In this document: positions 1-64,000 of the stretch, one piece after another
How positions within the stretch are numbered: position 1 is the stretch's first letter
Layout of the letters: each line of letters starts with the position of its first letter
Assembly (NCBI RefSeq): GCF_030167915.1
Contig: NZ_JARGNB010000002.1
Location: 372,001-436,000 of the forward strand
DNA: 64,000 bases
Reading direction: 5' to 3'
Source of the DNA: Aquabacterium humicola
GTDB taxonomy: Bacteria > Pseudomonadota > Gammaproteobacteria > Burkholderiales > Burkholderiaceae_C
Program-made: the position numbers and the translations under genes
Notes under the pieces: model-generated
Database searches by the model: none
The model's input: only the letters and a program-made list of their open reading frames with translations
Told to the model about the DNA's origin: nothing

Positions 1-2
1 TG

Positions 3-1190
3 GGCGCCGCCGGCGAAGATGAGCGCGAATCCTGGCAGGGCGACGGCACCAGCCGCCTGCGCCGCGCCGACGACGGCGAGATGAGTGCGATGGAGATGCT
101 GGCGTCCGAACCGTCGCTTCAGGAGGCGCTGCATGGGCAGGTCGACCTGCTGCCGCTCACTTCGCGCGACAGGACCCTGGTCAAGACGCTGATCGAGTCG
201 CTCGACGACGACGGCTACCTGCGCACGCCGCTGGACGAGCTGGCCCGGCTCGTCGAGCTCGATCCGCCGGCCACCGTCGCCGAGATGCAGATCGCGCTGC
301 GCCACGTGCAGGCGCTGGAGCCGGCGGGTGTCGCCGCGCGCGATGTCGGCGAGTGCCTGAGGCTGCAACTGCCGCTGATCGAGTGCGAGGACACGCGGCA
401 GCTCGCCGAGGCCATCGTCACCGAGCATCTGAACCAGCTCGCTTCGCGCGATGTCAACGGCCTGGCACGTGCGCTGAACCGGCCGGTGGCCGAGGTGGAG
501 GCGGTGTGCGAGCGCATCCGCCGCCTCGACCCGCGGCCCGGCTGGCGCTGCGGCGCGTCGCAGGTGCAGTACGTGGTGCCCGACGTCATCGTCAAGAAGG
601 TGCGCGGCGAATGGACCGTGCAGCTGAACCCGGCCATCGTGCCGAAGGTGCGCCTGAACGAGGCTTATGCCGAGCTGTTCCAGCGCCACCGCTGCTCGGA
701 CCACGGCGAGCTCGCCGCGCATCTGCAGGAAGCGCGCTGGACGCTGCGCAACGTCGAGCAGCGCTTCGCCACCATCGTGCTCGTCGCGCAGGCCATCGTG
801 CGCCGGCAGCAGCACTTCCTCGAGTTCGGCGCGATGGCGATGAAGCCGCTGGGCCTGCGCGAGATCGCCGACGAGGTGGGCCTGCACGAATCCACCGTCT
901 CGCGCGTCACCAACAACAAGTTCATGACCACGCCGATGGGCGTGTTCGAGCTGAAGTACTTCTTCTCGCGGGCGCTGGTCTGTCCGAGCGGCCACGCCTG
1001 CTCGGGCACCGCGATCCGCGGCTTGATCAAGGACATGATCGCCGACGAGTCGCCGCTCGACCCGCTGTCCGATGCCGAGATCGCGCGCCAGCTCGCCCGC
1101 CAGGGCCTGAAGGTCGCGCGCCGAACCGTCACCAAATACCGCCAGCTCCTGCGCATCGATGCCGTGGAGCGGCGCCGCAAGCATGCTTGA
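3..1190 (+). CDS. rpoN: RNA polymerase sigma-54 factor, 5' end cut by window
   Basis: Sigma-54 recruits core RNA polymerase to -24/-12 promoters and needs an AAA+ activator to open them. The reading frame is open to the left edge, so the N-terminal activator-interacting region is missing. The core-binding region is followed by the helix-turn-helix around [13 protein letters not shown] and ends with the family-defining RpoN box ARRTVTKYR about 20 residues before the stop. In most Burkholderiales rpoN is followed by hpf and ptsN. Here it is followed by a tiny ORF and a nucleotide-sugar SDR, so this may be a second rpoN copy (inference). The identity as RpoN is secure; which paralogue it is remains open. 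Confidence 0.96.
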
Positions 1191-1374
1191 AGTCAACACC
1201 ATCGTCCGCCACCCGCATCACGTCGAGCCGGGTCACGACCCGCACCCGCAGCCGCCGACCGACCCGGGCCACCGGCCCGATCCGCCCAAGCGCCACCCCG
1301 ACAAGGGACCGGGCGAGCGCCATCCGCAAGGCCCGCTGCGGCGCGCGGTGCGGGAGAGCGCGCACCCGCGTTGA
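1183..1374 (+). CDS. Small His/Pro-rich hypothetical protein
   Basis: A 63-residue frame overlaps the last 8 bases of rpoN. It is dominated by His, Pro, Asp and Arg ([16 protein letters not shown] style) and has no recognisable fold. A similar Pro/His/acidic composition is seen in the small genes at 23158-23337 and 30995-31225, so it may be one of a set of disordered small proteins. There is no clear ribosome-binding site apart from coupling to rpoN, and it could be a chance ORF. Confidence 0.3.
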
Positions 1375-1470
1375 AGGCCGGGGCGAGCCCGGCACGGGCC
1401 GGCGGGCCGCGCAGCGTCGGCTGCACGACCCGCCGGCCCGCTTCATCTGGCAATGCTTTGCCGCCCGAGC

Positions 1471-1484
1471 GGCACGGGGCTTGC
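1471..1484 (+). promoter_or_regulatory. Sigma-54 type promoter for the SDR gene at 1517
   Basis: GGCACGGGGCTTGCC shows GG-N10-GC spacing. The -12 GC ends 32 bases before the start at 1517. The same 15-mer recurs at 20565-20579 on the other strand. Confidence 0.7.
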
Positions 1485-1516
1485 CGCCCGCTGTGGCCTT
1501 CGACCTGCGGCGAATC

Positions 1517-2482
1517 ATGGCCAAGCTCTACGATCATCGGGTGCTCGTGACCGGCGGTGCCGGCTTCATCGGCTCGCACCTGTGCACGCAGCTGCTTCAC
1601 CGCGGCTACGAGGTGCTGTGCCTCGACAACTTCCACACCGGGTCGCGGCGCAATATCGCCCATCTGCAGCGGCACCCGCGCTTCGAGCTGCTGCGCCACG
1701 ACGTGACGCAACCGCTGCAGGTCGAGTGCGACATGGTCTTCAACCTGGCCTGTCCGGCCTCGCCGGTGCACTACCAGGCCGACCCGGTGCGCACCACCCG
1801 CGCCAGCGTGCTGGGCGCGCTGCACCTGCTGGAGCTCGCGCACAGGCTGCAGGCCCGCATCGTGCAGGCCTCGACCAGCGAGGTCTACGGCGATCCGGCG
1901 CAGCATCCGCAGCCGGAGGGCTACTGGGGCCACGTCAACCCGATCGGCCCGCGCGCCTGCTACGACGAGGGCCAGCGCTGCGCCGAGTCGCTGTTCGCCG
2001 ACTACCGGCGCCAGCACGGCGTCGATGCCCGCATCGCGCGTATCTTCAACACCTACGGTCCGCGCATGCACCCGGACGACGGCCGCGTGGTCTCGACCTT
2101 CATCGTGCAGGCCCTCGAGAACCGGCCGCTGACCGTGTTCGGCGACGGCCTGCAGACGCGCTCGCTGTGCTACGTCGACGACACCGTCGAGGCCTTGCTG
2201 CGGCTGATGTTCCTCGAGCGCGACCCGCCCGGGCCGGTGAACATCGGCAGCCCGAACGAGCTGCGGGTGATCGACCTGGCCGAGCTGGTCATCGAGCTGA
2301 CCGGTTCCCGTTCCACGATCGAGCGTCGAGAAGCCGCGGTGGACGACCCGCACCAGCGCTGTCCGGACATCACGCGGGCCGGCGCCGAGCTGGGATGGCG
2401 GCCGCAGATCGCCTTGCGCGAAGGGCTCATGCGCACGATCGGCTACTTCCAGCGGCTGGCACGTTCGCCGCAGGAAGGCTGA
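1517..2482 (+). CDS. UDP-glucuronate decarboxylase-like extended SDR
   Basis: This is an extended short-chain dehydrogenase/reductase of 321 residues, closest in style to UDP-xylose synthase (UDP-glucuronate decarboxylase), which makes a nucleotide sugar for surface polysaccharides. It has GGAGFIGSH at residues 13-21 (Rossmann dinucleotide binding), [26 protein letters not shown] and [10 protein letters not shown], all typical of the family. The catalytic motif, normally YDEGKR, reads YDEGQR here: Tyr149 is present but the Lys is Gln153 (codon 1973-1975). It is unclear whether the enzyme is active. The start codon lies just downstream of a sigma-54 type element. The end converges with the SDR at 2498. 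Confidence 0.85.
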
Positions 2483-2497
2483 CGCACGAAGGACGCG

Positions 2498-3313
2498 TCA
2501 GCCGGCGCGCCGCGTCACGGCACCGGCGACCCGCCGCAGCAGCCACTTCGGCGTCACCCGCCCGCCGATGGTCGCCACCAGGTTCGCCGCGCCCGGCACC
2601 TTGATCACCTGCCCGCGCTGGCAAGCCCGCCAGCCGTCGCGGGCGACCTGTTCCACGTCGCCGACGACGAACGACGGCAGTCGCGCCAGCGCCGGGTTGG
2701 ACGCCACTGCACCGCTGAGCATGCCGGTCGCCGTGATGCCCGGGCACAGGGCCGTGACGGTGACGCCCGATCCCGACAGCTCCTCGGCCAGCGACTCGGT
2801 GAGCGACAGCACGAAGGCCTTGGTCGCCGCGTAGGTGGCGAGCGTCGGCACCGGCTGGAACGCGGCGATCGACGCGACGTTCAGCACGCGGCCGTGGCCG
2901 CGCCTGACCATGCCCGGCAGCAACTCGGCCAGCAGCCCGGTCAGCGCGCCGATGTTGAGGTCGATCAGCGCCTGGTGTCGCGCCGGCGCGGTGTCGACGA
3001 AGGCCGCGTTCTCCAGGATGCCGGCGTTGTTGACCAGCACGTCGACCGTGATGCGACGGCGCTTGAGCTCGGCGGCCAGCGCGGCGGCGGCGCCGGGCCG
3101 GCCGAGGTCGGCCGGCAGCACCCGCACCGGCACGCCGTGCCGGGCCTTCAGCGCCGCGGCCAGCGCCTCGAGCTTGTCGGCGCTGCGCGCCACCAGCACC
3201 AGCGCGCAGCCGTCGGCCGCCGCGCAATGGGCCAGCGCTTCGCCGATGCCGGCGGAGGCGCCGGTCACCAGCACCGTGTCGCGGCGCGTTGCCGAAGGGT
3301 CTGCTGCAGCCAT
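2498..3313 (-). CDS. Classical SDR family oxidoreductase
   Basis: A 271-residue NAD(P)-dependent short-chain dehydrogenase. It has GASAGIG (cofactor-binding glycine motif) near residue 20, NNAG near residue 97, the catalytic Ser in NVASIAAF and the catalytic pair in YAATK. The C-terminus is basic and carries no obvious targeting signal. The substrate cannot be read from the sequence; relatives are annotated as short-chain acyl or ketone reductases. It is transcribed alone, convergent with the decarboxylase-like gene and about 60 bases upstream of the end of the mgtC-like gene. Confidence 0.88.
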   Translation of the reverse strand: MAAADPSATRRDTVLVTGASAGIGEALAHCAAADGCALVLVARSADKLEALAAALKARHGVPVRVLPADLGRPGAAAALAAELKRRRITVDVLVNNAGILENAAFVDTAPARHQALIDLNIGALTGLLAELLPGMVRRGHGRVLNVASIAAFQPVPTLATYAATKAFVLSLTESLAEELSGSGVTVTALCPGITATGMLSGAVASNPALARLPSFVVGDVEQVARDGWRACQRGQVIKVPGAANLVATIGGRVTPKWLLRRVAGAVTRRAG

Positions 3314-3374
3314 GGCCGGTTCTCCTCGTCCTCGACATCGAGGCGGCCAGCGTAGCGCAGTCCGGGGGTGCTGC

Positions 3375-3929
3375 TCAGCGCTTGCTGCGCGGATCGACGA
3401 GGCGCGGGATCAAGGCGAGCACCGCGAGCGCGATCAGCGTCGCGACGATCGCGGTGAGGTCGCGGCCGAGGCCGCAGGCGATGCCGATGGCGCCGGTCAT
3501 CCACACGCCGGCCGCGGTGGTCAGGCCATGCACGGGCTCCTGTTCCGCATCGGCATCATCGGCTCGCGCGGGCGGGGGTGCGGGCAGGGACGGTCGCTCG
3601 TGCTTGATGATCGCGCCGGCACCGATGAAGCCGATGCCGGTGACGATGCCCTGGATCACCCGGCTCATGTCGGCCACGGGCATGCCGGCCTGCACGGGCA
3701 CCAGCACCAGCAGCGCCGAACCGACGGCCACCAGCATGTGCGTGCGCACGCCGGCCGCCTTGCCCTGGCGCTCGCGCTCGTAGCCGAGCGCGCCGCCCAG
3801 CAGCGCGGCCAGCAGCAGCCGCACCAGCAGCTGCGTCGCCAGCGCGGCATCGGGCAGGTCGGAGAACTCGGCCGCGAGCGTCGCGCCGATGGTGTCGAGC
3901 AGGTCCACCGGCGCTTCGCAGGCAAGCAC
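3375..3929 (-). CDS. MgtC/SapB family membrane protein
   Basis: A 184-residue inner-membrane protein with the conserved MgtC core: RLLLAALLGGALGYERE, the conserved arginine-containing AAGVRTHMLV, and GFIGAGAII, with four or five hydrophobic segments. MgtC proteins modulate Mg2+ or acid stress physiology and F-type ATPase in other bacteria. The first in-frame start is GTG 3929; a second GTG six codons later (giving MDLLDTIG) would match relatives better. No Shine-Dalgarno sequence is evident for either. Confidence 0.85.
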   Translation of the reverse strand: MLACEAPVDLLDTIGATLAAEFSDLPDAALATQLLVRLLLAALLGGALGYERERQGKAAGVRTHMLVAVGSALLVLVPVQAGMPVADMSRVIQGIVTGIGFIGAGAIIKHERPSLPAPPPARADDADAEQEPVHGLTTAAGVWMTGAIGIACGLGRDLTAIVATLIALAVLALIPRLVDPRSKR

Positions 3930-3945
3930 CGGGCCCGGCGCGGCG

Positions 3946-3968
3946 CCGCGGCATGGCGCTTGCCGCGG
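3946..3968. terminator. Inverted repeat, probable terminator of the LysR gene
   Basis: CCGCGGCA and TGCCGCGG flank a 7-base loop between the end of the LysR gene (4002) and the start of the MgtC gene. Its core also reads GGCATGGCGCTTGCC, a sigma-54 like element, but it points into the 3' end of lysR, so the terminator reading is preferred. Confidence 0.4.
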
Positions 3969-4001
3969 TGGCCTGCCTGCCGCCGCCGCCGACGGCGTCC
4001 A

Positions 4002-4934
4002 TCACCCCCGCGCGATGGCCGGTGCGCGACCGAGACGGTCGACGAGGAAGTCGACGAACACCCGCAGCCGCAGCGGCATGTGGCGCGCGCCCGGCAGGAT
4101 GATCGAGAACGGCCGGCTGCGGCCGCCGAAGCGGGTCAGCAGCTCGATCAGGCGGCCCTGCTTCAGGTCGTCGTCGACCATGTAGCGGTAGGTCTGCACG
4201 ATGCCGGCGCCGGCACGCGCGAGCGTGGCCGGGCCGAGGATGTCATCGGTGCAGGTGATCCCGCCGCGGGTCGCCAGCTCGAGCTCGGCGCCGTCGCGGT
4301 GGAAGACCCAGGGCACCGGCTGCCCGGAACTCGGCAGCAGGAACTGCAGGCACTCGTGCTGCAGCAGGTCTTCGGGCGCCTTGGGCCGGCCGTGCCGGCG
4401 CAGGTAGCCGGGGCTCGCGGCGACCACCAGCTCGGCGTCGACCAGCTTGCGGGCGACCAGGCCCGAGTCCGGCTGCGGCCGCGCGCGGATCGCGAGGTCC
4501 AGGCCTTCGGCGGTGAAGTCGACGTTGCGGTTGCTCAGCTGCACCTCGATCTCGACCTTCGGGTGGCGCTGGCGGAAGGCCGGCAGCAGCGGCAGCACGC
4601 AGTGGTGGCCGAAGCTCGTCGGCAGGCTGATGCGCAGGCGGCCGGCGGGTTCGACCTGGTTGCCGCTCAGCTCGCGCTCGGCCTCCTGCAGCTGCGCCAG
4701 CGCCTGGCGGCAGTGCGCGAAGTAGGCCGCGCCGCCGTCGGTCAGCCGCACCTGGCGCGTGCTGCGCACGAAGAGCCGGGCCTGCAGCCGCTCTTCCAGA
4801 CGGGCCATCGCGCGGCTCACCGCGGCCGGTGTCAGCCCCGCGCGCTGGGCCGCGACGGTGAAGCTCTGCGCCTCGGCCGCGAGGCAGAAGAGCTCGATGC
4901 TGCCGAGCATCACGTCGCTGAACTGGCGGGTCAT
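4002..4934 (-). CDS. LysR-family transcriptional regulator
   Basis: A 310-residue LTTR. The N-terminal winged helix-turn-helix reads IELFCLAAEAQSFTVAAQRAGLTPAAVSR, followed by the linker helix and a periplasmic-binding-protein-like effector domain (RISLPTSFG, then RARPQPDSGLVARKL). I start it at ATG 4934 (MTRQFSDVM), not at the longer frame reaching 5081, because domain alignment begins here. It is divergent from the flavodoxin-fold gene at 5037 with about 100 bases between them, including the palindrome CGATCGATCG. It is therefore the likely regulator of that gene, as is common for LysR/quinone-reductase pairs. Confidence 0.9.
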   Translation of the reverse strand: MTRQFSDVMLGSIELFCLAAEAQSFTVAAQRAGLTPAAVSRAMARLEERLQARLFVRSTRQVRLTDGGAAYFAHCRQALAQLQEAERELSGNQVEPAGRLRISLPTSFGHHCVLPLLPAFRQRHPKVEIEVQLSNRNVDFTAEGLDLAIRARPQPDSGLVARKLVDAELVVAASPGYLRRHGRPKAPEDLLQHECLQFLLPSSGQPVPWVFHRDGAELELATRGGITCTDDILGPATLARAGAGIVQTYRYMVDDDLKQGRLIELLTRFGGRSRPFSIILPGARHMPLRLRVFVDFLVDRLGRAPAIARG

Positions 4935-5036
4935 GGTTGATGTCGTGTAATGACTGTCGATCGATCGTGGGAGTTTATCGATGCGTCCGTCACAAATAAG
5001 CTGCCGACCATCGATCAACAGCGCAGGAACCCCGCG

Positions 5037-5615
5037 ATGAGCACCGACATCACCATCGTCTTCCACAGCGGCCACGGCCACACCCGCAAGGTGGCCGAGG
5101 CCATCGCCGCCGGCAGCGGCGGCGCGCTGCTGGCGGTCGCCGACGACGGCAGCCTGCCCGACGGCGGCTGGCAGCGGCTGGCGGCGTCCCGGGCCATCGT
5201 CTTTGGCTCGCCGACCTACATGGGCAACGTCAGCTGGCAGTTCAAGAAGTTCATCGACGCGACGTCGGCGGTATGGATGAAGCAGGGCTGGAAGGACAAG
5301 CTCGCCGCCGGCTTCACCAACAGCGCCGGCCTCAACGGCGACAAGCTGTCGACGCTCTACACCCTGTTCACGCTGTCGCAGCAGCAGGGCATGCTCTGGG
5401 TCGGCACCGGGATGTTGCCGAGCAATGCGAAGGCCGCGCAGCGCGACGACCTGAACTACCTGGCCGCGTTCTCGGGCCTGATGACCGCGACGCCCGCCGA
5501 TGCCTCGGTGGACGAGATGGTGGCCGGCGACCTGGCGACGGCGCGCCGCTTCGGCGAGCGCATCGCCGAGGTGGTGCGCGGCCTGGCGCCCCAGCCGGCC
5601 GAGGCCCTGGCGTGA
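5037..5615 (+). CDS. Flavodoxin-fold NAD(P)H-dependent oxidoreductase (WrbA-like)
   Basis: A 192-residue flavoprotein. The N-terminus ITIVFHSGHGHTRKVAEAI is the FMN phosphate-binding loop of the flavodoxin/WrbA fold, and FGSPTYMGNVSWQFKKFID with FTNSAGLNGDK are the later FMN loops. It probably reduces quinones by two electrons. The start at 5037 has AGGAA upstream and matches family length; an upstream in-frame start at 4950 is less likely. The stop overlaps the next gene (GTGA), indicating translational coupling. Confidence 0.88.
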   Translation: MSTDITIVFHSGHGHTRKVAEAIAAGSGGALLAVADDGSLPDGGWQRLAASRAIVFGSPTYMGNVSWQFKKFIDATSAVWMKQGWKDKLAAGFTNSAGLNGDKLSTLYTLFTLSQQQGMLWVGTGMLPSNAKAAQRDDLNYLAAFSGLMTATPADASVDEMVAGDLATARRFGERIAEVVRGLAPQPAEALA

Positions 5616-5998
5616 GCGACGCCGCCGACTTCGCAGCGGTATCGGCGCTGCTGCAGGACTACTTCGACGGCCTGCACCACAGCGACAGCGAACGCCTGCG
5701 ACGCGTCTTCCACCCGCAGGCGCATTACTTCTGCGCCACCGACGGCACGCTGCTGCACCTGGACATGGCCGCTTACTTTCCGGTGGTCCAGGCCCGCCCG
5801 TCGCCCGCCAGCCGCGGCGAGGCGCGCCGCGACCGCATCCGGGCCATCAAGTTCGCCGGCCCGGTCACCGCCTTCGTCGAGGCCGAGTGCACGATCGCGC
5901 CGAAGGCCTTCACGGATTTCCTGACGCTGGTGAAGCTGGACGGCCGCTGGCAGATCGTCGCCAAGGTCTTTCACTACACGCTGGTCGACGCGGCCTGA
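5612..5998 (+). CDS. NTF2-like / lumazine-binding-type small protein
   Basis: A 128-residue cone-fold protein of the SnoaL/NTF2 superfamily, closest to the putative lumazine-binding type (LLQDYFDGLHHSD at the start and LVKLDGRWQIVAKVFHY at the end). The function is unknown; such proteins bind small ligands or act as accessory subunits. The GTG start overlaps the stop of the flavodoxin-fold gene by four bases, so the two are co-transcribed, probably under LysR control. Its 3' end overlaps the end of the convergent kinase gene by 25 bases. Confidence 0.75.
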   Translation: MSDAADFAAVSALLQDYFDGLHHSDSERLRRVFHPQAHYFCATDGTLLHLDMAAYFPVVQARPSPASRGEARRDRIRAIKFAGPVTAFVEAECTIAPKAFTDFLTLVKLDGRWQIVAKVFHYTLVDAA

Positions 5999-7860
5999 GA
6001 CCGCCGCGCCAGGATGCGCTGCAGCGCGTCGGTGTCGATCGGCTTGACGAGGTGGTGGTCGAAGCCGGCCTGCAGCGCGGTCTCCTTGTCGGCGCGCTGG
6101 CCCCAGCCGGTGGCCGCGACCAGCAGCATGCCGGCGGTCGCGGCATCGGCGCGCAGCCGGCGCGCGAGCTCGTAGCCGTTGAGGCCCGGCATGCCGATGT
6201 CGAGGATCGCGACGTCGGGCCGCGTGGCCAGCGCGGTGTCGAGCGCGGCTTTGCCGTCGTGCACCACCTTCACCTGGTGTCCGAGGCCCTGCAGCCAGTG
6301 CTGCAGGCTGTCGGCGAAGTCGACGTTGTCGTCGGCCAGCAGCAGCCGCAGCGGCCGGCCCGTGCGGACCTCGGGCGGCGACGCGGGCGGCGGCACGGAC
6401 CGCGCCGCGGCATTGGCGCGCTGCAGCGGCAGGCGCACGCGGAAGGTGGCCCCCGCGCCCAGGCCTGCGCTCTCGACCGTGATGTCGCCGCCATGCAGCT
6501 GCGCCAACTGCCGCGCCAGCGTCAGCCCGATGCCCAGGCCCGCATTGCCGCGCTCGAGCCGCTTGTCGGCCTGCTCGAACAGATCGAAGATGCGCTGCTG
6601 CATCGCCGGCTCGATGCCGATGCCGTTGTCGCGCACCGTCACCGCCACCTCGTCGCCGCGTTCGTGCAGCGCGACCTCGATCGCGCCGCCGGCCGGGGTG
6701 TAGCGGCAGGCGTTGTTCAGCAGGTTCGAGAACACCTGCAGCAGCCGGGCGGCGTCGCCCTGCATCGTGCAGGGATGCGGCGGCAGCGTGGCCGTCAGCG
6801 TGAGCCGCTGCTGCCGCGCGACCGGCTCGGCCAGCTCGATCGCATGGCGCAGCACGGCGACGAGGTCGATGCGCTCGGCATGCAGCGAGAGCTTGCCGGT
6901 GGTCACGCGCGAGACGTCGAGCAGGTCGTCGATCAGGCGCACCATCTGGCGCAGCTGGCGTTCGAGGATCGAATGGGCGAGCTCGCGCGTGGCGGGGTCG
7001 GCGGCCGGGCTGCGCAGCAGCGTCGCGGCATTGGCGATCGGCGCCAGCGGGTTGCGCAGCTCGTGCGCCAGCGTCGCGAGGAACTCGTCCTTGCGGCGGT
7101 CGGCCAGCCGCAGCCCGGCCTCGGCGGCCTGGCGCTCGCCCATCTCGCGCTCGAGCTCGCCGGTGCGCGCGGCCACTTCGTCGAGCATCGCGTTGAAGGC
7201 CTGCACCAGCTGCGCGACATCGCGCACCGGCGCATCGGGGGCACGCAGCGTCCAGTCGCGGCGCTCGATCACCTGCTGCGCGACTTCGGCCACGCGCTTG
7301 AGCGGCTCGGTGACGCCGCGCTGCAGCCGGCGGAAGACCCCCTGGGCGACCAGCAGGCTGACGGCCATCACGCCGGCCAGCAGCGCGCCCAGGTTCAGCG
7401 CCTTGGTCCAGACATCGTGGGTCGCGCGCAGGTAGACGCTGCCCACCCGCTCGCGCTCGTGCTCGATCGGATGGACCACCTCGATCGTCGGACCGAGCAG
7501 GCGGCGCAGCTCGGTCATCCGCGGCGCCTGCCCGGGCGGCAGCGGCGGCGGCTCGCCGGGCGCCACGGTCCAGGTCGCGAAGGGGCGGCCGTCGGCGGTG
7601 AAGACGGCGGCGGCGCGGATGCGCGGCTGCTGCTTCAGCCGCTCGAGGTTCTGCTGCGCCACGCGCGCATCGTCGAACTCCAGCGCGGTGGCCGTGGCGT
7701 TGGCCACGAGGTCGGCCTGGGTCTGCAGGTCCTCGATGAAGGCGCGGCGGTAGGTCGTCATCTCGTACAGCAGCAGCACCGCCGCGCTGAGCAGCAGCGC
7801 GACGGTCGTCGTCAGCATCGAGACGCGCGAGAACTGGGCGCGCAGCGTGGGGGATTTCAT
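5974..7860 (-). CDS. Membrane-bound hybrid histidine kinase
   Basis: A 628-residue sensor. It has one membrane helix near residues 15-34, an extracytoplasmic region, a second helix near 155-178, and HAMP. HisKA follows with phospho-acceptor His266 in LAHELRNPL, then HATPase_c (NNACRYTP, DNGIGI, GLGIGLTLARQL) and a C-terminal receiver domain with Asp554 in ILDIGMPGLNG and the signalling Lys in LVKPID. The start is ATG 7860; the longer frame to 7965 runs through the divergent promoter region. No DNA-binding partner is adjacent; the NtrC-type regulator at 9333 is the nearest candidate. Confidence 0.92.
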   Translation of the reverse strand: MKSPTLRAQFSRVSMLTTTVALLLSAAVLLLYEMTTYRRAFIEDLQTQADLVANATATALEFDDARVAQQNLERLKQQPRIRAAAVFTADGRPFATWTVAPGEPPPLPPGQAPRMTELRRLLGPTIEVVHPIEHERERVGSVYLRATHDVWTKALNLGALLAGVMAVSLLVAQGVFRRLQRGVTEPLKRVAEVAQQVIERRDWTLRAPDAPVRDVAQLVQAFNAMLDEVAARTGELEREMGERQAAEAGLRLADRRKDEFLATLAHELRNPLAPIANAATLLRSPAADPATRELAHSILERQLRQMVRLIDDLLDVSRVTTGKLSLHAERIDLVAVLRHAIELAEPVARQQRLTLTATLPPHPCTMQGDAARLLQVFSNLLNNACRYTPAGGAIEVALHERGDEVAVTVRDNGIGIEPAMQQRIFDLFEQADKRLERGNAGLGIGLTLARQLAQLHGGDITVESAGLGAGATFRVRLPLQRANAAARSVPPPASPPEVRTGRPLRLLLADDNVDFADSLQHWLQGLGHQVKVVHDGKAALDTALATRPDVAILDIGMPGLNGYELARRLRADAATAGMLLVAATGWGQRADKETALQAGFDHHLVKPIDTDALQRILARRSQAASTSV

Positions 7861-7938
7861 CGGTGCGTCATCGTGGCACGGCGGGTGCCCGCCCCGTGGG
7901 GGCCGCCGGCGCCGGCTTGTAACCGCTGCCGTCACCTG

Positions 7939-7952
7939 GGCATGGCGCTTGC
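7939..7952 (+). promoter_or_regulatory. Sigma-54 type promoter for the L,D-transpeptidase gene
   Basis: GGCATGGCGCTTGCC, GG-N10-GC, 36 bases before ATG 7989. It is identical to the element in front of ku (25952-25966). Confidence 0.75.
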
Positions 7953-7988
7953 CGCCTGCGTGCATCGCCCGTTCACTTCAGCCGTCAG

Positions 7989-8732
7989 ATGAAGCTTCGC
8001 CGCAGTCGTTCCGTCGTGGCCCTGGCCCTGGCCGTCGGCCTGGGGGTGCCGCTCGCCGCACTCGCGGCGCCGCTGCCGCCGCACGACAGCGAGGCGCAAC
8101 GCGTGCTCGCCAAGGCGTCGCCCGCGGTGCGCGCGCTGGATGCGCGCGTGCGCGAGCGCAGCGACAACGGCGGCCGCCCCTTCGCCATCCTCGACAAGGC
8201 GCAGGCGCGGCTGTACGTCTATGACCCGAACGGCCGGCTGCAGGGTGCCGCGCCGGTGCTGCTGGGCCTGGCGCGCGGCGACGACTCGGTGCCCGGCATC
8301 GGCGAGCGCCCGATCGCGAAGGTGCGGCCGTTCGAACGCACGACGCCGGCGGGACGCTTCGACGCCAAGCCGGGCCGCAATGCCAACGGCGAGGATGTGG
8401 TCTGGGTCGACTACGACGCGGCGGTGTCGATGCACCGCATGCGCGCGATCGACCCGACCGAACACCGACCGCAGCGCCTGGCCACGCCATCGCCGGCCGA
8501 CAACCGGATCTCGTTCGGCTGCATCAACCTGCCGCCGGCCTTTTTCGACCACGTGCTGAGGCCGCTGTTCACCCGCGGTGGGCAGCCGGGCGGCGTGGTC
8601 TATGTGCTGCCGGAGACGCGGCCGCTGCAGGCGCAGTTCGCCGCGCTCTTCGAGACGCCGCGGGCCGGGAGTGGCGCTGCCGCGATCGATGCACGCAGCG
8701 CGGCGCGGCTGCAGCTCGCCCGGCGATCCTGA
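7989..8732 (+). CDS. L,D-transpeptidase (YkuD-type) exported protein
   Basis: A 247-residue protein with a Sec signal peptide (MKLRRSRSVVALALAVGLG, cleavage near ALAA). The YkuD catalytic core is visible as a His in MHRM and the motif RISFGCINLPPAFFD, whose Cys is the nucleophile. Such enzymes form 3-3 peptidoglycan cross-links or attach proteins to the wall in the periplasm. It is preceded by a canonical -24/-12 element and followed by a strong hairpin, so it is a monocistronic unit. Confidence 0.85.
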   Translation: MKLRRSRSVVALALAVGLGVPLAALAAPLPPHDSEAQRVLAKASPAVRALDARVRERSDNGGRPFAILDKAQARLYVYDPNGRLQGAAPVLLGLARGDDSVPGIGERPIAKVRPFERTTPAGRFDAKPGRNANGEDVVWVDYDAAVSMHRMRAIDPTEHRPQRLATPSPADNRISFGCINLPPAFFDHVLRPLFTRGGQPGGVVYVLPETRPLQAQFAALFETPRAGSGAAAIDARSAARLQLARRS

Positions 8733-8744
8733 CGCCCAAATGCT

Positions 8745-8776
8745 GCGGGGCGCCCCGTGACCGAGGGGCGCCCCGC
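8745..8776. terminator. Bidirectional hairpin terminator
   Basis: A perfect 12-bp stem GCGGGGCGCCCC / GGGGCGCCCCGC with an 8-base loop lies between two convergent genes ending at 8732 and 8798. Confidence 0.7.
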
Positions 8777-8797
8777 AACAACGCGTCATCGCGGACG

Positions 8798-9190
8798 TCA
8801 GTTCCGGTCGGCGCGCGGCTCCATCGTCGACGACGAACTCGAACCGGTGCTCATGTCCGAGCTGGTGCTGGGCGAGCCGGTCGTGCTGGTCGTGGACGAC
8901 GAGCCCGGCGCGGTCGTGGTCGACGAACCGGTCGCCGACGAGTCCGTGCTCGTGGTCGAGCCGGTGCTGCCCATCGTGCTGCCCGAGGTCGAGCCGCTCG
9001 GCGTCGTCGTCGACGCATTGCCCGGCGCCGTCGTCGTGCTCGACGAACTGCCGGGCGCGGTGGCGGTGGTGCCCTGGCCGGTCGTCGAGGTGGACGACGA
9101 CGAGGTCGAGGACTGCGAGTAGACGGCGGCGGCGCCGGTCAGGCAGGCGGCGGCGGCAGCGACGCTGATCCAGGTGAAACGCTTGCTCAT
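8798..9190 (-). CDS. Ser/Thr-rich low-complexity exported protein
   Basis: 130 residues: an N-terminal hydrophobic segment (RFTWISVAAAAACLTGAAAV, signal peptide or anchor) followed by about 100 residues of almost pure Ser/Thr/Gly with repeated TTTAPGSSS and GSTSGSTMGSTGS. No fold is expected. A good ribosome site (GGAG) lies before ATG 9190. A sigma-54 type element lies upstream. It resembles in style the other disordered proteins of this window, and its role is unknown. Confidence 0.7.
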   Translation of the reverse strand: MSKRFTWISVAAAAACLTGAAAVYSQSSTSSSSTSTTGQGTTATAPGSSSSTTTAPGNASTTTPSGSTSGSTMGSTGSTTSTDSSATGSSTTTAPGSSSTTSTTGSPSTSSDMSTGSSSSSTMEPRADRN

Positions 9191-9264
9191 GTGTGAACTC
9201 CGGTGAGTGAGGTAACGGACAATCCCGCACGTGGCAAGGGCCGCGTGCCGGTCCCGTAGAGCCG

Positions 9265-9278
9265 GCAATGGACATGCC
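9265..9278 (-). promoter_or_regulatory. Sigma-54 type promoter for the Ser/Thr-rich gene
   Basis: On the minus strand GGCATGTCCATTGCC, GG-N10-GC, 74 bases before the start at 9190. Confidence 0.55.
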
Positions 9279-9332
9279 CGAAGGGCGTTAGGCGCGGGCA
9301 AGCGCGTGGCGCGGCGGGCCGCCGCGCACGCC

Positions 9333-10889
<1,557 letters not shown>

Positions 10890-10995
10890 GGCGATCGGGC
10901 GGTTTCGAAGGGCGATGAAGCGCAGAAGCGCAGAAGCGCAAAAGGCGAAGAGGCGAAGAGGCGAAGAGGCGATCGGAAGCGAGGCGATCGGAAGG
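10890..10995. repeat. Short degenerate direct repeats
   Basis: This stretch contains runs of AGAAGCGC (three copies), AGGCGAAG (three copies) and GAGGCGATCGGAAG (two near copies), upstream of the activator gene. It shows no coding signal in any frame and is probably a slippage-prone spacer. Confidence 0.6.
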
Positions 10996-11045
10996 TGCCG
11001 AGCCTACGCGCTTGCCACGCCGTCGGCGGCGATGCCCCTGTCGCT

Positions 11046-11059
11046 GCAACAATTGTTGC
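11046..11059. promoter_or_regulatory. 14-bp AT-centred palindrome upstream of the phasin gene
   Basis: GCAACAATTGTTGC is a perfect palindrome, unusually AT-rich for this DNA, 79 bases before the phasin start. It may be the operator for a PhaR-type repressor, which binds TGC/GCA-rich dyads at phasin genes in related bacteria (inference). Confidence 0.4.
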
Positions 11060-11138
11060 GTCGGCTATCGGGGCAGGGCCGGCCTGGGCGGCACGCGTCT
11101 TGCCAGACGTCAAGCTCAGCCACTGCCCGAGCCTCGCC

Positions 11139-11489
11139 ATGCCGTCCATCCGTCGCCGCCCGCTGCCTGGTGTGCGGGCCACCGAGCTCGCGATCGCCGT
11201 CCCCCAGGTGGTCGCCCATCGGCTGACGCGCCTGGCCACCGCGGGTCCGTGGCCCGGCGCCCGGGACCGGCGCGAATTTCATCGCATGGGCAGCGAGAAG
11301 GTCGCGGCCTTCCACGAGTCCTGGACCGCAATGTGGCTGCAGGCCTGGCGCGCGCCGATGCAGTTCGGGATGTCGCTGATGGGCTGGTGGTGGTGGCCCG
11401 CGCGGATCGCCGAGCACGGCCTGAAGCCGGTGCATCGGCGTGCGGTGGCCAATGCCAAGCGTCTCGCGCGGGAGCGCCTGCGCGGCTGA
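11139..11489 (+). CDS. Polyhydroxyalkanoate granule-associated phasin-like protein
   Basis: 116 residues. The segment ELAIAVPQVVAHRLTR, then ARDRREFHRMGSEKVAAFHESW and the C-terminal KPVHRRAVANAKRLAR match the small PHA-granule-associated phasin family of Burkholderiales. These proteins are amphipathic and coat the storage granule surface. I chose ATG 11139; the longer frame upstream lies in repetitive DNA. No polyhydroxybutyrate synthesis genes are nearby. Confidence 0.72.
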   Translation: MPSIRRRPLPGVRATELAIAVPQVVAHRLTRLATAGPWPGARDRREFHRMGSEKVAAFHESWTAMWLQAWRAPMQFGMSLMGWWWWPARIAEHGLKPVHRRAVANAKRLARERLRG

Positions 11490-11493
11490 TTCC

Positions 11494-11673
11494 CTAGTGT
11501 TCGAAAGACGCGTCCGTGCTGGACGCGTCGTTGTCGTCGCCGGCCAGGTCGTCGTCGCCTTCGATCGATGGCAGCGCGCTGTCCTCGACCAGGCGCGCGT
11601 TGACGGCGGCGATGACCTGGGCGCGGGCAAAGGCCAGCACGCGCTCGGCCGCTTGCAGTACTCGGGGATCCAC
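11494..11673 (-). CDS. Small acidic-tailed protein, GTG start
   Basis: A 59-residue gene beginning at GTG 11673 with a strong GGAGG ribosome site six bases upstream. The first 30 residues form a likely amphipathic helix (LQAAERVLAFARAQVIAAV); the tail is rich in Asp and Ser. It belongs to no family I recognise. It has its own sigma-54 type promoter, back-to-back with that of the DUF3606 gene, which makes it more credible than its size suggests. Confidence 0.6.
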   Translation of the reverse strand: MDPRVLQAAERVLAFARAQVIAAVNARLVEDSALPSIEGDDDLAGDDNDASSTDASFEH

Positions 11674-11718
11674 GGATGTCCTCCTTCGAATCGGGAATGT
11701 GCTTTAGGCAGCGATGAG

Positions 11719-11732
11719 GCAAGGCGCATGCC
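11719..11732 (-). promoter_or_regulatory. Sigma-54 type promoter for the gene at 11673
   Basis: Minus strand GGCATGCGCCTTGCC, GG-N10-GC, 45 bases before GTG 11673. Confidence 0.75.
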
Positions 11733-11740
11733 CGCGGCCG

Positions 11741-11754
11741 GGTACGCCGCTTGC
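11741..11754 (+). promoter_or_regulatory. Sigma-54 type promoter for the DUF3606 gene
   Basis: GGTACGCCGCTTGCC, GG-N10-GC, 80 bases before ATG 11835. It lies 8 bases from the divergent element at 11719-11732. Confidence 0.7.
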
Positions 11755-11834
11755 CCATGCCGCCGCCAAGTGCCCGCCGCCAAGTGCCCGCAGCGTCGGG
11801 CGATTCGCCAACCACCCGTCCCGGAAGGACCCCG

Positions 11835-12044
11835 ATGAGCACTCCGCAGCACGGCCCGTCGTCGGCCAATCCCTACCGTCCCCAGGTGCAGTTCGAGCCT
11901 CCGGCGCGGCTGGCGTACTGGCTTCGGGTGCTCGACAGCGACGAGCAGGAGCTGCGCCGGGTGGTCGACGAGGTCGGCTGCCATGCGCAGCGGGTGTGCG
12001 CGCGGCTGTGGGAACTGCGCCAGGGCCCGCCGCGCGCCAACTGA
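11835..12044 (+). CDS. DUF3606-like small protein
   Basis: 69 residues. The core LAYWLRVLDSDEQELRRVVDEVGCHAQRV has the pattern of DUF3606, in which a YW dipeptide is followed by a short helix, LxxAVxxVG and a terminal helix. The function is unknown; members are common in the stress regulons of Proteobacteria. GGAAGG lies upstream of the chosen ATG. It is monocistronic. Confidence 0.65.
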   Translation: MSTPQHGPSSANPYRPQVQFEPPARLAYWLRVLDSDEQELRRVVDEVGCHAQRVCARLWELRQGPPRAN

Positions 12045-12066
12045 TCCCGGCGCGTTCGCCGCGTCG

Positions 12067-12240
12067 TCAAACCGGTCGCGACGCCGCCGAGCTCGGCAGC
12101 GCCGGCGGCCGGATGCCCAGCGGCGCGTTCTCCGGGGCTGGCGACGGGGCCGGCGGCAGGCCGGCGGGGCGCTCGCAGGCGGCGAGCCACAACAGCGCCA
12201 GCGTGATGCAACGCCGGCGAGCGACGAACGCGGTGCCCAT
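12067..12240 (-). CDS. Small putative lipoprotein
   Basis: 57 residues with a basic N-terminus (MGTAFVARRR), a hydrophobic stretch and the lipobox LAAC at residues 17-20, then a Pro/Ala-rich tail. AGGAG lies before ATG 12240. It is likely an anchored small lipoprotein of unknown role. It is divergent from the catalase-like gene, with its own -24/-12 element. Confidence 0.6.
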   Translation of the reverse strand: MGTAFVARRRCITLALLWLAACERPAGLPPAPSPAPENAPLGIRPPALPSSAASRPV

Positions 12241-12272
12241 GGCGGCTCCTGGTGGGGCGGTCGGCGGTCGCG

Positions 12273-12286
12273 GCAGGCCATGTGCC
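12273..12286 (-). promoter_or_regulatory. Sigma-54 type promoter for the small lipoprotein gene
   Basis: Minus strand GGCACATGGCCTGCC, GG-N10-GC with CTGC at -12, 32 bases before ATG 12240. Confidence 0.55.
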
Positions 12287-12343
12287 CGGTTCGCGCAACG
12301 GGGTTTGCAAAGCCTGCTGCAAAGCCTGCGCCGCGGCCCGGCC

Positions 12344-12359
12344 GGCCGCGTACTTTGCA
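12344..12359. repeat. 16-nt motif shared with 25552-25567
   Basis: GGCCGCGTACTTTGCA lies between the divergent promoters of the lipoprotein and catalase-like genes, and occurs again in the intergenic region at 25552. Two TGCAAAGCCTGC copies (12306-12328) lie just to its left. Confidence 0.55.
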
Positions 12360-12402
12360 GTTTGTAAACCCAGGAATGGTTTCGCAACGGTCGTGATCGC
12401 CG

Positions 12403-12416
12403 GGCACCTCGCTTGC
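12403..12416 (+). promoter_or_regulatory. Sigma-54 type promoter for the catalase-like gene
   Basis: GGCACCTCGCTTGCC, GG-N10-GC, 41 bases before ATG 12458. Confidence 0.75.
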
Positions 12417-12457
12417 CGTGGAGTGCGGATCAACGAATTCCCGGGAGGCGAGCCCTC

Positions 12458-14377
12458 ATGTCCTACCCTCCGCTGCCCCGCGCGGGCCTGCCGCGCCTGC
12501 CCACGGGCCTGACGTTGCCGGCGCCGCCGGCGCTTAGGATGGGCGCCGACGGTGCGCCGCTGGCGCCGGACAGCGCGTGGGACGCGCTCGACAGCGGTCC
12601 GGGCCCGCTGGCCGACGGGCCCGCGTCGCCGTCCTGGTTCGGGATGCAGGTGCCCGAGGGCGTGACCGCCTACGGTCATTTCGAATGCCGTGCCTCGCTG
12701 CAGGCGCTGACGCTGGCGGCACCGTTTCGCCATGCCGGGCAGCGCACGCCGGTGCAGGTGCGATTCGCCCGCTGCGGCGAACCCGCGGCGGCCGACACCG
12801 CGCGCGGTGCGCGGCGCTTCGTCGTGCGCTTCGGCGCCGATGCCGCGGGCATGCCGGGCTGGCCGCTGGCCGGCTGCAGCCTGCCGGTGCCGCCGGACAG
12901 CGCAGTGTCGCTGACACCGCCGGTCGACGACGCGCCGCTCGCGCCCTGGCTGTGGCTGATGAGCGACCGCGCGCTGCCGCGCAGCTACCGCATGATGCAG
13001 GGCTTCGGCACGCAGACCTTCCGCCTGCTCGAGAGGCCTCCGGGCTTCGCCCTCCGGGATTCGCCCTTGGGGCGGCCCGGCGGGCTCATGCACGCCAGCG
13101 GCGAGGCGGTCTACGCGCGCTTCCACTGGCTGCCGGCCGCCGGCACGCATGCGCTGGCGGCCGACGAGGCCGAGCAGCTCGCCCGCGTCGATCCGCTGTT
13201 CCTGCGCCATGACCTCGCCGAGGCGATCGGCGCCGGCGCCTTTCCGCGCTGGCAGCTCGCGCTGCAGGTGTTCGGCGACCGCCAGGCCAGCAGCTTCGAC
13301 TTCGACCCCTTCGATCCGCACCGGCTGCTGCCCGAGGATCGTGTGCCGCTGCGCTCGATCGGCTGGCTGGTGCTGAACCGGATGGCCGATCGCCATGAGG
13401 CGGATGCCGAGCTTGATGAGGACGCCGGGCTCGCGGCGGCGCACGAGGGCCGCGACGCGGCCGCGCCGGAGGATCTGTCGGCGGCCAACGGCATCGTGCC
13501 GTGCCACGGCCGCGCCGCCAGCCCGGCCGAGCGGGCGCGCCAGGACCTGCAGCAGGCGCGCATGTTCTGGCGCAGCCAGAGCCGCGTCGAGCAGAACCAC
13601 CTGATCGCCGCCTGCCGCGCGTCGATCGGGCCGCTGCCGCCGGCACCGCCGCGCGCCCGGCTGCTGGCGCGGCTGGCCGACGTCGACCCGGCGCTGGCGG
13701 CGACGATCAGCGCCGGCGCGACGCGGCGTTCCGGCGCGCAGCTGCGCGGCGAGCCCGGCGCCGCGGGCCATCCGGCCAGCGTCGAGCCGTCGTCGAGCCT
13801 GTCGTTGCTGGCGCGGCCGGGCGAACGCAGCGTGCGCATGCGCCGCATCGCGCTGCTGCTGGCCGACGGCTTCGAGAGCCGCAGCCTGCGCGCGGTGCAG
13901 CGTGCCCTCAGCGCGGCCGGTGCCCAGGTGCACTGCGTCGGCACGCGCGCCGGCGCGCTGTGGTCCGCCGCCGGCGACTTCACCGCGGTCGAGCTCAGCA
14001 TCGAGCTCGCGCCCTCGGCGCTGTGGGATGCCGTCGTGCTGCCCGAGGGCGCGCGGGCGCAATCCGCGCTCGCGCATTCCGACGAGGCGCGGCGATTCAT
14101 CCTCGCGCAGTACCGGCACGGCAAGCCGATCCTGCAGCTCGGGCCGGACAACAACCTGCTGGCGCGGCTGGGCATCTCGCGGGCGCTGCCGGATGGCCGC
14201 GTCGATCCGGCGCTGGTGACGCGGCCTCGCGGCGACGCCGCCGAGGCCGCCGCGACCATCGCGCTGCGGCGCCAGATCAGCGCCTTCCTCGAGGCGCTGT
14301 CGCTGCCGCGGCGCTTCGAGCGCGAGCCGGACCCCGCGCCGCTGATCCCGGTGCGCTACCCGCGCTACGCGCGCTGA
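12458..14377 (+). CDS. Large-subunit catalase-like protein lacking catalytic residues
   Basis: 639 residues with the architecture of clade 2 catalases (KatE/HPII): a catalase barrel to about residue 440 and a C-terminal DJ-1/PfpI-like domain from about 460. Clear family blocks are MSDRALPRSYRMMQGFGTQTFRL, GAFPRWQLALQVF and MFWRSQSRVEQNHLI. The active site is gone. Where catalases read RVVHARG the protein reads EGVTAYG (residues 67-73), so the distal His is absent. The NNxPVFF block with the distal Asn is missing, and the segment carrying the proximal haem Tyr (RLFSYxDTQ) is deleted between about residues 325 and 360. It is about 100 residues shorter than HPII. It is unlikely to bind haem in the usual way or dismutate peroxide. 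Start ATG follows GGGAGG. Confidence 0.82.
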   Translation: MSYPPLPRAGLPRLPTGLTLPAPPALRMGADGAPLAPDSAWDALDSGPGPLADGPASPSWFGMQVPEGVTAYGHFECRASLQALTLAAPFRHAGQRTPVQVRFARCGEPAAADTARGARRFVVRFGADAAGMPGWPLAGCSLPVPPDSAVSLTPPVDDAPLAPWLWLMSDRALPRSYRMMQGFGTQTFRLLERPPGFALRDSPLGRPGGLMHASGEAVYARFHWLPAAGTHALAADEAEQLARVDPLFLRHDLAEAIGAGAFPRWQLALQVFGDRQASSFDFDPFDPHRLLPEDRVPLRSIGWLVLNRMADRHEADAELDEDAGLAAAHEGRDAAAPEDLSAANGIVPCHGRAASPAERARQDLQQARMFWRSQSRVEQNHLIAACRASIGPLPPAPPRARLLARLADVDPALAATISAGATRRSGAQLRGEPGAAGHPASVEPSSSLSLLARPGERSVRMRRIALLLADGFESRSLRAVQRALSAAGAQVHCVGTRAGALWSAAGDFTAVELSIELAPSALWDAVVLPEGARAQSALAHSDEARRFILAQYRHGKPILQLGPDNNLLARLGISRALPDGRVDPALVTRPRGDAAEAAATIALRRQISAFLEALSLPRRFEREPDPAPLIPVRYPRYAR

Positions 14378-14415
14378 CGCCCGCAGGCGCCGGCCCGACG
14401 CGGCGCTTCTGCCCG

Positions 14416-15315
14416 ATGCGTGTCGCGGAGTTCACCGACCTGCTGCGCGACGCGGTGCATGCGTGGATCGAGGACCATGTGCCGAGCATGGGCGCGGCGC
14501 TGGCCTACTACACCGTGTTCTCGGTCGCGCCGATGCTGCTGATCGTCATCGGCGTCGCCGGCATCGTCTTCGGCGTCGATGCGGCGCGTGGCGAGATCGT
14601 CGCGCAGCTGAGCGGACTGCTCGGCACCGAAGGCGCGCAGGCGATCGAGGCGCTGGTCAAGAGCGCGGCGAAGCCGGCCGAGGGCCTGGCCGCGACGGTG
14701 CTCGCCGCGCTGCTGCTGCTGGTGGGCGCGACGACGGTGTTCGTCGAGCTGCAGAGTGCGCTCGACCGCATCTGGCGCGCGCCGGTGCGCCGCGGCGAGG
14801 GCCTGCTGAGCCTGCTGCGCTCGCGCCTGCTGTCCTTCGGCATGGTGATGGGCTTCGGCTTCCTGCTCACCGTCTCGCTGGTGCTGTCGGCCGTGGTCGC
14901 GGCGCTCGGCCGCTTCTGGGGCGCGCACCTCGGCGGCTGGCTGGTGGTGGCCGAGGCGCTGAACTTCGGCATCGGCTACGGCATGGTGACGCTGATGTTC
15001 GCGATGATCTACAAGATCATGCCGCGGGTGCGTGTGCGCTGGCGCGACGTCTGGGTGGGCGCGGCGTTCACTGCGGCGCTGTTCGTGATCGGCAAGGCGC
15101 TGATCGGGCTGTACATCGGCCGCAGCGGCATCGCCTCGGGCTTCGGCGCGGCCGGCTCGCTGGTCGTGCTGCTGCTGTGGGTGTACTACTCGGCGCAGAT
15201 CTTCCTGCTGGGCGCGGAATTCACGCGCATGGTGTCGCTGCGGCGGGCGACCTCCGTCACCGTCACAGGGTCCGCTGATGCACCTCGAAGCCGGTCTCGG
15301 GCGGGGTCTCCATGA
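14416..15315 (+). CDS. YihY/BrkB family inner-membrane protein
   Basis: 299 residues with six predicted membrane segments. The family hallmark SMGAALAYYTVFSVAPMLL is at residues 24-42 and GASGFGAAGSL-type text precedes the last helix (SGIASGFGAAGSLVVLLLWVYYSAQIFLLGAEFTR). The family was once called RNase BN in error and its function is unsettled. It lies 38 bases behind the catalase-like gene on the same strand and may be in its operon. Its last 53 bases overlap the convergent response-regulator gene. Confidence 0.9.
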   Translation: MRVAEFTDLLRDAVHAWIEDHVPSMGAALAYYTVFSVAPMLLIVIGVAGIVFGVDAARGEIVAQLSGLLGTEGAQAIEALVKSAAKPAEGLAATVLAALLLLVGATTVFVELQSALDRIWRAPVRRGEGLLSLLRSRLLSFGMVMGFGFLLTVSLVLSAVVAALGRFWGAHLGGWLVVAEALNFGIGYGMVTLMFAMIYKIMPRVRVRWRDVWVGAAFTAALFVIGKALIGLYIGRSGIASGFGAAGSLVVLLLWVYYSAQIFLLGAEFTRMVSLRRATSVTVTGSADAPRSRSRAGSP

Positions 15316-15727
15316 AGTCGATCGCGTGCATGCGCTCGGTGGCCCACGCCACCACGGTGGCCAGCTCCGCGGGCTCGATCGGCTTGTGCAGGAAGAGGTC
15401 GAAGCCCGCTGCGCGGCAGCGCGCCTCGTCGTCGGGGTCGTGCGAACCGGTGCAGCACACCAGCAGCGTCGCCGGATGGACCATCTCGGCGCGGCGGGCC
15501 TCGATCAGCGCCTCGCAGCCGTCCTTGCCGGGCATGCGCAGGTCGATCACCGCGGCAGCCGGCCGGAACAGCTGCATCAGCCGCAGCCCGGTCTCGGCGC
15601 CGTAGGCGACCGCGGCCTTGGCGCCGCAAAGCTCCAGCAGGCCGGCCAGCGAGTCGGCGGCGTCGAGCTGGTCGTCGACCACCAGGATGCGCGGCCGCAT
15701 GGCGGAGGGGGCGTCATCGGCTTGCAT
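15263..15727 (-). CDS. Single-domain response regulator
   Basis: 154 residues: a receiver domain (RILVVDDQLDAADSL, phospho-acceptor in VIDLRMPGKDG, Lys in FLHKPIEPAEL) with no output domain. The conserved Thr/Ser appears in VCCTGSHD. It probably works as a phosphate shuttle or in a phosphorelay with one of the hybrid kinases nearby. A sigma-54 type element precedes it. It is convergent and overlapping with the YihY gene. Confidence 0.88.
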   Translation of the reverse strand: MQADDAPSAMRPRILVVDDQLDAADSLAGLLELCGAKAAVAYGAETGLRLMQLFRPAAAVIDLRMPGKDGCEALIEARRAEMVHPATLLVCCTGSHDPDDEARCRAAGFDLFLHKPIEPAELATVVAWATERMHAIDFMETPPETGFEVHQRTL

Positions 15728-15759
15728 GGGGGCTCGGGAATTTTCAGCTGGTCTCGCTG

Positions 15760-15773
15760 GCAAACCGCGTGCC
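15760..15773 (-). promoter_or_regulatory. Sigma-54 type promoter for the receiver gene
   Basis: Minus strand GGCACGCGGTTTGCC, GG-N10-GC, 32 bases before ATG 15727. The same 15-mer precedes the gene at 25878. Confidence 0.7.
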
Positions 15774-15845
15774 CGGAAATGCTGTGCGGCTGTGCGCATG
15801 GCCGCGGCGCGCGATGCCGCCGTCGCGCGCGATGCCCGCTGACGC

Positions 15846-16298
15846 TCAGTGCGCCGCGCGCGCTTCCTCGCGCAGCCGCTTGATCTGCTCGTGGTTGCGC
15901 TGCACGCCCTCGGCCTGGCGCGTGACCAGCGCACGCAGGTCTTCCGGCAGGTCTTCCTGCAGCGCCTTGCGGTAGCGGTTGACGGCCAGGTCTTCGCCGC
16001 GCTCGCATTCCTCGAGGATGGCCACGTTGTCGTAGTCGGTCAGCTTGGTGCGCATCGCCACCCAGCCGCGGTGCAGTGCGCCGCCGACGCTGCCGGACTG
16101 CTGCGGCTTGCCGCCGTAGCGCGCGACCTGCGCCTGCAGTTCGTCGATCGCCTGCTTGCATTCATCGGCGCGGCGCAGCAGCAGCGTGCGCAGCGCATCG
16201 GTGCGGGCGTGTTCGGCCGAGGTCCGGAAGCCGTATTCGCCGTCCTTGCTGGTCTCGATCAGGTCGTTCAGAACGTCGACCACGTCGTCGTTGTCCAT
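15846..16298 (-). CDS. DUF2383 (PA2169-type) ferritin-like four-helix protein
   Basis: 150 residues. The order VVDVLNDLIETSKDGEYGFRTSAEH, GGxxHRGWVAMRTKLTDYDNVAILEECERGED and AVNRYRKALQEDLPEDLRALV is characteristic of the PA2169 family, a ferritin-like four-helix bundle of unknown function that is often stress-induced. AAAGGA precedes ATG 16298. A paralogue of identical length is at 17038-17490. Confidence 0.85.
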   Translation of the reverse strand: MDNDDVVDVLNDLIETSKDGEYGFRTSAEHARTDALRTLLLRRADECKQAIDELQAQVARYGGKPQQSGSVGGALHRGWVAMRTKLTDYDNVAILEECERGEDLAVNRYRKALQEDLPEDLRALVTRQAEGVQRNHEQIKRLREEARAAH

Positions 16299-16368
16299 GG
16301 TGTTCCTTTCGCCTTTCGCGGCAGTGCGGGAGGTGCGCCGGCGCAGGGTGCCGGCACGCCGGCGATGG

Positions 16369-16382
16369 GCAGTCCGCGTGCC
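16369..16382 (-). promoter_or_regulatory. Sigma-54 type promoter for the first DUF2383 gene
   Basis: Minus strand GGCACGCGGACTGCC, GG-N10-GC with CTGC at -12, 70 bases before ATG 16298. Confidence 0.6.
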
Positions 16383-16400
16383 CGTCCGCCGCCCGACCCG

Positions 16401-16414
16401 GGTATGGGGATTGC
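16401..16414 (+). promoter_or_regulatory. Sigma-54 type promoter for the Gly-rich gene
   Basis: GGTATGGGGATTGCC, GG-N10-GC, 45 bases before ATG 16460. Confidence 0.65.
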
Positions 16415-16459
16415 CGCCGGCCGCCGCGGATGTCCGCATCGAGTTCACAGGAGCAGACC

Positions 16460-16969
16460 ATGCAACAGCGGGACAACGACGGTCGCCCACCAGGCGGCTC
16501 CGGGGACCATGGACGTCATGCCGGCGATCGCGGCGACGATGGCGGCGGCTGGGGCGAGCAGGGCGGCAGCACCTACGGTTATGGCCAGCCGGCGCGCCAC
16601 GGCGGCCACGGGCAGGGCGGCCAGGACCCGGGCCAGGACCATGCGCAAGGCCCGGACGCCGGCGACCAGGGTCAGACGTGGCACGAAGGCCGCGCCGGCG
16701 GCGGCCGCGGCAGCCCGAACAGCGGCCTGGGTGCCGGCGGCACCGGCACCACGCAGGGCGCCACCGGGCCGAGTGGCGGCAGCCCGACCGGCGGCACGAC
16801 CAGCACGGCCGGCGGCACGACCGCCGGCGGCATGAGCGGCATGGGCGCCAGCGGCAGCGGCGGCGCGGGCGGTGGCGGCGAGGCCGCCCGCGCCGCCAGC
16901 CCCGGCGGCACCGGCAGCCCCGGTGGCACTGGCCGCGCGCCGGGCGGCAAGTCGCCGAAGGCGACCTGA
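16460..16969 (+). CDS. Gly-rich disordered protein
   Basis: 169 residues, about 40% Gly with Thr, Ser, Gln, His and Asp. It has no hydrophobic core, signal or known domain. The first part is hydrophilic (GDHGRHAGDRGDDGGGWG); the second consists of GGTTSTAGG/GGTGSPGG-like repeats. The AGGAG site and upstream -24/-12 element support it as a real gene. The composition recalls plant-like glycine-rich and hydrophilin proteins, but no homology is claimed. Confidence 0.6.
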   Translation: MQQRDNDGRPPGGSGDHGRHAGDRGDDGGGWGEQGGSTYGYGQPARHGGHGQGGQDPGQDHAQGPDAGDQGQTWHEGRAGGGRGSPNSGLGAGGTGTTQGATGPSGGSPTGGTTSTAGGTTAGGMSGMGASGSGGAGGGGEAARAASPGGTGSPGGTGRAPGGKSPKAT

Positions 16970-17037
16970 CGCACCCCTGAGCGCGGCCGGGCAGCGGCGA
17001 AGCCCGAGGGGCATCGCCGAAGTCGCTGCGGGGGGTA

Positions 17038-17490
17038 TCAGACTGTGGTGCGCAGGCGCTCGCGCAGGTCCTGCAGCCGGGCGCGGTCGTGGCGGATGGT
17101 GTCGCGCTGGCCCTCGACCAGCTGGCGCACGCTGTCCGGCAGCGTCGCGCGCAGCAGGTGGTCGTAGTGCAGCTCGGCGAGGGTGTCGGTGCGCTCGCAG
17201 GCGTCGATCAGCACGAGGTCGGGCTGCGCCGACAGCGCGCCGCGCACCGCGACCCAGCTCAGCCGCAGGTCGCCGGCCGCGGTGCCGGATTCGCGCGGCA
17301 TGCCGCCGTGCTGGGCCATCAGCTGCTGCAGGTGCATGCCGGCACGGCGGCAGTCCAGTGCCCGGCGCTGCAGCATCACGTGCAACGCGAAACTGCGCGA
17401 GCGCCGCGCGCAGTACGCGAACGTCGCTTCGCTGTCCTTGCACAGGCCGATCAGGCCGTTCAGCGTCTCGCGGATGTCGACGCGCATCAT
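17038..17490 (-). CDS. Second DUF2383 (PA2169-type) protein
   Basis: 150 residues, paralogous to 15846-16298: ETLNGLIGLCKDSEATFAYCARR at the start, LSWVAVRGAL and LIDACERTDTLAELHYDHLLRATLPDSVRQLV later. It has more Cys residues than its paralogue (C18, C28, C47). The start is one of two adjacent ATGs after AGGAG. Only a degenerate -24/-12 element (GCGCAGGGGACTGCC, -24 G replaced by C) is seen upstream. Confidence 0.82.
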   Translation of the reverse strand: MMRVDIRETLNGLIGLCKDSEATFAYCARRSRSFALHVMLQRRALDCRRAGMHLQQLMAQHGGMPRESGTAAGDLRLSWVAVRGALSAQPDLVLIDACERTDTLAELHYDHLLRATLPDSVRQLVEGQRDTIRHDRARLQDLRERLRTTV

Positions 17491-17581
17491 GGGAGCTCCT
17501 GGGGCGGTCCTGCGCCTCGAGCGATGCAGGAGCATTCGGCGGGCCTGGGTTCACGTTCGAGTGCAGGCAGTCCCCTGCGCG

Positions 17582-17595
17582 GGATTGCTTCTTGC
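17582..17595 (+). promoter_or_regulatory. Sigma-54 type promoter for the membrane protein gene at 17665
   Basis: GGATTGCTTCTTGCC, GG-N10-GC, 69 bases before ATG 17665. A second element with 11-base spacing (17617-17631) lies closer. Confidence 0.5.
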
Positions 17596-17664
17596 CGTCG
17601 TCGGCCTGCGCCGGCCGGCAAGCGACCTTGCCCGCGTGGGGCGCGCACTTTCCAGGAGCGAACG

Positions 17665-18123
17665 ATGGCAATGACGAGGCAGGACGCGGTACTGGTCGAC
17701 GGGTTGCTGTCGGCCGTGCTGTCCGCGGCGACGCTGGCCTGGCGCGGGCGCGCCGAGCTCGGCAGCGCGGCCGCACCGATCAACGCGCCGAGCCAGTGGG
17801 TGCACGGCCCGGCCGCGCTGCACCGCGACGGCGCCAGCCTGCGCCACACCGCGCTCGGCGGCCTGGTCCACGGAGCGTCCTCGCTGCTGTGGGCCGGGAT
17901 CTACGAATGGCTGCAGGCGCGCCGGTGGCGCTCGACGCCGGGCGATGCGCTGATCGACGCCGCGGCGGTCACCGCGGTCGCCGCGGTGGTCGACCTGGCC
18001 CTCGTGCCCAAGCGGCTGTCACCGGGCTTCCAGAAACGGCTGTCGATGCCGGGCGTGGTGATGGTCTACGCCAGCTTCGGACTCGGGCTGATGCTGGGCG
18101 GACTGCGGCGCCGGCGGCGCTGA
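17665..18123 (+). CDS. Hypothetical membrane protein
   Basis: 152 residues with hydrophobic segments near residues 10-27, 65-82, 95-115 and 130-147, and a basic end (GGLRRRRR). It resembles unnamed small inner-membrane proteins of Burkholderiales. CCAGGAG precedes the start. It is followed by a strong hairpin terminator. Confidence 0.7.
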   Translation: MAMTRQDAVLVDGLLSAVLSAATLAWRGRAELGSAAAPINAPSQWVHGPAALHRDGASLRHTALGGLVHGASSLLWAGIYEWLQARRWRSTPGDALIDAAAVTAVAAVVDLALVPKRLSPGFQKRLSMPGVVMVYASFGLGLMLGGLRRRRR

Positions 18124-18165
18124 AGCCCCTGCGAGAGGGCCTCGGGAGGCCTCCCGAAAGGCGGG

Positions 18166-18199
18166 GCGGCCGCCGGACCCCGTGGGGCCCGGCGGCCGC
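18166..18199. terminator. Strong GC hairpin, bidirectional terminator
   Basis: A 16-bp stem (GCGGCCGCCGGaCCCC / GGGGcCCGGCGGCCGC, one mismatch) lies between convergent genes ending at 18123 and 18230. Confidence 0.6.
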
Positions 18200-18229
18200 G
18201 CCGCGTGACGCGGGAACCGCGCCGGTGGA

Positions 18230-18769
18230 TCACTCCATCGGGGACTCGAGCTCGTCCTTGCGCTGCGCCAGCATCAGGCCGACGGCCTTCAGGTCCATCT
18301 TCTGCTTGCGCAGCTTCGGGAACATTTCCTTCTCTTCTTCCTTGACGTGGTGGGTGACGTACTCGCCGAGCACCTTCACCTTCGCGTCGTACATCGGCTC
18401 GTCCGGCTGCATCGACTTCAGCTCGGCGATCAGCGCCTTCGCGCTGGCGTGCTCGACCTCGGCCTCGTCGATCAGGTCGGGCTCCCCGAGCGCCTCGCGC
18501 GCGGCCGGATAGAGCAGCTCTTCCTCGATCGTCGCGTGCACTTCGAGCATGCGGCAGATCTGCTGTGCGAGCTCCTGGCGCTGGCCGGCGGACGCCTCGT
18601 CCTTGTGCAGGCGGTCGTAGGCCTCGAACAGCTTCTTCACTTCGGCATGGTCGGCCTTCAGCAGCGCGATCGCGTCGGCGGGCTTCGCACGCGTCTTCGT
18701 CGACGTGCTGCGGGCGCGCGCCGGGGCGCGGCGTGTCGTGGTCGAGGGGGTGGCATGGGACTGCGGCAT
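18230..18769 (-). CDS. Hemerythrin HHE-domain protein
   Basis: 179 residues. After a basic, Thr/Ser/Arg-rich 30-residue N-terminus the HHE motifs appear: LLKADHAEVKKLFEAYD, LEVHATIEEELLYPAA, EVEHASAKALI and YVTHHVKEEEKEMFPKL, giving the His and Glu ligands for a di-iron site. Likely roles are oxygen or nitric oxide sensing, or iron handling under stress. No canonical sigma-54 element was found upstream; the nearest has 11-base spacing. Confidence 0.88.
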   Translation of the reverse strand: MPQSHATPSTTTRRAPARARSTSTKTRAKPADAIALLKADHAEVKKLFEAYDRLHKDEASAGQRQELAQQICRMLEVHATIEEELLYPAAREALGEPDLIDEAEVEHASAKALIAELKSMQPDEPMYDAKVKVLGEYVTHHVKEEEKEMFPKLRKQKMDLKAVGLMLAQRKDELESPME

Positions 18770-18949
18770 GACTATTCTCCAAAGGGGATGGACGACGACA
18801 GCGTCGAAGCGCCGATGCTGGCCGGCGGGGCGCGCGTGCGGTGTAGGACGACACCGGCGCCGTGCTTCGGCCGATGCCGCACGCGGATGCCGCGCGGGAT
18901 GTGCGTGGGATGCGGGCGGGGCTGCGCGCGGGGATCGACCTGTGCCGCG

Positions 18950-18963
18950 GGCACGCCGATTGC
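18950..18963 (+). promoter_or_regulatory. Sigma-54 type promoter for the epimerase-DoxX gene
   Basis: GGCACGCCGATTGCC, GG-N10-GC, 81 bases before GTG 19045; close to the textbook consensus. Confidence 0.7.
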
Positions 18964-19044
18964 CACGAACTCCGCCGGCTGCGGGAGGGCAGTGATGAAT
19001 CGACGTCCGGAACATTCGCCGCGCGCGCTGCGCGGCCGCTCATC

Positions 19045-20373
19045 GTGAGGATCCTGCTGACGGGGGCCACCGGCTTCATCGGCAGCCGGCTGCTGGCCGC
19101 GTTGCAACTGCGCGGGCACGAGGTGTGGTGCGCCGGCCGGCGGCCGCCGCCGCACGCGATCGGCTGGCTTCCGATCGACTTCGCCCACGCGCTGACGAAA
19201 GAGGACTGGCTGCCGCTGCTCGACGACATCGACTGCGTGGTCAATACCGTCGGCATCTTCCGCGAGCACGGCACGCAGACTTTCGAACGCCTGCACGAGC
19301 AGGCGCCGCGTGCGCTGTTCGACGCCTGCGTCGATGCCGGCGTGATGCGCGTGGTGCAGTTGTCGGCGCTCGGCGTCGAGCGGCGGCGCACCGAGTACCA
19401 GCGCAGCAAGCACACCGCCGACGCCTACCTGCTGGCGCTGCCGCTGGACGGCATCGTCGTGCAGCCCTCGCTGGTCTTCGGGGCCGACGGCCGGAGCGCG
19501 GCGCGCTTCCTGATCCTGGCGGCGATGCCGCTGCTGCCGCTGCCGTCCGGCGGTGGCCAGGTGCAGCCGGTGCATGTGGACGACGTGGTCGAGGCCTTGT
19601 GCGCGCTGGTCGATGCGCCGCCGGTGCCGGGCGCCGGGCGCACGGTGCCGCTGGTGGGCCCGAGGCCGCTGAGCCTGCGGCGATACCTGATGATGCTGCG
19701 CGGCGCGCTGGGGCTGAAGCCGACGCTCGCGCTGCGCGTGCCGGCCGCGCTGGTGGCGCTGGCCGCCAGCTGGGGCGAGGTCCGCGGCCAGGCGCTGCTC
19801 GACCGCGGCGCGTGGACCATGCTGCAGCAGGGCAGCGTGGGTCCGGCGGTGGCGATCAGCTGGCTGCTCGGGCAGCCGCCGCGCGAGGTCGGCGACTTCC
19901 TGCTCGGCGAGCCCCTGGCCGCGCTGCGGCTGCAGGCGCGGCTGGGCTGGCTGCTGCCGCTGCTGCGCTTCGCGCTGGCGCTGGTGTGGATCGTCACCGG
20001 CCTGCTGTCCTTCGGCCTGTTCCCGCGCGACGACAGTTATGCGCTGCTGGCCGTCACCGGCATCACGCCGGCGCTGCAGCCGCTGATGCTCTACGGCGGG
20101 GCGGCGCTGGACCTCGGCCTCGGCGTCGCGACGCTGCTGCCCCCGGCCAGCGCCCGCTGGCGCGCGCGGCTGTGGCTGGCGCAGATCGCGCTGATCGCCG
20201 TCTACACGCTGGTCATCGCCTGGCGGCTGCCGGAGTTCTGGCTGCATCCCTTCGGCCCCTTGCTGAAGAATCTGCCGATCCTCGCGATCCTGGTGCTGCT
20301 GTACCTGCACGAGCGCGACGCCAGCGCGCCGCTGACGACGAACGCCGGCGATGCCGCGGCGCGCGCGCTCTGA
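19045..20373 (+). CDS. NAD-dependent epimerase-like SDR fused to a DoxX-like membrane domain
   Basis: 442 residues. Residues 1-290 are an atypical extended SDR (VRILLTGATGFIGSRLL at the start, NTVGIF, QLSALGVE, TEYQRSKHTADAYL carrying the YxxxK equivalent). Residues about 305-430 contain four hydrophobic helices with DoxX-like pattern (PLMLYGGAALDLGLGVATLL). This fusion occurs in other Proteobacteria as a protein of unknown function. The GTG start is chosen because the Rossmann motif begins there; no clear ribosome site is visible and an upstream in-frame start is possible. Confidence 0.78.
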   Translation: MRILLTGATGFIGSRLLAALQLRGHEVWCAGRRPPPHAIGWLPIDFAHALTKEDWLPLLDDIDCVVNTVGIFREHGTQTFERLHEQAPRALFDACVDAGVMRVVQLSALGVERRRTEYQRSKHTADAYLLALPLDGIVVQPSLVFGADGRSAARFLILAAMPLLPLPSGGGQVQPVHVDDVVEALCALVDAPPVPGAGRTVPLVGPRPLSLRRYLMMLRGALGLKPTLALRVPAALVALAASWGEVRGQALLDRGAWTMLQQGSVGPAVAISWLLGQPPREVGDFLLGEPLAALRLQARLGWLLPLLRFALALVWIVTGLLSFGLFPRDDSYALLAVTGITPALQPLMLYGGAALDLGLGVATLLPPASARWRARLWLAQIALIAVYTLVIAWRLPEFWLHPFGPLLKNLPILAILVLLYLHERDASAPLTTNAGDAAARAL

Positions 20374-20565
20374 GCGGCCGCGATGCCGCGGCACGAAAGG
20401 GTGCCGGCTTCGCGGTGCCTCGACGCGGGATCCATGCGCTCGTTCGGACATTGCAAGCACAGCAGCGAGGCCACGAGTCGACCGGGCTAGGCTGTCGGGC
20501 GGCGTCGGTGTGCGGTCCGTCGGAGGATGGTGGTCGAGGCCGGGAAGCCGGCACATGCGCTCCGG

Positions 20566-20579
20566 GCAAGCCCCGTGCC
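20566..20579 (-). promoter_or_regulatory. Orphan sigma-54 type promoter
   Basis: Minus strand GGCACGGGGCTTGCC, an excellent match that fires into the 180-base gene-free stretch 20374-20555. No credible minus-strand ORF follows. A hairpin CGGCAC-gaaagg-GTGCCG at 20388-20405 could end a short RNA. Confidence 0.5.
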
Positions 20580-20617
20580 CATGCCGGGCTTGCGCCGGGG
20601 CAGGGGCCCGCGGCGCG

Positions 20618-20631
20618 GGCACGCCGCCTGC
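20618..20631 (+). promoter_or_regulatory. Sigma-54 type promoter for the CinA-type gene
   Basis: GGCACGCCGCCTGCA, GG-N10-GC with CTGC at -12, 27 bases before ATG 20659. Confidence 0.55.
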
Positions 20632-20658
20632 ACTGCGCGGGCTCCACGGAGAACCGCG

Positions 20659-21267
20659 ATGCGCGCCACTGCCACCGAACACGATGCCGATGCCGACCAC
20701 GACGAAGAGATCCGCGGGGTCGCCCGCTTCCTGCGCGAGCGCTCGCTGCGCCTGGCGACGGCCGAGTCCTGCACCGGCGGCCTGATGGCCGCGATGCTCG
20801 CCGACCTGCCCGGTGCCGGCGAGATCCTGGACAGTGCCTTCGTCGTCTATTCGCCGCAGGCCAAGCAGACGGTGCTGGGCGTGCAGCGCCGCACGATCGA
20901 CAGCTTCAACCTGACGAGCGAGCCGGTGGCGCGCGAGATGGCCCTGGGCGCGCTGCGCATCGGCGGGGTGAACCTCGCGATCGCCAACACCGGCGTCACC
21001 GACGACGTCGATCCACGCATCCCCGCCGGCACGCAATGCTTCGCGTGGGTGTTCCGCTTGGGCGGGGTCGGGCAGGACGCGGTCTACAGCGAGACCCGGC
21101 GCTTCGAGGGCGACCGCTCGCGCATCCGCGCGGAGGCGGCGCGTTACGCGCTGAAGCGGATCGCGCACTACGGCGCGCAGGCCGATCGCGCGCCTCGGCC
21201 CGCGGAATCGCAGGCCTCGCCCCAGGCCTCGCCCCCCGCGCCTGATCCTGCCGGCCTGGAGCGGTGA
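20659..21267 (+). CDS. CinA/PncC-type nicotinamide-nucleotide amidohydrolase
   Basis: 202 residues, a stand-alone CinA C-terminal domain. LATAESCTGGLMAAMLADLPGAG carries the catalytic Ser region, and FVVYSPQAKQTVLGV, ANTGVTDD and PAGTQCFAWVF are family blocks. PncC deamidates NMN for NAD recycling; other members are competence- or stress-linked. It has an extra Pro/Ala/Ser tail of about 25 residues. Its stop shares one base with the start of the glycosyltransferase gene, so the two are translationally coupled. Confidence 0.85.
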   Translation: MRATATEHDADADHDEEIRGVARFLRERSLRLATAESCTGGLMAAMLADLPGAGEILDSAFVVYSPQAKQTVLGVQRRTIDSFNLTSEPVAREMALGALRIGGVNLAIANTGVTDDVDPRIPAGTQCFAWVFRLGGVGQDAVYSETRRFEGDRSRIRAEAARYALKRIAHYGAQADRAPRPAESQASPQASPPAPDPAGLER

Positions 21268-22499
21268 TGGCTGATAACTTAGATGATGTGCGTCCAGGCA
21301 CCGGCTGGGGCGAGCTGCGGCGGCTGCTGCTGGTGCGGCTGGAGAACCTGGGCGACCTGCTGATGACGACGCCGGCGCTGGCCGCGCTGCGCCGCGCGCT
21401 GCCCGATGCCGAGCTGACGCTGCTGTGCTCGCCGGCCGGCGCCGCGCTGGCGCCGCACCTGCCGATGGTCGACGACGTGATCAGCTTCGACGCGCCGTGG
21501 GTGCAGTCCGCCGCGCCGGCGGGCGGCATCGGCGGCGAGGCCGCCGCGATGGCGGAGCTGGCGTCGCGGCTGGTCAAGCGCCAGTTCGACGCCGCGATCG
21601 TCTTCACCGCCTGCACGCAGAGTGCGCTGCCCGCGGCGATGTTGTGCCGGCTGGCGGCGATCCCGCGTGTGCTGGCCTACAGCCGCGAGAACCCGTACCG
21701 GCTGATCAGCGACCGGGTCGCCGATCCCGACCTCGATCCGGCGAACGCGCGGCACGAGGTGCAGCGCCAGCTGGCGCTGCTGGCGCAGGTCGGGCTGGCC
21801 GATCAGGCGGCGCCTGCGCCGCCGAAGCTGCAGGTCGTGGTGTTCGACGTGCACCGCCAGGCGCTGCAGCGGCGGCTGCGCCGGGCGCGCTTCGCTGTCG
21901 GGCTGTCGATCGTCAACGAGGTCTTCGCGGGTTATTTCGTCGTGCATCCGGGCGCCGGCGCGGCGTCGCGGCGATGGCCGGCCGAACGCTTCGGCACCTC
22001 GGCGGCGCAGATCGCCGCGGCCAGCGGGCTGGTGCCGGTGGTCGTCGGCGCGGCCTCCGAGGCGCCGCTGGTGCGCGAGGTGCTGCTGGCCGCGCGTGCA
22101 GCGCAGCGCGGCAGCGGCGCGCCGCCGCCGCTGGCCTTGATCGGCGACGAGCTGCCGCTGGGCGAACTGCTGGCGCTGATCGAGGGCGCGGCGCTCGTCG
22201 TCTGCAACAACAGCGGGCCGGCGCACATCGCCGCGGCGCTGCAGCGGCCGGTGGTCGTGCTGTACGCGCTGACCCATCCGCAGCGCACGCCGTGGCAGGT
22301 GCCCTCGCGCGTGCTGTTCCAGGACGTGCCGTGCCGCAACTGCCTGCGCAGCCGCTGCCCGCTGATGCACCACCTGTGCCTGCTCGGCGTGGCGCCGGAG
22401 CAGGCCTCGGCGGCCGCGCTCGAACTGCTGCTGCTGCAACAGGCGCCGGCCGCGCGCCGCCTGCCGGTTGCGGCCGAGCCGCGGCTCGACGCGCGTTGA
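21267..22499 (+). CDS. Glycosyltransferase family 9 (heptosyltransferase-like)
   Basis: 410 residues of the LPS heptosyltransferase fold. LVRLENLGDLLMTTPALAALRRALPDAELTLL is at the N-terminus; the C-terminal donor-binding site reads LIGDELPLGELLALIEGAALVVCNNSGPAHIAAAL. A Cys-rich CRNCLRSRCPLMHHLC near residue 355 is typical of the subgroup found beside wcaJ/cinA-type genes. Start ATG 21267 overlaps the preceding stop (TGATG). It probably acts at the inner membrane on a surface glycan. Confidence 0.85.
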   Translation: MADNLDDVRPGTGWGELRRLLLVRLENLGDLLMTTPALAALRRALPDAELTLLCSPAGAALAPHLPMVDDVISFDAPWVQSAAPAGGIGGEAAAMAELASRLVKRQFDAAIVFTACTQSALPAAMLCRLAAIPRVLAYSRENPYRLISDRVADPDLDPANARHEVQRQLALLAQVGLADQAAPAPPKLQVVVFDVHRQALQRRLRRARFAVGLSIVNEVFAGYFVVHPGAGAASRRWPAERFGTSAAQIAAASGLVPVVVGAASEAPLVREVLLAARAAQRGSGAPPPLALIGDELPLGELLALIEGAALVVCNNSGPAHIAAALQRPVVVLYALTHPQRTPWQVPSRVLFQDVPCRNCLRSRCPLMHHLCLLGVAPEQASAAALELLLLQQAPAARRLPVAAEPRLDAR

Positions 22500-22545
22500 C
22501 GCCGAACCGCCGTTGACGGCGCCGGACCGGCGGCGCACGATCGAG

Positions 22546-22559
22546 GGCACGACGATTGC
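22546..22559 (+). promoter_or_regulatory. Sigma-54 type promoter for the DUF883 gene
   Basis: GGCACGACGATTGCC, GG-N10-GC, 41 bases before ATG 22601. Confidence 0.75.
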
Positions 22560-22600
22560 CACGTCCCGTGATCCCTCCACCCGCATGGGAGAACGACACC

Positions 22601-23143
22601 ATGGCCAACGAATTCCCGACCCAGACCTCCAACCCGACCACCGGGGGCACCACCACCGGGTCCCCCACCGGCACCAGCACGGCGGCCGGCACCAGCCCGG
22701 TCGGCAGCGCGGTCGGCAGCGCGGTCGGCAACGCCGGCAGCGGCGCCAGCCGCAGCACCGGCGCCTTCGGCAGCGCGCCATCGTCGACGTCGTCGCCCAG
22801 CGGCTCGGCGGGCAGCACGCTGCCGGGCTCGTCCACGACGGGCCGGCCGATCGGTGCGGACGTCACGACCACGACCACCGATGCCGCCGCGCAGGCCGCC
22901 GAGCGCACCCTGGACCGCGCGGTCAAGGCCACGCACGAGGCCGTCGATCGTGCGGCCGGTTCGGTCGAACAGGCGGCCGACAAGCTGCGCAACAGCGTGA
23001 AGCAGCTCAGCTCGCTGGAGCAGGAGTGGGCCGACACGCTGCGCACCCGGGTGCGCGAGAACCCGCTGGCCTGCCTCGGCGCGGCGCTGGCGGTCGGGCT
23101 GCTGCTCGGCCGGATCAGCGCGCCGTCGCGCGACGATCGCTAG
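22601..23143 (+). CDS. DUF883 (ElaB/YqjD-type) protein with disordered N-terminus
   Basis: 180 residues. The first 85 are Thr/Gly/Ser-rich and repetitive (PVGSAVGSAVGNAGSG). A helical region follows (AAERTLDRAVKATHEAVDRAAGSVEQAADKL), and the C-terminus ends with RVRENPLACLGAALAVGLLLGRI, the membrane-anchor signature of DUF883 proteins. ElaB and YqjD of E. coli are stationary-phase proteins that tether ribosomes to the inner membrane. The N-terminal extension is far longer than in those. Confidence 0.8.
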   Translation: MANEFPTQTSNPTTGGTTTGSPTGTSTAAGTSPVGSAVGSAVGNAGSGASRSTGAFGSAPSSTSSPSGSAGSTLPGSSTTGRPIGADVTTTTTDAAAQAAERTLDRAVKATHEAVDRAAGSVEQAADKLRNSVKQLSSLEQEWADTLRTRVRENPLACLGAALAVGLLLGRISAPSRDDR

Positions 23144-23157
23144 CGACCCTGGAGAGC

Positions 23158-23337
23158 ATGATGAGCAAGCTGCCGCACCGCCCGGGGCCGGTCGATCCGG
23201 ACCCCGGTCCGCAGCCGCCGCCGGTGCCCGATCCGGGCGAGCGGCTCGAGCATGGGCCGGCGCCGGCGATGCCCGAGGACGAGGACGAGCTGGTCAACGA
23301 GTCCTTGCGGCATCACCACCGGAACGAGCCGGCGTAG
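23158..23337 (+). CDS. Small Pro/acidic-rich hypothetical protein
   Basis: 59 residues starting with two Met codons; a GGAG site is nearby. Sequence style is PGPVDPDPGPQPPPVPDPGE followed by an acidic then His-rich tail (EDEDELVNESLRHHHRNEPA). It sits 14 bases behind the DUF883 gene and is probably co-transcribed. Its last 44 bases overlap the 3' end of the convergent glycosyltransferase gene. Confidence 0.5.
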   Translation: MMSKLPHRPGPVDPDPGPQPPPVPDPGERLEHGPAPAMPEDEDELVNESLRHHHRNEPA

Positions 23338-24511
23338 CGTGCAGGTGCGGCGGCGGCAGCGCCGGCCGGCCGCCGCCGGCGTCCTGGCGCTGCAACGCCT
23401 CGGCGATCAGTTCGTGCACCGTCTGCGCGGTCCGGTCCCACGAATGCATGGAGACGGTCTGCAGCATGTCCATCACGCGGCGGCTGCGCTCGCGCCGTGA
23501 TTCGGCCAGCGTCGCCTCGCAGGCAGCGACGAAGTCGATGCAGCCCTGCGCCAGCCGCACGACGCTGCCGTAGAGCAGCACCACGTCGGGCAGCGGCGTG
23601 CTGACCACCGGCTTCTCGCCGGCCAGGTACTCCAGCGTCTTGGTCGGGCTGGTGAAGCGCGTCGCGTCGTTCAGCGCGTAGGGCAAGAGGCAGATGTCCC
23701 AGCCGGCCATCAGGTAGGGCAGCCGTGCGTAGGGCTGCAGCCCCAGCCAGTGGATGTTGGGCCGCTGCGGCAGCAGCGACGCCTCGATGCCCAGCACCGG
23801 GCCGGCCATCACGATCTGCCAGTGCGGCCGGGCGTCGGCCACGGCGGCGATCAGCGCGAGATCCAGGCGTTCGTCGATGACGCCGAAGAAGCCCAGCCGC
23901 GGCCGCGGCAGGTCGCGCTGCAGCGCCTCGGCCTGGGCCCACGGCGGGTCGGAAGCGTCGAGGCTCGACGGCGCGAAGTGCGCGGCGTCGACCGCGTCCG
24001 GCAGGCAGTGCACCTGCGGGTGGCGGCGGCGGCGCGCTTCGAAGAGCGCCGGACCGCCGGTGAAGACGAGGTCGGCGCGCTGCAGCAGGCGCGACTCCAG
24101 CTCGGACAGCCCGGGGGGCGCGCCGTCGAAGGCAGCGAGCTCGTCCATGCAGTCGTAGATCACGAAGCGCGGGGCCAGCGACTCGGCCAGCGGCAGCGCC
24201 AGCGGCGTCGTCAGCCAGGCTAGCGCGTCGCGCAGGCCGTGCTCGCGCGCGGCACCAGCCAGCAGCGCCGGCAGCCGCGGTTTGCCGCCGTCGTCGGGCT
24301 CCGCGAAGCCGGCCGCTCCGGCCATCTGCGGCGTCAGCACGGTGACCCCGGGCGCGACATGGCGCACCGCCAGCCGCGGGCTGCCGGTGCACTCTTGGGG
24401 TTGCTCGATGAAGTGGATGTCGTAGTGCGCGGCCAGGCGCGTCATCAGGTGCTGCGGACGCTGGCGCACGAACGACCAGCGCAGGTGCGAATACACGACC
24501 AACGGTGTCAT
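23294..24511 (-). CDS. Glycosyltransferase (GT1/GT4-like)
   Basis: 405 residues. VVYSHLRWSFVRQRPQHLMTRLA at the start, YDCMDELAAF in the middle and GFFGVIDERLDLALI plus LPYALNDATRFTSPTKTLEYLAGEKPVVST in the donor-binding half are typical of a Burkholderiales glycosyltransferase often found with UDP-galactopyranose mutase. It probably builds exopolysaccharide. AGGA lies before ATG 24511. It is one of the clearest cases of a gene with a textbook -24/-12 element. Confidence 0.85.
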   Translation of the reverse strand: MTPLVVYSHLRWSFVRQRPQHLMTRLAAHYDIHFIEQPQECTGSPRLAVRHVAPGVTVLTPQMAGAAGFAEPDDGGKPRLPALLAGAAREHGLRDALAWLTTPLALPLAESLAPRFVIYDCMDELAAFDGAPPGLSELESRLLQRADLVFTGGPALFEARRRRHPQVHCLPDAVDAAHFAPSSLDASDPPWAQAEALQRDLPRPRLGFFGVIDERLDLALIAAVADARPHWQIVMAGPVLGIEASLLPQRPNIHWLGLQPYARLPYLMAGWDICLLPYALNDATRFTSPTKTLEYLAGEKPVVSTPLPDVVLLYGSVVRLAQGCIDFVAACEATLAESRRERSRRVMDMLQTVSMHSWDRTAQTVHELIAEALQRQDAGGGRPALPPPHLHATPARSGGDAARTR

Positions 24512-24541
24512 GGTGTCCTCGTTCGGTGGCCTGCGTCTTCG

Positions 24542-24555
24542 GCAATCGATGTGCC
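24542..24555 (-). promoter_or_regulatory. Sigma-54 type promoter for the glycosyltransferase gene
   Basis: Minus strand TGGCACATCGATTGCC, GG-N10-GC, 30 bases before ATG 24511; near-perfect consensus. Confidence 0.8.
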
Positions 24556-24630
24556 ATCGCGGGGACCGGCTGGGCCGCCGTCCCGCACGAACGGAACCGA
24601 CATGCCCGGATGCGCCGTTTACGTTTCGCA

Positions 24631-24644
24631 GGCATGCGGATTGC
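24631..24644 (+). promoter_or_regulatory. Sigma-54 type promoter for the gene at 24674
   Basis: GGCATGCGGATTGCC, GG-N10-GC, 29 bases before ATG 24674. Confidence 0.75.
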
Positions 24645-24673
24645 CATGGCGAGGCTTCGACAAAGGAGCGCCC

Positions 24674-25336
24674 ATGACCCTGTCCGCTGCACAACCCGTG
24701 ACCGTCGCCCCTGCGGTCACCGCCCACCCGCTGAGCGTGCTGGACCCGGCGGTGCCCGGCATCATCGCGCCGCCGAAGAAGCCGCCCTCACGAACCGTCG
24801 CGAGGGTGTCGCCGCGGCCGTCGATCGTGCGGCCGCCACCGGCCGTGCGGGCCGACATCACGGTGCAGTACGCGGGCGCGCCCGAGGAACAGCGGATGGT
24901 CGAGCTGCGGTTCTGGGGCGATCAGCAGCAGCTGATGGCGCACAGCCGCGGGCCGAGCGAGCTGGACTGCGAGACCCGCCTGCTGCCGCTGACGCACGAC
25001 GGCAAGCGTTCGCCGACGGTCACCGCCCTGCGCGGGTTGGCGGCGCTGTACTTCGGCCCGACGGGCCTGCTGCCGCGCATCATCGGCGAGCCGGACTGGA
25101 CCAGCGCCACGATGTCGCTGCAGAGCGACCCGGATGGCGAGGGCCACCAGATGCTGCTGCAGGTGCAGCTGCGCATCGACGGGCACAACGGGCTGCGCGC
25201 CAACGTGCGCCACTCGATGCCCGGTGCCGCGCAGCAGGGACCGGTGTCGCTGGTCATCCGCCCCGGCGACGCCGACCCGCTGCATGCGCTGCTGCGGGTG
25301 GGCTTCGGCACCGCCCCCTGGCAGATGCCTGCCTGA
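24674..25336 (+). CDS. Hypothetical protein, unknown family
   Basis: 220 residues. The first 60 are Pro/Val/Ala-rich; the rest appears folded, with alternating beta-like segments (ITVQYAGAPEEQRMVELRFWG and MSLQSDPDGEGHQMLLQVQLRIDG). There is no signal peptide, membrane segment or motif I recognise. GGAG lies nine bases before the start. It is divergent from the glycosyltransferase gene and has its own sigma-54 type promoter. Confidence 0.65.
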   Translation: MTLSAAQPVTVAPAVTAHPLSVLDPAVPGIIAPPKKPPSRTVARVSPRPSIVRPPPAVRADITVQYAGAPEEQRMVELRFWGDQQQLMAHSRGPSELDCETRLLPLTHDGKRSPTVTALRGLAALYFGPTGLLPRIIGEPDWTSATMSLQSDPDGEGHQMLLQVQLRIDGHNGLRANVRHSMPGAAQQGPVSLVIRPGDADPLHALLRVGFGTAPWQMPA

Positions 25337-25641
25337 GCACCCGCGCGGCCGGGCGGCGGCGGAGGGTGCCAAGGCGCCGCCGACCGCCGCGCCGAACGAT
25401 CCGCGCGCCCGCCGGCAGCCGATCCGACACCGGCGTCGCTGCGGTGACGGATCGGACTGCCGGCGGTGCGCGGCCGATACCTTGTTCGGGGAGGCCGCTG
25501 GCACTCGAGCCAGCACCTCGGCAATCGTCATGCCTCGTCGCGACCCGCAATGGCCGCGTACTTTGCAAGTTGTGAGCGCCAGGTGCTGCGGGTCGGCCGC
25601 GCGGCCCTGAGCGCGCGCGGGCGCTCGCGGCGTGCGGCGCC
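25337..25641. other. Gene-free stretch with two regulatory-like motifs
   Basis: No convincing ORF with a start site is present on either strand. It holds an orphan sigma-54 type element (25521-25534, minus) and the second copy of the 16-nt motif GGCCGCGTACTTTGCA (25552-25567). Confidence 0.6.
25521..25534 (-). promoter_or_regulatory. Orphan sigma-54 type promoter
   Basis: Minus strand GGCATGACGATTGCC, GG-N10-GC, pointing into 25337-25510 where no gene is visible. It is a candidate promoter of a small RNA or of a transcript antisense to the gene ending at 25336. Confidence 0.5.
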
Positions 25642-25878
25642 TCAGGACGTGCTGGCGACCGGCCGCGGCGTGTTCTGCCCGCGCACCGCGGGGATGCCCC
25701 CGCCTTCGCCTTCCCAGGTCTGCAGGGGTTCCGGCTTCGCGCGGGTCTTCTCCCGGAGCCGGCGCTGGTGGCAGGTGCGCAGGTCCAGCCACATGAAGGC
25801 CAGCAGCCCGGCGAGGGCCAGGCCGGCCAGGCCGGGCCGGCGGCTGCGACGCAGCGTGCGGTAGTGCGATCCCATCAT
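25642..25878 (-). CDS. Small single-pass membrane protein
   Basis: 78 residues: a basic N-terminus (SHYRTLRRSRRPG), one membrane helix (LAGLALAGLLAFMWLDL) and a charged tail with QTWEGEGG. AGGAG is eight bases before the first of two Met codons. It has its own -24/-12 element, back-to-back with that of ku. The function is unknown. Confidence 0.6.
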   Translation of the reverse strand: MMGSHYRTLRRSRRPGLAGLALAGLLAFMWLDLRTCHQRRLREKTRAKPEPLQTWEGEGGGIPAVRGQNTPRPVASTS

Positions 25879-25929
25879 CTTCAGGTCTCCTCGCGCGGAT
25901 TTCATGGACCCGCGCCATGGCACGCCGTG

Positions 25930-25943
25930 GCAAACCGCGTGCC
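25930..25943 (-). promoter_or_regulatory. Sigma-54 type promoter for the gene at 25878
   Basis: Minus strand GGCACGCGGTTTGCC, GG-N10-GC, 51 bases before the start. Confidence 0.7.
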
Positions 25944-25951
25944 GGTCACGC

Positions 25952-25965
25952 GGCATGGCGCTTGC
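25952..25965 (+). promoter_or_regulatory. Sigma-54 type promoter for ku
   Basis: GGCATGGCGCTTGCC, GG-N10-GC, 40 bases before ATG 26006; identical to the L,D-transpeptidase element. Confidence 0.75.
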
Positions 25966-26005
25966 CGATCGGCGGCATCGATCCTTGTCGAGACGGGAGA
26001 ACGGC

Positions 26006-26953
26006 ATGCCGCGTGCGATCTGGAAAGGCGCGATCAGCTTCGGCCTGGTGCACGTGCCGGTGGCGATGTATCCGGCCTCGAGCGAATCGGGCATCGACTT
26101 CGACTGGCTCGACAAGCGCAACCTCGACCCGGTGGGCTACAAGCGCGTCAACAAGCGCACCGGCCGCGAGATCGACAAGGAACAGATCGTGCGCGGCGTG
26201 AAGCTCGCGGGCAGCGACGACTACGTGCTGCTATCCGACGAGGAGATTGCCGAGGCCTACCCGAAGACGATGCAGACCATCGCCATCGAGCATTTCGTGC
26301 AGGCGGGCGAGGTGCCGTTCGTGCACCTGGAGAAGCCGTGCTACCTGGAGCCGTCGGGCCGGGGCGCCGACAAGGTCTATGCGCTGCTGCGCGAGGCGAT
26401 GCAGCAGGAGCAGGTGATCGGCATCGCGCGGGTCGTGATGCATCTGAAGGAACACCTCGCCGCGCTGGTGCCGGCGGGGCCTGCGCTGATGTTGAACACC
26501 CTGCGCTGGTCGGAGGAGATCCGCACCTGGGAGGAACTGTCGCTGCCGCCCGAAGGACGCGGCAGCGCGAAGCTCAAGGCAGCGGAGCTGGAGATGGCCT
26601 CGAAGCTGGTGCGCGAGATGGTCTCGCCGTTCCAGGTCGACCGCTACCACGACCGCTTCGCCGAGCAGATCCGTGCCCTGGTGAAGGAACGCAGCGAGGC
26701 GGGCAAGACGCATCGCATCGAGGCGCGCGAGCCGGCGCCGGAGACCAGCGCGACGGTCATCGACCTGGCGGACCTGCTCAAGCGCAGCCTGGGCGAGCGC
26801 AAGGCGCCGGCGAAGTCGTCGTCAGCGGCCGGCGAGCGGCCGGCAAAGGCCTCGGCCAGGCGCGCCGAGAAGGCACATTCGCCGGCCGAGCCGCGCGGCG
26901 AGAAGGCGGCTGCGAAGGCCGCCCGCCGCGCCCGGGCGCCGCGCCGCGCCTGA
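26006..26953 (+). CDS. ku: Non-homologous end-joining protein Ku
   Basis: 315 residues. The bacterial Ku core covers residues 1-260 (RAIWKGAISFGLVHVPVAMYPA, FDWLDKRNLDPVGYKRVNK, YVLLSDEEI, HLEKPCYLEP, SPFQVDRYHDRFAEQIRALV). A Lys/Ala/Arg-rich tail (about 60 residues) ends the protein; such tails bind DNA. Ku binds double-strand ends as a homodimer and recruits LigD. The ligD operon lies 2.7 kb away on the opposite strand and shares the same promoter type. Confidence 0.96.
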   Translation: MPRAIWKGAISFGLVHVPVAMYPASSESGIDFDWLDKRNLDPVGYKRVNKRTGREIDKEQIVRGVKLAGSDDYVLLSDEEIAEAYPKTMQTIAIEHFVQAGEVPFVHLEKPCYLEPSGRGADKVYALLREAMQQEQVIGIARVVMHLKEHLAALVPAGPALMLNTLRWSEEIRTWEELSLPPEGRGSAKLKAAELEMASKLVREMVSPFQVDRYHDRFAEQIRALVKERSEAGKTHRIEAREPAPETSATVIDLADLLKRSLGERKAPAKSSSAAGERPAKASARRAEKAHSPAEPRGEKAAAKAARRARAPRRA

Positions 26954-26963
26954 CCGCGCCGAC

Positions 26964-27356
26964 TCAGTGCTTCGCCGCGGCCTTCGGCCGGCGGCGCGCC
27001 TCGTCGAGCGCGGCCGCCTTCGCGGCGGCCTTCTCGGCGCGCGTGCGATGCGGCTTGGCGGACTTGCCGGCGCCGTTGCCGTCCTTGGCGGCCTTCGTCG
27101 CCTTCGGCCCGCCCTTGGCTTCGGGATGGTGCGTGCGCGCGAGGCGCTCGACGGCGGTGGGCCGCGGCCCGGCCGCGCGGGCCTCGCGTTGCGCGCGCTC
27201 CTGCTTCAGCTGTGCGCGTTCGGCCAGCAGCGCGTCCTCCTCGGCCGAGGGGGCGTCGCCCGCGCCCTGGGCCTCGAGGCGCTTCTCGCGCGCCCGGTGC
27301 AGTTGCTGTCCGTTCTGCGAGATGCGCTTGGTCAGCGAGGAAGTACGAATCGGCAT
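26964..27356 (-). CDS. Lys/Ala-rich basic hypothetical protein
   Basis: 130 residues, highly charged and probably helical and partly disordered: ISQNGQQLHRAREKRLEAQG at the start, then KQERAQREARAAG and a KAAAKAAALDEARRRPKAAAKH tail resembling histone H1-like or Ku C-terminal tails. It could bind DNA, and its place between ku and ligD suggests an accessory role (inference). AGGAGG-like sequence lies before ATG 27356. Convergent with ku, 10 bases apart. Confidence 0.6.
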   Translation of the reverse strand: MPIRTSSLTKRISQNGQQLHRAREKRLEAQGAGDAPSAEEDALLAERAQLKQERAQREARAAGPRPTAVERLARTHHPEAKGGPKATKAAKDGNGAGKSAKPHRTRAEKAAAKAAALDEARRRPKAAAKH

Positions 27357-27429
27357 GGCGTGACCTCCTGATGGGGGAACGACGACTGTATGCCGGCGCC
27401 GCCCAGGCCACCAGGGGCAGCGGTGCGGT

Positions 27430-29700
27430 TCACGCCACTTCCTCGTTCGCCGAGGCCGCCGCGTCGAAGCCCAGCCGCTTCATCGCCGCGGTCAGTCCCT
27501 GGCGGCTGGCGAAGAAGCCGGTCCACGGATCGCGGGACCAGCGCCGCACATGCTGCGCGGCGTCGGCGATGGTCCAGTGCGCGCCCGACTCCACCATGTC
27601 CAGCCGCTCCCAGGGCACCGGCATCGACACGCCCAGCCCGGGCCGCGCGCGGGCCGAGAAGGCCACCGCGGTGGTCGCGCCGAGCCCGTTGCGCAGGTAG
27701 TCGACGAAGATGCGGCCGATCCGGTTCGAGGCGCCGCTGGTGGCGACGAAGCGCTCCGGGAAGCCGCGCGCCAGGTGGCGCACCAGCAGGCGCGAGAAGC
27801 CGCGCACCACGTCGGCCGGCCAGCGCGCGGCGATCGGCACCACCACGTGCAGGCCCTTGCCGCCGCTGGTCTTCAGCCAGGAGCGCAGGCCCAGCTCGTC
27901 CAGCGCGTCGCGCACCAGCGCGGCGGACTCGCGCACCGTTTCCCACGCCACGCCTTCGCCGGGATCGAGGTCCAGCACCATGCGGTTGGGCAGGTCGACA
28001 CGCCGGCTCGCGGCATTCCAGCCGTGGAACTCGACCACGTTCATCTGCGCCGCGCCGACCAGCGCCTCGACGCTGGTGATCTCGATCAGCGGCTCGTGGC
28101 CGGGCCACAGCACCGGGTCCAGCACACGCAGCCCCGGGATGCGCAGCTGGCCGGCATGGCGCTGGAAGAAGGTTTCGCCGTCGACGCCGCCGGGCGCGCG
28201 CAGCAGCGCGACGGGCCGGCCGCGCAGGTGCGGCAGCAGGTGCTCGGCGATCGCCTCGTAGTAGCGCACCAGGTCGAGCTTGCGGGCGCCGCTGCGGGCA
28301 TCGATCACCCGCTCGGGATGGCTGACGACGATGCCGGCGACCACCGGCGTGCCGTCGTCGCTGCGGTCGCCGCCGCGGTTGCCGCCGCCCGAGGGTGGCG
28401 CGCCGGCCGACGCCGGCGGCGGCAGCAGGGTCTCGTGCGCGGCCGCCACCGCCCTGGGGCCTTCGCCGGCGGCCGCGGCGAGCGCCGGCCCAGGTTCCCC
28501 GAGCGTCGCCTCGCGGTGCACCTGGCGCGGCGGCTTGTCGCGCCGCAGGCCCTGGAACACCGCGTGGCGCACCTGGCCTTCGGGTGTCCATTCGCTGAAG
28601 CTGACCTCGGCCACCACGCGGGGTCGCACCCAGTGCGGCCGGCCGCTGGCCGCGCCGCGGGAGTGGTGGCGGGCCTCGTCGCCTTCGAACGGCGAGTGGC
28701 CGGTCTGCAGGGCCGCCAGGCGGCGCCGCAGCTCGATCGCGGTTGTCACGTCGAAGCCGGTGCCGACACGGCCGGCGCTGAGCAGCCGGCCGTTGTGGTC
28801 GTAGTGGCCCAGCAGCAGGCTGCCGACCGCCTGCGCGGAATCGGCGCGGTCGGTGAAGCCGCCGATGACGAATTCCTGCCGCAGCTGGCACTTCAGCTTC
28901 AGCCAGCTGTCGCTGCGCCGGCTGACGTAGGGCGCGTCCTGGCGCTTGGCGACCACGCCTTCGAGCCGGTCGGCGCAGGCGCGGCGCAAGGCCGACGCGA
29001 GGTCGCCGCCCAGGTCGGCGCTGAAGCGCACGCGGGCGGCGGGGCCGTCGCCCTCGGCCCGATCGCCGAACAGCCGTTGCAGGCGCGCGCGGCGCTCGCG
29101 CAGCGGCAGCTCGCGCAGGTCCCGCCCGTCGAGGAAGGGGGCGTCGAAGAGCCAGAAGACCACCGCATCGCTGCGCTGGCCTGCGGCGTGGTCGCCTGTG
29201 CGATCGCCGGTCAAGCCCGGCACCTCGCCGGTCGCGCCGTCGAGCGCGTTCTGCAGCCGGTTGAAGTCGGCGCGGCCATCGTCACCGGGCACGACGATCT
29301 CGCCGTCGAGCCAGCTGTTCGGCGGGGCGATCGCGCCGACCGCCTGCGCCAGTCGCCCCAGGCGCGCCGTCCAGTCCTGGCCGTTGCGGGTGAACAGGCG
29401 CACCGCGCCGCTCGCCTCGACGCGGGCGAGCAGCCGGTAGCCGTCGAACTTGATTTCCGCGCGCCAGTCGCCGCCGACCGGCAGCCGCGTGCTCGCCAGC
29501 GCGAGCTGCGGCGCCAGCCGCTCGGGCAGGCGGGGGCCGTCGCGGCGACGGCGCGCCTGGCGCAGGGCCTCGAGCTCGTCGTCGTCGGAGCTCTGCGGCG
29601 GCAGAGGCTGCGGCACGATGCGCGGCAGCGGATCGCCTTTGGCGAGGGCGCCGGCGCCCTGTTCGCTCAGCGAGGTCTGGGAAGTCGGGTAGGCGGACAC
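27430..29700 (-). CDS. ligD: Multifunctional DNA ligase D (ligase + polymerase)
   Basis: 756 residues, GTG start. After a 60-residue disordered leader comes the ATP-dependent ligase domain with the adenylation motif EIKFDGYR near residue 85, WLDGEIV and WLKLKC, then an OB fold (GYDHNGRL-type segment to VRHAVFQGLR, to about 390). The primase-polymerase domain begins near residue 460 with LDLDPGEG (catalytic Asp pair) and SGGKGLHVVVPI. The 3'-phosphoesterase domain usual at the N-terminus in Pseudomonas is absent. It seals and fills double-strand breaks with Ku. It starts 6 bases after the stop of the 29707-30216 gene. Confidence 0.95.
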   Translation of the reverse strand: MSAYPTSQTSLSEQGAGALAKGDPLPRIVPQPLPPQSSDDDELEALRQARRRRDGPRLPERLAPQLALASTRLPVGGDWRAEIKFDGYRLLARVEASGAVRLFTRNGQDWTARLGRLAQAVGAIAPPNSWLDGEIVVPGDDGRADFNRLQNALDGATGEVPGLTGDRTGDHAAGQRSDAVVFWLFDAPFLDGRDLRELPLRERRARLQRLFGDRAEGDGPAARVRFSADLGGDLASALRRACADRLEGVVAKRQDAPYVSRRSDSWLKLKCQLRQEFVIGGFTDRADSAQAVGSLLLGHYDHNGRLLSAGRVGTGFDVTTAIELRRRLAALQTGHSPFEGDEARHHSRGAASGRPHWVRPRVVAEVSFSEWTPEGQVRHAVFQGLRRDKPPRQVHREATLGEPGPALAAAAGEGPRAVAAAHETLLPPPASAGAPPSGGGNRGGDRSDDGTPVVAGIVVSHPERVIDARSGARKLDLVRYYEAIAEHLLPHLRGRPVALLRAPGGVDGETFFQRHAGQLRIPGLRVLDPVLWPGHEPLIEITSVEALVGAAQMNVVEFHGWNAASRRVDLPNRMVLDLDPGEGVAWETVRESAALVRDALDELGLRSWLKTSGGKGLHVVVPIAARWPADVVRGFSRLLVRHLARGFPERFVATSGASNRIGRIFVDYLRNGLGATTAVAFSARARPGLGVSMPVPWERLDMVESGAHWTIADAAQHVRRWSRDPWTGFFASRQGLTAAMKRLGFDAAASANEEVA

Positions 29701-29706
29701 CGTGGT

Positions 29707-30216
29707 TCAGCGCCGGGCGTGCGCGGCTTCGTCGCGGACCATGCGCTCCTCCTCGGTGCCGGAGGGGCTCTGCGCGTCGAGCCCGCGGTCGGGCGACTCG
29801 GCCACCTGCGGCTGCGGCTGCGCCGGCTCGATCAGTTCCTCGATGATGAAGCGGCCGTAGTGCTGGGCGCGCTCGGCCCGCCAGGGCCGCGCGGCGTCGG
29901 CGATGCGCTGCGCCTGCTCGTCCGTCGGTGCCGCAACCACCAGGAAGTGGCGCCCCTTCTCGGCGGCGGCGCGGTGCGCCTTGCTCAGGTTGATCTCCTG
30001 GCCGATCGCCGAGACGCCGCTCGCGGCCTGCATCTCCTTGTCGATCTGCTCGATCATCTGTCGCGGCGTGTACATCGCCATGTCGGCCAGCGCCACGCCC
30101 AGCCGCTCGATCGATTCGGCGGCGGCCTCGAGATCGCGCAGATTGGCGAACTGGATCAGCACATGTCCAACCGGTTTGAAGACGCCGAAACTGGTCGGAG
30201 GGGACTGCTTGTCCAT
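29707..30216 (-). CDS. Hypothetical protein, first gene of the ligD operon
   Basis: 169 residues. FGVFKPVGHVLIQFANLRDLEAAAESIERLGV, YTPRQMIEQIDKEMQAASGVSAIGQEINL and HFLVVAAPTDEQAQRIAD resemble an uncharacterised Burkholderiales family with a ferredoxin-like alternation of strands and helices. It is a soluble protein. AGGA precedes ATG 30216. Being directly upstream of ligD, with a 6-base gap and a shared sigma-54 type promoter, it may act in the same stress response. Confidence 0.7.
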   Translation of the reverse strand: MDKQSPPTSFGVFKPVGHVLIQFANLRDLEAAAESIERLGVALADMAMYTPRQMIEQIDKEMQAASGVSAIGQEINLSKAHRAAAEKGRHFLVVAAPTDEQAQRIADAARPWRAERAQHYGRFIIEELIEPAQPQPQVAESPDRGLDAQSPSGTEEERMVRDEAAHARR

Positions 30217-30258
30217 GGTGGTGATGTCCTGCGGTGAGGCGATGTTCCACGGCGTCTG

Positions 30259-30272
30259 GCAAGGGGCGTGCC
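30259..30272 (-). promoter_or_regulatory. Sigma-54 type promoter for the ligD operon
   Basis: Minus strand GGCACGCCCCTTGCC, GG-N10-GC, 42 bases before ATG 30216. Confidence 0.75.
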
Positions 30273-30308
30273 CGCCGCGCCGAAGGGCCGGCCGCGGCAC
30301 GCGGCGCG

Positions 30309-30322
30309 GGAACGTCGCTTGC
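30309..30322 (+). promoter_or_regulatory. Sigma-54 type promoter for the DJ-1/PfpI gene
   Basis: GGAACGTCGCTTGCC, GG-N10-GC, 44 bases before ATG 30367. Confidence 0.7.
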
Positions 30323-30366
30323 CGCCGCCGCGCATCGCTTACACCGCTCGACGAAGGCTGGCCGCC

Positions 30367-30993
30367 ATGCTGCGTTTCGTGCACCTCTACGTCTTTCCCG
30401 GCTATGCGGACTGGGAACCCGCCCACGCGATCGCCGGCATCCATTCGCCGGACTGGCAACGCGAGCCCGGCCGCTACCAGGTGCGCACCGTCGCCGCCGG
30501 CGGTGGCCTGGTGCAATCGATGGGCGGGGTGTCGGTGCTGCCGGACCTCGCGCTGTCGCAGCTGAAGGACGCGGACAGCGCGCTGCTGATCCTGCCGGGC
30601 GGCCCGAACTGGGAAGACGCCGACGGCCATGTCGAGGCGCTGGATCGCGCCGGCGAGTTCATCGAGCGCGGCATCCCGGTCGCGGCGATCTGCGGTGCCA
30701 CGGCCGGCCTCGCGCGGCGCGGCTGGCTGGACCGCCGCCCGCACACGAGCAATGCGGCGTCGTACCTCGCCGGCACCGGCTATGCGGGGGCCGACGCCTA
30801 CCGCGACGAGGCGGTGGTCAACGACCGCGGTCTGATCACCGCGGCTGGCACGGCGTCCGTCGACTTCGCGCGGGAGATCTTTCTGCAGCTCGGGTTGTAC
30901 GAGGACGAGGTGCTGCAGGCCTGGACCCAGCTGCACAAGACCGGCAAGTCCGAGTACTTCGCCCGTTTGCAGCGCGCGGCGGCGGCGGCCTGA
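30367..30993 (+). CDS. DJ-1/PfpI family protein
   Basis: 208 residues. VHLYVFPGYADWEPAHAIAGI is the opening strand with the conserved Glu, LLILPGG precedes the elbow, and AAICGATAGLARRGWLD contains the nucleophilic Cys. The family covers glyoxalases, chaperones and stress proteins; this subgroup is close to YdeA/type 1 glutamine amidotransferase-like proteins. It is divergent from the ligD operon. Confidence 0.85.
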   Translation: MLRFVHLYVFPGYADWEPAHAIAGIHSPDWQREPGRYQVRTVAAGGGLVQSMGGVSVLPDLALSQLKDADSALLILPGGPNWEDADGHVEALDRAGEFIERGIPVAAICGATAGLARRGWLDRRPHTSNAASYLAGTGYAGADAYRDEAVVNDRGLITAAGTASVDFAREIFLQLGLYEDEVLQAWTQLHKTGKSEYFARLQRAAAAA

Positions 30994-30994
30994 A

Positions 30995-31225
30995 TCAGCC
31001 GCGAGGCACGTTCGGGGTGCCTCCGCGCGGCCGCCGCAGCCCCGCGCGCTCGTCCGGGTCATCCCGCTCGTAGTCGTCCCGTGGCCGCTCATCCGGCATG
31101 TCATGCACCACCTCCCCGGTGAGCGGCGGCGGGGGCTTGGGCGATGGCGCGGGGGCGCCCGCAGGACGTTCGGACGAAGACGGCGAAGAGGGAGCAGTGG
31201 GCGTCGTGGGAGAAGTGGGCTTCAT
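30995..31225 (-). CDS. Small Pro/Asp/Arg-rich hypothetical protein
   Basis: 76 residues, disordered: Thr/Pro/Ser-rich first half and Asp/Arg-rich second half (DERPRDDYERDDPDERAG). It is preceded by a perfect AGGAGGTGA ribosome site five bases before ATG 31225. An in-frame upstream ATG at 31348 would add 41 residues but has no such site. It ends one base from the convergent DJ-1 gene. Confidence 0.55.
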   Translation of the reverse strand: MKPTSPTTPTAPSSPSSSERPAGAPAPSPKPPPPLTGEVVHDMPDERPRDDYERDDPDERAGLRRPRGGTPNVPRG

Positions 31226-31359
31226 CGCATCACCTCCTGGGGTCGATGAGCATGCCGACACGCCGACCTGGATCAGCGCGCCGGCGGTGACCGGCGTGTC
31301 GCCGATGCGCAAGTGCTCGCATTCGGCCCTTTGCAGCAGCGACTCCATCCCGCGTCGCA

Positions 31360-31373
31360 GCAAGCCCGGTGCC
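31360..31373 (-). promoter_or_regulatory. Sigma-54 type promoter for the gene at 31225
   Basis: Minus strand GGCACCGGGCTTGCT, GG-N10-GC, 134 bases before ATG 31225, the longest leader in the set. Confidence 0.55.
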
Positions 31374-31417
31374 CGCTTCCCCCGGCGCAGGGTGGCACGG
31401 TGGGCGCGGCGGCGGCG

Positions 31418-31431
31418 GGCACCGCACTTGC
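31418..31431 (+). promoter_or_regulatory. Sigma-54 type promoter for the Gln-rich gene
   Basis: GGCACCGCACTTGCC, GG-N10-GC, 56 bases before ATG 31488. Confidence 0.7.
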
Positions 31432-31487
31432 CTCGCCGTTGGCGTCGGCAGTGGAGCCGGCTATCCACATCACTCCAGGAGATAGAG

Positions 31488-31793
31488 ATGCCTGACCAGA
31501 AGCGAGATCAACAGCAGGACCAGAACCAGCGCCAGGGCAACCAGGCGGGCCAGGGCGGCCAGAACGAGGCCGGCCAGAACCAGGGCGGGCGCCAGCAGCA
31601 GCGCGACGACGAGGACCGCGGCATGGCGCGTGACGAGGACCAGGGCCGCAACAGCCAGCAGGGCGACCAGGCCGGCCGCAAGTCCGGAAACCAGTCGGGC
31701 AACCAGGCTGGCAACCAGTCCGACAGCCAGTCGGGCAACCAGTCCGGCAAGCAAGGCGACCGCAGCGGCCAGGGGCAGCGCGGCCGCGAGTGA
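31488..31793 (+). CDS. Gln/Gly/Asn/Asp-rich disordered protein
   Basis: 101 residues with almost no hydrophobic amino acids. Tandem variants of SGNQ and AGNQ occupy residues 64-90; the N-terminus is Gln/Arg/Asp-rich (KRDQQQDQNQRQGNQ). It fits the description of a bacterial hydrophilin by composition only. AGGAG precedes the start. There is no membrane segment or signal. Confidence 0.6.
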   Translation: MPDQKRDQQQDQNQRQGNQAGQGGQNEAGQNQGGRQQQRDDEDRGMARDEDQGRNSQQGDQAGRKSGNQSGNQAGNQSDSQSGNQSGKQGDRSGQGQRGRE

Positions 31794-31901
31794 AGCGGCG
31801 GGCCGATGAGGCCTTGCTAACGCGTCATTGACGCAGCCGATGCGCCGCGGCGGCCGACCGGTCGCCCGGCGCATCCTTCGATCGGCCGAAGGAGCGACGC
31901 C

Positions 31902-32417
31902 ATGAGCGATCCGCATCCCGCCGCGCAGGCGATGCTGGACCACCTGTTCGCGCTCGAGACCGCGGCGCAGCGGCGCTGCGATGCCAGCGCGGCACGGATC
32001 GACTCGGGGCCGATGAACGCGCTGCTGCTGCTGCACTCTGCCGCGCACCGCGGCAACGCGCAGCGCCTCAGCGATGCGGTGGTGCTGCTGTGCGGCACGC
32101 CACCGTCGGGCCTGACGGACACCCTGGCCTCCGATCCGGCCGGCCCGGGCTTCCCCGCCGGCGACCACGGCATCGATGCGCTGCTCGACGCCTGCATCGC
32201 CGAGGACCGGCAGGCCGCCGAGGCCTACCAGCGGGCGATCGCGCACGACGCCGCCGGCGGATGGCGCTGGCCCGAGGGCGTGCCGGTGATCCTCGAGGCC
32301 GGGCTGCGCTCGAACGAGGCGCGTTGCCGCGAGCTCATCGACGCCAAGGCGGCGGGCGAGCGACCGCGCGGCGCCGCGGCGCGCGCCGAGCCCAGCGGTG
32401 ACGCCCCGGCGCCCTAG
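31902..32417 (+). CDS. Helical hypothetical protein, perhaps distant DUF2383 relative
   Basis: 171 residues, mostly helical. The layout of a first helix, a central HGIDALLDACIAEDRQAAEAYQRAI block and a last helix (ILEAGLRSNEARCRELI) mirrors the PA2169/DUF2383 proteins at 15846 and 17038, though identity is low; this relation is inference. GAAGGAG lies upstream of ATG. It may be co-transcribed with the Gln-rich gene 108 bases upstream, as I see no separate sigma-54 element. Confidence 0.6.
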   Translation: MSDPHPAAQAMLDHLFALETAAQRRCDASAARIDSGPMNALLLLHSAAHRGNAQRLSDAVVLLCGTPPSGLTDTLASDPAGPGFPAGDHGIDALLDACIAEDRQAAEAYQRAIAHDAAGGWRWPEGVPVILEAGLRSNEARCRELIDAKAAGERPRGAAARAEPSGDAPAP

Positions 32418-32589
32418 CGGCCGGCGGCAAGTCTTGCGGCAAGCGGCGCAGGCCGCGCTCCGGCGCGGACCCCTCTGAACGCTCCCGACGCGGGAAAACG
32501 AGAACTCCCCACGCACGGTGGGTTCAGTCCGGGCGGCTGCTGCCGAAAGCAGAAGTCATGGACCCGAACAACCCGACCCGCCGCGCCCC

Positions 32590-33063
32590 GTGATCCCTCC
32601 TGTCTCGCTGGCCCCCGCGGCCCACCACATCGAGCGTGGCTCCATCCTCGTCCTGACGCTGGACCTGCGGCAGCGCATCCGCTACTGCAGCCCGGCGATC
32701 ACCCGGGCCACCGGCTTCGCCCCGCACGAACTGGTCGGCGAATCGTGGCTGCGCCTGCGTCACGCCGACATGCCGATGCGGGTGATGCGCGAGCTGTGGA
32801 CGTCGCTGGAGCACGGCGCGGCCTGGGTCGCGCCGTTCAAGCTCGCCTGCAAGGATGGCGGCCACTGCTGGGCGCGCGCGAGTTTCGCGTCGGTGGTCGA
32901 CCGGCATGGCGGCATCTCGATCGTCGCGGTGCTGACGCGGCCCGGGGCCGTGCACGTGCGCGGCGCCGAGGCGCTGTACGCCAGCATGCGCAACCGCACC
33001 ACCGCCTGGCTGGAAACGCTGGCCGCGCAACGGCTGGAACTGGGCGACGTGCTGCGCTGGTGA
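32590..33063 (+). CDS. PAS-domain protein
   Basis: 157 residues from GTG 32590 (a GTG at 32518 would add 24). A single PAS domain of the aerotaxis-receptor type: DLRQRIRYCSPAITRATGFAPHELVGESWLRLRHADMP, then FKLACKDGGHCWARASFASV. The C-terminal helix AALYASMRNRTTAWLETLAAQ may mediate pairing. There is no transmitter domain; it lies 48 bases before a hybrid kinase gene and may be a sensory partner. Confidence 0.65.
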   Translation: MIPPVSLAPAAHHIERGSILVLTLDLRQRIRYCSPAITRATGFAPHELVGESWLRLRHADMPMRVMRELWTSLEHGAAWVAPFKLACKDGGHCWARASFASVVDRHGGISIVAVLTRPGAVHVRGAEALYASMRNRTTAWLETLAAQRLELGDVLRW

Positions 33064-33110
33064 GCCGCCACTGACCTGGCCGGCGCGGCAATTGCCCTAT
33101 GCTGCGCTGA

Positions 33111-35111
33111 ATGCCCACGTCCGGTACCGATCCCCTCGCGCTGCAGTCGTCGATCGATGACGGCCAGGGCGCGGGCGGCCGCGCGGGCGTCGCGCTGCAG
33201 GCCACCGACGAGCGCTACCGGCAGTTGGTGGAGAGCGTGGTCGACTACGCCATCTTCCTGCTGGACACCGACGGCCGCGTGGCGACCTGGAACCTGGGCG
33301 CCGAGCGCATCAAGGGCTGGCGCGCCGACGAGATCATCGGCCGCAGCTTCGAGACCTTCTACCCGCCCGACGTGGCCGCCAGCGGCTGGCCCCGGGAAGA
33401 GTTGCGACGCGCCAGCGCCGAGGGCCGCTTCGAGGACGAAGGCTGGCGCGTGCGCAAGGACGGCACGCGTTTCTGGGCCAGCGTGGTGATCACCGCGCTG
33501 CGCGATGCGCAAGGCGCGCTGCAGGGCTTCTCCAAGGTCACGCGCGACCTGACCGAGCGCCGCCTGCACGAGCAGGCGCTGCAGCAGAGCGAGGAACAGC
33601 TGCGGCTGATGGTCGAGTCGGTGCGCGACTACGCGATCTTCATGCTCGACCCCGACGGCCATGTGCTGACCTGGAACGCCGGCGCCGCGGCAATCAAGGG
33701 CTATGCCGCCGACGAGGTGCTGCTGCGCGACTTCTCGATGTTCTTCACTGCCGCCGACATCGCCGCTGGCAAGCCGCAGCAGGAGCTGCGGACCGCGCTG
33801 CGCGACGGCCGCGCGGAAACCCAGGGCTGGCGGGTGCGGCGCGACGGCACGCTGTTCTGGGCCAGCGTGATGATCACGCCGGTGCGCTCCGAGGACGGCC
33901 GGCTGCGCGGCTTCGCCAAGGTCACGCGCGACCTGACGGCACAGCGCCGGCTGCTGGAGCTGGAACACGCCAGCCAGCGCACCAACGAGTTCATCGCGAT
34001 GCTGGCGCACGAGCTGCGCAACCCGCTGGCGCCGATCCGCAATGCGGCCAACGTGCTGCAGCTGCAGCCGGCGCTGCCGGCCGCGGCGCTGCCGATGTGC
34101 CGCATCATCGAGCGCCAGGTGGGTCACCTGACGCGGCTGGTCGACGACCTGCTCGACGTCGGACGCATCGTCAACGGCAAGATCGCCGTCGAGCAAGTGC
34201 CGCTGGACTACCGCGACGTCGTGCTGGCGTCGGTCGACGTGATCCGGCCGCTGGCCGACGAACGCCGCCAGTTGCTGCTGCTGGGCGCGCTGCCGCCGGC
34301 GCTGCCGATGCGGGGCGATCCGACACGGCTGGCGCAGGCGCTGCAGAACCTGCTGCACAACGCGGTGCGCTACACGCCCGAAGGCGGCGAGGTCCGCGTG
34401 ATCGTGCGCGTCGAGGGCGCCAGTTGCGTCACCACGGTCACCGACAACGGCGTCGGCATCGCCGCACCCGCGCTGGAACGCATCTTCGACCTCTTTCACC
34501 AGGAGCCTGGCGCCGAGCGTCAGCCCTCGCAGAGCGGCCTGGGCATCGGACTGAGCCTGGCGCGGTCGCTGGTCGAGCAGCACGGCGGCATGCTCAGCGC
34601 GCACAGCGAGGGCCTCGGCCGGGGCAGCAGCTTCACGATGGTGCTGCCGCTGCGCGAGCCCGCGGCCGACCTGCCGGCGACCGCCGTGGACGCCGTGGAC
34701 ACCGCCGCACCGGCGCCTGCCACGGCGACCCGCCGCGTGCTGGTGGTGGACGACAACCGCGATGCCACCGACACGATGCTGCGCTTCCTTCAATTGCTGG
34801 GCCACCCGGCGCGCGGCGCCTACGACGGCGACGAGGCCCTCGCCGCGGCCGAGACGTTCGCGCCGGAGCTGGTGCTGCTGGACCTGAACATGCCCGGCAG
34901 CGACGGGTTCGCCGTGCTTCGCAGGCTGCGCGAGAGGGGCGGCGCCGCGGTGTACATCGCCGCGATGACCGGATATGGCCAGGCCGGCGATCGCCGCAAC
35001 ACCGGCGAGGCCGGCTTCCAGGCGCACCTGACCAAGCCGGTGGGCGCCGAGCAGTTGCTGGAAGTGCTGCGCGCCGCCGCCGATGCGCGCTGGCAGGCGG
35101 CGCCGGGCTGA
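33111..35111 (+). CDS. Soluble hybrid histidine kinase with two PAS domains
   Basis: 666 residues, no membrane segment. PAS 1 covers residues about 32-150 and PAS 2 about 160-280, each ending in GFxKVTRDLT. HisKA follows with His300 in LAHELRNPLAPI, then HATPase_c (LLHNAVRYTPEGG, GVGIAA, GLGIGLSLARSLVEQHGG) and a C-terminal receiver with Asp591 in LLDLNMPGSDG. The two PAS modules are near duplicates. It probably senses redox or small ligands in the cytoplasm. Its 3' end runs into the 28-bp repeat array. Confidence 0.92.
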   Translation: MPTSGTDPLALQSSIDDGQGAGGRAGVALQATDERYRQLVESVVDYAIFLLDTDGRVATWNLGAERIKGWRADEIIGRSFETFYPPDVAASGWPREELRRASAEGRFEDEGWRVRKDGTRFWASVVITALRDAQGALQGFSKVTRDLTERRLHEQALQQSEEQLRLMVESVRDYAIFMLDPDGHVLTWNAGAAAIKGYAADEVLLRDFSMFFTAADIAAGKPQQELRTALRDGRAETQGWRVRRDGTLFWASVMITPVRSEDGRLRGFAKVTRDLTAQRRLLELEHASQRTNEFIAMLAHELRNPLAPIRNAANVLQLQPALPAAALPMCRIIERQVGHLTRLVDDLLDVGRIVNGKIAVEQVPLDYRDVVLASVDVIRPLADERRQLLLLGALPPALPMRGDPTRLAQALQNLLHNAVRYTPEGGEVRVIVRVEGASCVTTVTDNGVGIAAPALERIFDLFHQEPGAERQPSQSGLGIGLSLARSLVEQHGGMLSAHSEGLGRGSSFTMVLPLREPAADLPATAVDAVDTAAPAPATATRRVLVVDDNRDATDTMLRFLQLLGHPARGAYDGDEALAAAETFAPELVLLDLNMPGSDGFAVLRRLRERGGAAVYIAAMTGYGQAGDRRNTGEAGFQAHLTKPVGAEQLLEVLRAAADARWQAAPG

Positions 35112-35126
35112 ACGCCTGCCGCATCA

Positions 35127-35252
35127 GGCGGCGCAGCTGCGGGTCATCCGTAACGGCGGCGCAGCCGCGGATCATCCGTAACGGCGGCGCAGCCGCAGAT
35201 CATCCGTAACGGCGGCGCAGCCGCGGATCATCCGTAACGGCGGCGCAGCCGC
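35127..35252. repeat. 28-bp tandem repeat, four copies plus a partial copy
   Basis: Units start at 35127, 35155, 35183 and 35211, with a 14-base partial at 35239. The unit contains two small dyads, GCGGC-gca-GCCGC and GGATCATCC. Read on the minus strand, each unit repeats the end of the SRPBCC gene including its TGA stop. Confidence 0.9.
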
Positions 35253-35677
35253 CGGTGGCGGTGCGCGAACACCGCGCGATACACCGGCAGCAGCAGCCAG
35301 GCCAGCCCCGGCAGCCGGCTCTCGACGGTGACCCGGTCGGTCAGCACGCAGCCGCGCGGACTGGCGCGGGTGCTGCGTTCATGCCGCCAGCGGCGGTTGG
35401 TCCACGAGGTGGATTCCTCGACGAAGCCTCCAGCCGGGTTCACCGACTGCAGCTGCAGCGCATGGCGGTCGACCGGCAGCAACCCGAACAGCAGGATCCA
35501 GCTGCGGAACAGCACGCGGCCCGTCTGCCATGCGTCGAGCGGGCCATCGCGCCAGCCGGGCGGCGCGGTCATGTGCACCAGCGGGTTCAGCTCGGCATTG
35601 ACCGCGCGCATCGACATGCCGGCCCAGAAGGCTTCGGGCGGAATCGGCAGCTCGGATTGTTGGGTGAACTGCGGCAT
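35228..35677 (-). CDS. SRPBCC-like protein
   Basis: 149 residues of the START/Bet v1-like fold: FTQQSELPIPPEAFWAGMSMRAVNAELNPLVHM at the start, WILLFGLLPVDRHALQLQSVNPAGGFVEESTSW and ending VYRAVFAHRHRRLRRRYG. It probably binds a hydrophobic ligand; the function is unknown. The terminal codons for RRRYG and the stop lie inside the first unit of the 28-bp repeat array, so the array grew from this gene's 3' end. It is the second gene of an operon with trhA. Confidence 0.7.
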   Translation of the reverse strand: MPQFTQQSELPIPPEAFWAGMSMRAVNAELNPLVHMTAPPGWRDGPLDAWQTGRVLFRSWILLFGLLPVDRHALQLQSVNPAGGFVEESTSWTNRRWRHERSTRASPRGCVLTDRVTVESRLPGLAWLLLPVYRAVFAHRHRRLRRRYG

Positions 35678-35704
35678 CAGGCCTGCCGCCTCGCGCGGGC
35701 CGCG

Positions 35705-36349
35705 TCACGCATGCCAGAGCGCCGCGAAGAAGTGGCAGGTGCTGCCGCCGATGACGAACAGGTGCCAGGCGAAGTGCGCGTAGCGCAGCTTCGAGTCCAG
35801 CAGGAACAGCACCGCGCCGACGGTGTACGACAGGCCGCCGGCCACCAGCCAGGCGATGCCCGCGGGCGCCATGCGCTCCACCAGCGGCTGCGCGGCGATC
35901 AGCGCCACCCAGCCCATCGCGACGTAGAGCCCGGTCGACCACAGCGGATGCTTCAGCCGGTCGAACAGCTTGGCCGCGATGCCCAGCCCCGCCGCGGCCC
36001 AGACGATGCCGAACAGCGTCCAGCCCCAGGCGCCCCGCAGCACGCCGAGCACGAAGGGCATGTAGCTGCCGGCGATGAACAGGTAGATCGACGCGTGGTC
36101 GAGCCGGTTGAACCAGCGCTTCGCCGCGCCGGCCGGCAACGCGTGGTACAGCGTGGACACCAGGTACAGCACGATGGCGGTGCCGGCGAAGAGGCTGGCG
36201 GCGATCACGTTGGCGGCGCTGCCGCGCACGGCCGCGTGGTGCACCAGGATCGGCAGCGACGCGATTGCCAGCAGGCAGCCGATGCCGTGGCTGATGGCGT
36301 TGGCGATCTCCTCGCCGAGGGTCTGGTCGCGGAGGGTCGAAGCGGTCAT
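35705..36349 (-). CDS. trhA: Hemolysin III / TrhA family membrane protein
   Basis: 214 residues with seven membrane helices. It shows the family residues ANAISHGIGCLLAIASL, YLVSTLYHALP, RLDHASIYLFIAGSYMPF and the C-terminal HLFVIGGSTCHFFAALWH, whose His residues belong to the predicted metal site shared with adiponectin receptors. In E. coli the protein helps membrane fluidity homeostasis. It lies 27 bases upstream of the SRPBCC gene. Confidence 0.9.
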   Translation of the reverse strand: MTASTLRDQTLGEEIANAISHGIGCLLAIASLPILVHHAAVRGSAANVIAASLFAGTAIVLYLVSTLYHALPAGAAKRWFNRLDHASIYLFIAGSYMPFVLGVLRGAWGWTLFGIVWAAAGLGIAAKLFDRLKHPLWSTGLYVAMGWVALIAAQPLVERMAPAGIAWLVAGGLSYTVGAVLFLLDSKLRYAHFAWHLFVIGGSTCHFFAALWHA

Positions 36350-36496
36350 CGGAAGTACCTTCGGGCTGCGCCCTCCGGTGTTCGCCCTTCGGGCGGCCGT
36401 GCGGGCTCACGGGACGAATCGTAGACGATGGTCCCGGCCGGTCATTACCTCGCAGGTCATCGCGCGCGGCGCGTGGAGCCGCTAGAAACGCGGTCC

Positions 36497-36871
36497 ATGC
36501 GCTACGTCATCCCGCTGATCCTGGTCCTCGTCGCCCTCGTCCACCTGCTGCCGCTGGCCGGCGTGCTCGGCGCCTCGCAGCTGCAGGACCTGTACGGCAT
36601 CCCGGTCGCCGAGTCCAACCTCGAGATCCTGATGCGCCACCGGGCGGTGCTGTTCGGCCTGCTCGCCGCAGGGCTGCTGTGGGCCGCCTTCCGTCCGGAC
36701 CTGCGCACCGCGGCCCTCGCGGCGGGCGTCGTCAGCGTCGGGTCGTTCGTCTGGCTCGCCTGGTCGGTCGGGGGCGCCAACGCGGCGTTGCAGCGGGTGG
36801 CGTGGGTCGACGTGCTGGCGCTGGCGCTGCTGGTGATCGGGGCGGTTCTTCACGCGGTGCACGAGGGTTGA
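36497..36871 (+). CDS. Hypothetical four-helix membrane protein
   Basis: 124 residues with four hydrophobic segments (residues 3-22, 48-66, 72-92, 100-119). LQDLYGIPVAESNLEILMRHRAVLFGLLAAGLL is the conserved loop of an unnamed family sometimes mislabelled phosphopantetheine adenylyltransferase; no nucleotidyltransferase motif is present. No clear ribosome site. Confidence 0.7.
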   Translation: MRYVIPLILVLVALVHLLPLAGVLGASQLQDLYGIPVAESNLEILMRHRAVLFGLLAAGLLWAAFRPDLRTAALAAGVVSVGSFVWLAWSVGGANAALQRVAWVDVLALALLVIGAVLHAVHEG

Positions 36872-36929
36872 GGGTGCCGGCCGGGTGTCGCATGACAATC
36901 GCCTCCATCACCACCACCGGATCCACGTC

Positions 36930-37427
36930 ATGCGCCGCCTCTCCACCTTCGCCATCGCGCTGCTGGCCAGCGCCTGCCTGCATGCCGCACCCGCGAGCGT
37001 CGAGTCGGTCGAGACCCTGCTGCAGCTGTCGCGGGCCGAGGCCTCGATGGAGGCGTCCTACGCCGGTGTCGAGCAGCTGATGCGCACGTCGATGAGCGGC
37101 ATCACGCAGGGCAAGCCGCTTACGGCCGAGCAGCAGCGCGTGCTCGACGCCGCCCCCGCGAAGTTCACCGCGGTGATGCGCGAGGAGATGAGCTGGGCGA
37201 AGCTGAAGCCGCACTTCGTGAAGCTCTACGCCGAGACCTTCGACCAGGCCGAGATCGACGGCCTGATCGCCTTCTACCGCAGCCCCGCAGGCCAGGCCTT
37301 CATCAACAAGATGCCGGTGGTGGTGCAGAAGTCGATGGCGATGACCCAGACGCTGATGCAGACGCTGATGCCGAAGATGCAGGCGGCGATGCAGGAGGCG
37401 ATGCAGGAAGCCCGGATCGCGAAGTGA
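36930..37427 (+). CDS. DUF2059 exported protein
   Basis: 165 residues with a signal peptide (RRLSTFAIALLASACLHAAP). The mature part has the DUF2059 pattern, VKLYAETFDQAEIDGLIAFYRSPAGQAFINKMPVVVQKS, found in periplasmic proteins of unknown role. The C-terminus is Met/Gln-rich (MQAAMQEAMQEA). It is convergent with the lipoprotein gene ending at 37443. Confidence 0.85.
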   Translation: MRRLSTFAIALLASACLHAAPASVESVETLLQLSRAEASMEASYAGVEQLMRTSMSGITQGKPLTAEQQRVLDAAPAKFTAVMREEMSWAKLKPHFVKLYAETFDQAEIDGLIAFYRSPAGQAFINKMPVVVQKSMAMTQTLMQTLMPKMQAAMQEAMQEARIAK

Positions 37428-37442
37428 GCCGGGCGCCCGGCC

Positions 37443-38435
37443 TCAGCTCAGCGCCCCGCCGCTGCGCCAGGCCCGGCGAATCTGGTAGCCGCACTGCGCC
37501 GACGCGAAGCCTTCCTGCTCGCCGCTCAAGCGCTGCCGCGCGATGACGCCGTAGCTGCGCGTCCACGGATCGATCCACGGGTAGAAGCCGAATGCGCCGG
37601 GGCTGCTGAACGCACCGTCGCCGGCCTGCGGGTCGTCCTCGACCCAGTGCCCGAGCGCGTAGTGCCAGCTCAACGACGGCGGCACCGGCGTGTCGACGGC
37701 GTCGGCGCAGGTCAGCGGGTTGGTGCAGACCGCTTCGTCGCCCAGGCGCCGGCCGAGCAGCAGGCTGCCGTCGAGCAGGCGGCGCAGGAAGGCGCCGTAC
37801 TGCGTCGCGCTGGCGATCAGCCCGCCGGGCGGCTGCGGCGCCGTGTAGATGAAGCCGAACTGGCCGATCTTGCCGCTCACTTCGGCCGTCAGCGCCGCCG
37901 GGCCGTAGGCGCCCAGGCCCAGCTCGTGGGCCTGGCGCTGCATGTGGCCGCCGTTGTAGAAGAACTTGCCGTCGTGCAGGCGGGTGTAGCGGCCGTTCGA
38001 GCCGGTGTCCAGGCAGGCGTCGACCGTCTGCGCGTCGTCGCACGACAGCGCGCCCATGCTGTGGTAGCCGCTGCGGAAGGTCAGGAACTTGACGTCGGCA
38101 TCGCTCAACACGCCGCCACGCCGCTGCACGACGTAGGCGCTCCACACCCACTTCGACGCCGAGGCGATCGGCATCGCGGTGGTCGCGCCCGGCGCGCCGC
38201 TGCCGACGCTGCCGCCGGCCAGCACGCCGCGGGTGTCGCCCACTTCCCAGTAGAACGGGCGGATCGCCTGGCAGGCCGGATGGGTCTGCGCGACGCGCGC
38301 GGCCAGCGCGCCGCCGTGGGCGATGCGCTCGGCGGTGCGGGTGGCTTCGCTGTCTTCGCTGCTGCCGCTGCCGCCGCAGGCGGCGAGCAGGGCGGCCAGC
38401 AGCACCAGGCTGCCGCCCCGGATCGGATGCCCCAT
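37443..38435 (-). CDS. Beta-lactamase-fold lipoprotein
   Basis: 330 residues. LVLLAALLAACGG gives a lipobox, so the protein is probably lipid-anchored outside the cytoplasm. SASK (SxxK) at about residue 95 is the class C beta-lactamase/penicillin-binding nucleophile motif, and KFFYNGGHMQRQ may supply the YxN element; WHYALGHW is a late conserved block. It may be an esterase or DD-peptidase rather than a resistance enzyme. An alternative GTG start lies two codons upstream. Confidence 0.72.
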   Translation of the reverse strand: MGHPIRGGSLVLLAALLAACGGSGSSEDSEATRTAERIAHGGALAARVAQTHPACQAIRPFYWEVGDTRGVLAGGSVGSGAPGATTAMPIASASKWVWSAYVVQRRGGVLSDADVKFLTFRSGYHSMGALSCDDAQTVDACLDTGSNGRYTRLHDGKFFYNGGHMQRQAHELGLGAYGPAALTAEVSGKIGQFGFIYTAPQPPGGLIASATQYGAFLRRLLDGSLLLGRRLGDEAVCTNPLTCADAVDTPVPPSLSWHYALGHWVEDDPQAGDGAFSSPGAFGFYPWIDPWTRSYGVIARQRLSGEQEGFASAQCGYQIRRAWRSGGALS

Positions 38436-38659
38436 GTCCACGCTCCCCTCGTTCGAATGGGGTTCATTCGAGCGACGTCATGTGAGCGGCGTGTTGCCAC
38501 GACGTCCTATTGCGTGAATCAAATGACAGAGTGCACTTCAAGCTAGGGGTATCGGGTCTCGTCCTTTACCGGGTGCTCGTCTTCATTGATTGTGTGGAGG
38601 CCGCTCGCGTTCTTGGCGCGTACGCTACTCGCCGTGGTGCCATGGGGAACGTGCGAGTG

Positions 38660-40054
38660 ATGAGCGAAAGTGGCTGGCGCAGGCTGCTGAGCCAGATCAG
38701 CGAACGCCTCGTCGTTCCTGTCATCGGCCCGCAGCTGATGGTGAGCGATGACAGCGAGCGGAACCTCCAGCACGATCTCGCGCAACGCCTTCGCGTGCTG
38801 CATGACCTGGACACCGCTGAACCCCTGCCTCGATACCGCGAGCTCAATGCCGTCGTCAGCGAGATTCGGCAGAAGAATCCGCACACGAAACTGCAGGACG
38901 TGTACGGTGATGTCTGTGATCTGATTCAGGAGATCCTTTCGAACCCCGGCCTCGTCATCCCCGAACCGGTTCGGCAGATCGCCGAGATCGCCGACTTCGA
39001 TCTGCTCGTCACCCTGACGCCCGACGACCTGCTTGCGCGTGCGTTGCGGCGCCGGATTGCGGTCCGGGAGATCGTTCATTCACCGTACCTGCCCACCAGC
39101 ATGAAGGATGCGGACCTGCCTGCCGATTGGCGGGAGCGCCAGGCCGAGGTCCACTTGCTGTACCTGTTCGGCAAGGCCAGCCAAGCGCCGCAGTTCGCCA
39201 TTCACGACGAGGACGTTCTCGAGTACGCGCACAACGTCATAGCGAGAGGTAGTCATTCTCGCGAGCGGTTCTTCGGCGAACTTCGCGATCGCAACCTTCT
39301 ACTGCTGGGTTCGAACTTTCCGGACTGGCTCGGCCGGTTCTTTCTGCGGGCCACCAACAAACAGCGGCTGCTGGCGGACAACAACAAGCGCGACTGGCTG
39401 GTCGACGAGCCGCAGGGGGATGGCGGGCTCACGCTCTTTCTGCGCAGCTTCAGTCACGACACGGAAGTACTCACCAATCAGTCGCCACGTGCGTTTGTCG
39501 CCGAACTGCACAGGCGCTGGACCGCCGCCCATGCCGTCCGCGAAGAGCAACGTGCCCTCGCGCGAGCCAGCGAGTCGGAGGCAGCGGCGCAGCAGGCCCT
39601 GTTCTTCATCAGCTACAGCCGGACCAGGGACAAGGTGGCGGCCGAGGCCCTTGTCTCCTATTTGCGCAACGACCTGCGGCTGTCCGCGCAGGAAGTCTGG
39701 TATGACAGGAACGCCATCGAGCCTGGCGACCGCTTCGCACGAAGCATTCAGGCCGGCATCGCCAGTTGCGAATACTTCATCCCGCTCATCTCCCGTGAAT
39801 CGGATGCTCTGACGGAAACCTACTTCCGGCGGGAGTGGAAGGCCGCGATCGATCGTGAACAGGCGATCATGGGCAAGACCTTCATCGTGCCGCAAATCGT
39901 CGACGCGGACTTCGTTCCGAACGGCTATCGCAACGTCCCACCGGAGTGGATCAACGGTCTTCACTTCGGCCATTGCCCTGGCGGCGTGCCGACCACGGAT
40001 ACCGCTGCGCATCTGAAGAAGCTGGTGCGTGCCTTTCGCGAGACAGGGCAATGA
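38660..40054 (+). CDS. SIR2-like / TIR domain protein, putative defence effector
   Basis: 464 residues. The N-terminal 300 follow the SIR2-like layout of bacterial immune proteins: LVVPVIGPQLM near residue 15, then FDLLVTLTPDDLLARAL, an HLLYLFGKASQ block and LLLLGSNFPDWLGRFFLR. The usual GAG, TTNxD and HG residues are replaced, so it may not cleave NAD. Residues about 315-460 are a TIR domain: ALFFISYSRTRDK, VWYDRNAIEPGDRFARSIQAGI and YFRREWKAAID with Glu392 at the TIR NADase glutamate position. The start at 38660 (MSESGW) matches family starts; 38642 is an alternative. It overlaps the next gene by ATGA. Confidence 0.8.
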   Translation: MSESGWRRLLSQISERLVVPVIGPQLMVSDDSERNLQHDLAQRLRVLHDLDTAEPLPRYRELNAVVSEIRQKNPHTKLQDVYGDVCDLIQEILSNPGLVIPEPVRQIAEIADFDLLVTLTPDDLLARALRRRIAVREIVHSPYLPTSMKDADLPADWRERQAEVHLLYLFGKASQAPQFAIHDEDVLEYAHNVIARGSHSRERFFGELRDRNLLLLGSNFPDWLGRFFLRATNKQRLLADNNKRDWLVDEPQGDGGLTLFLRSFSHDTEVLTNQSPRAFVAELHRRWTAAHAVREEQRALARASESEAAAQQALFFISYSRTRDKVAAEALVSYLRNDLRLSAQEVWYDRNAIEPGDRFARSIQAGIASCEYFIPLISRESDALTETYFRREWKAAIDREQAIMGKTFIVPQIVDADFVPNGYRNVPPEWINGLHFGHCPGGVPTTDTAAHLKKLVRAFRETGQ

Positions 40055-43000
40055 GCGCCGTCGCCGCCGCAGCCGTCCTGCCCGCGGCACCGAGTGGCGT
40101 GCGACTGACGAGCGACAACCCTTGGCCGGGACTGGCTGCTTACGACGAGGACTCGAGTAGCTACTTCAAGGGGCGTCGTTCAGAGAAGCTCGAACTCCTG
40201 CGGTTGGTGACCCAATTTCCTCACGTCGCGCTCTATGGCAAGTCAGGCTTGGGCAAGAGCTCCTTGCTGCAAGCCGGGCTCTTTCCGTTGCTGCGCGAGA
40301 AGAAGACGTACTTGCCGGTCTACGTGCGGCTGAACCTCCATGCCGACTCGCCACTGCCGCCGATGGCGCAGGCGATGCAGGCACTCCAGGACGCGCTGTG
40401 CTCGAGCGGCGCCGAATTCACCGAGCCCGCAAAGGGCGAGTCGATCTGGCACTACTTGCATCGTCGAGACCTCGAACTTTGGAGCGTCGACAACTATCCG
40501 TTGACTCCGGTGCTGGTATTCGACCAGTTCGAAGAGCTTTTCGCTCCACGGCAGGGCGGATTCTTCGATGCGGCGAGCGTCATGAACGCTCTCGGCGACC
40601 TGATCGAGTCGCGTCTGCCCGAGGAGCTTTCGGGGGTCACGGTCGAGCGCAGCCGGCTGTCCGCCTTGGACCTTCAGACCCAGCGCTATCGGACGCTGAT
40701 CTCGTTCCGCGAGGACTACCTTCCGATCCTGAAGAATTGGGAACGCGGCATTCCGAGTCTGCTGCGAAACTTCCTCGCCCTGCGGCCGATGTCGCGCAGC
40801 CAAGCCACCGAGGCGGTCAAAGAGCCTGGCGAGCGCGTACTGGCGCCCGGCATCGAGCATGACATCGTCGAGTTCGTCGGCAACCTCGACAACGACACGC
40901 AGGCCGTCGACGCGGAGGTCGCCATCGAGCCGGTACTGCTGAGCCTGTGCTGCACGCAGCTCAATACGCGCCGTGCGGCGGGCAGGCTGATCGACGCCGA
41001 TCTGCTCATGTCGTCTGGCGCCGACATCCTGCAGGACTTCTACCGATGCGCCCTGGCGGGCATGCCGGACAGGGTGCCGCGCTTCATCGAGGGCCACTTG
41101 GTCCAGGGCAAGCGCTACCGCGCGAGCTACCCGGTCGATCTGGCGGTGCAGGACGGACACCTGCACCGAGACGAACTCGCGCTGCTGACTGACAAGCGCC
41201 GGTTGCTGCGCGTGGACCCGCAATCGGGCGTCGACCGTGTCGAGTTGATCCACGACCGGCTGGTTGGCGTGGTGGTCGCGGCGCGCGACCTCCGGATGAG
41301 CGAGGCGGCGGCAGAGGCGGCAGAGGCACAGCGGCAGCGCGACCGTGAAGTGGCGGAAGCGGCCGCAGAAGGCGTGCGCCGAAGGGCCGAAGCGCTTCGC
41401 CTCAAGAAAGATCGAAACCGGCTGATCGTTGCGCTCGGGCTGACATCGGCATTTGCCCTGTTCGCCGTTGTGCAGAGCGTTCGCCTGCAAGGCAGAACCG
41501 AAGAGGCGGACGCCGCGGCAGCGACAGCAACGCGGGCCGCGTCCCAGGCGCAGGCGGCTGCCGCGGAGGCGCAGGTGCAACGGAATATCGCGCACCAGCA
41601 GACCGCACTTGCGCAAGCGCTGGCGCAGAAGGCCGTCGAGCAGCAGGAGAACGAGCGTCGCCTGCGCGCGACGGCCGATGAGCAGCGAGATCGCGCGGAG
41701 GCCGCGGAAAGAAAGTCTGCTGCGGTCATGCGGCAGGCTGTTGCACTCAGGGTTGCCACGGAGGGGCAGGCCACGTTGGCAGGTGTGCGGCCCGGCAGCG
41801 ATCGTCAGGCCTTGCTCATGCTGGTCGCGGCGCATCGGATAGCACCCGAGTTGCCTGCGGTGAAGGGCCAACTGTTGGAAACCATCAAGAGCACCGCCCG
41901 GATGGAGCGCTTGATCGAGACCGGCAGTCGCACGGCCATCTTCACGCCAGACGGAAGAGGAATGGTGCGCGTGGATTCGGCAGGGCGGATCGGCATGTTG
42001 GATCTTGCCAAGGGTGCGTGGCGCGGGTTGTACGCCGGTGCGCTCGATGCGGCACCCGCTGCGGCGGCCGGCGACGGGTCATCCGCTACGTCGCAGGTGA
42101 TCGCCATCAGTCGCGATGGACGTCGTGTCGCGGTGAGCGATGACTTCAACGTCGTCGGCCTTTGGGATGCGCAGTCGGGAAAGCTGATCGCTCGCATGGA
42201 GGGCCATGAGAACACGGTGCACGCCCTGGCATTCAGCCCGGATGGCGCTTTGCTCGTCTCGGGCGACGAAGATGGCACTCTGCGCTGGTGGCGGACCGAA
42301 GATGGTCGCGAGACTGGTACTTGGTCGGATCCGAAGGCGACGAGTATCTATTCAGTGGCTTTCAGTCCAGACGGCAAGCTGCTGGCATCGGGTGCCGACG
42401 AGGGTCAGATCAGGTTCTATGACGCACCGGGGCGCGCTGCGCCCGGCCTCGGCGCGCTGGTTCACGGCGAAGGGGCGGTGCGCGCGTTGGCGTTCAGCTT
42501 CGACGGCCAACGGCTCGCATCCGGCGGCGACGACAAGGCGCTGCGCATCTGGGATGTCGCGAGCGGCAAGCGCCTGCATTCCGTCACGGCCCACGAGGAC
42601 GCCATCACCAGCGTGGCTTTCAACTCGGATGGCCGTGTCGCTTCCGCAAGTGACGACAAGCTGGTCCGGGTGTGGCAGGGGGAGCGGCGAGTCGCCGAAC
42701 TGAGAGGCCATGACAGCGCGGTGCGTCACGTCGCGTTCAGCCCCGACGGAGCACGGCTGCTGTCGACGGGCGACGATGGAACGGGTCGCGTCTGGCTGGC
42801 AAGGACGTGGATCCCGGGGGAGTCCTTGTTCCGTGCGTTCAGACCAGTCTCGCTGGTCCGTTTCGATGAGGATGGCATCGCGGTGAGCGTGGTGCAGGAC
42901 GATCTCACCAGCCTGACGTGGGACATCACGGGATCGCGCATGAACAGGCCCACGACGCGCATGGACGGCGGCCCGTGGACTCCAGTGGCCTTTGGGCCTG

Positions 43001-43803
43001 GCAAGCGCGTGGTCGGTTCGGACAGTCGAGGATCGCTGATCGTTTGGGACTTCGAGAAGCGCGCGCCCGCATTGTCAATCCCGGCCCACGCTGCGCGTGC
43101 CAGGTCCGTCGCCTACTCGCCGGACGGTGACCGCATCGCTTCGATCGGCAGCGACAACGTGCTGAAGGTATGGGATGGCCGCTCGGGCGAGTTGCTGGCG
43201 CAGTCGGTCCAGTTGCCCGCGCAAGCGACGCGTCTCGCGTTCAGCGCGACGGGCTACCGCATCGCGGTCGGGCTCCAGGATGGTGACCTGCTTCTTTACG
43301 ACAGCAGGACGGCGGCGCGCATCGGCCGGCCGCTCAGCGGTCATTCAGCCGCGGTATCGGCACTGGCATTTCATGAAGAGCGGCTGGCCTCGGCCGACTC
43401 GCGCGGCAACGTGCTGATCCGGACAGTGCGTGGCCCGACACAGCCGAGCTTGCCGCTCGCCGGACATGTCGGCCGGGTCAATGCGCTGGCCTTCAGCCCC
43501 GACGGCCTGATGCTGGCTTCGGGTGGCGAGGATTCCACTGTGCGGCTGTGGAATTCCAGGAGCGGTGAAAGCGTCGGCATACCGCTGAAGGGTCACGTCA
43601 GCTTGTCGCTCGCCTTCGGCAAGGACGGCGTCATTGCATCAGCCGGACGGGATCGCACGGTGCGCCTCTGGCCCGTCTTCCCGCGGTGGTTGGGCCTGCT
43701 CTGCAGCAAGGTCGACCCCGATCTCAGTGCCGAGGAGTGGTCGCAACTGGTCTCGCAGGACATCGGATACGTCAAGCCTTGCACGGCGACGGGGCCGGGT
43801 TGA
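40051..43803 (+). CDS. nSTAND1-type ATPase with WD40 propellers, putative defence sensor
   Basis: 1250 residues. NPWPGLAAYDEDSSSYFKGR begins the novel-STAND-1 NTPase; Walker A is YGKSGLGKSS (Gly63 to Ser71) and Walker B is LVFDQFEELF with Asp158. A winged region ends near residue 440. A membrane-like helix (458-478) and an Ala/Gln-rich coiled coil (about 485-575) follow. From about residue 625 to 1220 I count 14 WD40 repeats (examples: LAFSPDGALLVSGDEDGTLRW, LAFSPDGLMLASGGEDSTVRLW), enough for two seven-bladed propellers. The protein probably senses an invader through WD40 and releases the TIR partner. It is co-translated with the gene upstream. Confidence 0.85.
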   Translation: MSAVAAAAVLPAAPSGVRLTSDNPWPGLAAYDEDSSSYFKGRRSEKLELLRLVTQFPHVALYGKSGLGKSSLLQAGLFPLLREKKTYLPVYVRLNLHADSPLPPMAQAMQALQDALCSSGAEFTEPAKGESIWHYLHRRDLELWSVDNYPLTPVLVFDQFEELFAPRQGGFFDAASVMNALGDLIESRLPEELSGVTVERSRLSALDLQTQRYRTLISFREDYLPILKNWERGIPSLLRNFLALRPMSRSQATEAVKEPGERVLAPGIEHDIVEFVGNLDNDTQAVDAEVAIEPVLLSLCCTQLNTRRAAGRLIDADLLMSSGADILQDFYRCALAGMPDRVPRFIEGHLVQGKRYRASYPVDLAVQDGHLHRDELALLTDKRRLLRVDPQSGVDRVELIHDRLVGVVVAARDLRMSEAAAEAAEAQRQRDREVAEAAAEGVRRRAEALRLKKDRNRLIVALGLTSAFALFAVVQSVRLQGRTEEADAAAATATRAASQAQAAAAEAQVQRNIAHQQTALAQALAQKAVEQQENERRLRATADEQRDRAEAAERKSAAVMRQAVALRVATEGQATLAGVRPGSDRQALLMLVAAHRIAPELPAVKGQLLETIKSTARMERLIETGSRTAIFTPDGRGMVRVDSAGRIGMLDLAKGAWRGLYAGALDAAPAAAAGDGSSATSQVIAISRDGRRVAVSDDFNVVGLWDAQSGKLIARMEGHENTVHALAFSPDGALLVSGDEDGTLRWWRTEDGRETGTWSDPKATSIYSVAFSPDGKLLASGADEGQIRFYDAPGRAAPGLGALVHGEGAVRALAFSFDGQRLASGGDDKALRIWDVASGKRLHSVTAHEDAITSVAFNSDGRVASASDDKLVRVWQGERRVAELRGHDSAVRHVAFSPDGARLLSTGDDGTGRVWLARTWIPGESLFRAFRPVSLVRFDEDGIAVSVVQDDLTSLTWDITGSRMNRPTTRMDGGPWTPVAFGPGKRVVGSDSRGSLIVWDFEKRAPALSIPAHAARARSVAYSPDGDRIASIGSDNVLKVWDGRSGELLAQSVQLPAQATRLAFSATGYRIAVGLQDGDLLLYDSRTAARIGRPLSGHSAAVSALAFHEERLASADSRGNVLIRTVRGPTQPSLPLAGHVGRVNALAFSPDGLMLASGGEDSTVRLWNSRSGESVGIPLKGHVSLSLAFGKDGVIASAGRDRTVRLWPVFPRWLGLLCSKVDPDLSAEEWSQLVSQDIGYVKPCTATGPG

Positions 43804-43861
43804 AGACGGCAGTGGCGACGGACGCTGGGCGGATTTGGATGAGTGCCCGGACACGCCGGAT

Positions 43862-44317
43862 CTAGCCGTGCGAGTGTTTGTCCCAGTGGTCGTGCCGCTC
43901 GCGCCGCTCCTGCCGGTAGTTCGTCACCTCCAGCCGGATGCCGTCGGGGTCCTCGAAGAAGGTGGCGGTGTAGTCGCTCGCGTAGTCGGGATAGGTCGCC
44001 GCATCGCTCGCGGCGATGCCGGCCGCCTGCAGCGCGGTGGCCACCGCCTGCACGTCGCCGATCGAGTCGACGCGCAGGCACAGGTGGTGCAGGCCGGGCG
44101 CGTAAGGCTGGTGAGGCGTGGCTTCACGCGCGGGGCGCAGCACGATGCCGAAGTGGCGGTTGAAGTACTGCACGTGCGGATCGCCGCCGAGCGCGAAGCG
44201 GTTCTTGCGGAACCCCAGCGTGTCCTGCAGCACGCGGTCGTAGAAGGCCTCGGAGCGGGCGAGCGCCGAGACCGTCAGGTACAGGTGGTCGATGCCGGTG
44301 ACTTCGGCTGTTGGCAT
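43862..44317 (-). CDS. VOC superfamily (glyoxalase/dioxygenase-like) protein
   Basis: 151 residues with two beta-alpha-beta3 halves: TGIDHLYLTVSALARSEAFYDRVL and GLHHLCLRVDSIGDVQAVATAL, ending FFEDPDGIRLEVTNY. The metal ligands are His10, His76-77 and the Glu of RLEV. The His-rich tail (RHDHWDKHSHG) is unusual. The substrate is unknown. It borders the right side of the defence module. Confidence 0.85.
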   Translation of the reverse strand: MPTAEVTGIDHLYLTVSALARSEAFYDRVLQDTLGFRKNRFALGGDPHVQYFNRHFGIVLRPAREATPHQPYAPGLHHLCLRVDSIGDVQAVATALQAAGIAASDAATYPDYASDYTATFFEDPDGIRLEVTNYRQERRERHDHWDKHSHG

Positions 44318-44416
44318 GGCTGGAGACTCGCGCGCCGGTGGTGACGACGCGCAGTCTCTCAGATGCCGGCCGCTCGCCCGACGGGTCGTCGAGCGGCCGG
44401 CGCTCGGCGCGCTCGG

Positions 44417-44974
44417 TCAGGCGCTGCGCCGCACCGGCAGCTCCACCGCCGGCTGCGGCGGGAAGAGCTTCAGCGTCAGGTCGCGGCGGTTCAGCTTCAC
44501 CAGGTCCAGCGGGCAGTCGTCGATCACCGCCTGCGCCACCGGCGTGCTCAAGGCCTTGCGCAGCAGGCCGAGGAAACGCGGCGCGGCGGCGATGCGCAGC
44601 GTGGTGAAGCGGCCTTTCTGGTGCTGTTCGGCCAGCCATTGCGCGACGCGGTGCGCGAACAGCTGCGCCTCCTGGTGCAGCTCGGTCTCGCCGGCCGACG
44701 CGGTGACGTTGCCGCCGGGCAGCATGCCGCCGCCTGCGCGACGGCCATAGGCATCGCGCCGCAGGTCGGCGTCGTCGGCGCGCGCCGCGGCGTCGGTCAG
44801 CATCTCGACCTCGACCAGGTCCTGGCCGCGGCCGGGCAGCGCCAGCACGCGCGCGAAGGCCTCGTCGGCGGTCAGCACCCAGAGCTTGCCGGGCGCGGGC
44901 GGCTCGGCGATCGGGTCGCGCGCGCGGTCGTCGGCGCTGCGGAAGTCGGGCTTGGCTTTCTGCGGCACGCCCAT
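44417..44974 (-). CDS. Host attachment protein family (Pfam Host_attach)
   Basis: 185 residues. WVLTADEAFARVLAL near residue 32, then FAHRVAQWLAEQHQKGRFTTLRIAAAPRFLGLLRKAL and VKLNRRDLTLKLFPP match the family named for attachment to host cells in Agrobacterium, which is widespread in environmental bacteria and has an eRF1-like fold. It starts one base after the stop of the upstream small gene. Confidence 0.82.
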   Translation of the reverse strand: MGVPQKAKPDFRSADDRARDPIAEPPAPGKLWVLTADEAFARVLALPGRGQDLVEVEMLTDAAARADDADLRRDAYGRRAGGGMLPGGNVTASAGETELHQEAQLFAHRVAQWLAEQHQKGRFTTLRIAAAPRFLGLLRKALSTPVAQAVIDDCPLDLVKLNRRDLTLKLFPPQPAVELPVRRSA

Positions 44975-44975
44975 C

Positions 44976-45230
44976 TCACGACCCTCCGCGGCCGGGTTCG
45001 CGGCCGGGCGACTGACCCGGGCCCCGTGTGCGCTCGGTCGCGTCGCGTTCGGCCTGGCGCGCGCGGCGCCGGTCGGCTTCGTCCGCGGCGATGGCGTCGG
45101 CCGTGGGGTCTTCGGCGGTCTCGGCGTCGTAGCGGCGGCCGGCTTGGTCCTTGCCTTCCTGTTCGGTGGCCGCGGCGCGGCGTTCGCTGGTCGGCTTGGC
45201 CGGCCCGGAGGGGCGGTTCGATTCACGCAT
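44976..45230 (-). CDS. Small charged hypothetical protein
   Basis: 84 residues, disordered, rich in Arg, Glu, Ala and Gly (RRRARQAERDATERTRG). It has a GGAG site six bases before ATG 45230 and is the first gene of an operon with the host-attachment-type gene. It has the composition typical of the sigma-54-linked small genes here. Confidence 0.55.
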   Translation of the reverse strand: MRESNRPSGPAKPTSERRAAATEQEGKDQAGRRYDAETAEDPTADAIAADEADRRRARQAERDATERTRGPGQSPGREPGRGGS

Positions 45231-45267
45231 GGGATGCTCCCCATTCGATCGGTGATGCGATCCGGCG

Positions 45268-45281
45268 GCAAGGCCCATGCC
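45268..45281 (-). promoter_or_regulatory. Sigma-54 type promoter for the 45230-44417 operon
   Basis: Minus strand GGCATGGGCCTTGCC, GG-N10-GC, 37 bases before ATG 45230. Confidence 0.75.
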
Positions 45282-45300
45282 CAGGCCGCCCGCGTTGCCG

Positions 45301-46626
45301 TCACCCCGTCGCGCTGACCCGCCAGATCGTATTGCCGACGTCGTCGACCACCAGCAGCGCACCGCGCTTGTCGATGGCCACGCCGACCGGCCGGCCGCGC
45401 GCCTCGCCGTCCGCGCCGAGGAAGCCGGTCAGCACGTCCTGCGGCGGGCCGCTCGGCTTGCCGGCCTCGAAGGGCACGAAGATCACCTTGTAGCCCGACG
45501 GCGGCTTGCGGTTCCACGAGCCGTGCAGGCCGACGAACATGCCGTTGCGCCATGGCGCGGGCAGAGCGGCCGCGTCGGTGCCGGCGACGAGGCCGAGCGG
45601 CGCGACGTGCGAGCCGAGCGCGTAGTCGGGCTTGATCGCCTTGGCCACCATGTCCGGCCGCGGCGGCTTCGCACGTTGATCGACGATCGCGCCGAAGTAG
45701 CTGTACGGCCAGCCGTAGAAGCCGCCGTCCTTCACCGAGGTGAGGTAGTCGGGCACGAGGTCGTTGCCGAGCTCGTCGCGCTCGTTGACGACGGTCCACA
45801 GCGCGCCGGTGGTCGGGTCCCAGGCCAGGCCGTTGGGGTTGCGCAGGCCGGTGGCATACAGGCGCTTCTGGCCGGTCTTCGCGTCGACCTCCCAGATCGC
45901 CGCGCGGCCTTCCTCGATCGCCATGCCGTGCTCGGCGACGTTGCTGTTCGAGCCGACGGTCGCATAGAGCTTGCTGCCGTCGCGGCTGGCGAGGATGTTC
46001 TTGGTCCAGTGGTGGTTGTGCGGGCCGCCGGGCAGCTCGGTGAGCTTCGTGCCGGCCGCGGCGATGGTCGTCGCGCCCGGCGTGTAGGGGAAGCGCACGA
46101 TGCCGTCGGCATTCGCGACGTAGAGCTGGTCGCCCACCAGGGCCATGCCGATCGGCGAGAACAGGTTGGCGATCAGCACCGAGCGGGTCTCGGCGACGCC
46201 GTCGCCGTCGGCATCGCGCAGCAGCGTGATGCGGTTCGCGCTCGGCACCGACGAGCCGGCCTTCTTCATCGCCTGCTTCATGAACCAGCCCTTGATGCCG
46301 CCCTTGGGCGCACCTTCGCCCTTCGGCGGCGCGGCCGATTCGGCCACCAGCACGTCGCCGTTGGGCAGCACGTGCACCCAGCGCGGATGCGACAGGCCGC
46401 TGGCAAAGGCCTTGACCTGCGTGCCGCCGGCGGCGGTGGGCGCGGCGCCGGCCGGCCAGCCGGTGGCCTCGGCGATCTTGACGGTCGGGATCAGCGATTT
46501 CTCCGGCGCCGGCAGGGTCGGGTCCGGGCCGACGCCGGCACTGTCGGGCAGCTTCGCGATGCCGCCACAGGCGGCGAAGACCGTGGCCACCGCGGCGGTG
46601 GCAAGCAGGGTGGGACGCAGGTTCAT
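45301..46626 (-). CDS. Sorbosone/PQQ-dependent sugar dehydrogenase-like lipoprotein
   Basis: 441 residues. [10 protein letters not shown] gives a lipobox-like signal. The mature part is a six-bladed propeller of the soluble glucose/sorbosone dehydrogenase type: [70 protein letters not shown] and [14 protein letters not shown]. The enzyme oxidises sugars or aldehydes outside the membrane and could feed electrons to the cytochromes encoded next door (inference). Confidence 0.85.
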
Positions 46627-46668
46627 CGCGGACTCCGGAATCATCGACGGGGGTCGATGAACGTCGCG

Positions 46669-46682
46669 GCACGTCGCGTGCC
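46669..46682 (-). promoter_or_regulatory. Sigma-54 type promoter for the dehydrogenase gene
   Basis: Minus strand GGCACGCGACGTGCC, GG-N10-GC with GTGC at -12, 42 bases before ATG 46626. Confidence 0.5.
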
Positions 46683-46696
46683 CGCGCGGTGCGGGC

Positions 46697-47545
46697 TCAC
46701 TGCAGTGTCGACAGGTAGGCGATCATGTCGTGCAGGTCGGTTTCGCGCGGCTCCAGCGCCGGCATGGTCGTCTGCGCATCGGCATGCCGGGGATCGGCGA
46801 TCCAGCGCCGCATCGACCCGGGCGTGTTCGGCAGCCGGCCGGCGATGGTCTGCCGGCGCGCCAGCCCCGCCAGCGGCGGGCCGACGTGCACGTCCGAGCC
46901 GGTGACCCCGGGAATGCGGTGGCAGGACGAACAGGCGTACTGCGTCAGCGCGATGCGGCCGCGTTCGGTGCTGGCGACGAAGCCGGGGGGCAGGCCGTCG
47001 CGGCGCGGCGCCGGGCAGCTGGCGTCGGCGCTGCCGGCCAGCGCCGTGAACTCGGCCGCCGACAGGCCCGGCAAACGCTGCAGGAAGGCCACCACCGCCC
47101 ACAACTCGGCCTCATCGAGCCGGTACTGCCAGGCCGGCATGCCGCTCATGCGGATGCCGTTGCGGGTGATCCAGTACAGCTCGGCCGCGTTCCAGCGCAG
47201 CGGCGCATCGACCAGCGGACCCGGCAGCGGCTGCATGCTGCGGCCGATCGCCGACTGCGCCCGGCCCGGCGCGCCGTGGCACTGCACGCAATGGTCGCGG
47301 AAGCACGCGGCCCCGCGCAGCACGCGCGCCGGCCCGGCGAGCGGCGGCACGTCGATGGCGGCCGCGCGGCGCTTGACGCTGCGGTGCATCGTGGTTTCGA
47401 GCAGTGTGTGCACCGGCTGCGTGTGCGGCACGTTCGCCGCGATGTCGTAGAGCCCGAGCCAGACCACCAGCGCAGCGGCGACCGCACCGGTCGCCAGCAG
47501 CGCGGCGACGGTGATCAGCACGACGGCAGGGCGTCCGAGTGGCAT
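46697..47545 (-). CDS. Membrane-anchored dihaem cytochrome c
   Basis: 282 residues. One N-terminal helix ([21 protein letters not shown]) anchors two cytochrome c domains: CVQCH near residue 86 and CSSCH near residue 206, with Met ligands in SGMPAW and TTMPALEP. It probably shuttles electrons in the periplasm from the neighbouring dehydrogenase to the caa3 oxidase. It is divergent from the oxidase operon, and the two sigma-54 type elements overlap by four bases. Confidence 0.88.
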
Positions 47546-47582
47546 GCGAGGGGCGACGGAAAGCGGGTTCGCCGGCTGCGAA

Positions 47583-47596
47583 GCAAACCGCCGGCC
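47583..47596 (-). promoter_or_regulatory. Sigma-54 type promoter for the dihaem cytochrome gene
   Basis: Minus strand GGCCGGCGGTTTGCT, GG-N10-GC, 37 bases before ATG 47545. Confidence 0.5.
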
Positions 47597-47606
47597 CGCC
47601 GCTTGC
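47593..47606 (+). promoter_or_regulatory. Sigma-54 type promoter for the caa3 oxidase operon
   Basis: GGCCCGCCGCTTGCC, GG-N10-GC, 37 bases before ATG 47644; it overlaps the divergent element at 47583-47596. Confidence 0.6.
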
Positions 47607-47643
47607 CGGTGCTGCGGCGCGACAACCGGTGAAGGGCCTCGCG

Positions 47644-48027
47644 ATGCGTCGACTCGCGCTCATCCGCGCGCTCGGGCCACTCGGGCTGCTGTCCGCCGCG
47701 CTGCTGCTGGGCGCCTGCGGCGAACGCGGCACGCTCGACGGTGCGCGCGGCGATGCCGAGCGCGGCCGCGTGCTCGTCGCGCGCTACCACTGCGGGCAGT
47801 GCCATGCGGTGCCCGGCGTGCCGGCGGCGGGCGGCCGCCTCGGCCCCGCGCTCGACGCCTATGGGCGCCGCAGCTATATCGCCGGCCGCTGGCCCAACGA
47901 TCCGGTGCGGCTGGCGCTGTGGATCGCCGAGCCGCAGGCGCTGGCCGCGGACACGCCGATGCCCGACCTCGGCGTGTCCGCCGGCGATGCACGCGACATC
48001 GTGGCCTACCTCGCGACGCTGCGATGA
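47644..48027 (+). CDS. Monohaem cytochrome c lipoprotein
   Basis: 127 residues with lipobox LLGAC and one haem site CGQCH near residue 50; the Met ligand is in TPMPDLG. It is the first gene of the oxidase operon and probably an electron donor to subunit II. Its stop overlaps the next start (ATGA). Confidence 0.88.
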   Translation: MRRLALIRALGPLGLLSAALLLGACGERGTLDGARGDAERGRVLVARYHCGQCHAVPGVPAAGGRLGPALDAYGRRSYIAGRWPNDPVRLALWIAEPQALAADTPMPDLGVSAGDARDIVAYLATLR

Positions 48028-48971
48028 ACCCCGAGTCCGTGCTGTGGCCCGCGGGACCGGCCGCCGCGGCCGGCGCCGACACCGGCTGGGTGATGATCGC
48101 CGGCGCCGTGGCGGTGCTGGTGCTCGTGGCGTCGCTGCTGGGCTGGGCGCTGTGGCGCCGGCCCGGGGCCGCGCCGCTCGACGAACGCCGGCTGATGCAC
48201 CGCTGGGTTCTCGGCGGCGGCTTCGTCTTCCCGGCGCTGACGATGCTGGCGCTGTTTGCCTACGCCAGCGCCCGCGAGGACTTCTGGGCGCCGCGCCGCA
48301 CGGCCGGCGAGCCGGTGATCACCGTCACCGCGCATGCCTGGTGGTGGCAGGTGCAGGTGAGCGACCCTGCGCGCGGGCTGCACGCGACGCTGGCCAACGA
48401 GCTGCACGTGCCGGCCGGGCGGCCGGTGACCATCGGCCTGGCGAGCGCGGACGTGATCCATGCACTGTGGTTCCCGGCGCTCGCCGGCAAGCTCGACGCG
48501 ATCCCCGGCCGCGTGCAGCAGCTGCGGCTGCAGGCCGACCGGCCCGGCCGCTACGCCGGCCGCTGCGCCGAGTTCTGCGGCGAGCAGCATGCGCGCATGG
48601 GGTTGGTGCTGGTGGCCCATGCCCCCGAGGACTATGCGCGTTGGCTCGCGGCGCAGGCCGCGCCCGCGCTGCTGCCGCAGGATCCGCTGGCGCAGCGCGG
48701 CTGGCGGCTCTTCACGCAGCAGCGCTGCAGCGCCTGCCACGCGGTGCGTGGACTCACGGCGCCGGCAGCGATCACGGCGCCGGACCTGACGCACGTCGGC
48801 TCCCGGCCGGCGATCGGCGCCGGCGCGCGACCCCTGAACCGCGCGGCCCTGGCCGCGTGGATCGCCGACCCGCAGGCCTGGAAGCCGGGCGTGCGCATGC
48901 CCTCGTACCAGGACCGGCTGACGCGCGACGAGCTCGATGCGCTGGCTGCGTTCCTGGAGCAGCTGCGGTGA
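48024..48971 (+). CDS. Cytochrome c oxidase subunit II with fused cytochrome c
   Basis: 315 residues. Two membrane helices (residues 20-42 and 62-82) are followed by the CuA domain (VIHALWFPALAGKLDAIPG, then CAEFCGEQHARM supplying the His, two Cys and Met ligands). A cytochrome c domain follows with CSACH near residue 240 and Met in VRMPSYQ. This is the caa3 arrangement. The TrpTrp-rich AWWWQVQVSD is the usual electron entry site. It overlaps the next gene by GTGA. Confidence 0.93.
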   Translation: MNPESVLWPAGPAAAAGADTGWVMIAGAVAVLVLVASLLGWALWRRPGAAPLDERRLMHRWVLGGGFVFPALTMLALFAYASAREDFWAPRRTAGEPVITVTAHAWWWQVQVSDPARGLHATLANELHVPAGRPVTIGLASADVIHALWFPALAGKLDAIPGRVQQLRLQADRPGRYAGRCAEFCGEQHARMGLVLVAHAPEDYARWLAAQAAPALLPQDPLAQRGWRLFTQQRCSACHAVRGLTAPAAITAPDLTHVGSRPAIGAGARPLNRAALAAWIADPQAWKPGVRMPSYQDRLTRDELDALAAFLEQLR

Positions 48972-51553
48972 ACGCGCCCCAGCGGCCGCCGGGCCTGGAC
49001 GTGGATCCGCGGCGTCAGGACGACACGACCGGGACCTCGCTGCCGAACGACCTGCCGCGCCCGCCCGACGAGCTGCCGGCGCTCGAACGCGCCTGGCAGC
49101 GCCCGCGCGGCTGGCGCCGCCTGGCCGCTGTGAACAACACGCAGATCGGGCTGTACTACATCGCCACCGCGCTGCTGTTCTTCGTGCTCGCCGGCGTGCT
49201 GGCGCTCCTGATGCGCACGCAGCTCGCGTGGCCGGGGCAGCGGCTGGTGAGCCCGCAGCTGTACAACCAGCTGTTCACGATGCACGGCACGGTGATGATG
49301 TTCCTGTTCGCCGTGCCGGTGGTCGAGGCGATCGCGGTCTACCTGCTGCCGGGCATGCTGGGCGCGCGCGACCTGCCGTTTCCGCGCCTGTCGGCGTATG
49401 CCTTCTGGGCCTACGCGATCGGCGGGCTCGGCTTCTTCGCCACGCTGTTCTTCGGCGTCGCGCCCGACGGCGGCTGGTTCCTGTACCCGCCGCTGAGCAA
49501 CGGCGAGCAGTCCCCCGGCCTCGGCGCCGACTTCTGGCTGCTGGGTATCGGCTTCATCGAGATCTCGGCGATCGCCGGCGCGATCGAGCTGATCGTCGGC
49601 ATCGCCTTGACACGCGCGCCGGGCATGACGCCGGCGCGCATCCCGGTGTTCGCCTGGGCGATGGCGGTGGTCTCGGTGATGGTGCTGCTGGCCTTCCCGG
49701 CGGTGATCGCCGGCACGATGCTGCTGGAGCTGGAGCGCGCCTTCGGCTGGCCGATCTTCACGGCGGACCGCGGCGGCGACCCGCTGCTGTGGCAGCACCT
49801 GTTCTGGTTCTTCGGCCACCCGGAGGTCTACATCATCTTCCTGCCGGCCGCGGGACTGGTGTCGATGATGATCCCGGCCAAGGCGCAGGTGCCGCTGGTC
49901 GGCCACCGCGCGGTGGTGTGGGCGCTGGCCGCGGTGGCCGTGCTGAGCTTCGCGCTGTGGGCGCACCACATGTTCACCGCGGGCCTCAGCGCGAACGCGC
50001 TGCGCTGGGTGTCGGCAGCGAGCCTGGCCATCGCGGTGCCCACCGGCGTGCAGGTCTTCGCGTGGCTCGCGACGCTGCGCCGCGGTCGGCCGCCCATCGA
50101 CGGCACGATGCTCTACCTCGCCGGCTTCCTGCTGATCTTCGTGCCGGGCGGGCTGACCGGCGTGATGCTCGCGGTGCTGCCCTTCGACGGCCAGGCGCAC
50201 GACACCCATTTTGTCGTCGCGCACCTGCACTACGTGCTGATCGGCGGCATGCTGTTCCCGGTGTTCGCGGCGCTGGTGCACTGGGGGCCGCTGGTCAACG
50301 GGCACCGCCTGCGCGAGGCGGTGCTGCGGTGGAGCTGCGGGCTGATGTTCTTCGGCTTCCATGCCGCCTTCTTCCCGCTGCACATCGCCGGCCTGAACGG
50401 CATGCCGCGGCGCATCTACACCTACGACGCGGGCCTGGGCTGGACGCTGTGGAACGCGCTGTCGACGGTCGGGGCCTTCGTCTTCGCCGCGGGGGTCGCG
50501 CTGTTCGGGCTCGAGGCCTGGCGCACCTGGCGCCGGCCGGCGCAGCCGCATGGCGATCCGTGGCGCGCCGGCACGCTGGAATGGCTGGCGACCGAAGACC
50601 ACGGCATGCGCAGCATCCCGCAGGTGGCGGCGCGCGAGCCGCTGTGGCAACGCCCGGCGCTGGCGCAGGAGGTGGCGGCGGGCTGGCACTGGCTGCCGGG
50701 CAGCGCGACCGGGGCGCGCGAGACCCTCGTCACCCACTGGCGCCGCGCCGAGCCGCGGCACCTGCTGGTGCTGGGCGGCGACACCTGGTGGCCGCTGATC
50801 GCGGCCGCGGGCACGGCCGGCTTCTTCCTGCTGCTGACGGTCAAATGGAGCGTGCCCGCCGGGCTGTGCGGCGTCGTCGCCGTCGTGGCGATCTGGCGCT
50901 GGTTGTGGCAGACCGACCGCGCGCCGGCCGGCGCGATGGTGCGCGTCGCGCGCGACGTGATGCTGCCGGTCGGCGCGCGCCGGCGCCGCGACTCCCACGT
51001 CTGGTGGGCGTTGGGCCTGCTGCTGCTCGTCGATGCGACGATCCTGGCCTCGTTCGCCTTCTCGCACCTGCACGTCGCGATGCGCGCCGAGGTCTGTCCA
51101 CCGCCGGGCGCGCGGCTGCCGGACGGCGACCGGGCGCTGCTGGCGGTCGCGCTGTGGCTGGTCTCGGCCGCCGCGATGGTGCTGGCCTGGCGAGGGCCGA
51201 TCGACGCCGCGCGCCGGCGCAGCCTGCTCGCACCGAGCGGGTGGCTGCTCGCGGCGCTGGCCAGCGCCGCGGCCGCGTTCGCCGTCGACATGCTGGGGCA
51301 CCGCGCGGCCGGCCTCGAGCCGCGCCTGAATGCCTGGAGCGCGACCGCCGCGGCCTTGCTCGGCTGGCAGGCCCTGCACCTCGTGCTGCTGGGGCTGCTC
51401 GCCGCGTACCTGCTGGCGCGGTGGTGGCGGGGCGCCTCGTCGCCGGTGCCGGTCGGCACGCGCGACAGCGTCGCGCTGCTGTGGCTCTACACGGCCGCGC
51501 AGGGCGTCGTGATCATCGGCTGGGTGCAGGGCCTGCCACGCTGGCTGGCCTGA
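48968..51553 (+). CDS. Cytochrome c oxidase subunit I-III fusion
   Basis: 861 residues, GTG start. Subunit I occupies residues about 50-560: MHGTVMMF (haem a His), HPEVY with CuB His284 and the cross-linked Tyr288, HH at 333-334, and HFVVAHLHYVL. A soluble linker is followed from about residue 600 by seven hydrophobic segments with subunit III character (SHVWWALGLLLLVDATILASFAFSHLHVAM). It pumps protons while reducing oxygen. No subunit IV or assembly gene is visible in the window. Confidence 0.93.
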   Translation: MNAPQRPPGLDVDPRRQDDTTGTSLPNDLPRPPDELPALERAWQRPRGWRRLAAVNNTQIGLYYIATALLFFVLAGVLALLMRTQLAWPGQRLVSPQLYNQLFTMHGTVMMFLFAVPVVEAIAVYLLPGMLGARDLPFPRLSAYAFWAYAIGGLGFFATLFFGVAPDGGWFLYPPLSNGEQSPGLGADFWLLGIGFIEISAIAGAIELIVGIALTRAPGMTPARIPVFAWAMAVVSVMVLLAFPAVIAGTMLLELERAFGWPIFTADRGGDPLLWQHLFWFFGHPEVYIIFLPAAGLVSMMIPAKAQVPLVGHRAVVWALAAVAVLSFALWAHHMFTAGLSANALRWVSAASLAIAVPTGVQVFAWLATLRRGRPPIDGTMLYLAGFLLIFVPGGLTGVMLAVLPFDGQAHDTHFVVAHLHYVLIGGMLFPVFAALVHWGPLVNGHRLREAVLRWSCGLMFFGFHAAFFPLHIAGLNGMPRRIYTYDAGLGWTLWNALSTVGAFVFAAGVALFGLEAWRTWRRPAQPHGDPWRAGTLEWLATEDHGMRSIPQVAAREPLWQRPALAQEVAAGWHWLPGSATGARETLVTHWRRAEPRHLLVLGGDTWWPLIAAAGTAGFFLLLTVKWSVPAGLCGVVAVVAIWRWLWQTDRAPAGAMVRVARDVMLPVGARRRRDSHVWWALGLLLLVDATILASFAFSHLHVAMRAEVCPPPGARLPDGDRALLAVALWLVSAAAMVLAWRGPIDAARRRSLLAPSGWLLAALASAAAAFAVDMLGHRAAGLEPRLNAWSATAAALLGWQALHLVLLGLLAAYLLARWWRGASSPVPVGTRDSVALLWLYTAAQGVVIIGWVQGLPRWLA

Positions 51554-51630
51554 GCGTCATGAGGCCCCGCGTCGCTTCGCGCCTGCCCCCCGAGGGGGCG
51601 CGAGCCGCCTTGGGGCGGCCCGGCGGCGAC

Positions 51631-52065
51631 TCAGGCCGCGGGCGGCCCGCTGCCGCGCAGCACACGGCCGACGCTGAAGCGCCCGGCGCCGAGCAGCGCC
51701 ACCGCCGCGGCGCCGAACAGCATCAGGCCCTGCAGCTCGATCGCCCAGCCGCCCTGCTTGCCGAGCGCGAAGACCTCGTGCGCATGCACGAGCCCGATCG
51801 CGAACAGCATGTTCACCACCACCAGCAGCGCGCCGACGCGCGTCCATGCGCCGGCGATCATCAGCAGCGGCCCCAGCACCTCGCCGACGTAGGCACCGTA
51901 GGCCAGCGCCCCGGGCAGGCCGTGCTGCTCGAGCATGCCGGGCAGGCTGCCGAGGCCGTAACGGACCTTGGCGATGCCGTGCAGCAGCACCATCGCGCCC
52001 ACCGATACCCGCAGCAGCAGCTTGCCGGCGTCATCGAACCTGCGCTGAAGTTCCGGACCATCCAT
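51631..52065 (-). CDS. DoxX family membrane protein
   Basis: 144 residues, four membrane segments. LLLRVSVGAMVLLHGIAKVRYG, LAYGAYVGEVLGPLLMIAGAWTRVGALLVVVNM and LFALGKQGGWAIELQGLMLF are DoxX hallmarks. Members support thiol or oxidative-stress homeostasis. GGGAG lies before ATG 52065. It has its own sigma-54 type element and is convergent with the oxidase operon. Confidence 0.85.
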   Translation of the reverse strand: MDGPELQRRFDDAGKLLLRVSVGAMVLLHGIAKVRYGLGSLPGMLEQHGLPGALAYGAYVGEVLGPLLMIAGAWTRVGALLVVVNMLFAIGLVHAHEVFALGKQGGWAIELQGLMLFGAAAVALLGAGRFSVGRVLRGSGPPAA

Positions 52066-52112
52066 TGCCCGCTCCCTCGACCGCTCACGGTGATGAGTAT
52101 CCCGCGCCGGCG

Positions 52113-52126
52113 GCAAGCGCCGTTCC
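52113..52126 (-). promoter_or_regulatory. Sigma-54 type promoter for the DoxX gene
   Basis: Minus strand GGAACGGCGCTTGCC, GG-N10-GC, 47 bases before ATG 52065, in the gap after the thioredoxin gene. Confidence 0.65.
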
Positions 52127-52128
52127 CG

Positions 52129-52461
52129 TCAGGCGGTCGCGGTCTGCAGCCGCTCGAGCGCCTGCGCGATCGACGCCAGGTCGCGCGGGCGCACCAGGCG
52201 TTCCTGCTCCTGGCCATCCTTCAGCAGCACCAGCGTCGGCCACAGCTTGATGCCGAACGAGCGGCCGAGCGGGTGGCCCGGGCCGTCCTCGACCTTCAGG
52301 TGGCGCAGGCCCGGAAAGGCCTTCAGCGCGGTGGCCAGCGCCGGTTGCATGCCGCGGCAGATGCCGCACCATGGCGCGCCGAACTCGAGCAGCGTCGCGC
52401 CGGGCAGCGCATTCACCTCGTCGCGGGCGGGTTCCTTGTCGGCGTAGTCGGGCAGGGTCAT
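52129..52461 (-). CDS. Thioredoxin-fold protein
   Basis: 110 residues. LLEFGAPWCGICRGMQPAL carries the redox pair CGIC in place of the usual CGPC, and FGIKLWPTLVLLKDG provides the cis-Pro (WP instead of TP). No signal peptide, so it is cytoplasmic. The altered active site suggests a specialised reductant. It lies upstream of the DoxX gene on the same strand. Confidence 0.85.
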   Translation of the reverse strand: MTLPDYADKEPARDEVNALPGATLLEFGAPWCGICRGMQPALATALKAFPGLRHLKVEDGPGHPLGRSFGIKLWPTLVLLKDGQEQERLVRPRDLASIAQALERLQTATA

Positions 52462-52499
52462 GGTGGTGTTGTGCGCATGTCCAACGATGTCCTGATGGA

Positions 52500-52517
52500 C
52501 CGCGGCCGCCGCCGCGG
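52500..52517. terminator. GC hairpin
   Basis: CCGCGGC-cgcc-GCCGCGG lies between the end of the DUF885 gene (52531, minus) and the thioredoxin start; a candidate terminator for the DUF885 gene. Confidence 0.4.
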
Positions 52518-52530
52518 GTTCCGTGCGCCT

Positions 52531-54363
52531 TCAGTGTCGCTGCTGCGCCGCGATCCAGCGCTCGATGTGGGCTTCCAGCGCCGGCAGCGGCACCGAGCCG
52601 GTGGCCAGCACCGCGTCGTTGAAGTCGCGCAGGTCGTAGCGGCTGCCGAGCGCCGCCTGCGCGCGCCGGCGCAGCTCCAGGATCTTCAGCTCGCCGATCT
52701 TGTAGGCCAGCGCCTGGCCGGGGTTGTCGATGTAGCGGTCGACCTCGTTGACGATGTCCTGCTCGGTCTTCGCGACGTTGTCGCGGAAGTAGGCCAGCGC
52801 CTGCTCGCGCGTCCAGCCGCGCGCATGCAGGCCGGTGTCGACGACCAGCCGCACCGCGCGCCACATCTCGTAGGTCAGCGCGCCGAAGCGGTCGTAGGGG
52901 TCGTCGTACAGGCCCATCTCGTGGCCGAGCTGTTCGGCGTACAGCCCCCAGCCCTCGCCATAGGCGACGAAGTACGCGGTGCGGCGGAAGGCCGGCGCAT
53001 CGGGCAGCTCGAGCCCGCGCGCGAACTGGAAGTGGTGGCCGGGCACCGCTTCGTGCAGCGACAGCGGCAGCATCTCCCAGGTCGGCCGCGTCTCCGGCTT
53101 GTACAGGTTCACCGCGTACCAGCCGGGGCGCGAGCCGTCGATCGCGCCGGGCATGTAGTAGGCGGTCGTCGTGTCCGGCGCCAGGTTCGCGGGTATCGCG
53201 CGCACGCCGTAGGGCAGGCGCGGCAGCAGGCGCGAGATCTTCGGCAGCTCGGGGTCGATGCGCTTGGCGACCGCGCGGTAGCCGTCGAGCAGCGCCTGCG
53301 GCGTGCGGTGGAAGAAGCGGGGGTCGGTGCGCAGGAAGGTGAAGAACTCGGCCAGCGTGCCCTGGAAGCCGGTCTCGGTCTTCAGCGCTTCCAGTGCGAC
53401 GCGCAGCCGCGCGACCTCGCGCAGGCCGATTGCGTGGATGTCGTCGGCGCCCATCGCGGTGCTGGTGTAGTAGCGCGCCAGGAAGTCGTAGTAGGCGCGG
53501 CCGCCGGGCAGCGCCGAGGCGGCGACGGTCGTGCGCGTGCGCGGCAGGTATTCGTCGTTGAACACCTGCGCGAGGCGGCGGTAGGCGGGCACCAGCTTCT
53601 CTCGCACCACCGCCTGCGCCTCGGCCTGCAGCGCGCTGCGCTCGGCCGCATCGATCGATGCCGGCATGCGCAGGAAGGGCCGGTAGAACGGGCTCTTCGC
53701 CGGGTCGTCGACGATCTGCGCGGCGATCTGCGCCGGCACGCGGTTCATCAGCACGCGCGGCGGTGTCTGGCCGGCGGCCAGCCCGGCGCGCATCAGCACG
53801 AGGGTCTGATCGACCGCCGCGGGGATCGCCGCCATGCGCGCGAGCCACTGGCGGTAGTGCGTGGCCTGGCTGAAGGGCATCAGCTCGGCGAGGGTGTCGG
53901 CGGTCTGCACGCTGCGGCGGTGGCTGATCGGCTGCAGGTGTTCGCGGAAGGCCTGGCGCTCGACCGCATGGCGCAGCAGCCAGTCGAAGCTGTCGTAGTG
54001 CAGCTGGTCGGCGGGGCTCAATGCATTGCGGTCGATCGCGCGCAGGCGCGCGAGCGCGGCGCGGTCGGCGGCCTCGCGCGAGGCGATGGCCTCGGGGCGC
54101 AGGTCGGTCCAGCGGTCGTTGTAGCGGGCATCGCCCTGGAAGGTGGCGTTCTCCGGGCTCTCGCGCAGGCTGCGCTCCCATTCTTCGGCGAAGAAGGCAT
54201 GCAGCGTCTGCGAGGCCGGGCTGCGGGCGAGCGCGGCGGACGGTGCTGCGCTCGTCTGCGCGAGCGCGGGAGCGGCCAACGGCGCGGCGAGCAGGGCGAC
54301 GAGCAGAGGGGCGAGCAGAGCGGCGAGCGGGGTGGCGAGCAGGGCGAGTGTCGTGCGGCGCAA
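52531..54363 (-). CDS. DUF885 family exported metallopeptidase-like protein
   Basis: 610 residues, TTG start. A long hydrophobic signal peptide (LALLATPLAALLAPLLVALLAAPLAAPALA) is followed by the DUF885 core. LPLSLHEAVPGHHFQFARGLELP holds the HExxPGHH zinc-type motif near residue 440, and GWGLYAEQLGHEMGLYDDP is the second conserved block. Members are thought to be periplasmic zinc peptidases. TTG is chosen because it immediately precedes the signal peptide and no ATG/GTG fits; the divergent GNAT start is 60 bases away. Confidence 0.83.
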   Translation of the reverse strand: MRRTTLALLATPLAALLAPLLVALLAAPLAAPALAQTSAAPSAALARSPASQTLHAFFAEEWERSLRESPENATFQGDARYNDRWTDLRPEAIASREAADRAALARLRAIDRNALSPADQLHYDSFDWLLRHAVERQAFREHLQPISHRRSVQTADTLAELMPFSQATHYRQWLARMAAIPAAVDQTLVLMRAGLAAGQTPPRVLMNRVPAQIAAQIVDDPAKSPFYRPFLRMPASIDAAERSALQAEAQAVVREKLVPAYRRLAQVFNDEYLPRTRTTVAASALPGGRAYYDFLARYYTSTAMGADDIHAIGLREVARLRVALEALKTETGFQGTLAEFFTFLRTDPRFFHRTPQALLDGYRAVAKRIDPELPKISRLLPRLPYGVRAIPANLAPDTTTAYYMPGAIDGSRPGWYAVNLYKPETRPTWEMLPLSLHEAVPGHHFQFARGLELPDAPAFRRTAYFVAYGEGWGLYAEQLGHEMGLYDDPYDRFGALTYEMWRAVRLVVDTGLHARGWTREQALAYFRDNVAKTEQDIVNEVDRYIDNPGQALAYKIGELKILELRRRAQAALGSRYDLRDFNDAVLATGSVPLPALEAHIERWIAAQQRH

Positions 54364-54423
54364 GGCGGGTCCCCGGGGCGTTCGGAAGCCCGCGAGCTTA
54401 CGTCGCGGCGACAATCGCGCCCC

Positions 54424-54885
54424 ATGCCCATCCAGCTCGAATCCCCCGCCCAGCCCGACGTGCTGGCGCTGATCGACGCGCTCGACGCCTACCAGAAGCC
54501 GCTGTACCCGGCCGAGTCGCACCACGGCATCGACCTCGCCGCGCTGAGCGAGCCGAACGTGCTGTTCGCCGTCGTGCGCGATGACGCGCAACGTGCGGTC
54601 GGCTGCGGCGCGATCGTGATCGGCGCGGACTTCGGCGAACTCAAGCGCATGTACGTCGACCCGGCGCGGCGCGGGCAGGGCCTGGCGAAGTCGCTGCTTC
54701 AGTTCCTCGAGGCGCAGGCGGCCGCACGCGGCTGCCGCCTGTTCACGCTGGAGACCGGCTTCCTGCAGCCCGAGGCGCTGGGGCTGTACGAACGCGCGGG
54801 CTACGAGCGCTGCGGTCCGTTCGGCGACTACGTCGACGATCCGAACAGCGTGTTCATGCGCAAGGCGATCATCGCCGCCCGCTGA
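54424..54885 (+). CDS. GNAT family N-acetyltransferase
   Basis: 153 residues. The acetyl-CoA loop reads ELKRMYVDPARRGQGLAKSLLQFLEAQA and the last part (LYERAGYERCGPFGDY) is typical of the family. The subgroup resembles small PanZ/ElaA-like acetyltransferases; the substrate is unknown. Its 3' end overlaps the convergent membrane-protein gene by 17 bases. Confidence 0.88.
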   Translation: MPIQLESPAQPDVLALIDALDAYQKPLYPAESHHGIDLAALSEPNVLFAVVRDDAQRAVGCGAIVIGADFGELKRMYVDPARRGQGLAKSLLQFLEAQAAARGCRLFTLETGFLQPEALGLYERAGYERCGPFGDYVDDPNSVFMRKAIIAAR

Positions 54886-55624
54886 AGCGCGCGCCGAAGC
54901 CGGTGCCGCGCCACGCCCACGCGAGCACCAGGAAGAAGGTGGTGAAGATGGCGCCGGCCCACCACTCGGTGATGTTCTCCAGCATGTCCTTGGCCGCATC
55001 GCCGGGGCCCAGCGCCAGCGGCAGCAGCACGTGGGCCAGGCCCAGCAGCGGCAGCGCCGCGCACAGCGCGAGCAGCGCGCCGCTCAGGTGGCGCGCGCGG
55101 CCGGCGGCTTCGGGATGCTGCTGCAGGCGGCGGTGCGCCTGGTCGGCGACCACCAGCATGCCGATGCAGGTGAAGCCGAAGTACAACACGATGCCGTAGC
55201 GCCGCATCCAGCGGTAGCCGTCGCCTTCGGTGCCGAGGAAGCTGCCGTAGAGCACGAGGAACGCGGCGGCCAGCACGCCCAGCGTCGGCAGCAGGCGCAG
55301 CGCGCGCTCCGGCCCGTCGCCCAAGCCGCGCAGCCACGCCGGGCACAGCAGCCATGCCAGCGCCTGCAGCACCGCCGCCGGCAGCAGCAATGCACGGAAC
55401 AGGATGTTCGGCAGGCCGTGGCGGGCGGCGCGGCTGATCGAGGTGCAGCCGTCGATGAAGGGATTGCAGTCGGGCGCCAGGCCCTGGGCGATCGACAGCC
55501 GCCACGCGACCAGCGTGCCGAGAAGCGGCAGCAGCCCGGCCAGCAGCGGCAGCGGCCACAGCGGCCACCGCGGTCGATGGGGCCGACCTGGCCGCACCGG
55601 GTGCGGATCGCCGGCCGCCTTCAT
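54869..55624 (-). CDS. Hypothetical six-helix membrane protein
   Basis: 251 residues with about six hydrophobic segments. The loop APDCNPFIDGCTSISRAARHGLPNILFRALLLPA is a conserved feature of an unnamed bacterial membrane family with a Cys pair. GTAMLVV-like helices and HVLLPLALGPGD follow. ATG 55624 is preceded by AGGTGG, which overlaps the stop of the GST gene, showing coupling. Confidence 0.7.
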   Translation of the reverse strand: MKAAGDPHPVRPGRPHRPRWPLWPLPLLAGLLPLLGTLVAWRLSIAQGLAPDCNPFIDGCTSISRAARHGLPNILFRALLLPAAVLQALAWLLCPAWLRGLGDGPERALRLLPTLGVLAAAFLVLYGSFLGTEGDGYRWMRRYGIVLYFGFTCIGMLVVADQAHRRLQQHPEAAGRARHLSGALLALCAALPLLGLAHVLLPLALGPGDAAKDMLENITEWWAGAIFTTFFLVLAWAWRGTGFGARFSGRR

Positions 55625-55630
55625 GCCCAC

Positions 55631-56251
55631 CTAGCCGGCTTCGGCCACCGCCTTCTGCACCGCCGGGCGCTGGTTCATGCGCGCGCGGTGCGCCAGCAGC
55701 CGCGGCAGCGTCGAGGTGTCGACGTCGTCGCCCTCGAGCCAGCCGGCGATCGTGTAGAGGTAGCCGTCGGCCACCGTGTACTGCTCGCCCATCACCCACG
55801 GGCCGTCCAGACGCTGCTCGATCAGCTCGGCGCAGGCCCGCATCGTCTGCGGCACCTTGCGCTTCATCGCCTCCTGCGCGGCCGGATCGTCGGCCCAGCG
55901 CGCGCCGCGGCGCTTGTGCGCATGGGCGACATGCATCGTCGACGCCAGGTAGCTGTTGAATTCCTGCATCTGGGCGAAGCGGAACGGGTCGTCCAGCGGC
56001 GCCAGATTCATCTGCGGGAAGCGCTGCGCGATGAAGGCCAGCAGCGCCGGTGTCTCGGTCAGCACGCCGTGTTTGGTCACCAGCGCGGGCACGCGGCCTT
56101 TCGGATTGACCTTCAGGTACTCGGCGCTTTGCTGCTGCTGCGCGGCGAAGTCCAGCTTCACCAGCGTGAAGTCGGCGCCGGCCTCGTGCAGCGCGATGTG
56201 CGTGGCCAGCGCGCAGGTGGCGGGGCAGGTGTAGAAGGTCCAGCGGGACAT
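55631..56251 (-). CDS. Glutathione S-transferase
   Basis: 206 residues. The N-terminal thioredoxin-like domain starts WTFYTCPATCALATHIALHEAGADF, with YLKVNPKGRVPALV (cis-Pro) and LTETPALLAFIAQRFP, typical of beta-class bacterial GSTs. The C-terminal helical domain contains YTVADGYLYTIAGWLEGD. It conjugates or reduces electrophiles with glutathione. ATG 56251 is preferred to the longer frame at 56350. It is the first gene of a two-gene operon. Confidence 0.9.
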   Translation of the reverse strand: MSRWTFYTCPATCALATHIALHEAGADFTLVKLDFAAQQQQSAEYLKVNPKGRVPALVTKHGVLTETPALLAFIAQRFPQMNLAPLDDPFRFAQMQEFNSYLASTMHVAHAHKRRGARWADDPAAQEAMKRKVPQTMRACAELIEQRLDGPWVMGEQYTVADGYLYTIAGWLEGDDVDTSTLPRLLAHRARMNQRPAVQKAVAEAG

Positions 56252-56383
56252 CGTGCGGTGCTCCGGGATGACAGGCCCCGCAGTATCACGGAGCTGCCGG
56301 TGCGCGAGGGCCGACCCGCCGAATGGACGAACGGCCGGCACGGTCTTCACCGTGCCGGCCGAGCGCGCACAGGGCGCCCAGGG

Positions 56384-56869
56384 TCAGTTCGCGCGCTTGG
56401 CGAGCGTCGTCGACGGCTCGACCACGCCGCGGTAGGCCAGCGGCGCGGCTTCGCGGCGCGTCACGCCCGCTTCGCCGGCGACCAGCAGGTCACCCGACTT
56501 CGCCGCGTCGGCGAACTCGGCCTTGACCTGCGCGCGCGTCTTGGCGACGGCGGTGGACACGGCCGGCGCGACCGTCTCGTCGAGCAGCTGGCCGCGCTCG
56601 CCGGCGGCCACCAGCGTGCCGCTGCGCTGCGCGCGGGCGACGTCGGCCTGCACCTGGCCGCGCGAGACCGCGCTGCCCAGCAAGTCCTTCGTCGGCTGGC
56701 CGCGTTCGCCGGCGGCGATCAGCTCGCCGTTGCGCTGGGCCTGCGCCAGCTCGGCCAGCACCTGCTGACGCGTCTTTTCGCCGTTGGCATCCTGGGCCTG
56801 CACGGTCGCGGCGGCGGCGAGGGCCAGCACGGCCAGCACAGTGCGGGTGGGGGTGGTGAACGTCTTCAT
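56384..56869 (-). CDS. DUF4148 exported protein
   Basis: 161 residues: a signal peptide ([17 protein letters not shown]) followed by three imperfect repeats of the DUF4148 unit ([71 protein letters not shown]). These periplasmic proteins are abundant in Burkholderiales and of unknown role. AGGAG precedes ATG 56869. Confidence 0.88.
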
Positions 56870-57062
56870 CTGTCGCTCCTTTCGTGTGATGGGGCGAATG
56901 ATGAAAGCCGCGTGCGTGCACCAGGCTGTCGGCCGGATTACAAGTTCGTCATCCGGGATTTCCCGGACACTTACCATTCCAGGAAATGGTCAGCCCCCAG
57001 CTCACTTCGTTCGCGGCCCCCGAGGGGCGCTCAGTGCCCTTCGGGCGGCCGGGCGGGCACTG

Positions 57063-57752
57063 ATGCGCGTACTGATCGTCGAGGACGAACCGAAGACCGC
57101 CGCCTACATCCGCAAGGGGCTGATGGAGCATGCCTTCGTCGTCGACGTCGCCGGCAACGGGCTCGACGGGCTGCACCTGGCGACCACCGGGCACTACGAC
57201 CTGGTGCTGCTCGACGTGATGCTGCCCGGCGCCGACGGCTGGACGGTGCTGCAGGCGCTGCGGCGGCAGAAGGACACGCCGGTGTTCTTCATCAGCGCGC
57301 GCGACGAGGTGGCCGACCGCGTCAAGGGCCTGGAGCTCGGTGCCGACGACTACCTCGTCAAGCCCTTCGCGTTCTCCGAGCTGCTGGCGCGCGTGCGCAC
57401 CATCCTGCGCCGCGGCGCGGCCAAGGTCGACCCGACGGTGCAGGTCGCCGACCTGCGCATCGACGTCGTGCGCCGGCGCGTCACCCGCGGCGGCCAGCGC
57501 ATCGAGCTGACGGCCAAGGAATACGCGCTGCTCGACTACTTCGTGCGGCATGCGGGCGAGGTGGTCTCGCGCACGCTGATCGCCGAGCATGTGTGGGACA
57601 TGCACTTCGACAGCGATACCAATGTCGTCGACGTCGCGGTGCGGCGGCTGCGTGCGAAGCTGGACGATCCGTTCGAGCAGAAGCTGATCCACACCGTGCG
57701 CGGCGTGGGGTATCGCTTCGAGGCGTCGGGCGCCGATGGGGATGGCGCGTGA
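57063..57752 (+). CDS. OmpR/CusR-type heavy-metal response regulator
   Basis: 229 residues. Receiver domain ([18 protein letters not shown], Asp51 in [12 protein letters not shown], Lys in [11 protein letters not shown]) and a winged-helix output domain ending [21 protein letters not shown]. The RKGLxE and [10 protein letters not shown] forms are those of CusR/CopR/IrlR copper or silver regulators. Its kinase partner at 58354 is normally translationally coupled but is here 601 bases away. Confidence 0.92.
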
Positions 57753-58353
57753 GCGCGTCGCGCATGTCCGGATGCGGCCCAGTGCCTTCGTTGGGCGATG
57801 CGTGTCGCTGCGACGCTCTAGCGGGAGGTTTCCGTCCTGCCATCCGGCCGGGTCTCGCCCCGGCAGGCGAGTCACTTTGGTGTCCGCATAACTTCGCTTC
57901 GCGAAGTGAGCGGCCCCCCGCTTCGCGAGCTTCTGTTGGCCCAGAAGAAGGTAACCAAAGAAGAGGGCCTAACGTTCATCAGGTCGTCCAGATGAGCAGT
58001 TGGGCAGGACGCTGTCACTCACCGCTCCGGCGTCCTCAATACCCCGAACCGGGCTCTCTTGCCCATACATCAGCGCCCTCCGTCGCGACCCGGACCGCTG
58101 CGAGTGCGCCGAGTCGCGACGAATGCCACAGGCGTATGGGCAATTCGACCTCGGTTCGGGGTATTAAGAATGCCAGGGCAGTGAGTGACAGCGTCCTGCC
58201 CAACTGCTCATCTGGACGACCTGATGAACGTTTGGTTTTAGGTGCTTTCTTTGCTTCTTTCTTTGCACCAGCAAAGAAAGAAGTCGGCCGCCGGGCCGAG
58301 ACCCGGCACCGTGGCAGTGGCAAGGACGTCCACAAAGCGCGACTGACAAGCCA
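57753..58353. repeat. Intergenic insert with a large palindrome splitting a two-component pair
   Basis: 57971-58022 and 58181-58232 are perfect 52-bp inverted repeats. Inside them the arms continue imperfectly (AATACCCCGAACCG / CGGTTCGGGGTATT and TTGCCCATAC / GTATGGGCAA) to GTCGCGAC pairs, giving a 262-base imperfect palindrome. Flanking it are hairpins ACTTCGC-ttc-GCGAAGT (57891-57907), CTTCTG-ttggcc-CAGAAG (57930-57947) and a 13-bp stem CTTCTTTCTTTGC / GCAAAGAAAGAAG (58254-58283). No coding signal is present. It looks like two copies of a small non-autonomous repeat inserted head to head. Confidence 0.85.
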
Positions 58354-59934
58354 ATGATGCTGATCGCCTGGATGCGCCGCGCCGCCGCCGCGCTGCGCAG
58401 CTCGATGACCGCGCAGATCGGCGTCTCGATCACGCTGATCTCGGTGATGCTGGTCGCCGGCTGCGGCTACGCGGTGATGCGCATGACGCGCGAGCAGCTG
58501 CGCGAGGGCGGTGAGGTGCTGATGCTGGCGAACCTCGCGTTCCTGCACGAGGACCTCGCGGTCGCGCAGTACGACGTCGAGCGCATCGGCCAGCGCCTGG
58601 TCAACCGCATCGAGACGCAGCTGGGCAGCCTGCATGTGGCGCTGCTGGACGACCAGCGCCGGCTGCTTGCCGCGTCCGACTGGTTCGACGTGCCGCTGGA
58701 GGTGCTGCCGAAGAGCGCGCTGTCGACCAACGAGATCCCGCCCGGCATCACGCACCGCAAGCTGCGCTGGCTGCAGCAGCTGTACGGTCCGCTGACGGAG
58801 GTGTGGACGACGCCCGACGGCCGCATGTACCGCCTGCTGGTGGCCGAGATCCCGGTGCCCGAGGGCCAGCCGCGCGCGGCGCGCGGGCCGCTGGCGGTGG
58901 CGCTGGCGCTGGAGGTCACGCAGACGCGCGACGCAGTGCTGCACGGCTGGAAGGTGTTCTTCGGCGCGCTGGTGGCCAGCGTGGTCGCGGCCAGCGTGCT
59001 GGGCATGCTGATCGCGCGGCGCATCGTGATCGCCGCGCGGCGCCTGGGCACCGCGGCCAGCCGCATCAGCGCACGTGCGCTGCACGAGCGCCTGGCGCTC
59101 GCCGATGCGCCGCGCGAGCTGCAGGAATCGGGGCTCGCGTTCAACCGAATGCTGGACCGGCTGGAGAGCGCGTTCAAGCGCCTGTCGGAATTTTCGTCGG
59201 ACCTCGCGCACGACCTGCGCACGCCGATCAACAACCTGCTCGGCGAGGCGCAGGTCACGCTGTCGAAGCCGCGCACGGCCGAGGAATACCGCGCGGTGCT
59301 CGAGTCGGCGGTCGAGGACTATGAGCGCATCTCGCGGCTGATCGAGGCGATGCTGTTCATCGCCCGCGCCGAGGATGCGCGCGCGTCGCTGCAATGCGAA
59401 TGGATCGAGATGCGCCAGGCCGCCGAGCGCGTGCGCGACTACTTCGAGCCGCTGGCCGACGAGCGCGGCATCACGCTGGCCTGCGAGCTGCACTGCAAGC
59501 CGCAGGCGGCCACCCGCGTGTGGGCCGACAAGACGCTGCTGGTGCGCGCGATCGGCAACCTGGTGACCAACGCGCTGCGGCATGCGACGCCGGGCAGCGA
59601 CGTGCGGCTGGCGGCCACGCCCTACGACGATGGCGCGTGCCTGATCGAGGTGTCGAACGAAGGGCCGGCGATCGAAGCGGACGAGCAGGCGCGCATCTTC
59701 GAGCGCCTGTACCGCATCGACCCCTCGCGCGAAGGCTCGGCCACCGGCTCGGGCCTGGGCCTGGCGATCGTCAAGTCGATCATGGACCTGCACGGCGGCC
59801 GGGCGACGGTGACCAGCGGCACCGGCCAGCGCACGGTGTTCGGGCTGTGGTTCCCCGGGCCGCGCGGCGCCGATTCGCCGGTGGGCGAGGCGGTGCCGCG
59901 CAGCCGCGAAGTGGAGCAGTCACTCGGTCTTTGA
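58354..59934 (+). CDS. Heavy-metal-type sensor histidine kinase
   Basis: 526 residues of the CusS/CopS type. It has a membrane helix near residues 23-45, an extracytoplasmic domain to about 195, a second helix near 205-228 and HAMP. HisKA follows with His286 in LAHDLRTPINNL and HATPase_c (GNLVTNALRHATPG, NEGPAIEADEQARIFERLYRIDPSR, GSGLGLAIVKSIMDLHGG). It probably phosphorylates the regulator at 57063 in response to metal ions. Either of two adjacent ATGs (58354, 58357) may be used. Promoter activity must come from the inserted repeat or read-through. Confidence 0.92.
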   Translation: MMLIAWMRRAAAALRSSMTAQIGVSITLISVMLVAGCGYAVMRMTREQLREGGEVLMLANLAFLHEDLAVAQYDVERIGQRLVNRIETQLGSLHVALLDDQRRLLAASDWFDVPLEVLPKSALSTNEIPPGITHRKLRWLQQLYGPLTEVWTTPDGRMYRLLVAEIPVPEGQPRAARGPLAVALALEVTQTRDAVLHGWKVFFGALVASVVAASVLGMLIARRIVIAARRLGTAASRISARALHERLALADAPRELQESGLAFNRMLDRLESAFKRLSEFSSDLAHDLRTPINNLLGEAQVTLSKPRTAEEYRAVLESAVEDYERISRLIEAMLFIARAEDARASLQCEWIEMRQAAERVRDYFEPLADERGITLACELHCKPQAATRVWADKTLLVRAIGNLVTNALRHATPGSDVRLAATPYDDGACLIEVSNEGPAIEADEQARIFERLYRIDPSREGSATGSGLGLAIVKSIMDLHGGRATVTSGTGQRTVFGLWFPGPRGADSPVGEAVPRSREVEQSLGL

Positions 59935-60096
59935 CCGCAGACGCTGGTGCATCGGCGACACGCCGTGTGCCTGAACCGGGGGAGGGATGCGAGCACCGCC
60001 TCGGCGCTTGCGTCGAACCCGGCGACAGCGCGATTCAGGGTTTCTACGCTGCGTCCTGTCCGGAGATGGACAGCATCAACTCCACACAGGAACCAC

Positions 60097-61134
60097 ATGA
60101 AGCACATCGCAGCATTCGCTCTGCTCGCCGTCGCCGCGGCTTCGGCCAGCGCCCAGTCCAACGTCACGCTGTTCGGCGTGGTCGACGTCGCCGCGCGTCA
60201 CGTCAAGAACGGCGACGACAGCCTGCGCTCGCTCACCGGCAACGGCCTCAACAGCAGCCGCCTGGGCTTCCGCGGCGTCGAAGACCTCGGCGGCGGCCTG
60301 AAGGCCGGCTTCTGGCTCGAGCACGGCTTCAACGCCGACAGCGGCACGCAATCCGACGCCGCCCGTTTCTGGAACCGCCGGTCGACCGTCAGCCTGTCGG
60401 GCAACTTCGGCGAGATCCGCCTTGGCCGCGACTTCACGCCCACCTTCAGCGGCTTCGCCGACTACGACGTCTTCGGCACCAACGGCGTCGGCGACGCGAG
60501 CAAGTTCAACTCGATGCTCGGCACCAATGCCGACACCGCGACGCGCTCGGACAACGAAGTGACCTACTTCCTGCCCGGCAACCTCGGCGGCTTCCGCGGC
60601 CAGGTGTCGTTCGCGCCGAGCGAGAACGTCGCCGGCAAGAAGTACATCGGTGGCCGCGTGGCCTACGGCGCGGGCCCGCTCGACGTGTCGCTGGCCTACG
60701 GCCAGACCACCGTCACGCCGGCGCTCGGCGAGGACAAGCTGAAGTCCGTGGTGCTCGGCGCTTCGTACGACTTCGGCGTCGTCAAGCTCACCGGCTACCT
60801 GCAGCGCAACGAGTTCGCGAACCAGGAACTGGACCTCGCCAACATCGGCGTGCAGGTGCCGCTGGGCCAGGGCATCCTGCGCGCGTCCTACGTGCGCGCC
60901 GATGCCTCGGGCCGCAACAACGCCGGCGCCAGCGTCGAGAAGAACGATGCGAACCAGTTCGCCGTCGGCTACGTCTACAACCTGTCGAAGCGCACCGCGC
61001 TGTACACGACGGTCGCGCGCGTCAACAACAAGGGCGCCGCGAGCTTCGTGATCCCCGGCGGCGTCGCGCTGCCCTCGCCGAACACCGGCAAGGACTCGAC
61101 CGGCGTCGATTTCGGGCTGCGCCACAGCTTCTGA
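60097..61134 (+). CDS. Gram-negative porin (Porin_4 type)
   Basis: 345 residues. Signal peptide MKHIAAFALLAVAAASASAQ, then SNVTLFGVVDVAARHVKNG as the first strand, SSRLGFRGVEDLGGGLKAGFWLEHGF and the terminal outer-membrane signature GVDFGLRHSF ending in Phe. It forms a trimeric 16-strand outer-membrane channel. AGGAA precedes the ATG. It follows the kinase gene by 162 bases, with no sigma-54 element. Confidence 0.94.
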   Translation: MKHIAAFALLAVAAASASAQSNVTLFGVVDVAARHVKNGDDSLRSLTGNGLNSSRLGFRGVEDLGGGLKAGFWLEHGFNADSGTQSDAARFWNRRSTVSLSGNFGEIRLGRDFTPTFSGFADYDVFGTNGVGDASKFNSMLGTNADTATRSDNEVTYFLPGNLGGFRGQVSFAPSENVAGKKYIGGRVAYGAGPLDVSLAYGQTTVTPALGEDKLKSVVLGASYDFGVVKLTGYLQRNEFANQELDLANIGVQVPLGQGILRASYVRADASGRNNAGASVEKNDANQFAVGYVYNLSKRTALYTTVARVNNKGAASFVIPGGVALPSPNTGKDSTGVDFGLRHSF

Positions 61135-61144
61135 TCGGACGAAC

Positions 61145-61169
61145 CGGGGCCCGCTGCGCGGCCGCCCCG
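61145..61169. terminator. GC hairpin after the porin gene
   Basis: CGGGGC-CCGC-tgc-GCGG-cc-GCCCCG (one two-base bulge) lies between convergent genes ending at 61134 and 61178. Confidence 0.55.
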
Positions 61170-61177
61170 AAAGCGTG

Positions 61178-63229
61178 TCAGGACGGCACGTAGGCGATGC
61201 CCTGGTCGGCGAGCCCGACCAGGTCGATCGCCACGTCGTTCAGCGCATGGCTTGCGGCCAGCGCCGCGAGCGCGGCGGGGCTCATCGCCCCGCTGTCGAG
61301 CAGCGCGACGAAGGGCGCCTGCTCGGCCGCCGTCGGCGCGACGCCGATCACGTTGCGGTAGAGCTGGCGCACGAGGTCGGCATGACCGCGCGAGCCGGCC
61401 AGCTGCACGAACAGATCGGTCGCCAGAGCGAGCTCGGCCACCTGCTGCATCGACAGCCCGGACTCGAACAGCCGGATGCCGATGCCGACGATCGTCGCGT
61501 CGCCGATCAGCGACCGGCCGAACAGCGCGCCGACCAGGCGCACCGTCTCGGTGGGGGCGCCGGCGATGTCGAGCGCGAGCCACTGGTCGTCGAAGGCCAG
61601 GCGCTCGATGCCCTGCAGCATGTCGGTGCCGCCCGCATCCGGCTGCTGCACGCGCCACTCGGTGCCGACCCGCTGCACGGCATGGTCCGCGCGCCGGCCG
61701 GCGTAGACCGCGACGTCCCGCCCGCCCTGTCCGTCGATCAGGTCGTTGCCGGCGCCGCCGTCGAGCCGGTTGTCCAGCGCATTGCCGGTCAGCGCGTCGT
61801 CGAACGCGCTGCCGATGGCCGACTCGATCTCGCTGCCCGGCACCAGCGCGACGTTGTCGAGCGCGGCGCCGCCCTCGGCATGGCGGCCGATCGAGCTGGC
61901 CCGGCCGGCGCGCAGGTCGATGCTCGCGCCGATCGTGACCGCCGAGGCGTCCAGCACGTCGCGGCCGCCGTCGTCGACCAGCGTGCTCAGCGTGCGGCCG
62001 GCCGCGTCATCCAGGCGATAGACATCGTCGCCGGCGTGCATCGGCACGCTGCCGTACAGGGTGCGCAGCGCGATCACGTCGTGCGGGCCCCAGTCGGCGC
62101 GGAACAGCCCGGACGGGTTGGCGCCCGCAGCCATCGCACTGAAGGTCACCACGTCGTCGATGCCGCGCCACTGCTCGGCATAGGCATCGCCGGCATCGAC
62201 GTTGCGCGGATGGCGCAGTCCCAGCGCATGGCCGAGCTCGTGCAGCAGCGCGGCGCGGCCCTCGCTGCCGGCGGACAGGTCGCGCATCGTGTCGCGGTCC
62301 ATCCAGACGTCGCCGGCGCTGTCGCCGGGCTGGTCGGGCGCATACGCGACGCCGCGGGTCGCGGCCTGCTCGCTGACGCCCAGGCGCAGCTGCACGCCGC
62401 TGCCGTCGGGCACTTCGCGGAAACGGATGCCGCTGAAGGCGGCGGTCTGGGCCAGCAGCGCCTGGACGACGGCGCGTTCGGCGGGGTCGAACGCGCGGAA
62501 GCCGCTGCTGCCGGGACCGCTCGCCGGCGCGGTCGTCACGAAGCTGTAGGTCAGCTCGATCGTCGTGCCGAGCGGCGCCCCGGCGTTCCAGCGCTGCGTG
62601 TCGCGCCCGACGAGGCCGACGCGGCCGTAGTCGAACGGGTCGATCAGGTCGGCCAGCTGCACGCTGTGTCCGGGCGTGCCATCGGACGGGTCGAAGCGCA
62701 GCGCCTCGACGTCGACCAGCTCGACGCGGCGGTCCGGCTGGTCGGGGTCGGTGATCACGGCGCGGCGGCCGTCGACCGACACGGTGATGCGCAGGTGGGC
62801 CGACGACTGGTTGAGCACGACGGTGTCGTAGCCGCCGCGGCCGTCGACGACATCGTTCTCCAGCTTGCCGTGGTCGGGCGCGATCAGGTTGTCGAGCGCG
62901 TTGCCGGTGATCCGGTCCGCGTACCCGCTGCCGTTGACCTGGAAGAAGTCGCCGACCAGGGTGTCGCGCGTGCCGAAGCCATCGAGCGCGAAGCCCTGCT
63001 GCAGGTCGACCGTGATGCCCGAGGGCGACGAGTAGTAGAACAGCGCGCACGACAGGCCGCCGAGCAGTTCGATCCGGTCGTCGCCGGCGCCGCCCAGCAC
63101 CGAACCGAGCCGCAGGCGCAGCACGTCGTTGCCGGCGCCGAGGTCGAAGTCGGTGTAGGTCAGCGGGCCCAGCTGGTCCTGGTCGATGCGGTCGTCACCG
63201 GAGCTGCCGCGGTAGGTGGGGTCGGCCAT
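61178..63229 (-). CDS. RTX-type metalloprotease with DUF4214-like tail
   Basis: 683 residues, no Sec signal. N-terminal and central regions carry calcium-binding RTX nonapeptides (FDLGAGNDVLRL, GGAGDDRIELLGG, NALDNRLDGGAGNDLIDGQGG). The serralysin-like catalytic site LLHELGHALGLRHP is near residue 330, with a Met-turn candidate in TFSAMAAG. The last 100 residues (LVRQLYRNVIGVAPTAAEQAPFVALLDSG) resemble DUF4214, seen in secreted surface proteins. Export is probably by a type I system. It starts 3 bases after the DUF1501 gene. Confidence 0.87.
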   Translation of the reverse strand: MADPTYRGSSGDDRIDQDQLGPLTYTDFDLGAGNDVLRLRLGSVLGGAGDDRIELLGGLSCALFYYSSPSGITVDLQQGFALDGFGTRDTLVGDFFQVNGSGYADRITGNALDNLIAPDHGKLENDVVDGRGGYDTVVLNQSSAHLRITVSVDGRRAVITDPDQPDRRVELVDVEALRFDPSDGTPGHSVQLADLIDPFDYGRVGLVGRDTQRWNAGAPLGTTIELTYSFVTTAPASGPGSSGFRAFDPAERAVVQALLAQTAAFSGIRFREVPDGSGVQLRLGVSEQAATRGVAYAPDQPGDSAGDVWMDRDTMRDLSAGSEGRAALLHELGHALGLRHPRNVDAGDAYAEQWRGIDDVVTFSAMAAGANPSGLFRADWGPHDVIALRTLYGSVPMHAGDDVYRLDDAAGRTLSTLVDDGGRDVLDASAVTIGASIDLRAGRASSIGRHAEGGAALDNVALVPGSEIESAIGSAFDDALTGNALDNRLDGGAGNDLIDGQGGRDVAVYAGRRADHAVQRVGTEWRVQQPDAGGTDMLQGIERLAFDDQWLALDIAGAPTETVRLVGALFGRSLIGDATIVGIGIRLFESGLSMQQVAELALATDLFVQLAGSRGHADLVRQLYRNVIGVAPTAAEQAPFVALLDSGAMSPAALAALAASHALNDVAIDLVGLADQGIAYVPS

Positions 63230-63232
63230 CGT

Positions 63233-64000
63233 TCAGCGGTGCAGGAAGCCGAGGTCGGTGCGCGTGAAGTTCGAGAGCTTGGGCAGCACCTCGTGCAGCG
63301 CGGCGGGCTCGACGCCCAGCCAGGCGAGCAGCGTCGCGGCGACCTGGTCGGTCGCCGTGGTCGGCACGAAGCGGCCGCCGCCGTCGCGATCGAAGTCCTC
63401 GGGGCCCTTCAGGACCAGGCTCGGGAACGTGCCGTAGACCTGGCCGCCGGCGACGGGTCCGCCGAACAGCCACCAGTGGTTGCCCCAGGCATGGTCGGAG
63501 CCGCCGCCTGACGCCGGCCGCAGCGTGCGGCCGAAGTCGCTCATCACCAGCGTGACGACGCCGGGGTCGACGCCCGACGCGCGGTTGGCGGCGTCGAAGC
63601 CGGCGAGCGCGCGGCCGAGTTGCGCGAGCTGGTAGTCCTGCGTGCGCTCCAGCGTGCCGCGCTGCACGCCGTGGGTGTCGAAGTTGCCCCAGTTCAGCAG
63701 GAAGATCTGACGCCGCCGCCCGGTCTGCTGGAAGACCGGCAGCAGCTGGGCCAGCGTGCGCAGCGTATCGGCCAGCCGGCCGCTGCCGAAGTCCGCGGTC
63801 GGCGGCACGCCGCGGGCCATGGCCTCGACGACGGCCGTTGCGTCGGCCATGCCCGCCTCGAGCGAACGCGCGTAGACCTGCTGGTAGGCGTTGGCGAAGC
63901 CGCCCGCGGCCAGCAGCGACAGCGGCCGCGAGCTGTCGCTGTCGGGCCGGGCCAGGTCGGCGAAGCCCCAGTAGCGCTGGACCGCCGGTTCGGTGCCGAT
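63233..64000 (-). CDS. DUF1501 family protein, 5' end outside window
   Basis: The frame is open to the right edge; 255 C-terminal residues are visible. FLLNWGNFDTHGVQ, VTLVMSDFGRTLRPASGGGSDHAWGNHWWLFGGPV and GTFPSLVLKGPEDFDRDGGGRFVPT are DUF1501 blocks, with the metal-type His/Asp of the alkaline-phosphatase superfamily. Such proteins usually carry Tat signals and sit beside DUF1800 genes. Co-transcription with the RTX protease suggests a shared export or processing role. Confidence 0.9.
   Translation of the reverse strand: MGTEPAVQRYWGFADLARPDSDSSRPLSLLAAGGFANAYQQVYARSLEAGMADATAVVEAMARGVPPTADFGSGRLADTLRTLAQLLPVFQQTGRRRQIFLLNWGNFDTHGVQRGTLERTQDYQLAQLGRALAGFDAANRASGVDPGVVTLVMSDFGRTLRPASGGGSDHAWGNHWWLFGGPVAGGQVYGTFPSLVLKGPEDFDRDGGGRFVPTTATDQVAATLLAWLGVEPAALHEVLPKLSNFTRTDLGFLHR

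Follow-up and report, generated by a model that had tools for sequence, protein, structure and literature searches.

A second sigma-54 factor, candidate activators and a clustered set of predicted -24/-12 promoters upstream of stress-type genes in Aquabacterium humicola

The window analysed here (the whole stretch of 64,000 nucleotides) carries a large part of a genomic island located at 361.6-424.1 kb of contig C12. This island begins about 10 kb to the left of the window, and the stretch 1471-52126 that was delimited in the initial annotation is only a part of it. At the left border of the window lies rpoN2, coding for a second sigma-54 factor with significant matches to PF04963 (1.3e-56) and PF04552 (3.6e-56). 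Its residues 10-484 can be aligned with a solved sigma-54. The genome contains two sigma-54 genes, and RpoN2 is 42% identical to RpoN1; both proteins retain the HTH and the RpoN box. In the phylogenetic reconstruction (RpoN1 rows reduced from 28 to 16; L194, L197 and L208 left out) RpoN2 proteins of Burkholderiales group in one clade (68 rows) that is separate from RpoN1. Fixed differences distinguish the RpoN2 clade beside the recognition helix. The RpoN2 of B. arboris is the sister of this clade with a support of 100/96, its branch being flagged as long. The island further encodes two paralogous NtrC-type activators (bEBPs), whose AAA+ motors are almost the same while their receivers differ. 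All these features are collected in Table 1 together with the promoter cores.

Table 1. Features of the island in window coordinates; distances are given in bases.
Feature	Position	Strand	Gene or match
rpoN2, second sigma-54 factor, 487 aa	1-1190 in window; gene start at -273	+	Sigma54_CBD, Sigma54_DBD
NtrC-type bEBP: receiver, AAA+ with GSFTGA, HTH_8	9333-10832 (end approximate; true start upstream of 10787)	-	Sigma54_activat, E 1e-69
Paralogous bEBP	-9097 to -7661		Alignment with the window bEBP
Strict core	1471-1485	+	NAD-dependent epimerase 1517-2482, start 33 on; no orthologue in A. terrae stretch
Core, 1 mismatch	3921-3935	-	MgtC-family protein 3375-3908; conserved in A. terrae
Strict core	3950-3964	+	No obvious gene
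Core, 1 mismatch	7875-7889	+	Upstream of 8016-8732, start 128 on
Strict core	7939-7953	+	8016-8732, no Pfam match; conserved in A. terrae
Strict core	9264-9278	-	Uncalled 130-aa ORF, signal-peptide-like start, 75 on
Strict core	11090-11104	+	11172-11489; no orthologue in A. terrae stretch
Strict core	11718-11732	-	11494-11673; back to back with 11741
Core, 1 mismatch	11741-11755	+	11835-12044
Core, 1 mismatch	12403-12417	+	Catalase-like with DJ-1 type C-terminus, 12458-14377
Strict core	15759-15773	-	Stand-alone receiver protein 15263-15727
Core, 1 mismatch	16368-16382	-	DUF2383 protein 15846-16298
Core, 1 mismatch	16401-16415	+	Gly-rich protein 16460-16969; no orthologue in A. terrae stretch
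Strict core	18950-18964	+	Epimerase-DoxX_3 protein 19045-20373
Strict core	20565-20579	-	No obvious gene
Strict core	22546-22560	+	DUF883-like protein 22601-23143, match below Pfam's cut-off
Core, 1 mismatch	24541-24555	-	Glycosyltransferase 23294-24511
Strict core	24631-24645	+	24674-25336
Strict core	25520-25534	-	No obvious gene
Strict core	25929-25943	-	Small protein 25642-25878; back to back with 25952
Strict core	25952-25966	+	Ku 26006-26953
Strict core	30258-30272	-	29707-30216, then directly LigD 27430-29700
Core, 1 mismatch	30309-30323	+	DJ-1/PfpI protein 30367-30993
Core, 1 mismatch	31418-31432	+	Gln/Gly-rich protein 31488-31793; no orthologue in A. terrae stretch
Core, 1 mismatch	33082-33096	+	PAS hybrid kinase 33111-35111; not conserved in A. 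terrae
Strict core	45267-45281	-	44976-45230
Palindromic core, 1 mismatch	46668-46682	-	GSDH-like protein 45301-46626
Core, 1 mismatch	47593-47607	+	Cytochrome c / COX1-type oxidase operon 47644-51553
Core, 1 mismatch; right-hand end of island	52112-52126	-	DoxX 51631-52065; not conserved in A. terrae

The window contains 16 exact copies of GGCAYG-N4-TTGCC, eight per strand, whereas 60 order-2 Markov copies average 0.15 and never exceed 2. Allowing up to one mismatch raises the number to 33 matches (Markov mean 4.95, maximum 15), 30 of which are intergenic by our own gene calls while three (3686, 45141 and 56620) lie inside genes. Since 46668 (+) and 46682 (-) represent one place of 15 bases matching both ways, 29 intergenic places remain, and the 29 sites of the initial annotation are recovered. 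Its finer counts needed adjustment. A recount by eye gives GGC at -24 in 25 places instead of 24 and TTGC at -12 in 26 instead of 25, and of the three 15-mers said to occur twice each, all do recur, one of them three times. Not 27 but 26 of the 29 places are followed by a start: at 25 a called start is found 14-128 bases past the GC, and behind 9278 (-) an ORF missing from the gene calls, which has a stretch resembling a ribosome site, follows 75 bases on. The other three, 3950 (+), 20579 (-) and 25534 (-), are strict cores without an obvious gene.

In the complete genome (7.39 Mb) 42 strict sites were found, 18 of them in the island that makes up only about 0.8% of the genome, versus 5 for the backward pattern. 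In the island and its surroundings they are distributed as 17 in 11,877 intergenic nucleotides, and one in 50,724 coding nucleotides, while the 61 kb of flanks contain no strict site. Chance or base composition as their source is ruled out by the Markov copies, the backward pattern and the intergenic clustering.

These elements exhibit the sigma-54 spacing, ten bases separating GG from GC, and N4 is fixed (95 sites versus 3 with N3 and 1 with N5 over 40 loci). The common sigma-54 consensus has a leading T and A or T at -11. Both are missing from most sites here: among 37 sites the base preceding GG is G or C in 32 and -11 is C in 36, and TGGCAYGN4TTGCW has no exact match in the window. The assignment to the sigma-54 type is supported by the sequence, but the particular consensus proposed for it, TGGCACG-N4-TTGC, also has no exact match in the window because most sites lack the leading T and carry C after GC. 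As promoters of paralogous sigma-54 factors are reported to differ at -11 (PMC3162934), we regard this form as a variant and not as excluded from the sigma-54 class.

Their directional nature, already claimed in the initial annotation, is confirmed by the neighbouring genes. In the island and 39 related loci 46 strict sites in co-directional gaps point with the genes and 7 against them; divergent gaps contain another 48 and convergent gaps 3. That the motif is the operator of an unrelated dimeric regulator is highly improbable, for although the core holds the palindrome GGCA-N7-TGCC and 46668-46682 matches both ways with one mismatch each, the inner positions are asymmetric (all 37 sites have Y at +4 and T at +11, while 31 have G at +5 and 32 have T at +10), orientation follows the gene, convergent gaps are avoided and the N4 spacing is fixed.

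The arrangement is preserved in relatives. In A. terrae the site is kept in 21 of 24 target orthologues and absent from all 25 non-target orthologues, and the N4 spacer drifts. The 39 loci with an RpoN2 orthologue contain 95 strict sites, with a single reversed match over 40 loci; 91 of the 95 lie between genes, and 76 of these also have a start no more than 150 bases away. The target sets near rpoN2 vary between genera.

A relative of the receiver of the paralogous activator occurs in 32 of 34 RpoN2 genomes versus 1 of 33 others (Fisher p 1e-15), and in 30 of these 32 it is located on the RpoN2 contig. By eye, a bEBP was seen 1-3 kb from each RpoN2 copy in G078 and G119 and from two of three copies in G183. 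With the exception of G053 (two RpoN2 copies, no bEBP near) and G011 (an RpoN2 fragment), which show no activator match, and of G177, which has an activator match and no second sigma-54, this sigma-54 paralogue is co-inherited with its own bEBP in the manner known from C. sphaeroides. Searches for dyads and words in the DNA preceding strict sites (33 own, 17 in G143, 27 in G197 and 91 from 38 related loci) revealed no shared activator site. They returned GGCA-N7-TGCC, and tracing in the own 124-kb region identified all four cases as neighbouring promoter cores, two of them strict cores of divergent promoters and the other two the cores with one mismatch at 7875 and 24555. Dyads resembling ATCAT-N7-ATGAT in seven related loci have the appearance of coding sequence and are not taken for activator sites. 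In two divergent promoter pairs only 8 bases separate the cores, which leaves no room for an activator site there.

The base at -11 may separate two classes of promoters. In the own island it is C in 18 sites and A in one, the latter being the promoter of rpoN2 itself. Upstream of rpoN2 in 40 loci it is G in 28 and A in 11, the remaining locus having no site. Raw counts of the strict pattern in 200 genomes gave no separation of RpoN2 genomes by eye. As the strict hits of two genomes with a single sigma-54 (G133 and G003) lie mostly in genes, intergenic position was used as the test. Sites with C at -11 are intergenic in 17 of 24 cases in the own genome outside the island (24 stems from an earlier count; 22 sites were judged in the rerun, L126 being omitted) and in 19 of 21 in G197, another RpoN2 genome (20 listed places fetched as 19 stretches with 21 sites, of 53 in the genome). 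The two single-sigma-54 genomes yielded 4 of 17 and 1 of 14 (p 3e-8 for the contrast), and 3 of their 31 strict hits, as exceptions, are intergenic with a near start. For the other bases the own genome contains 10 matches of GGCAYGN4TTGCW versus 9 backward and 19 of the TTGCG form versus 10 backward; leaving out the site of rpoN2 itself, 19 of 28 non-C sites are intergenic. The preference of RpoN1 at -11, sought in promoters of P-II genes, could not be read from the few sites found there. The RpoN2 side of a code at -11 is clear. Because the non-C patterns barely exceed the backward control, the RpoN1 side is weak. We infer that -11 may discriminate between promoters of RpoN2 and RpoN1, and that RpoN2 rather than RpoN1 probably reads the island promoters.

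The promoters could also be genuine and be read by the housekeeping RpoN1, with RpoN2 as a redundant copy and only the activator being special. Neither sigma-54 protein has lost the HTH or the RpoN box, and in Bradyrhizobium DOA9 most tested promoters are reported to be bound by both RpoN proteins (PMC13207237). However, sites with C at -11 are rarely intergenic in the two single-sigma-54 genomes and cluster around rpoN2, and the RpoN2 clade has its fixed differences beside the recognition helix, so that we consider a reading by RpoN1 quite improbable.

To judge from these sequence data, a specialised RpoN2 with its own activators probably runs a stress-type regulon via promoters with C at -11. 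RpoN2-polymerase would bind the -24/-12 element GGCAYG-N4-TTGCC, and opening would be performed by the two paralogous response regulators of the island, presumably phosphorylated by one of the nearby hybrid kinases. The output would comprise topoisomerase IB (a target besides those in Table 1), Ku, the LigD cluster, DJ-1, the catalase-like, DUF2383 and DUF883-like proteins, MgtC, DoxX, disordered proteins and the COX1-type oxidase; members elsewhere in the genome would include glutaredoxin, GST and LemA. The -11 base would part the two regulons, with C for RpoN2 and A, T or G for RpoN1. As the rpoN2 promoter itself has A or G at this position, RpoN1 probably switches rpoN2 on. The result would be a two-step cascade, and the regulon may serve stress survival.

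The designation stress-type is taken from gene names and should be understood as provisional. The initial annotation had already described the targets in this way, which agrees with the sequence, with the restriction that CinA is preceded by a two-mismatch site only. Many target genes have no assigned function, and metabolic ones are included. These promoters could thus belong to RpoN2 while the regulon serves metabolism, the envelope or stationary-phase housekeeping and not stress defence. The COX1-type oxidase, glycosyltransferases and a PHA granule protein fit with this, as do Nramp-like and homospermidine-synthase-like proteins (named from sequence) among the targets in G197. We hold it to be unlikely, since Ku, the LigD cluster, topoisomerase IB, DJ-1, the catalase-like protein, glutaredoxin and GST are targets as well. 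The suggestion that a stress regulon had moved to sigma-54 went in the right direction without naming the second sigma-54 and its activators, but a move is unsupported. The own genome retains RpoS, and so do 24 of 34 RpoN2 genomes (among the others it occurs in 15 of 33, 11 of the 15 over the curated cut-off), which gives no support to its replacement by sigma-54. The regulon therefore looks added.

Sigma-54 is usually seen as one factor per cell, common to many activators. The general stress responses that RpoS, sigma-B or EcfG control have similar kinds of targets and depend on sigma-70-family factors without an ATP-driven activator; the RpoN2 system differs from them by sigma-54 plus bEBP and by coexisting with RpoS. 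The closest precedent is Cereibacter (Rhodobacter) sphaeroides with the pairs RpoN1/NifA, RpoN2/FleQ and RpoN3/AprX (PMC11999139, citing Poggio 2006). It shares with the RpoN2 system the presence of multiple sigma-54 paralogues, of which every one studied has a bEBP of its own. In C. sphaeroides the -11 base influences which of them reads a promoter, as it may here, but this species belongs to Alphaproteobacteria and has nif, flagellar and motility-control targets. The system described here is found in Burkholderiales, with stress-type targets, tens of promoters and an rpoN2 promoter of the other -11 class. For the second sigma-54 of Burkholderia a catalase is reported as target. The B. pseudomallei protein is presumably an orthologue of the B. 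arboris RpoN2, which shows 45% identity; the three GGCAYGN4TTGC matches around the B. arboris gene have G and not C at -11. In Bradyrhizobium DOA9 the second sigma-54 of the megaplasmid, RpoNp, is said to act mainly in stress adaptation and has its own motif differences (PMC13207237). The accessible text of that paper gives 22 predicted sites and motif changes elsewhere in the element (TGG to CGG and TGC to CGC) and, unlike for RpoN2 with its bEBP, mentions no private activator. A published RpoN2 stress regulon of Comamonadaceae or Sphaerotilaceae was not found among the papers listed from the open-access literature, outside which most subscription-journal papers lie.

We tentatively propose, leaning somewhat towards doubt, that this could be a clade-wide general-stress-type response of Burkholderiales, with a private sigma-54 and private activators that depend on ATP, kept apart from the nitrogen/carbon sigma-54 regulon by the single base C at -11 and switched on by the housekeeping sigma-54. 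Second sigma-54, activator and promoter code seem to be inherited together and, in many Burkholderiales, to have come to govern a stress-type regulon alongside RpoS where the latter is present. If this is true, a single base would allow tens of promoters per genome to be predicted, a regulator would be assigned to genes whose function is unknown (DUF883, DUF2383, disordered proteins), and the insulation of paralogous sigma factors would become testable by altering a single position of the promoter and those residues of the protein that lie close to the recognition helix.

The predicted sigma-54 type −24/−12 promoter core in its strict form (GGCAYG-N4-TTGCC) occurs 16 times in the window, compared with a mean of 0.15 and a maximum of 2 in 60 order-2 Markov copies. 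With up to one mismatch 33 sites are found, 30 of them intergenic and forming 29 places, which agrees with the 29 promoters listed in the initial annotation. When the view was widened by 40 kb to the left and 20 kb to the right of the window, a single island was delimited (C12:361.6-424.1 kb, contig coordinates). Its 11,877 intergenic nucleotides contain 17 strict sites and its 50,724 coding nucleotides one, and none were found in the 61 kb of flanks scanned. Together, the 44 contigs of the genome (7.39 Mb) contain 42 strict sites, 18 of them in the island, and five matches to the backward-read pattern. The density relative to Markov copies and coding DNA and this genome-wide scan, run with the strict pattern, speak against chance or composition as the source of these elements. 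CinA, named as a target in the initial annotation, has only a site with two mismatches (20618). Genes were called with our own codon-usage script and the calls are uncurated; downstream of the strict cores at window 3950, 20579 and 25534 there is no convincing gene, and small RNAs, small proteins or antisense transcripts are candidates.

Two sigma-54 genes are present in this genome, and the one opening the window, rpoN2, encodes a protein with 42% identity to RpoN1. In a sigma-54 tree of 88 rows (84 different) 68 RpoN2 proteins form one clade (support 100/97). Its sister is the second sigma-54 of Burkholderia arboris (100/96), a row flagged as long branch and of unsure placement, as are some further rows. 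The RpoN1 proteins, among them the product of an lptB-linked Comamonas gene, constitute a separate clade. The nearest named relative of RpoN2 is from Aquabacterium terrae (89%), and further orthologues are found in Roseateles, Mitsuaria, Pelomonas, Rubrivivax, Hydrogenophaga, Variovorax, Comamonas, Delftia, Rhizobacter and Scleromatobacter. This genome also has RpoS. A plasmid-borne sigma-54 gene of Comamonadaceae (L208, CP099607.1), with a TTGCG-type site immediately upstream, adjoins a sigma-54-dependent regulator and is possibly another sigma-54/activator pair.

Sigma-54 and activator genes of the island
Feature	Window coordinates	Locus coordinates	Remark
rpoN2	-273 to 1190		full gene; both C-terminal sigma-54 domains in window part
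activator 1	9333 to about 10832		
activator 2 (paralogue)	-9097..-7661	L033:10903-12339	

The island encodes two response regulators of the NtrC type, each containing a sigma-54 interaction domain. Along a 180-column stretch their AAA+ domains share 178 residues, while the receivers and C-terminal parts diverge more; at 20 kb distance this looks as if caused by gene conversion. A close relative of the activator 2 receiver (E 1e-32 or better) occurs in 32 of the 34 RpoN2 genomes, three of which (G068, G069, G175) have proteins only 50-52% identical to RpoN2, versus one (G177) of 33 without, i.e. four tested with the RpoN2 protein and 29 picked by us among genomes with a single sigma-54 match (p 1e-15). 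It is missing in G053 and in G011, whose RpoN2 match is a fragment of 175 residues. In 30 of these 32 genomes the activator shares a contig with RpoN2, at 1-90 kb by eye; every RpoN2 copy of G078 and G119, and two of the three copies of G183, have an activator of their own at 1-3 kb. The sigma-54 loop reads GSFTGA in all 11 activators inspected (those of the island and those up to 10 kb from RpoN2 in 9 of 39 related loci).

These 39 loci, with an RpoN2 orthologue and up to 10 kb per side, contain 95 strict sites; 40-locus totals add a Pediococcus locus without sites. Over 40 loci the controls gave one reversed site, three with N3 and one with N5 spacing, and 13 sites of the same form had A or T at −11, the base after GC. 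Although about 83% of this DNA is coding, 91 of the 95 are intergenic, and 76 of these have a start no more than 150 bases away; with one-mismatch sites included, the distances to the start peak at 40-59. Sites precede 21 of 24 A. terrae orthologues of targets versus 0 of 25 of non-targets (p 5e-11), four targets and ten non-targets lacking a counterpart within the 100-kb stretch. The core is kept and the N4 spacer drifts. Targets near rpoN2, among them in relatives DUF883-like, receiver, mechanosensitive-channel, OmpA-like, BON, PRC-barrel and Crp-type proteins, differ from genus to genus, which points to a stress and envelope theme instead of a fixed gene list.

In the island −11 is C in 18 cases and A once, at the promoter of rpoN2 itself. 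Around RpoN2 of G143 (taken as A. terrae), G139, G052, G197 and G199 we counted 17, 5, 3, 6 and 6 C, respectively, and one A each, plus one T in G199. Among 40 regions upstream of rpoN2, all except that of locus L104 contain a site deviating in no more than one of the ten core positions (39 sites; −11 is G in 28, A in 11). Asn-Asn adjoins the RpoN2 recognition helix (N397 in 40/40, N396 in 39/40) and is a candidate for reading −11; at these positions Thr/Ser-Ala is found in 28 RpoN1 proteins and Thr-Gln in a solved sigma-54.

Outside the island this genome has 24 strict sites with −11 C (17 intergenic, 15 of those close to a start). Sites with a base other than C number 28, not counting that of rpoN2 (19 intergenic, 14 of those close to a start). 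Non-C patterns are hardly above the backward control genome-wide (A/T 10 vs 9, G 19 vs 10). As a negative control, in G133 and G003, where just one sigma-54 match is present, strict −11 C sites are mostly coding (G133 13/17, G003 13/14). For the RpoN2 genome G197, 19 stretches away from its island contain 21 sites, of which 19 are intergenic and 18 also have a near start; targets include hemerythrin-like and glycosyltransferase-like relatives of window genes, named from sequence, not Pfam. There are exceptions to the −11 rule, and the RpoN1 side of this code is weak.

By Pfam, the −11 C targets outside the island comprise glutaredoxin, GST, LemA, BrkB, DUF4142, PHA granule protein, receiver, histidine phosphatase and glycosyltransferase, with six lacking a match. 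The non-C class comprises three Peripla_BP_6 binding proteins, two BPD_transp_1 permeases, aldehyde dehydrogenase, transketolase-N, a Fer4_20 enzyme, three hydrolases or lipases, a TonB plug, a PilJ-type sensor and a PAS kinase sensor, which are typical RpoN1 targets. Within the window, a catalase-like protein (12458-14377) has a DJ-1 type C-terminus, its best catalase match beginning at profile position 196. Genes for a TIR-domain protein and, next to it, a WD40 protein (38660-43803) lie in a stretch of the island that has no counterpart in the alignment with A. terrae and may be an insert with a role in defence or signalling.

RpoN2-polymerase would wait at GGCAYG-N4-TTGCC until opened by a phosphorylated response-regulator activator, and through the two activators two signals would reach one motor. 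Hybrid kinases are encoded nearby, and 33 of the 39 related loci contain kinases of one single-linkage cluster of this type. The G or A at −11 of the rpoN2 promoter suggests transcription by RpoN1 and hence a sigma-54 cascade. Dyad and word searches in the own genome, G143, G197 and 38 related loci found no activator site upstream of strict sites. Two divergent pairs of cores (window 11718-11755 and 25929-25966) are spaced by just 8 bases, leaving no room between them for a shared enhancer.

A survey of sigma-54 regulons from 2025 puts the share of organisms with more than one rpoN gene at about 5%, and its main text has no word beginning with Burkholderi or Comamonas (PMC12316311). Catalase E expression in B. 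pseudomallei reportedly needs RpoN2 (PMC4745423), a role of rpoN2 in metabolism or virulence was not observed for Ralstonia solanacearum (PMC4676750), and C. sphaeroides has RpoN paralogues with private bEBPs (activators acting on sigma-54), where −11 matters (PMC11999139, PMC3162934). The C. sphaeroides pairs are the closest known case to RpoN2 and its activator. Judged by sequence, RpoN2, its activators and the −11 C promoters are a real system, a variant of the known sigma-54/bEBP type.
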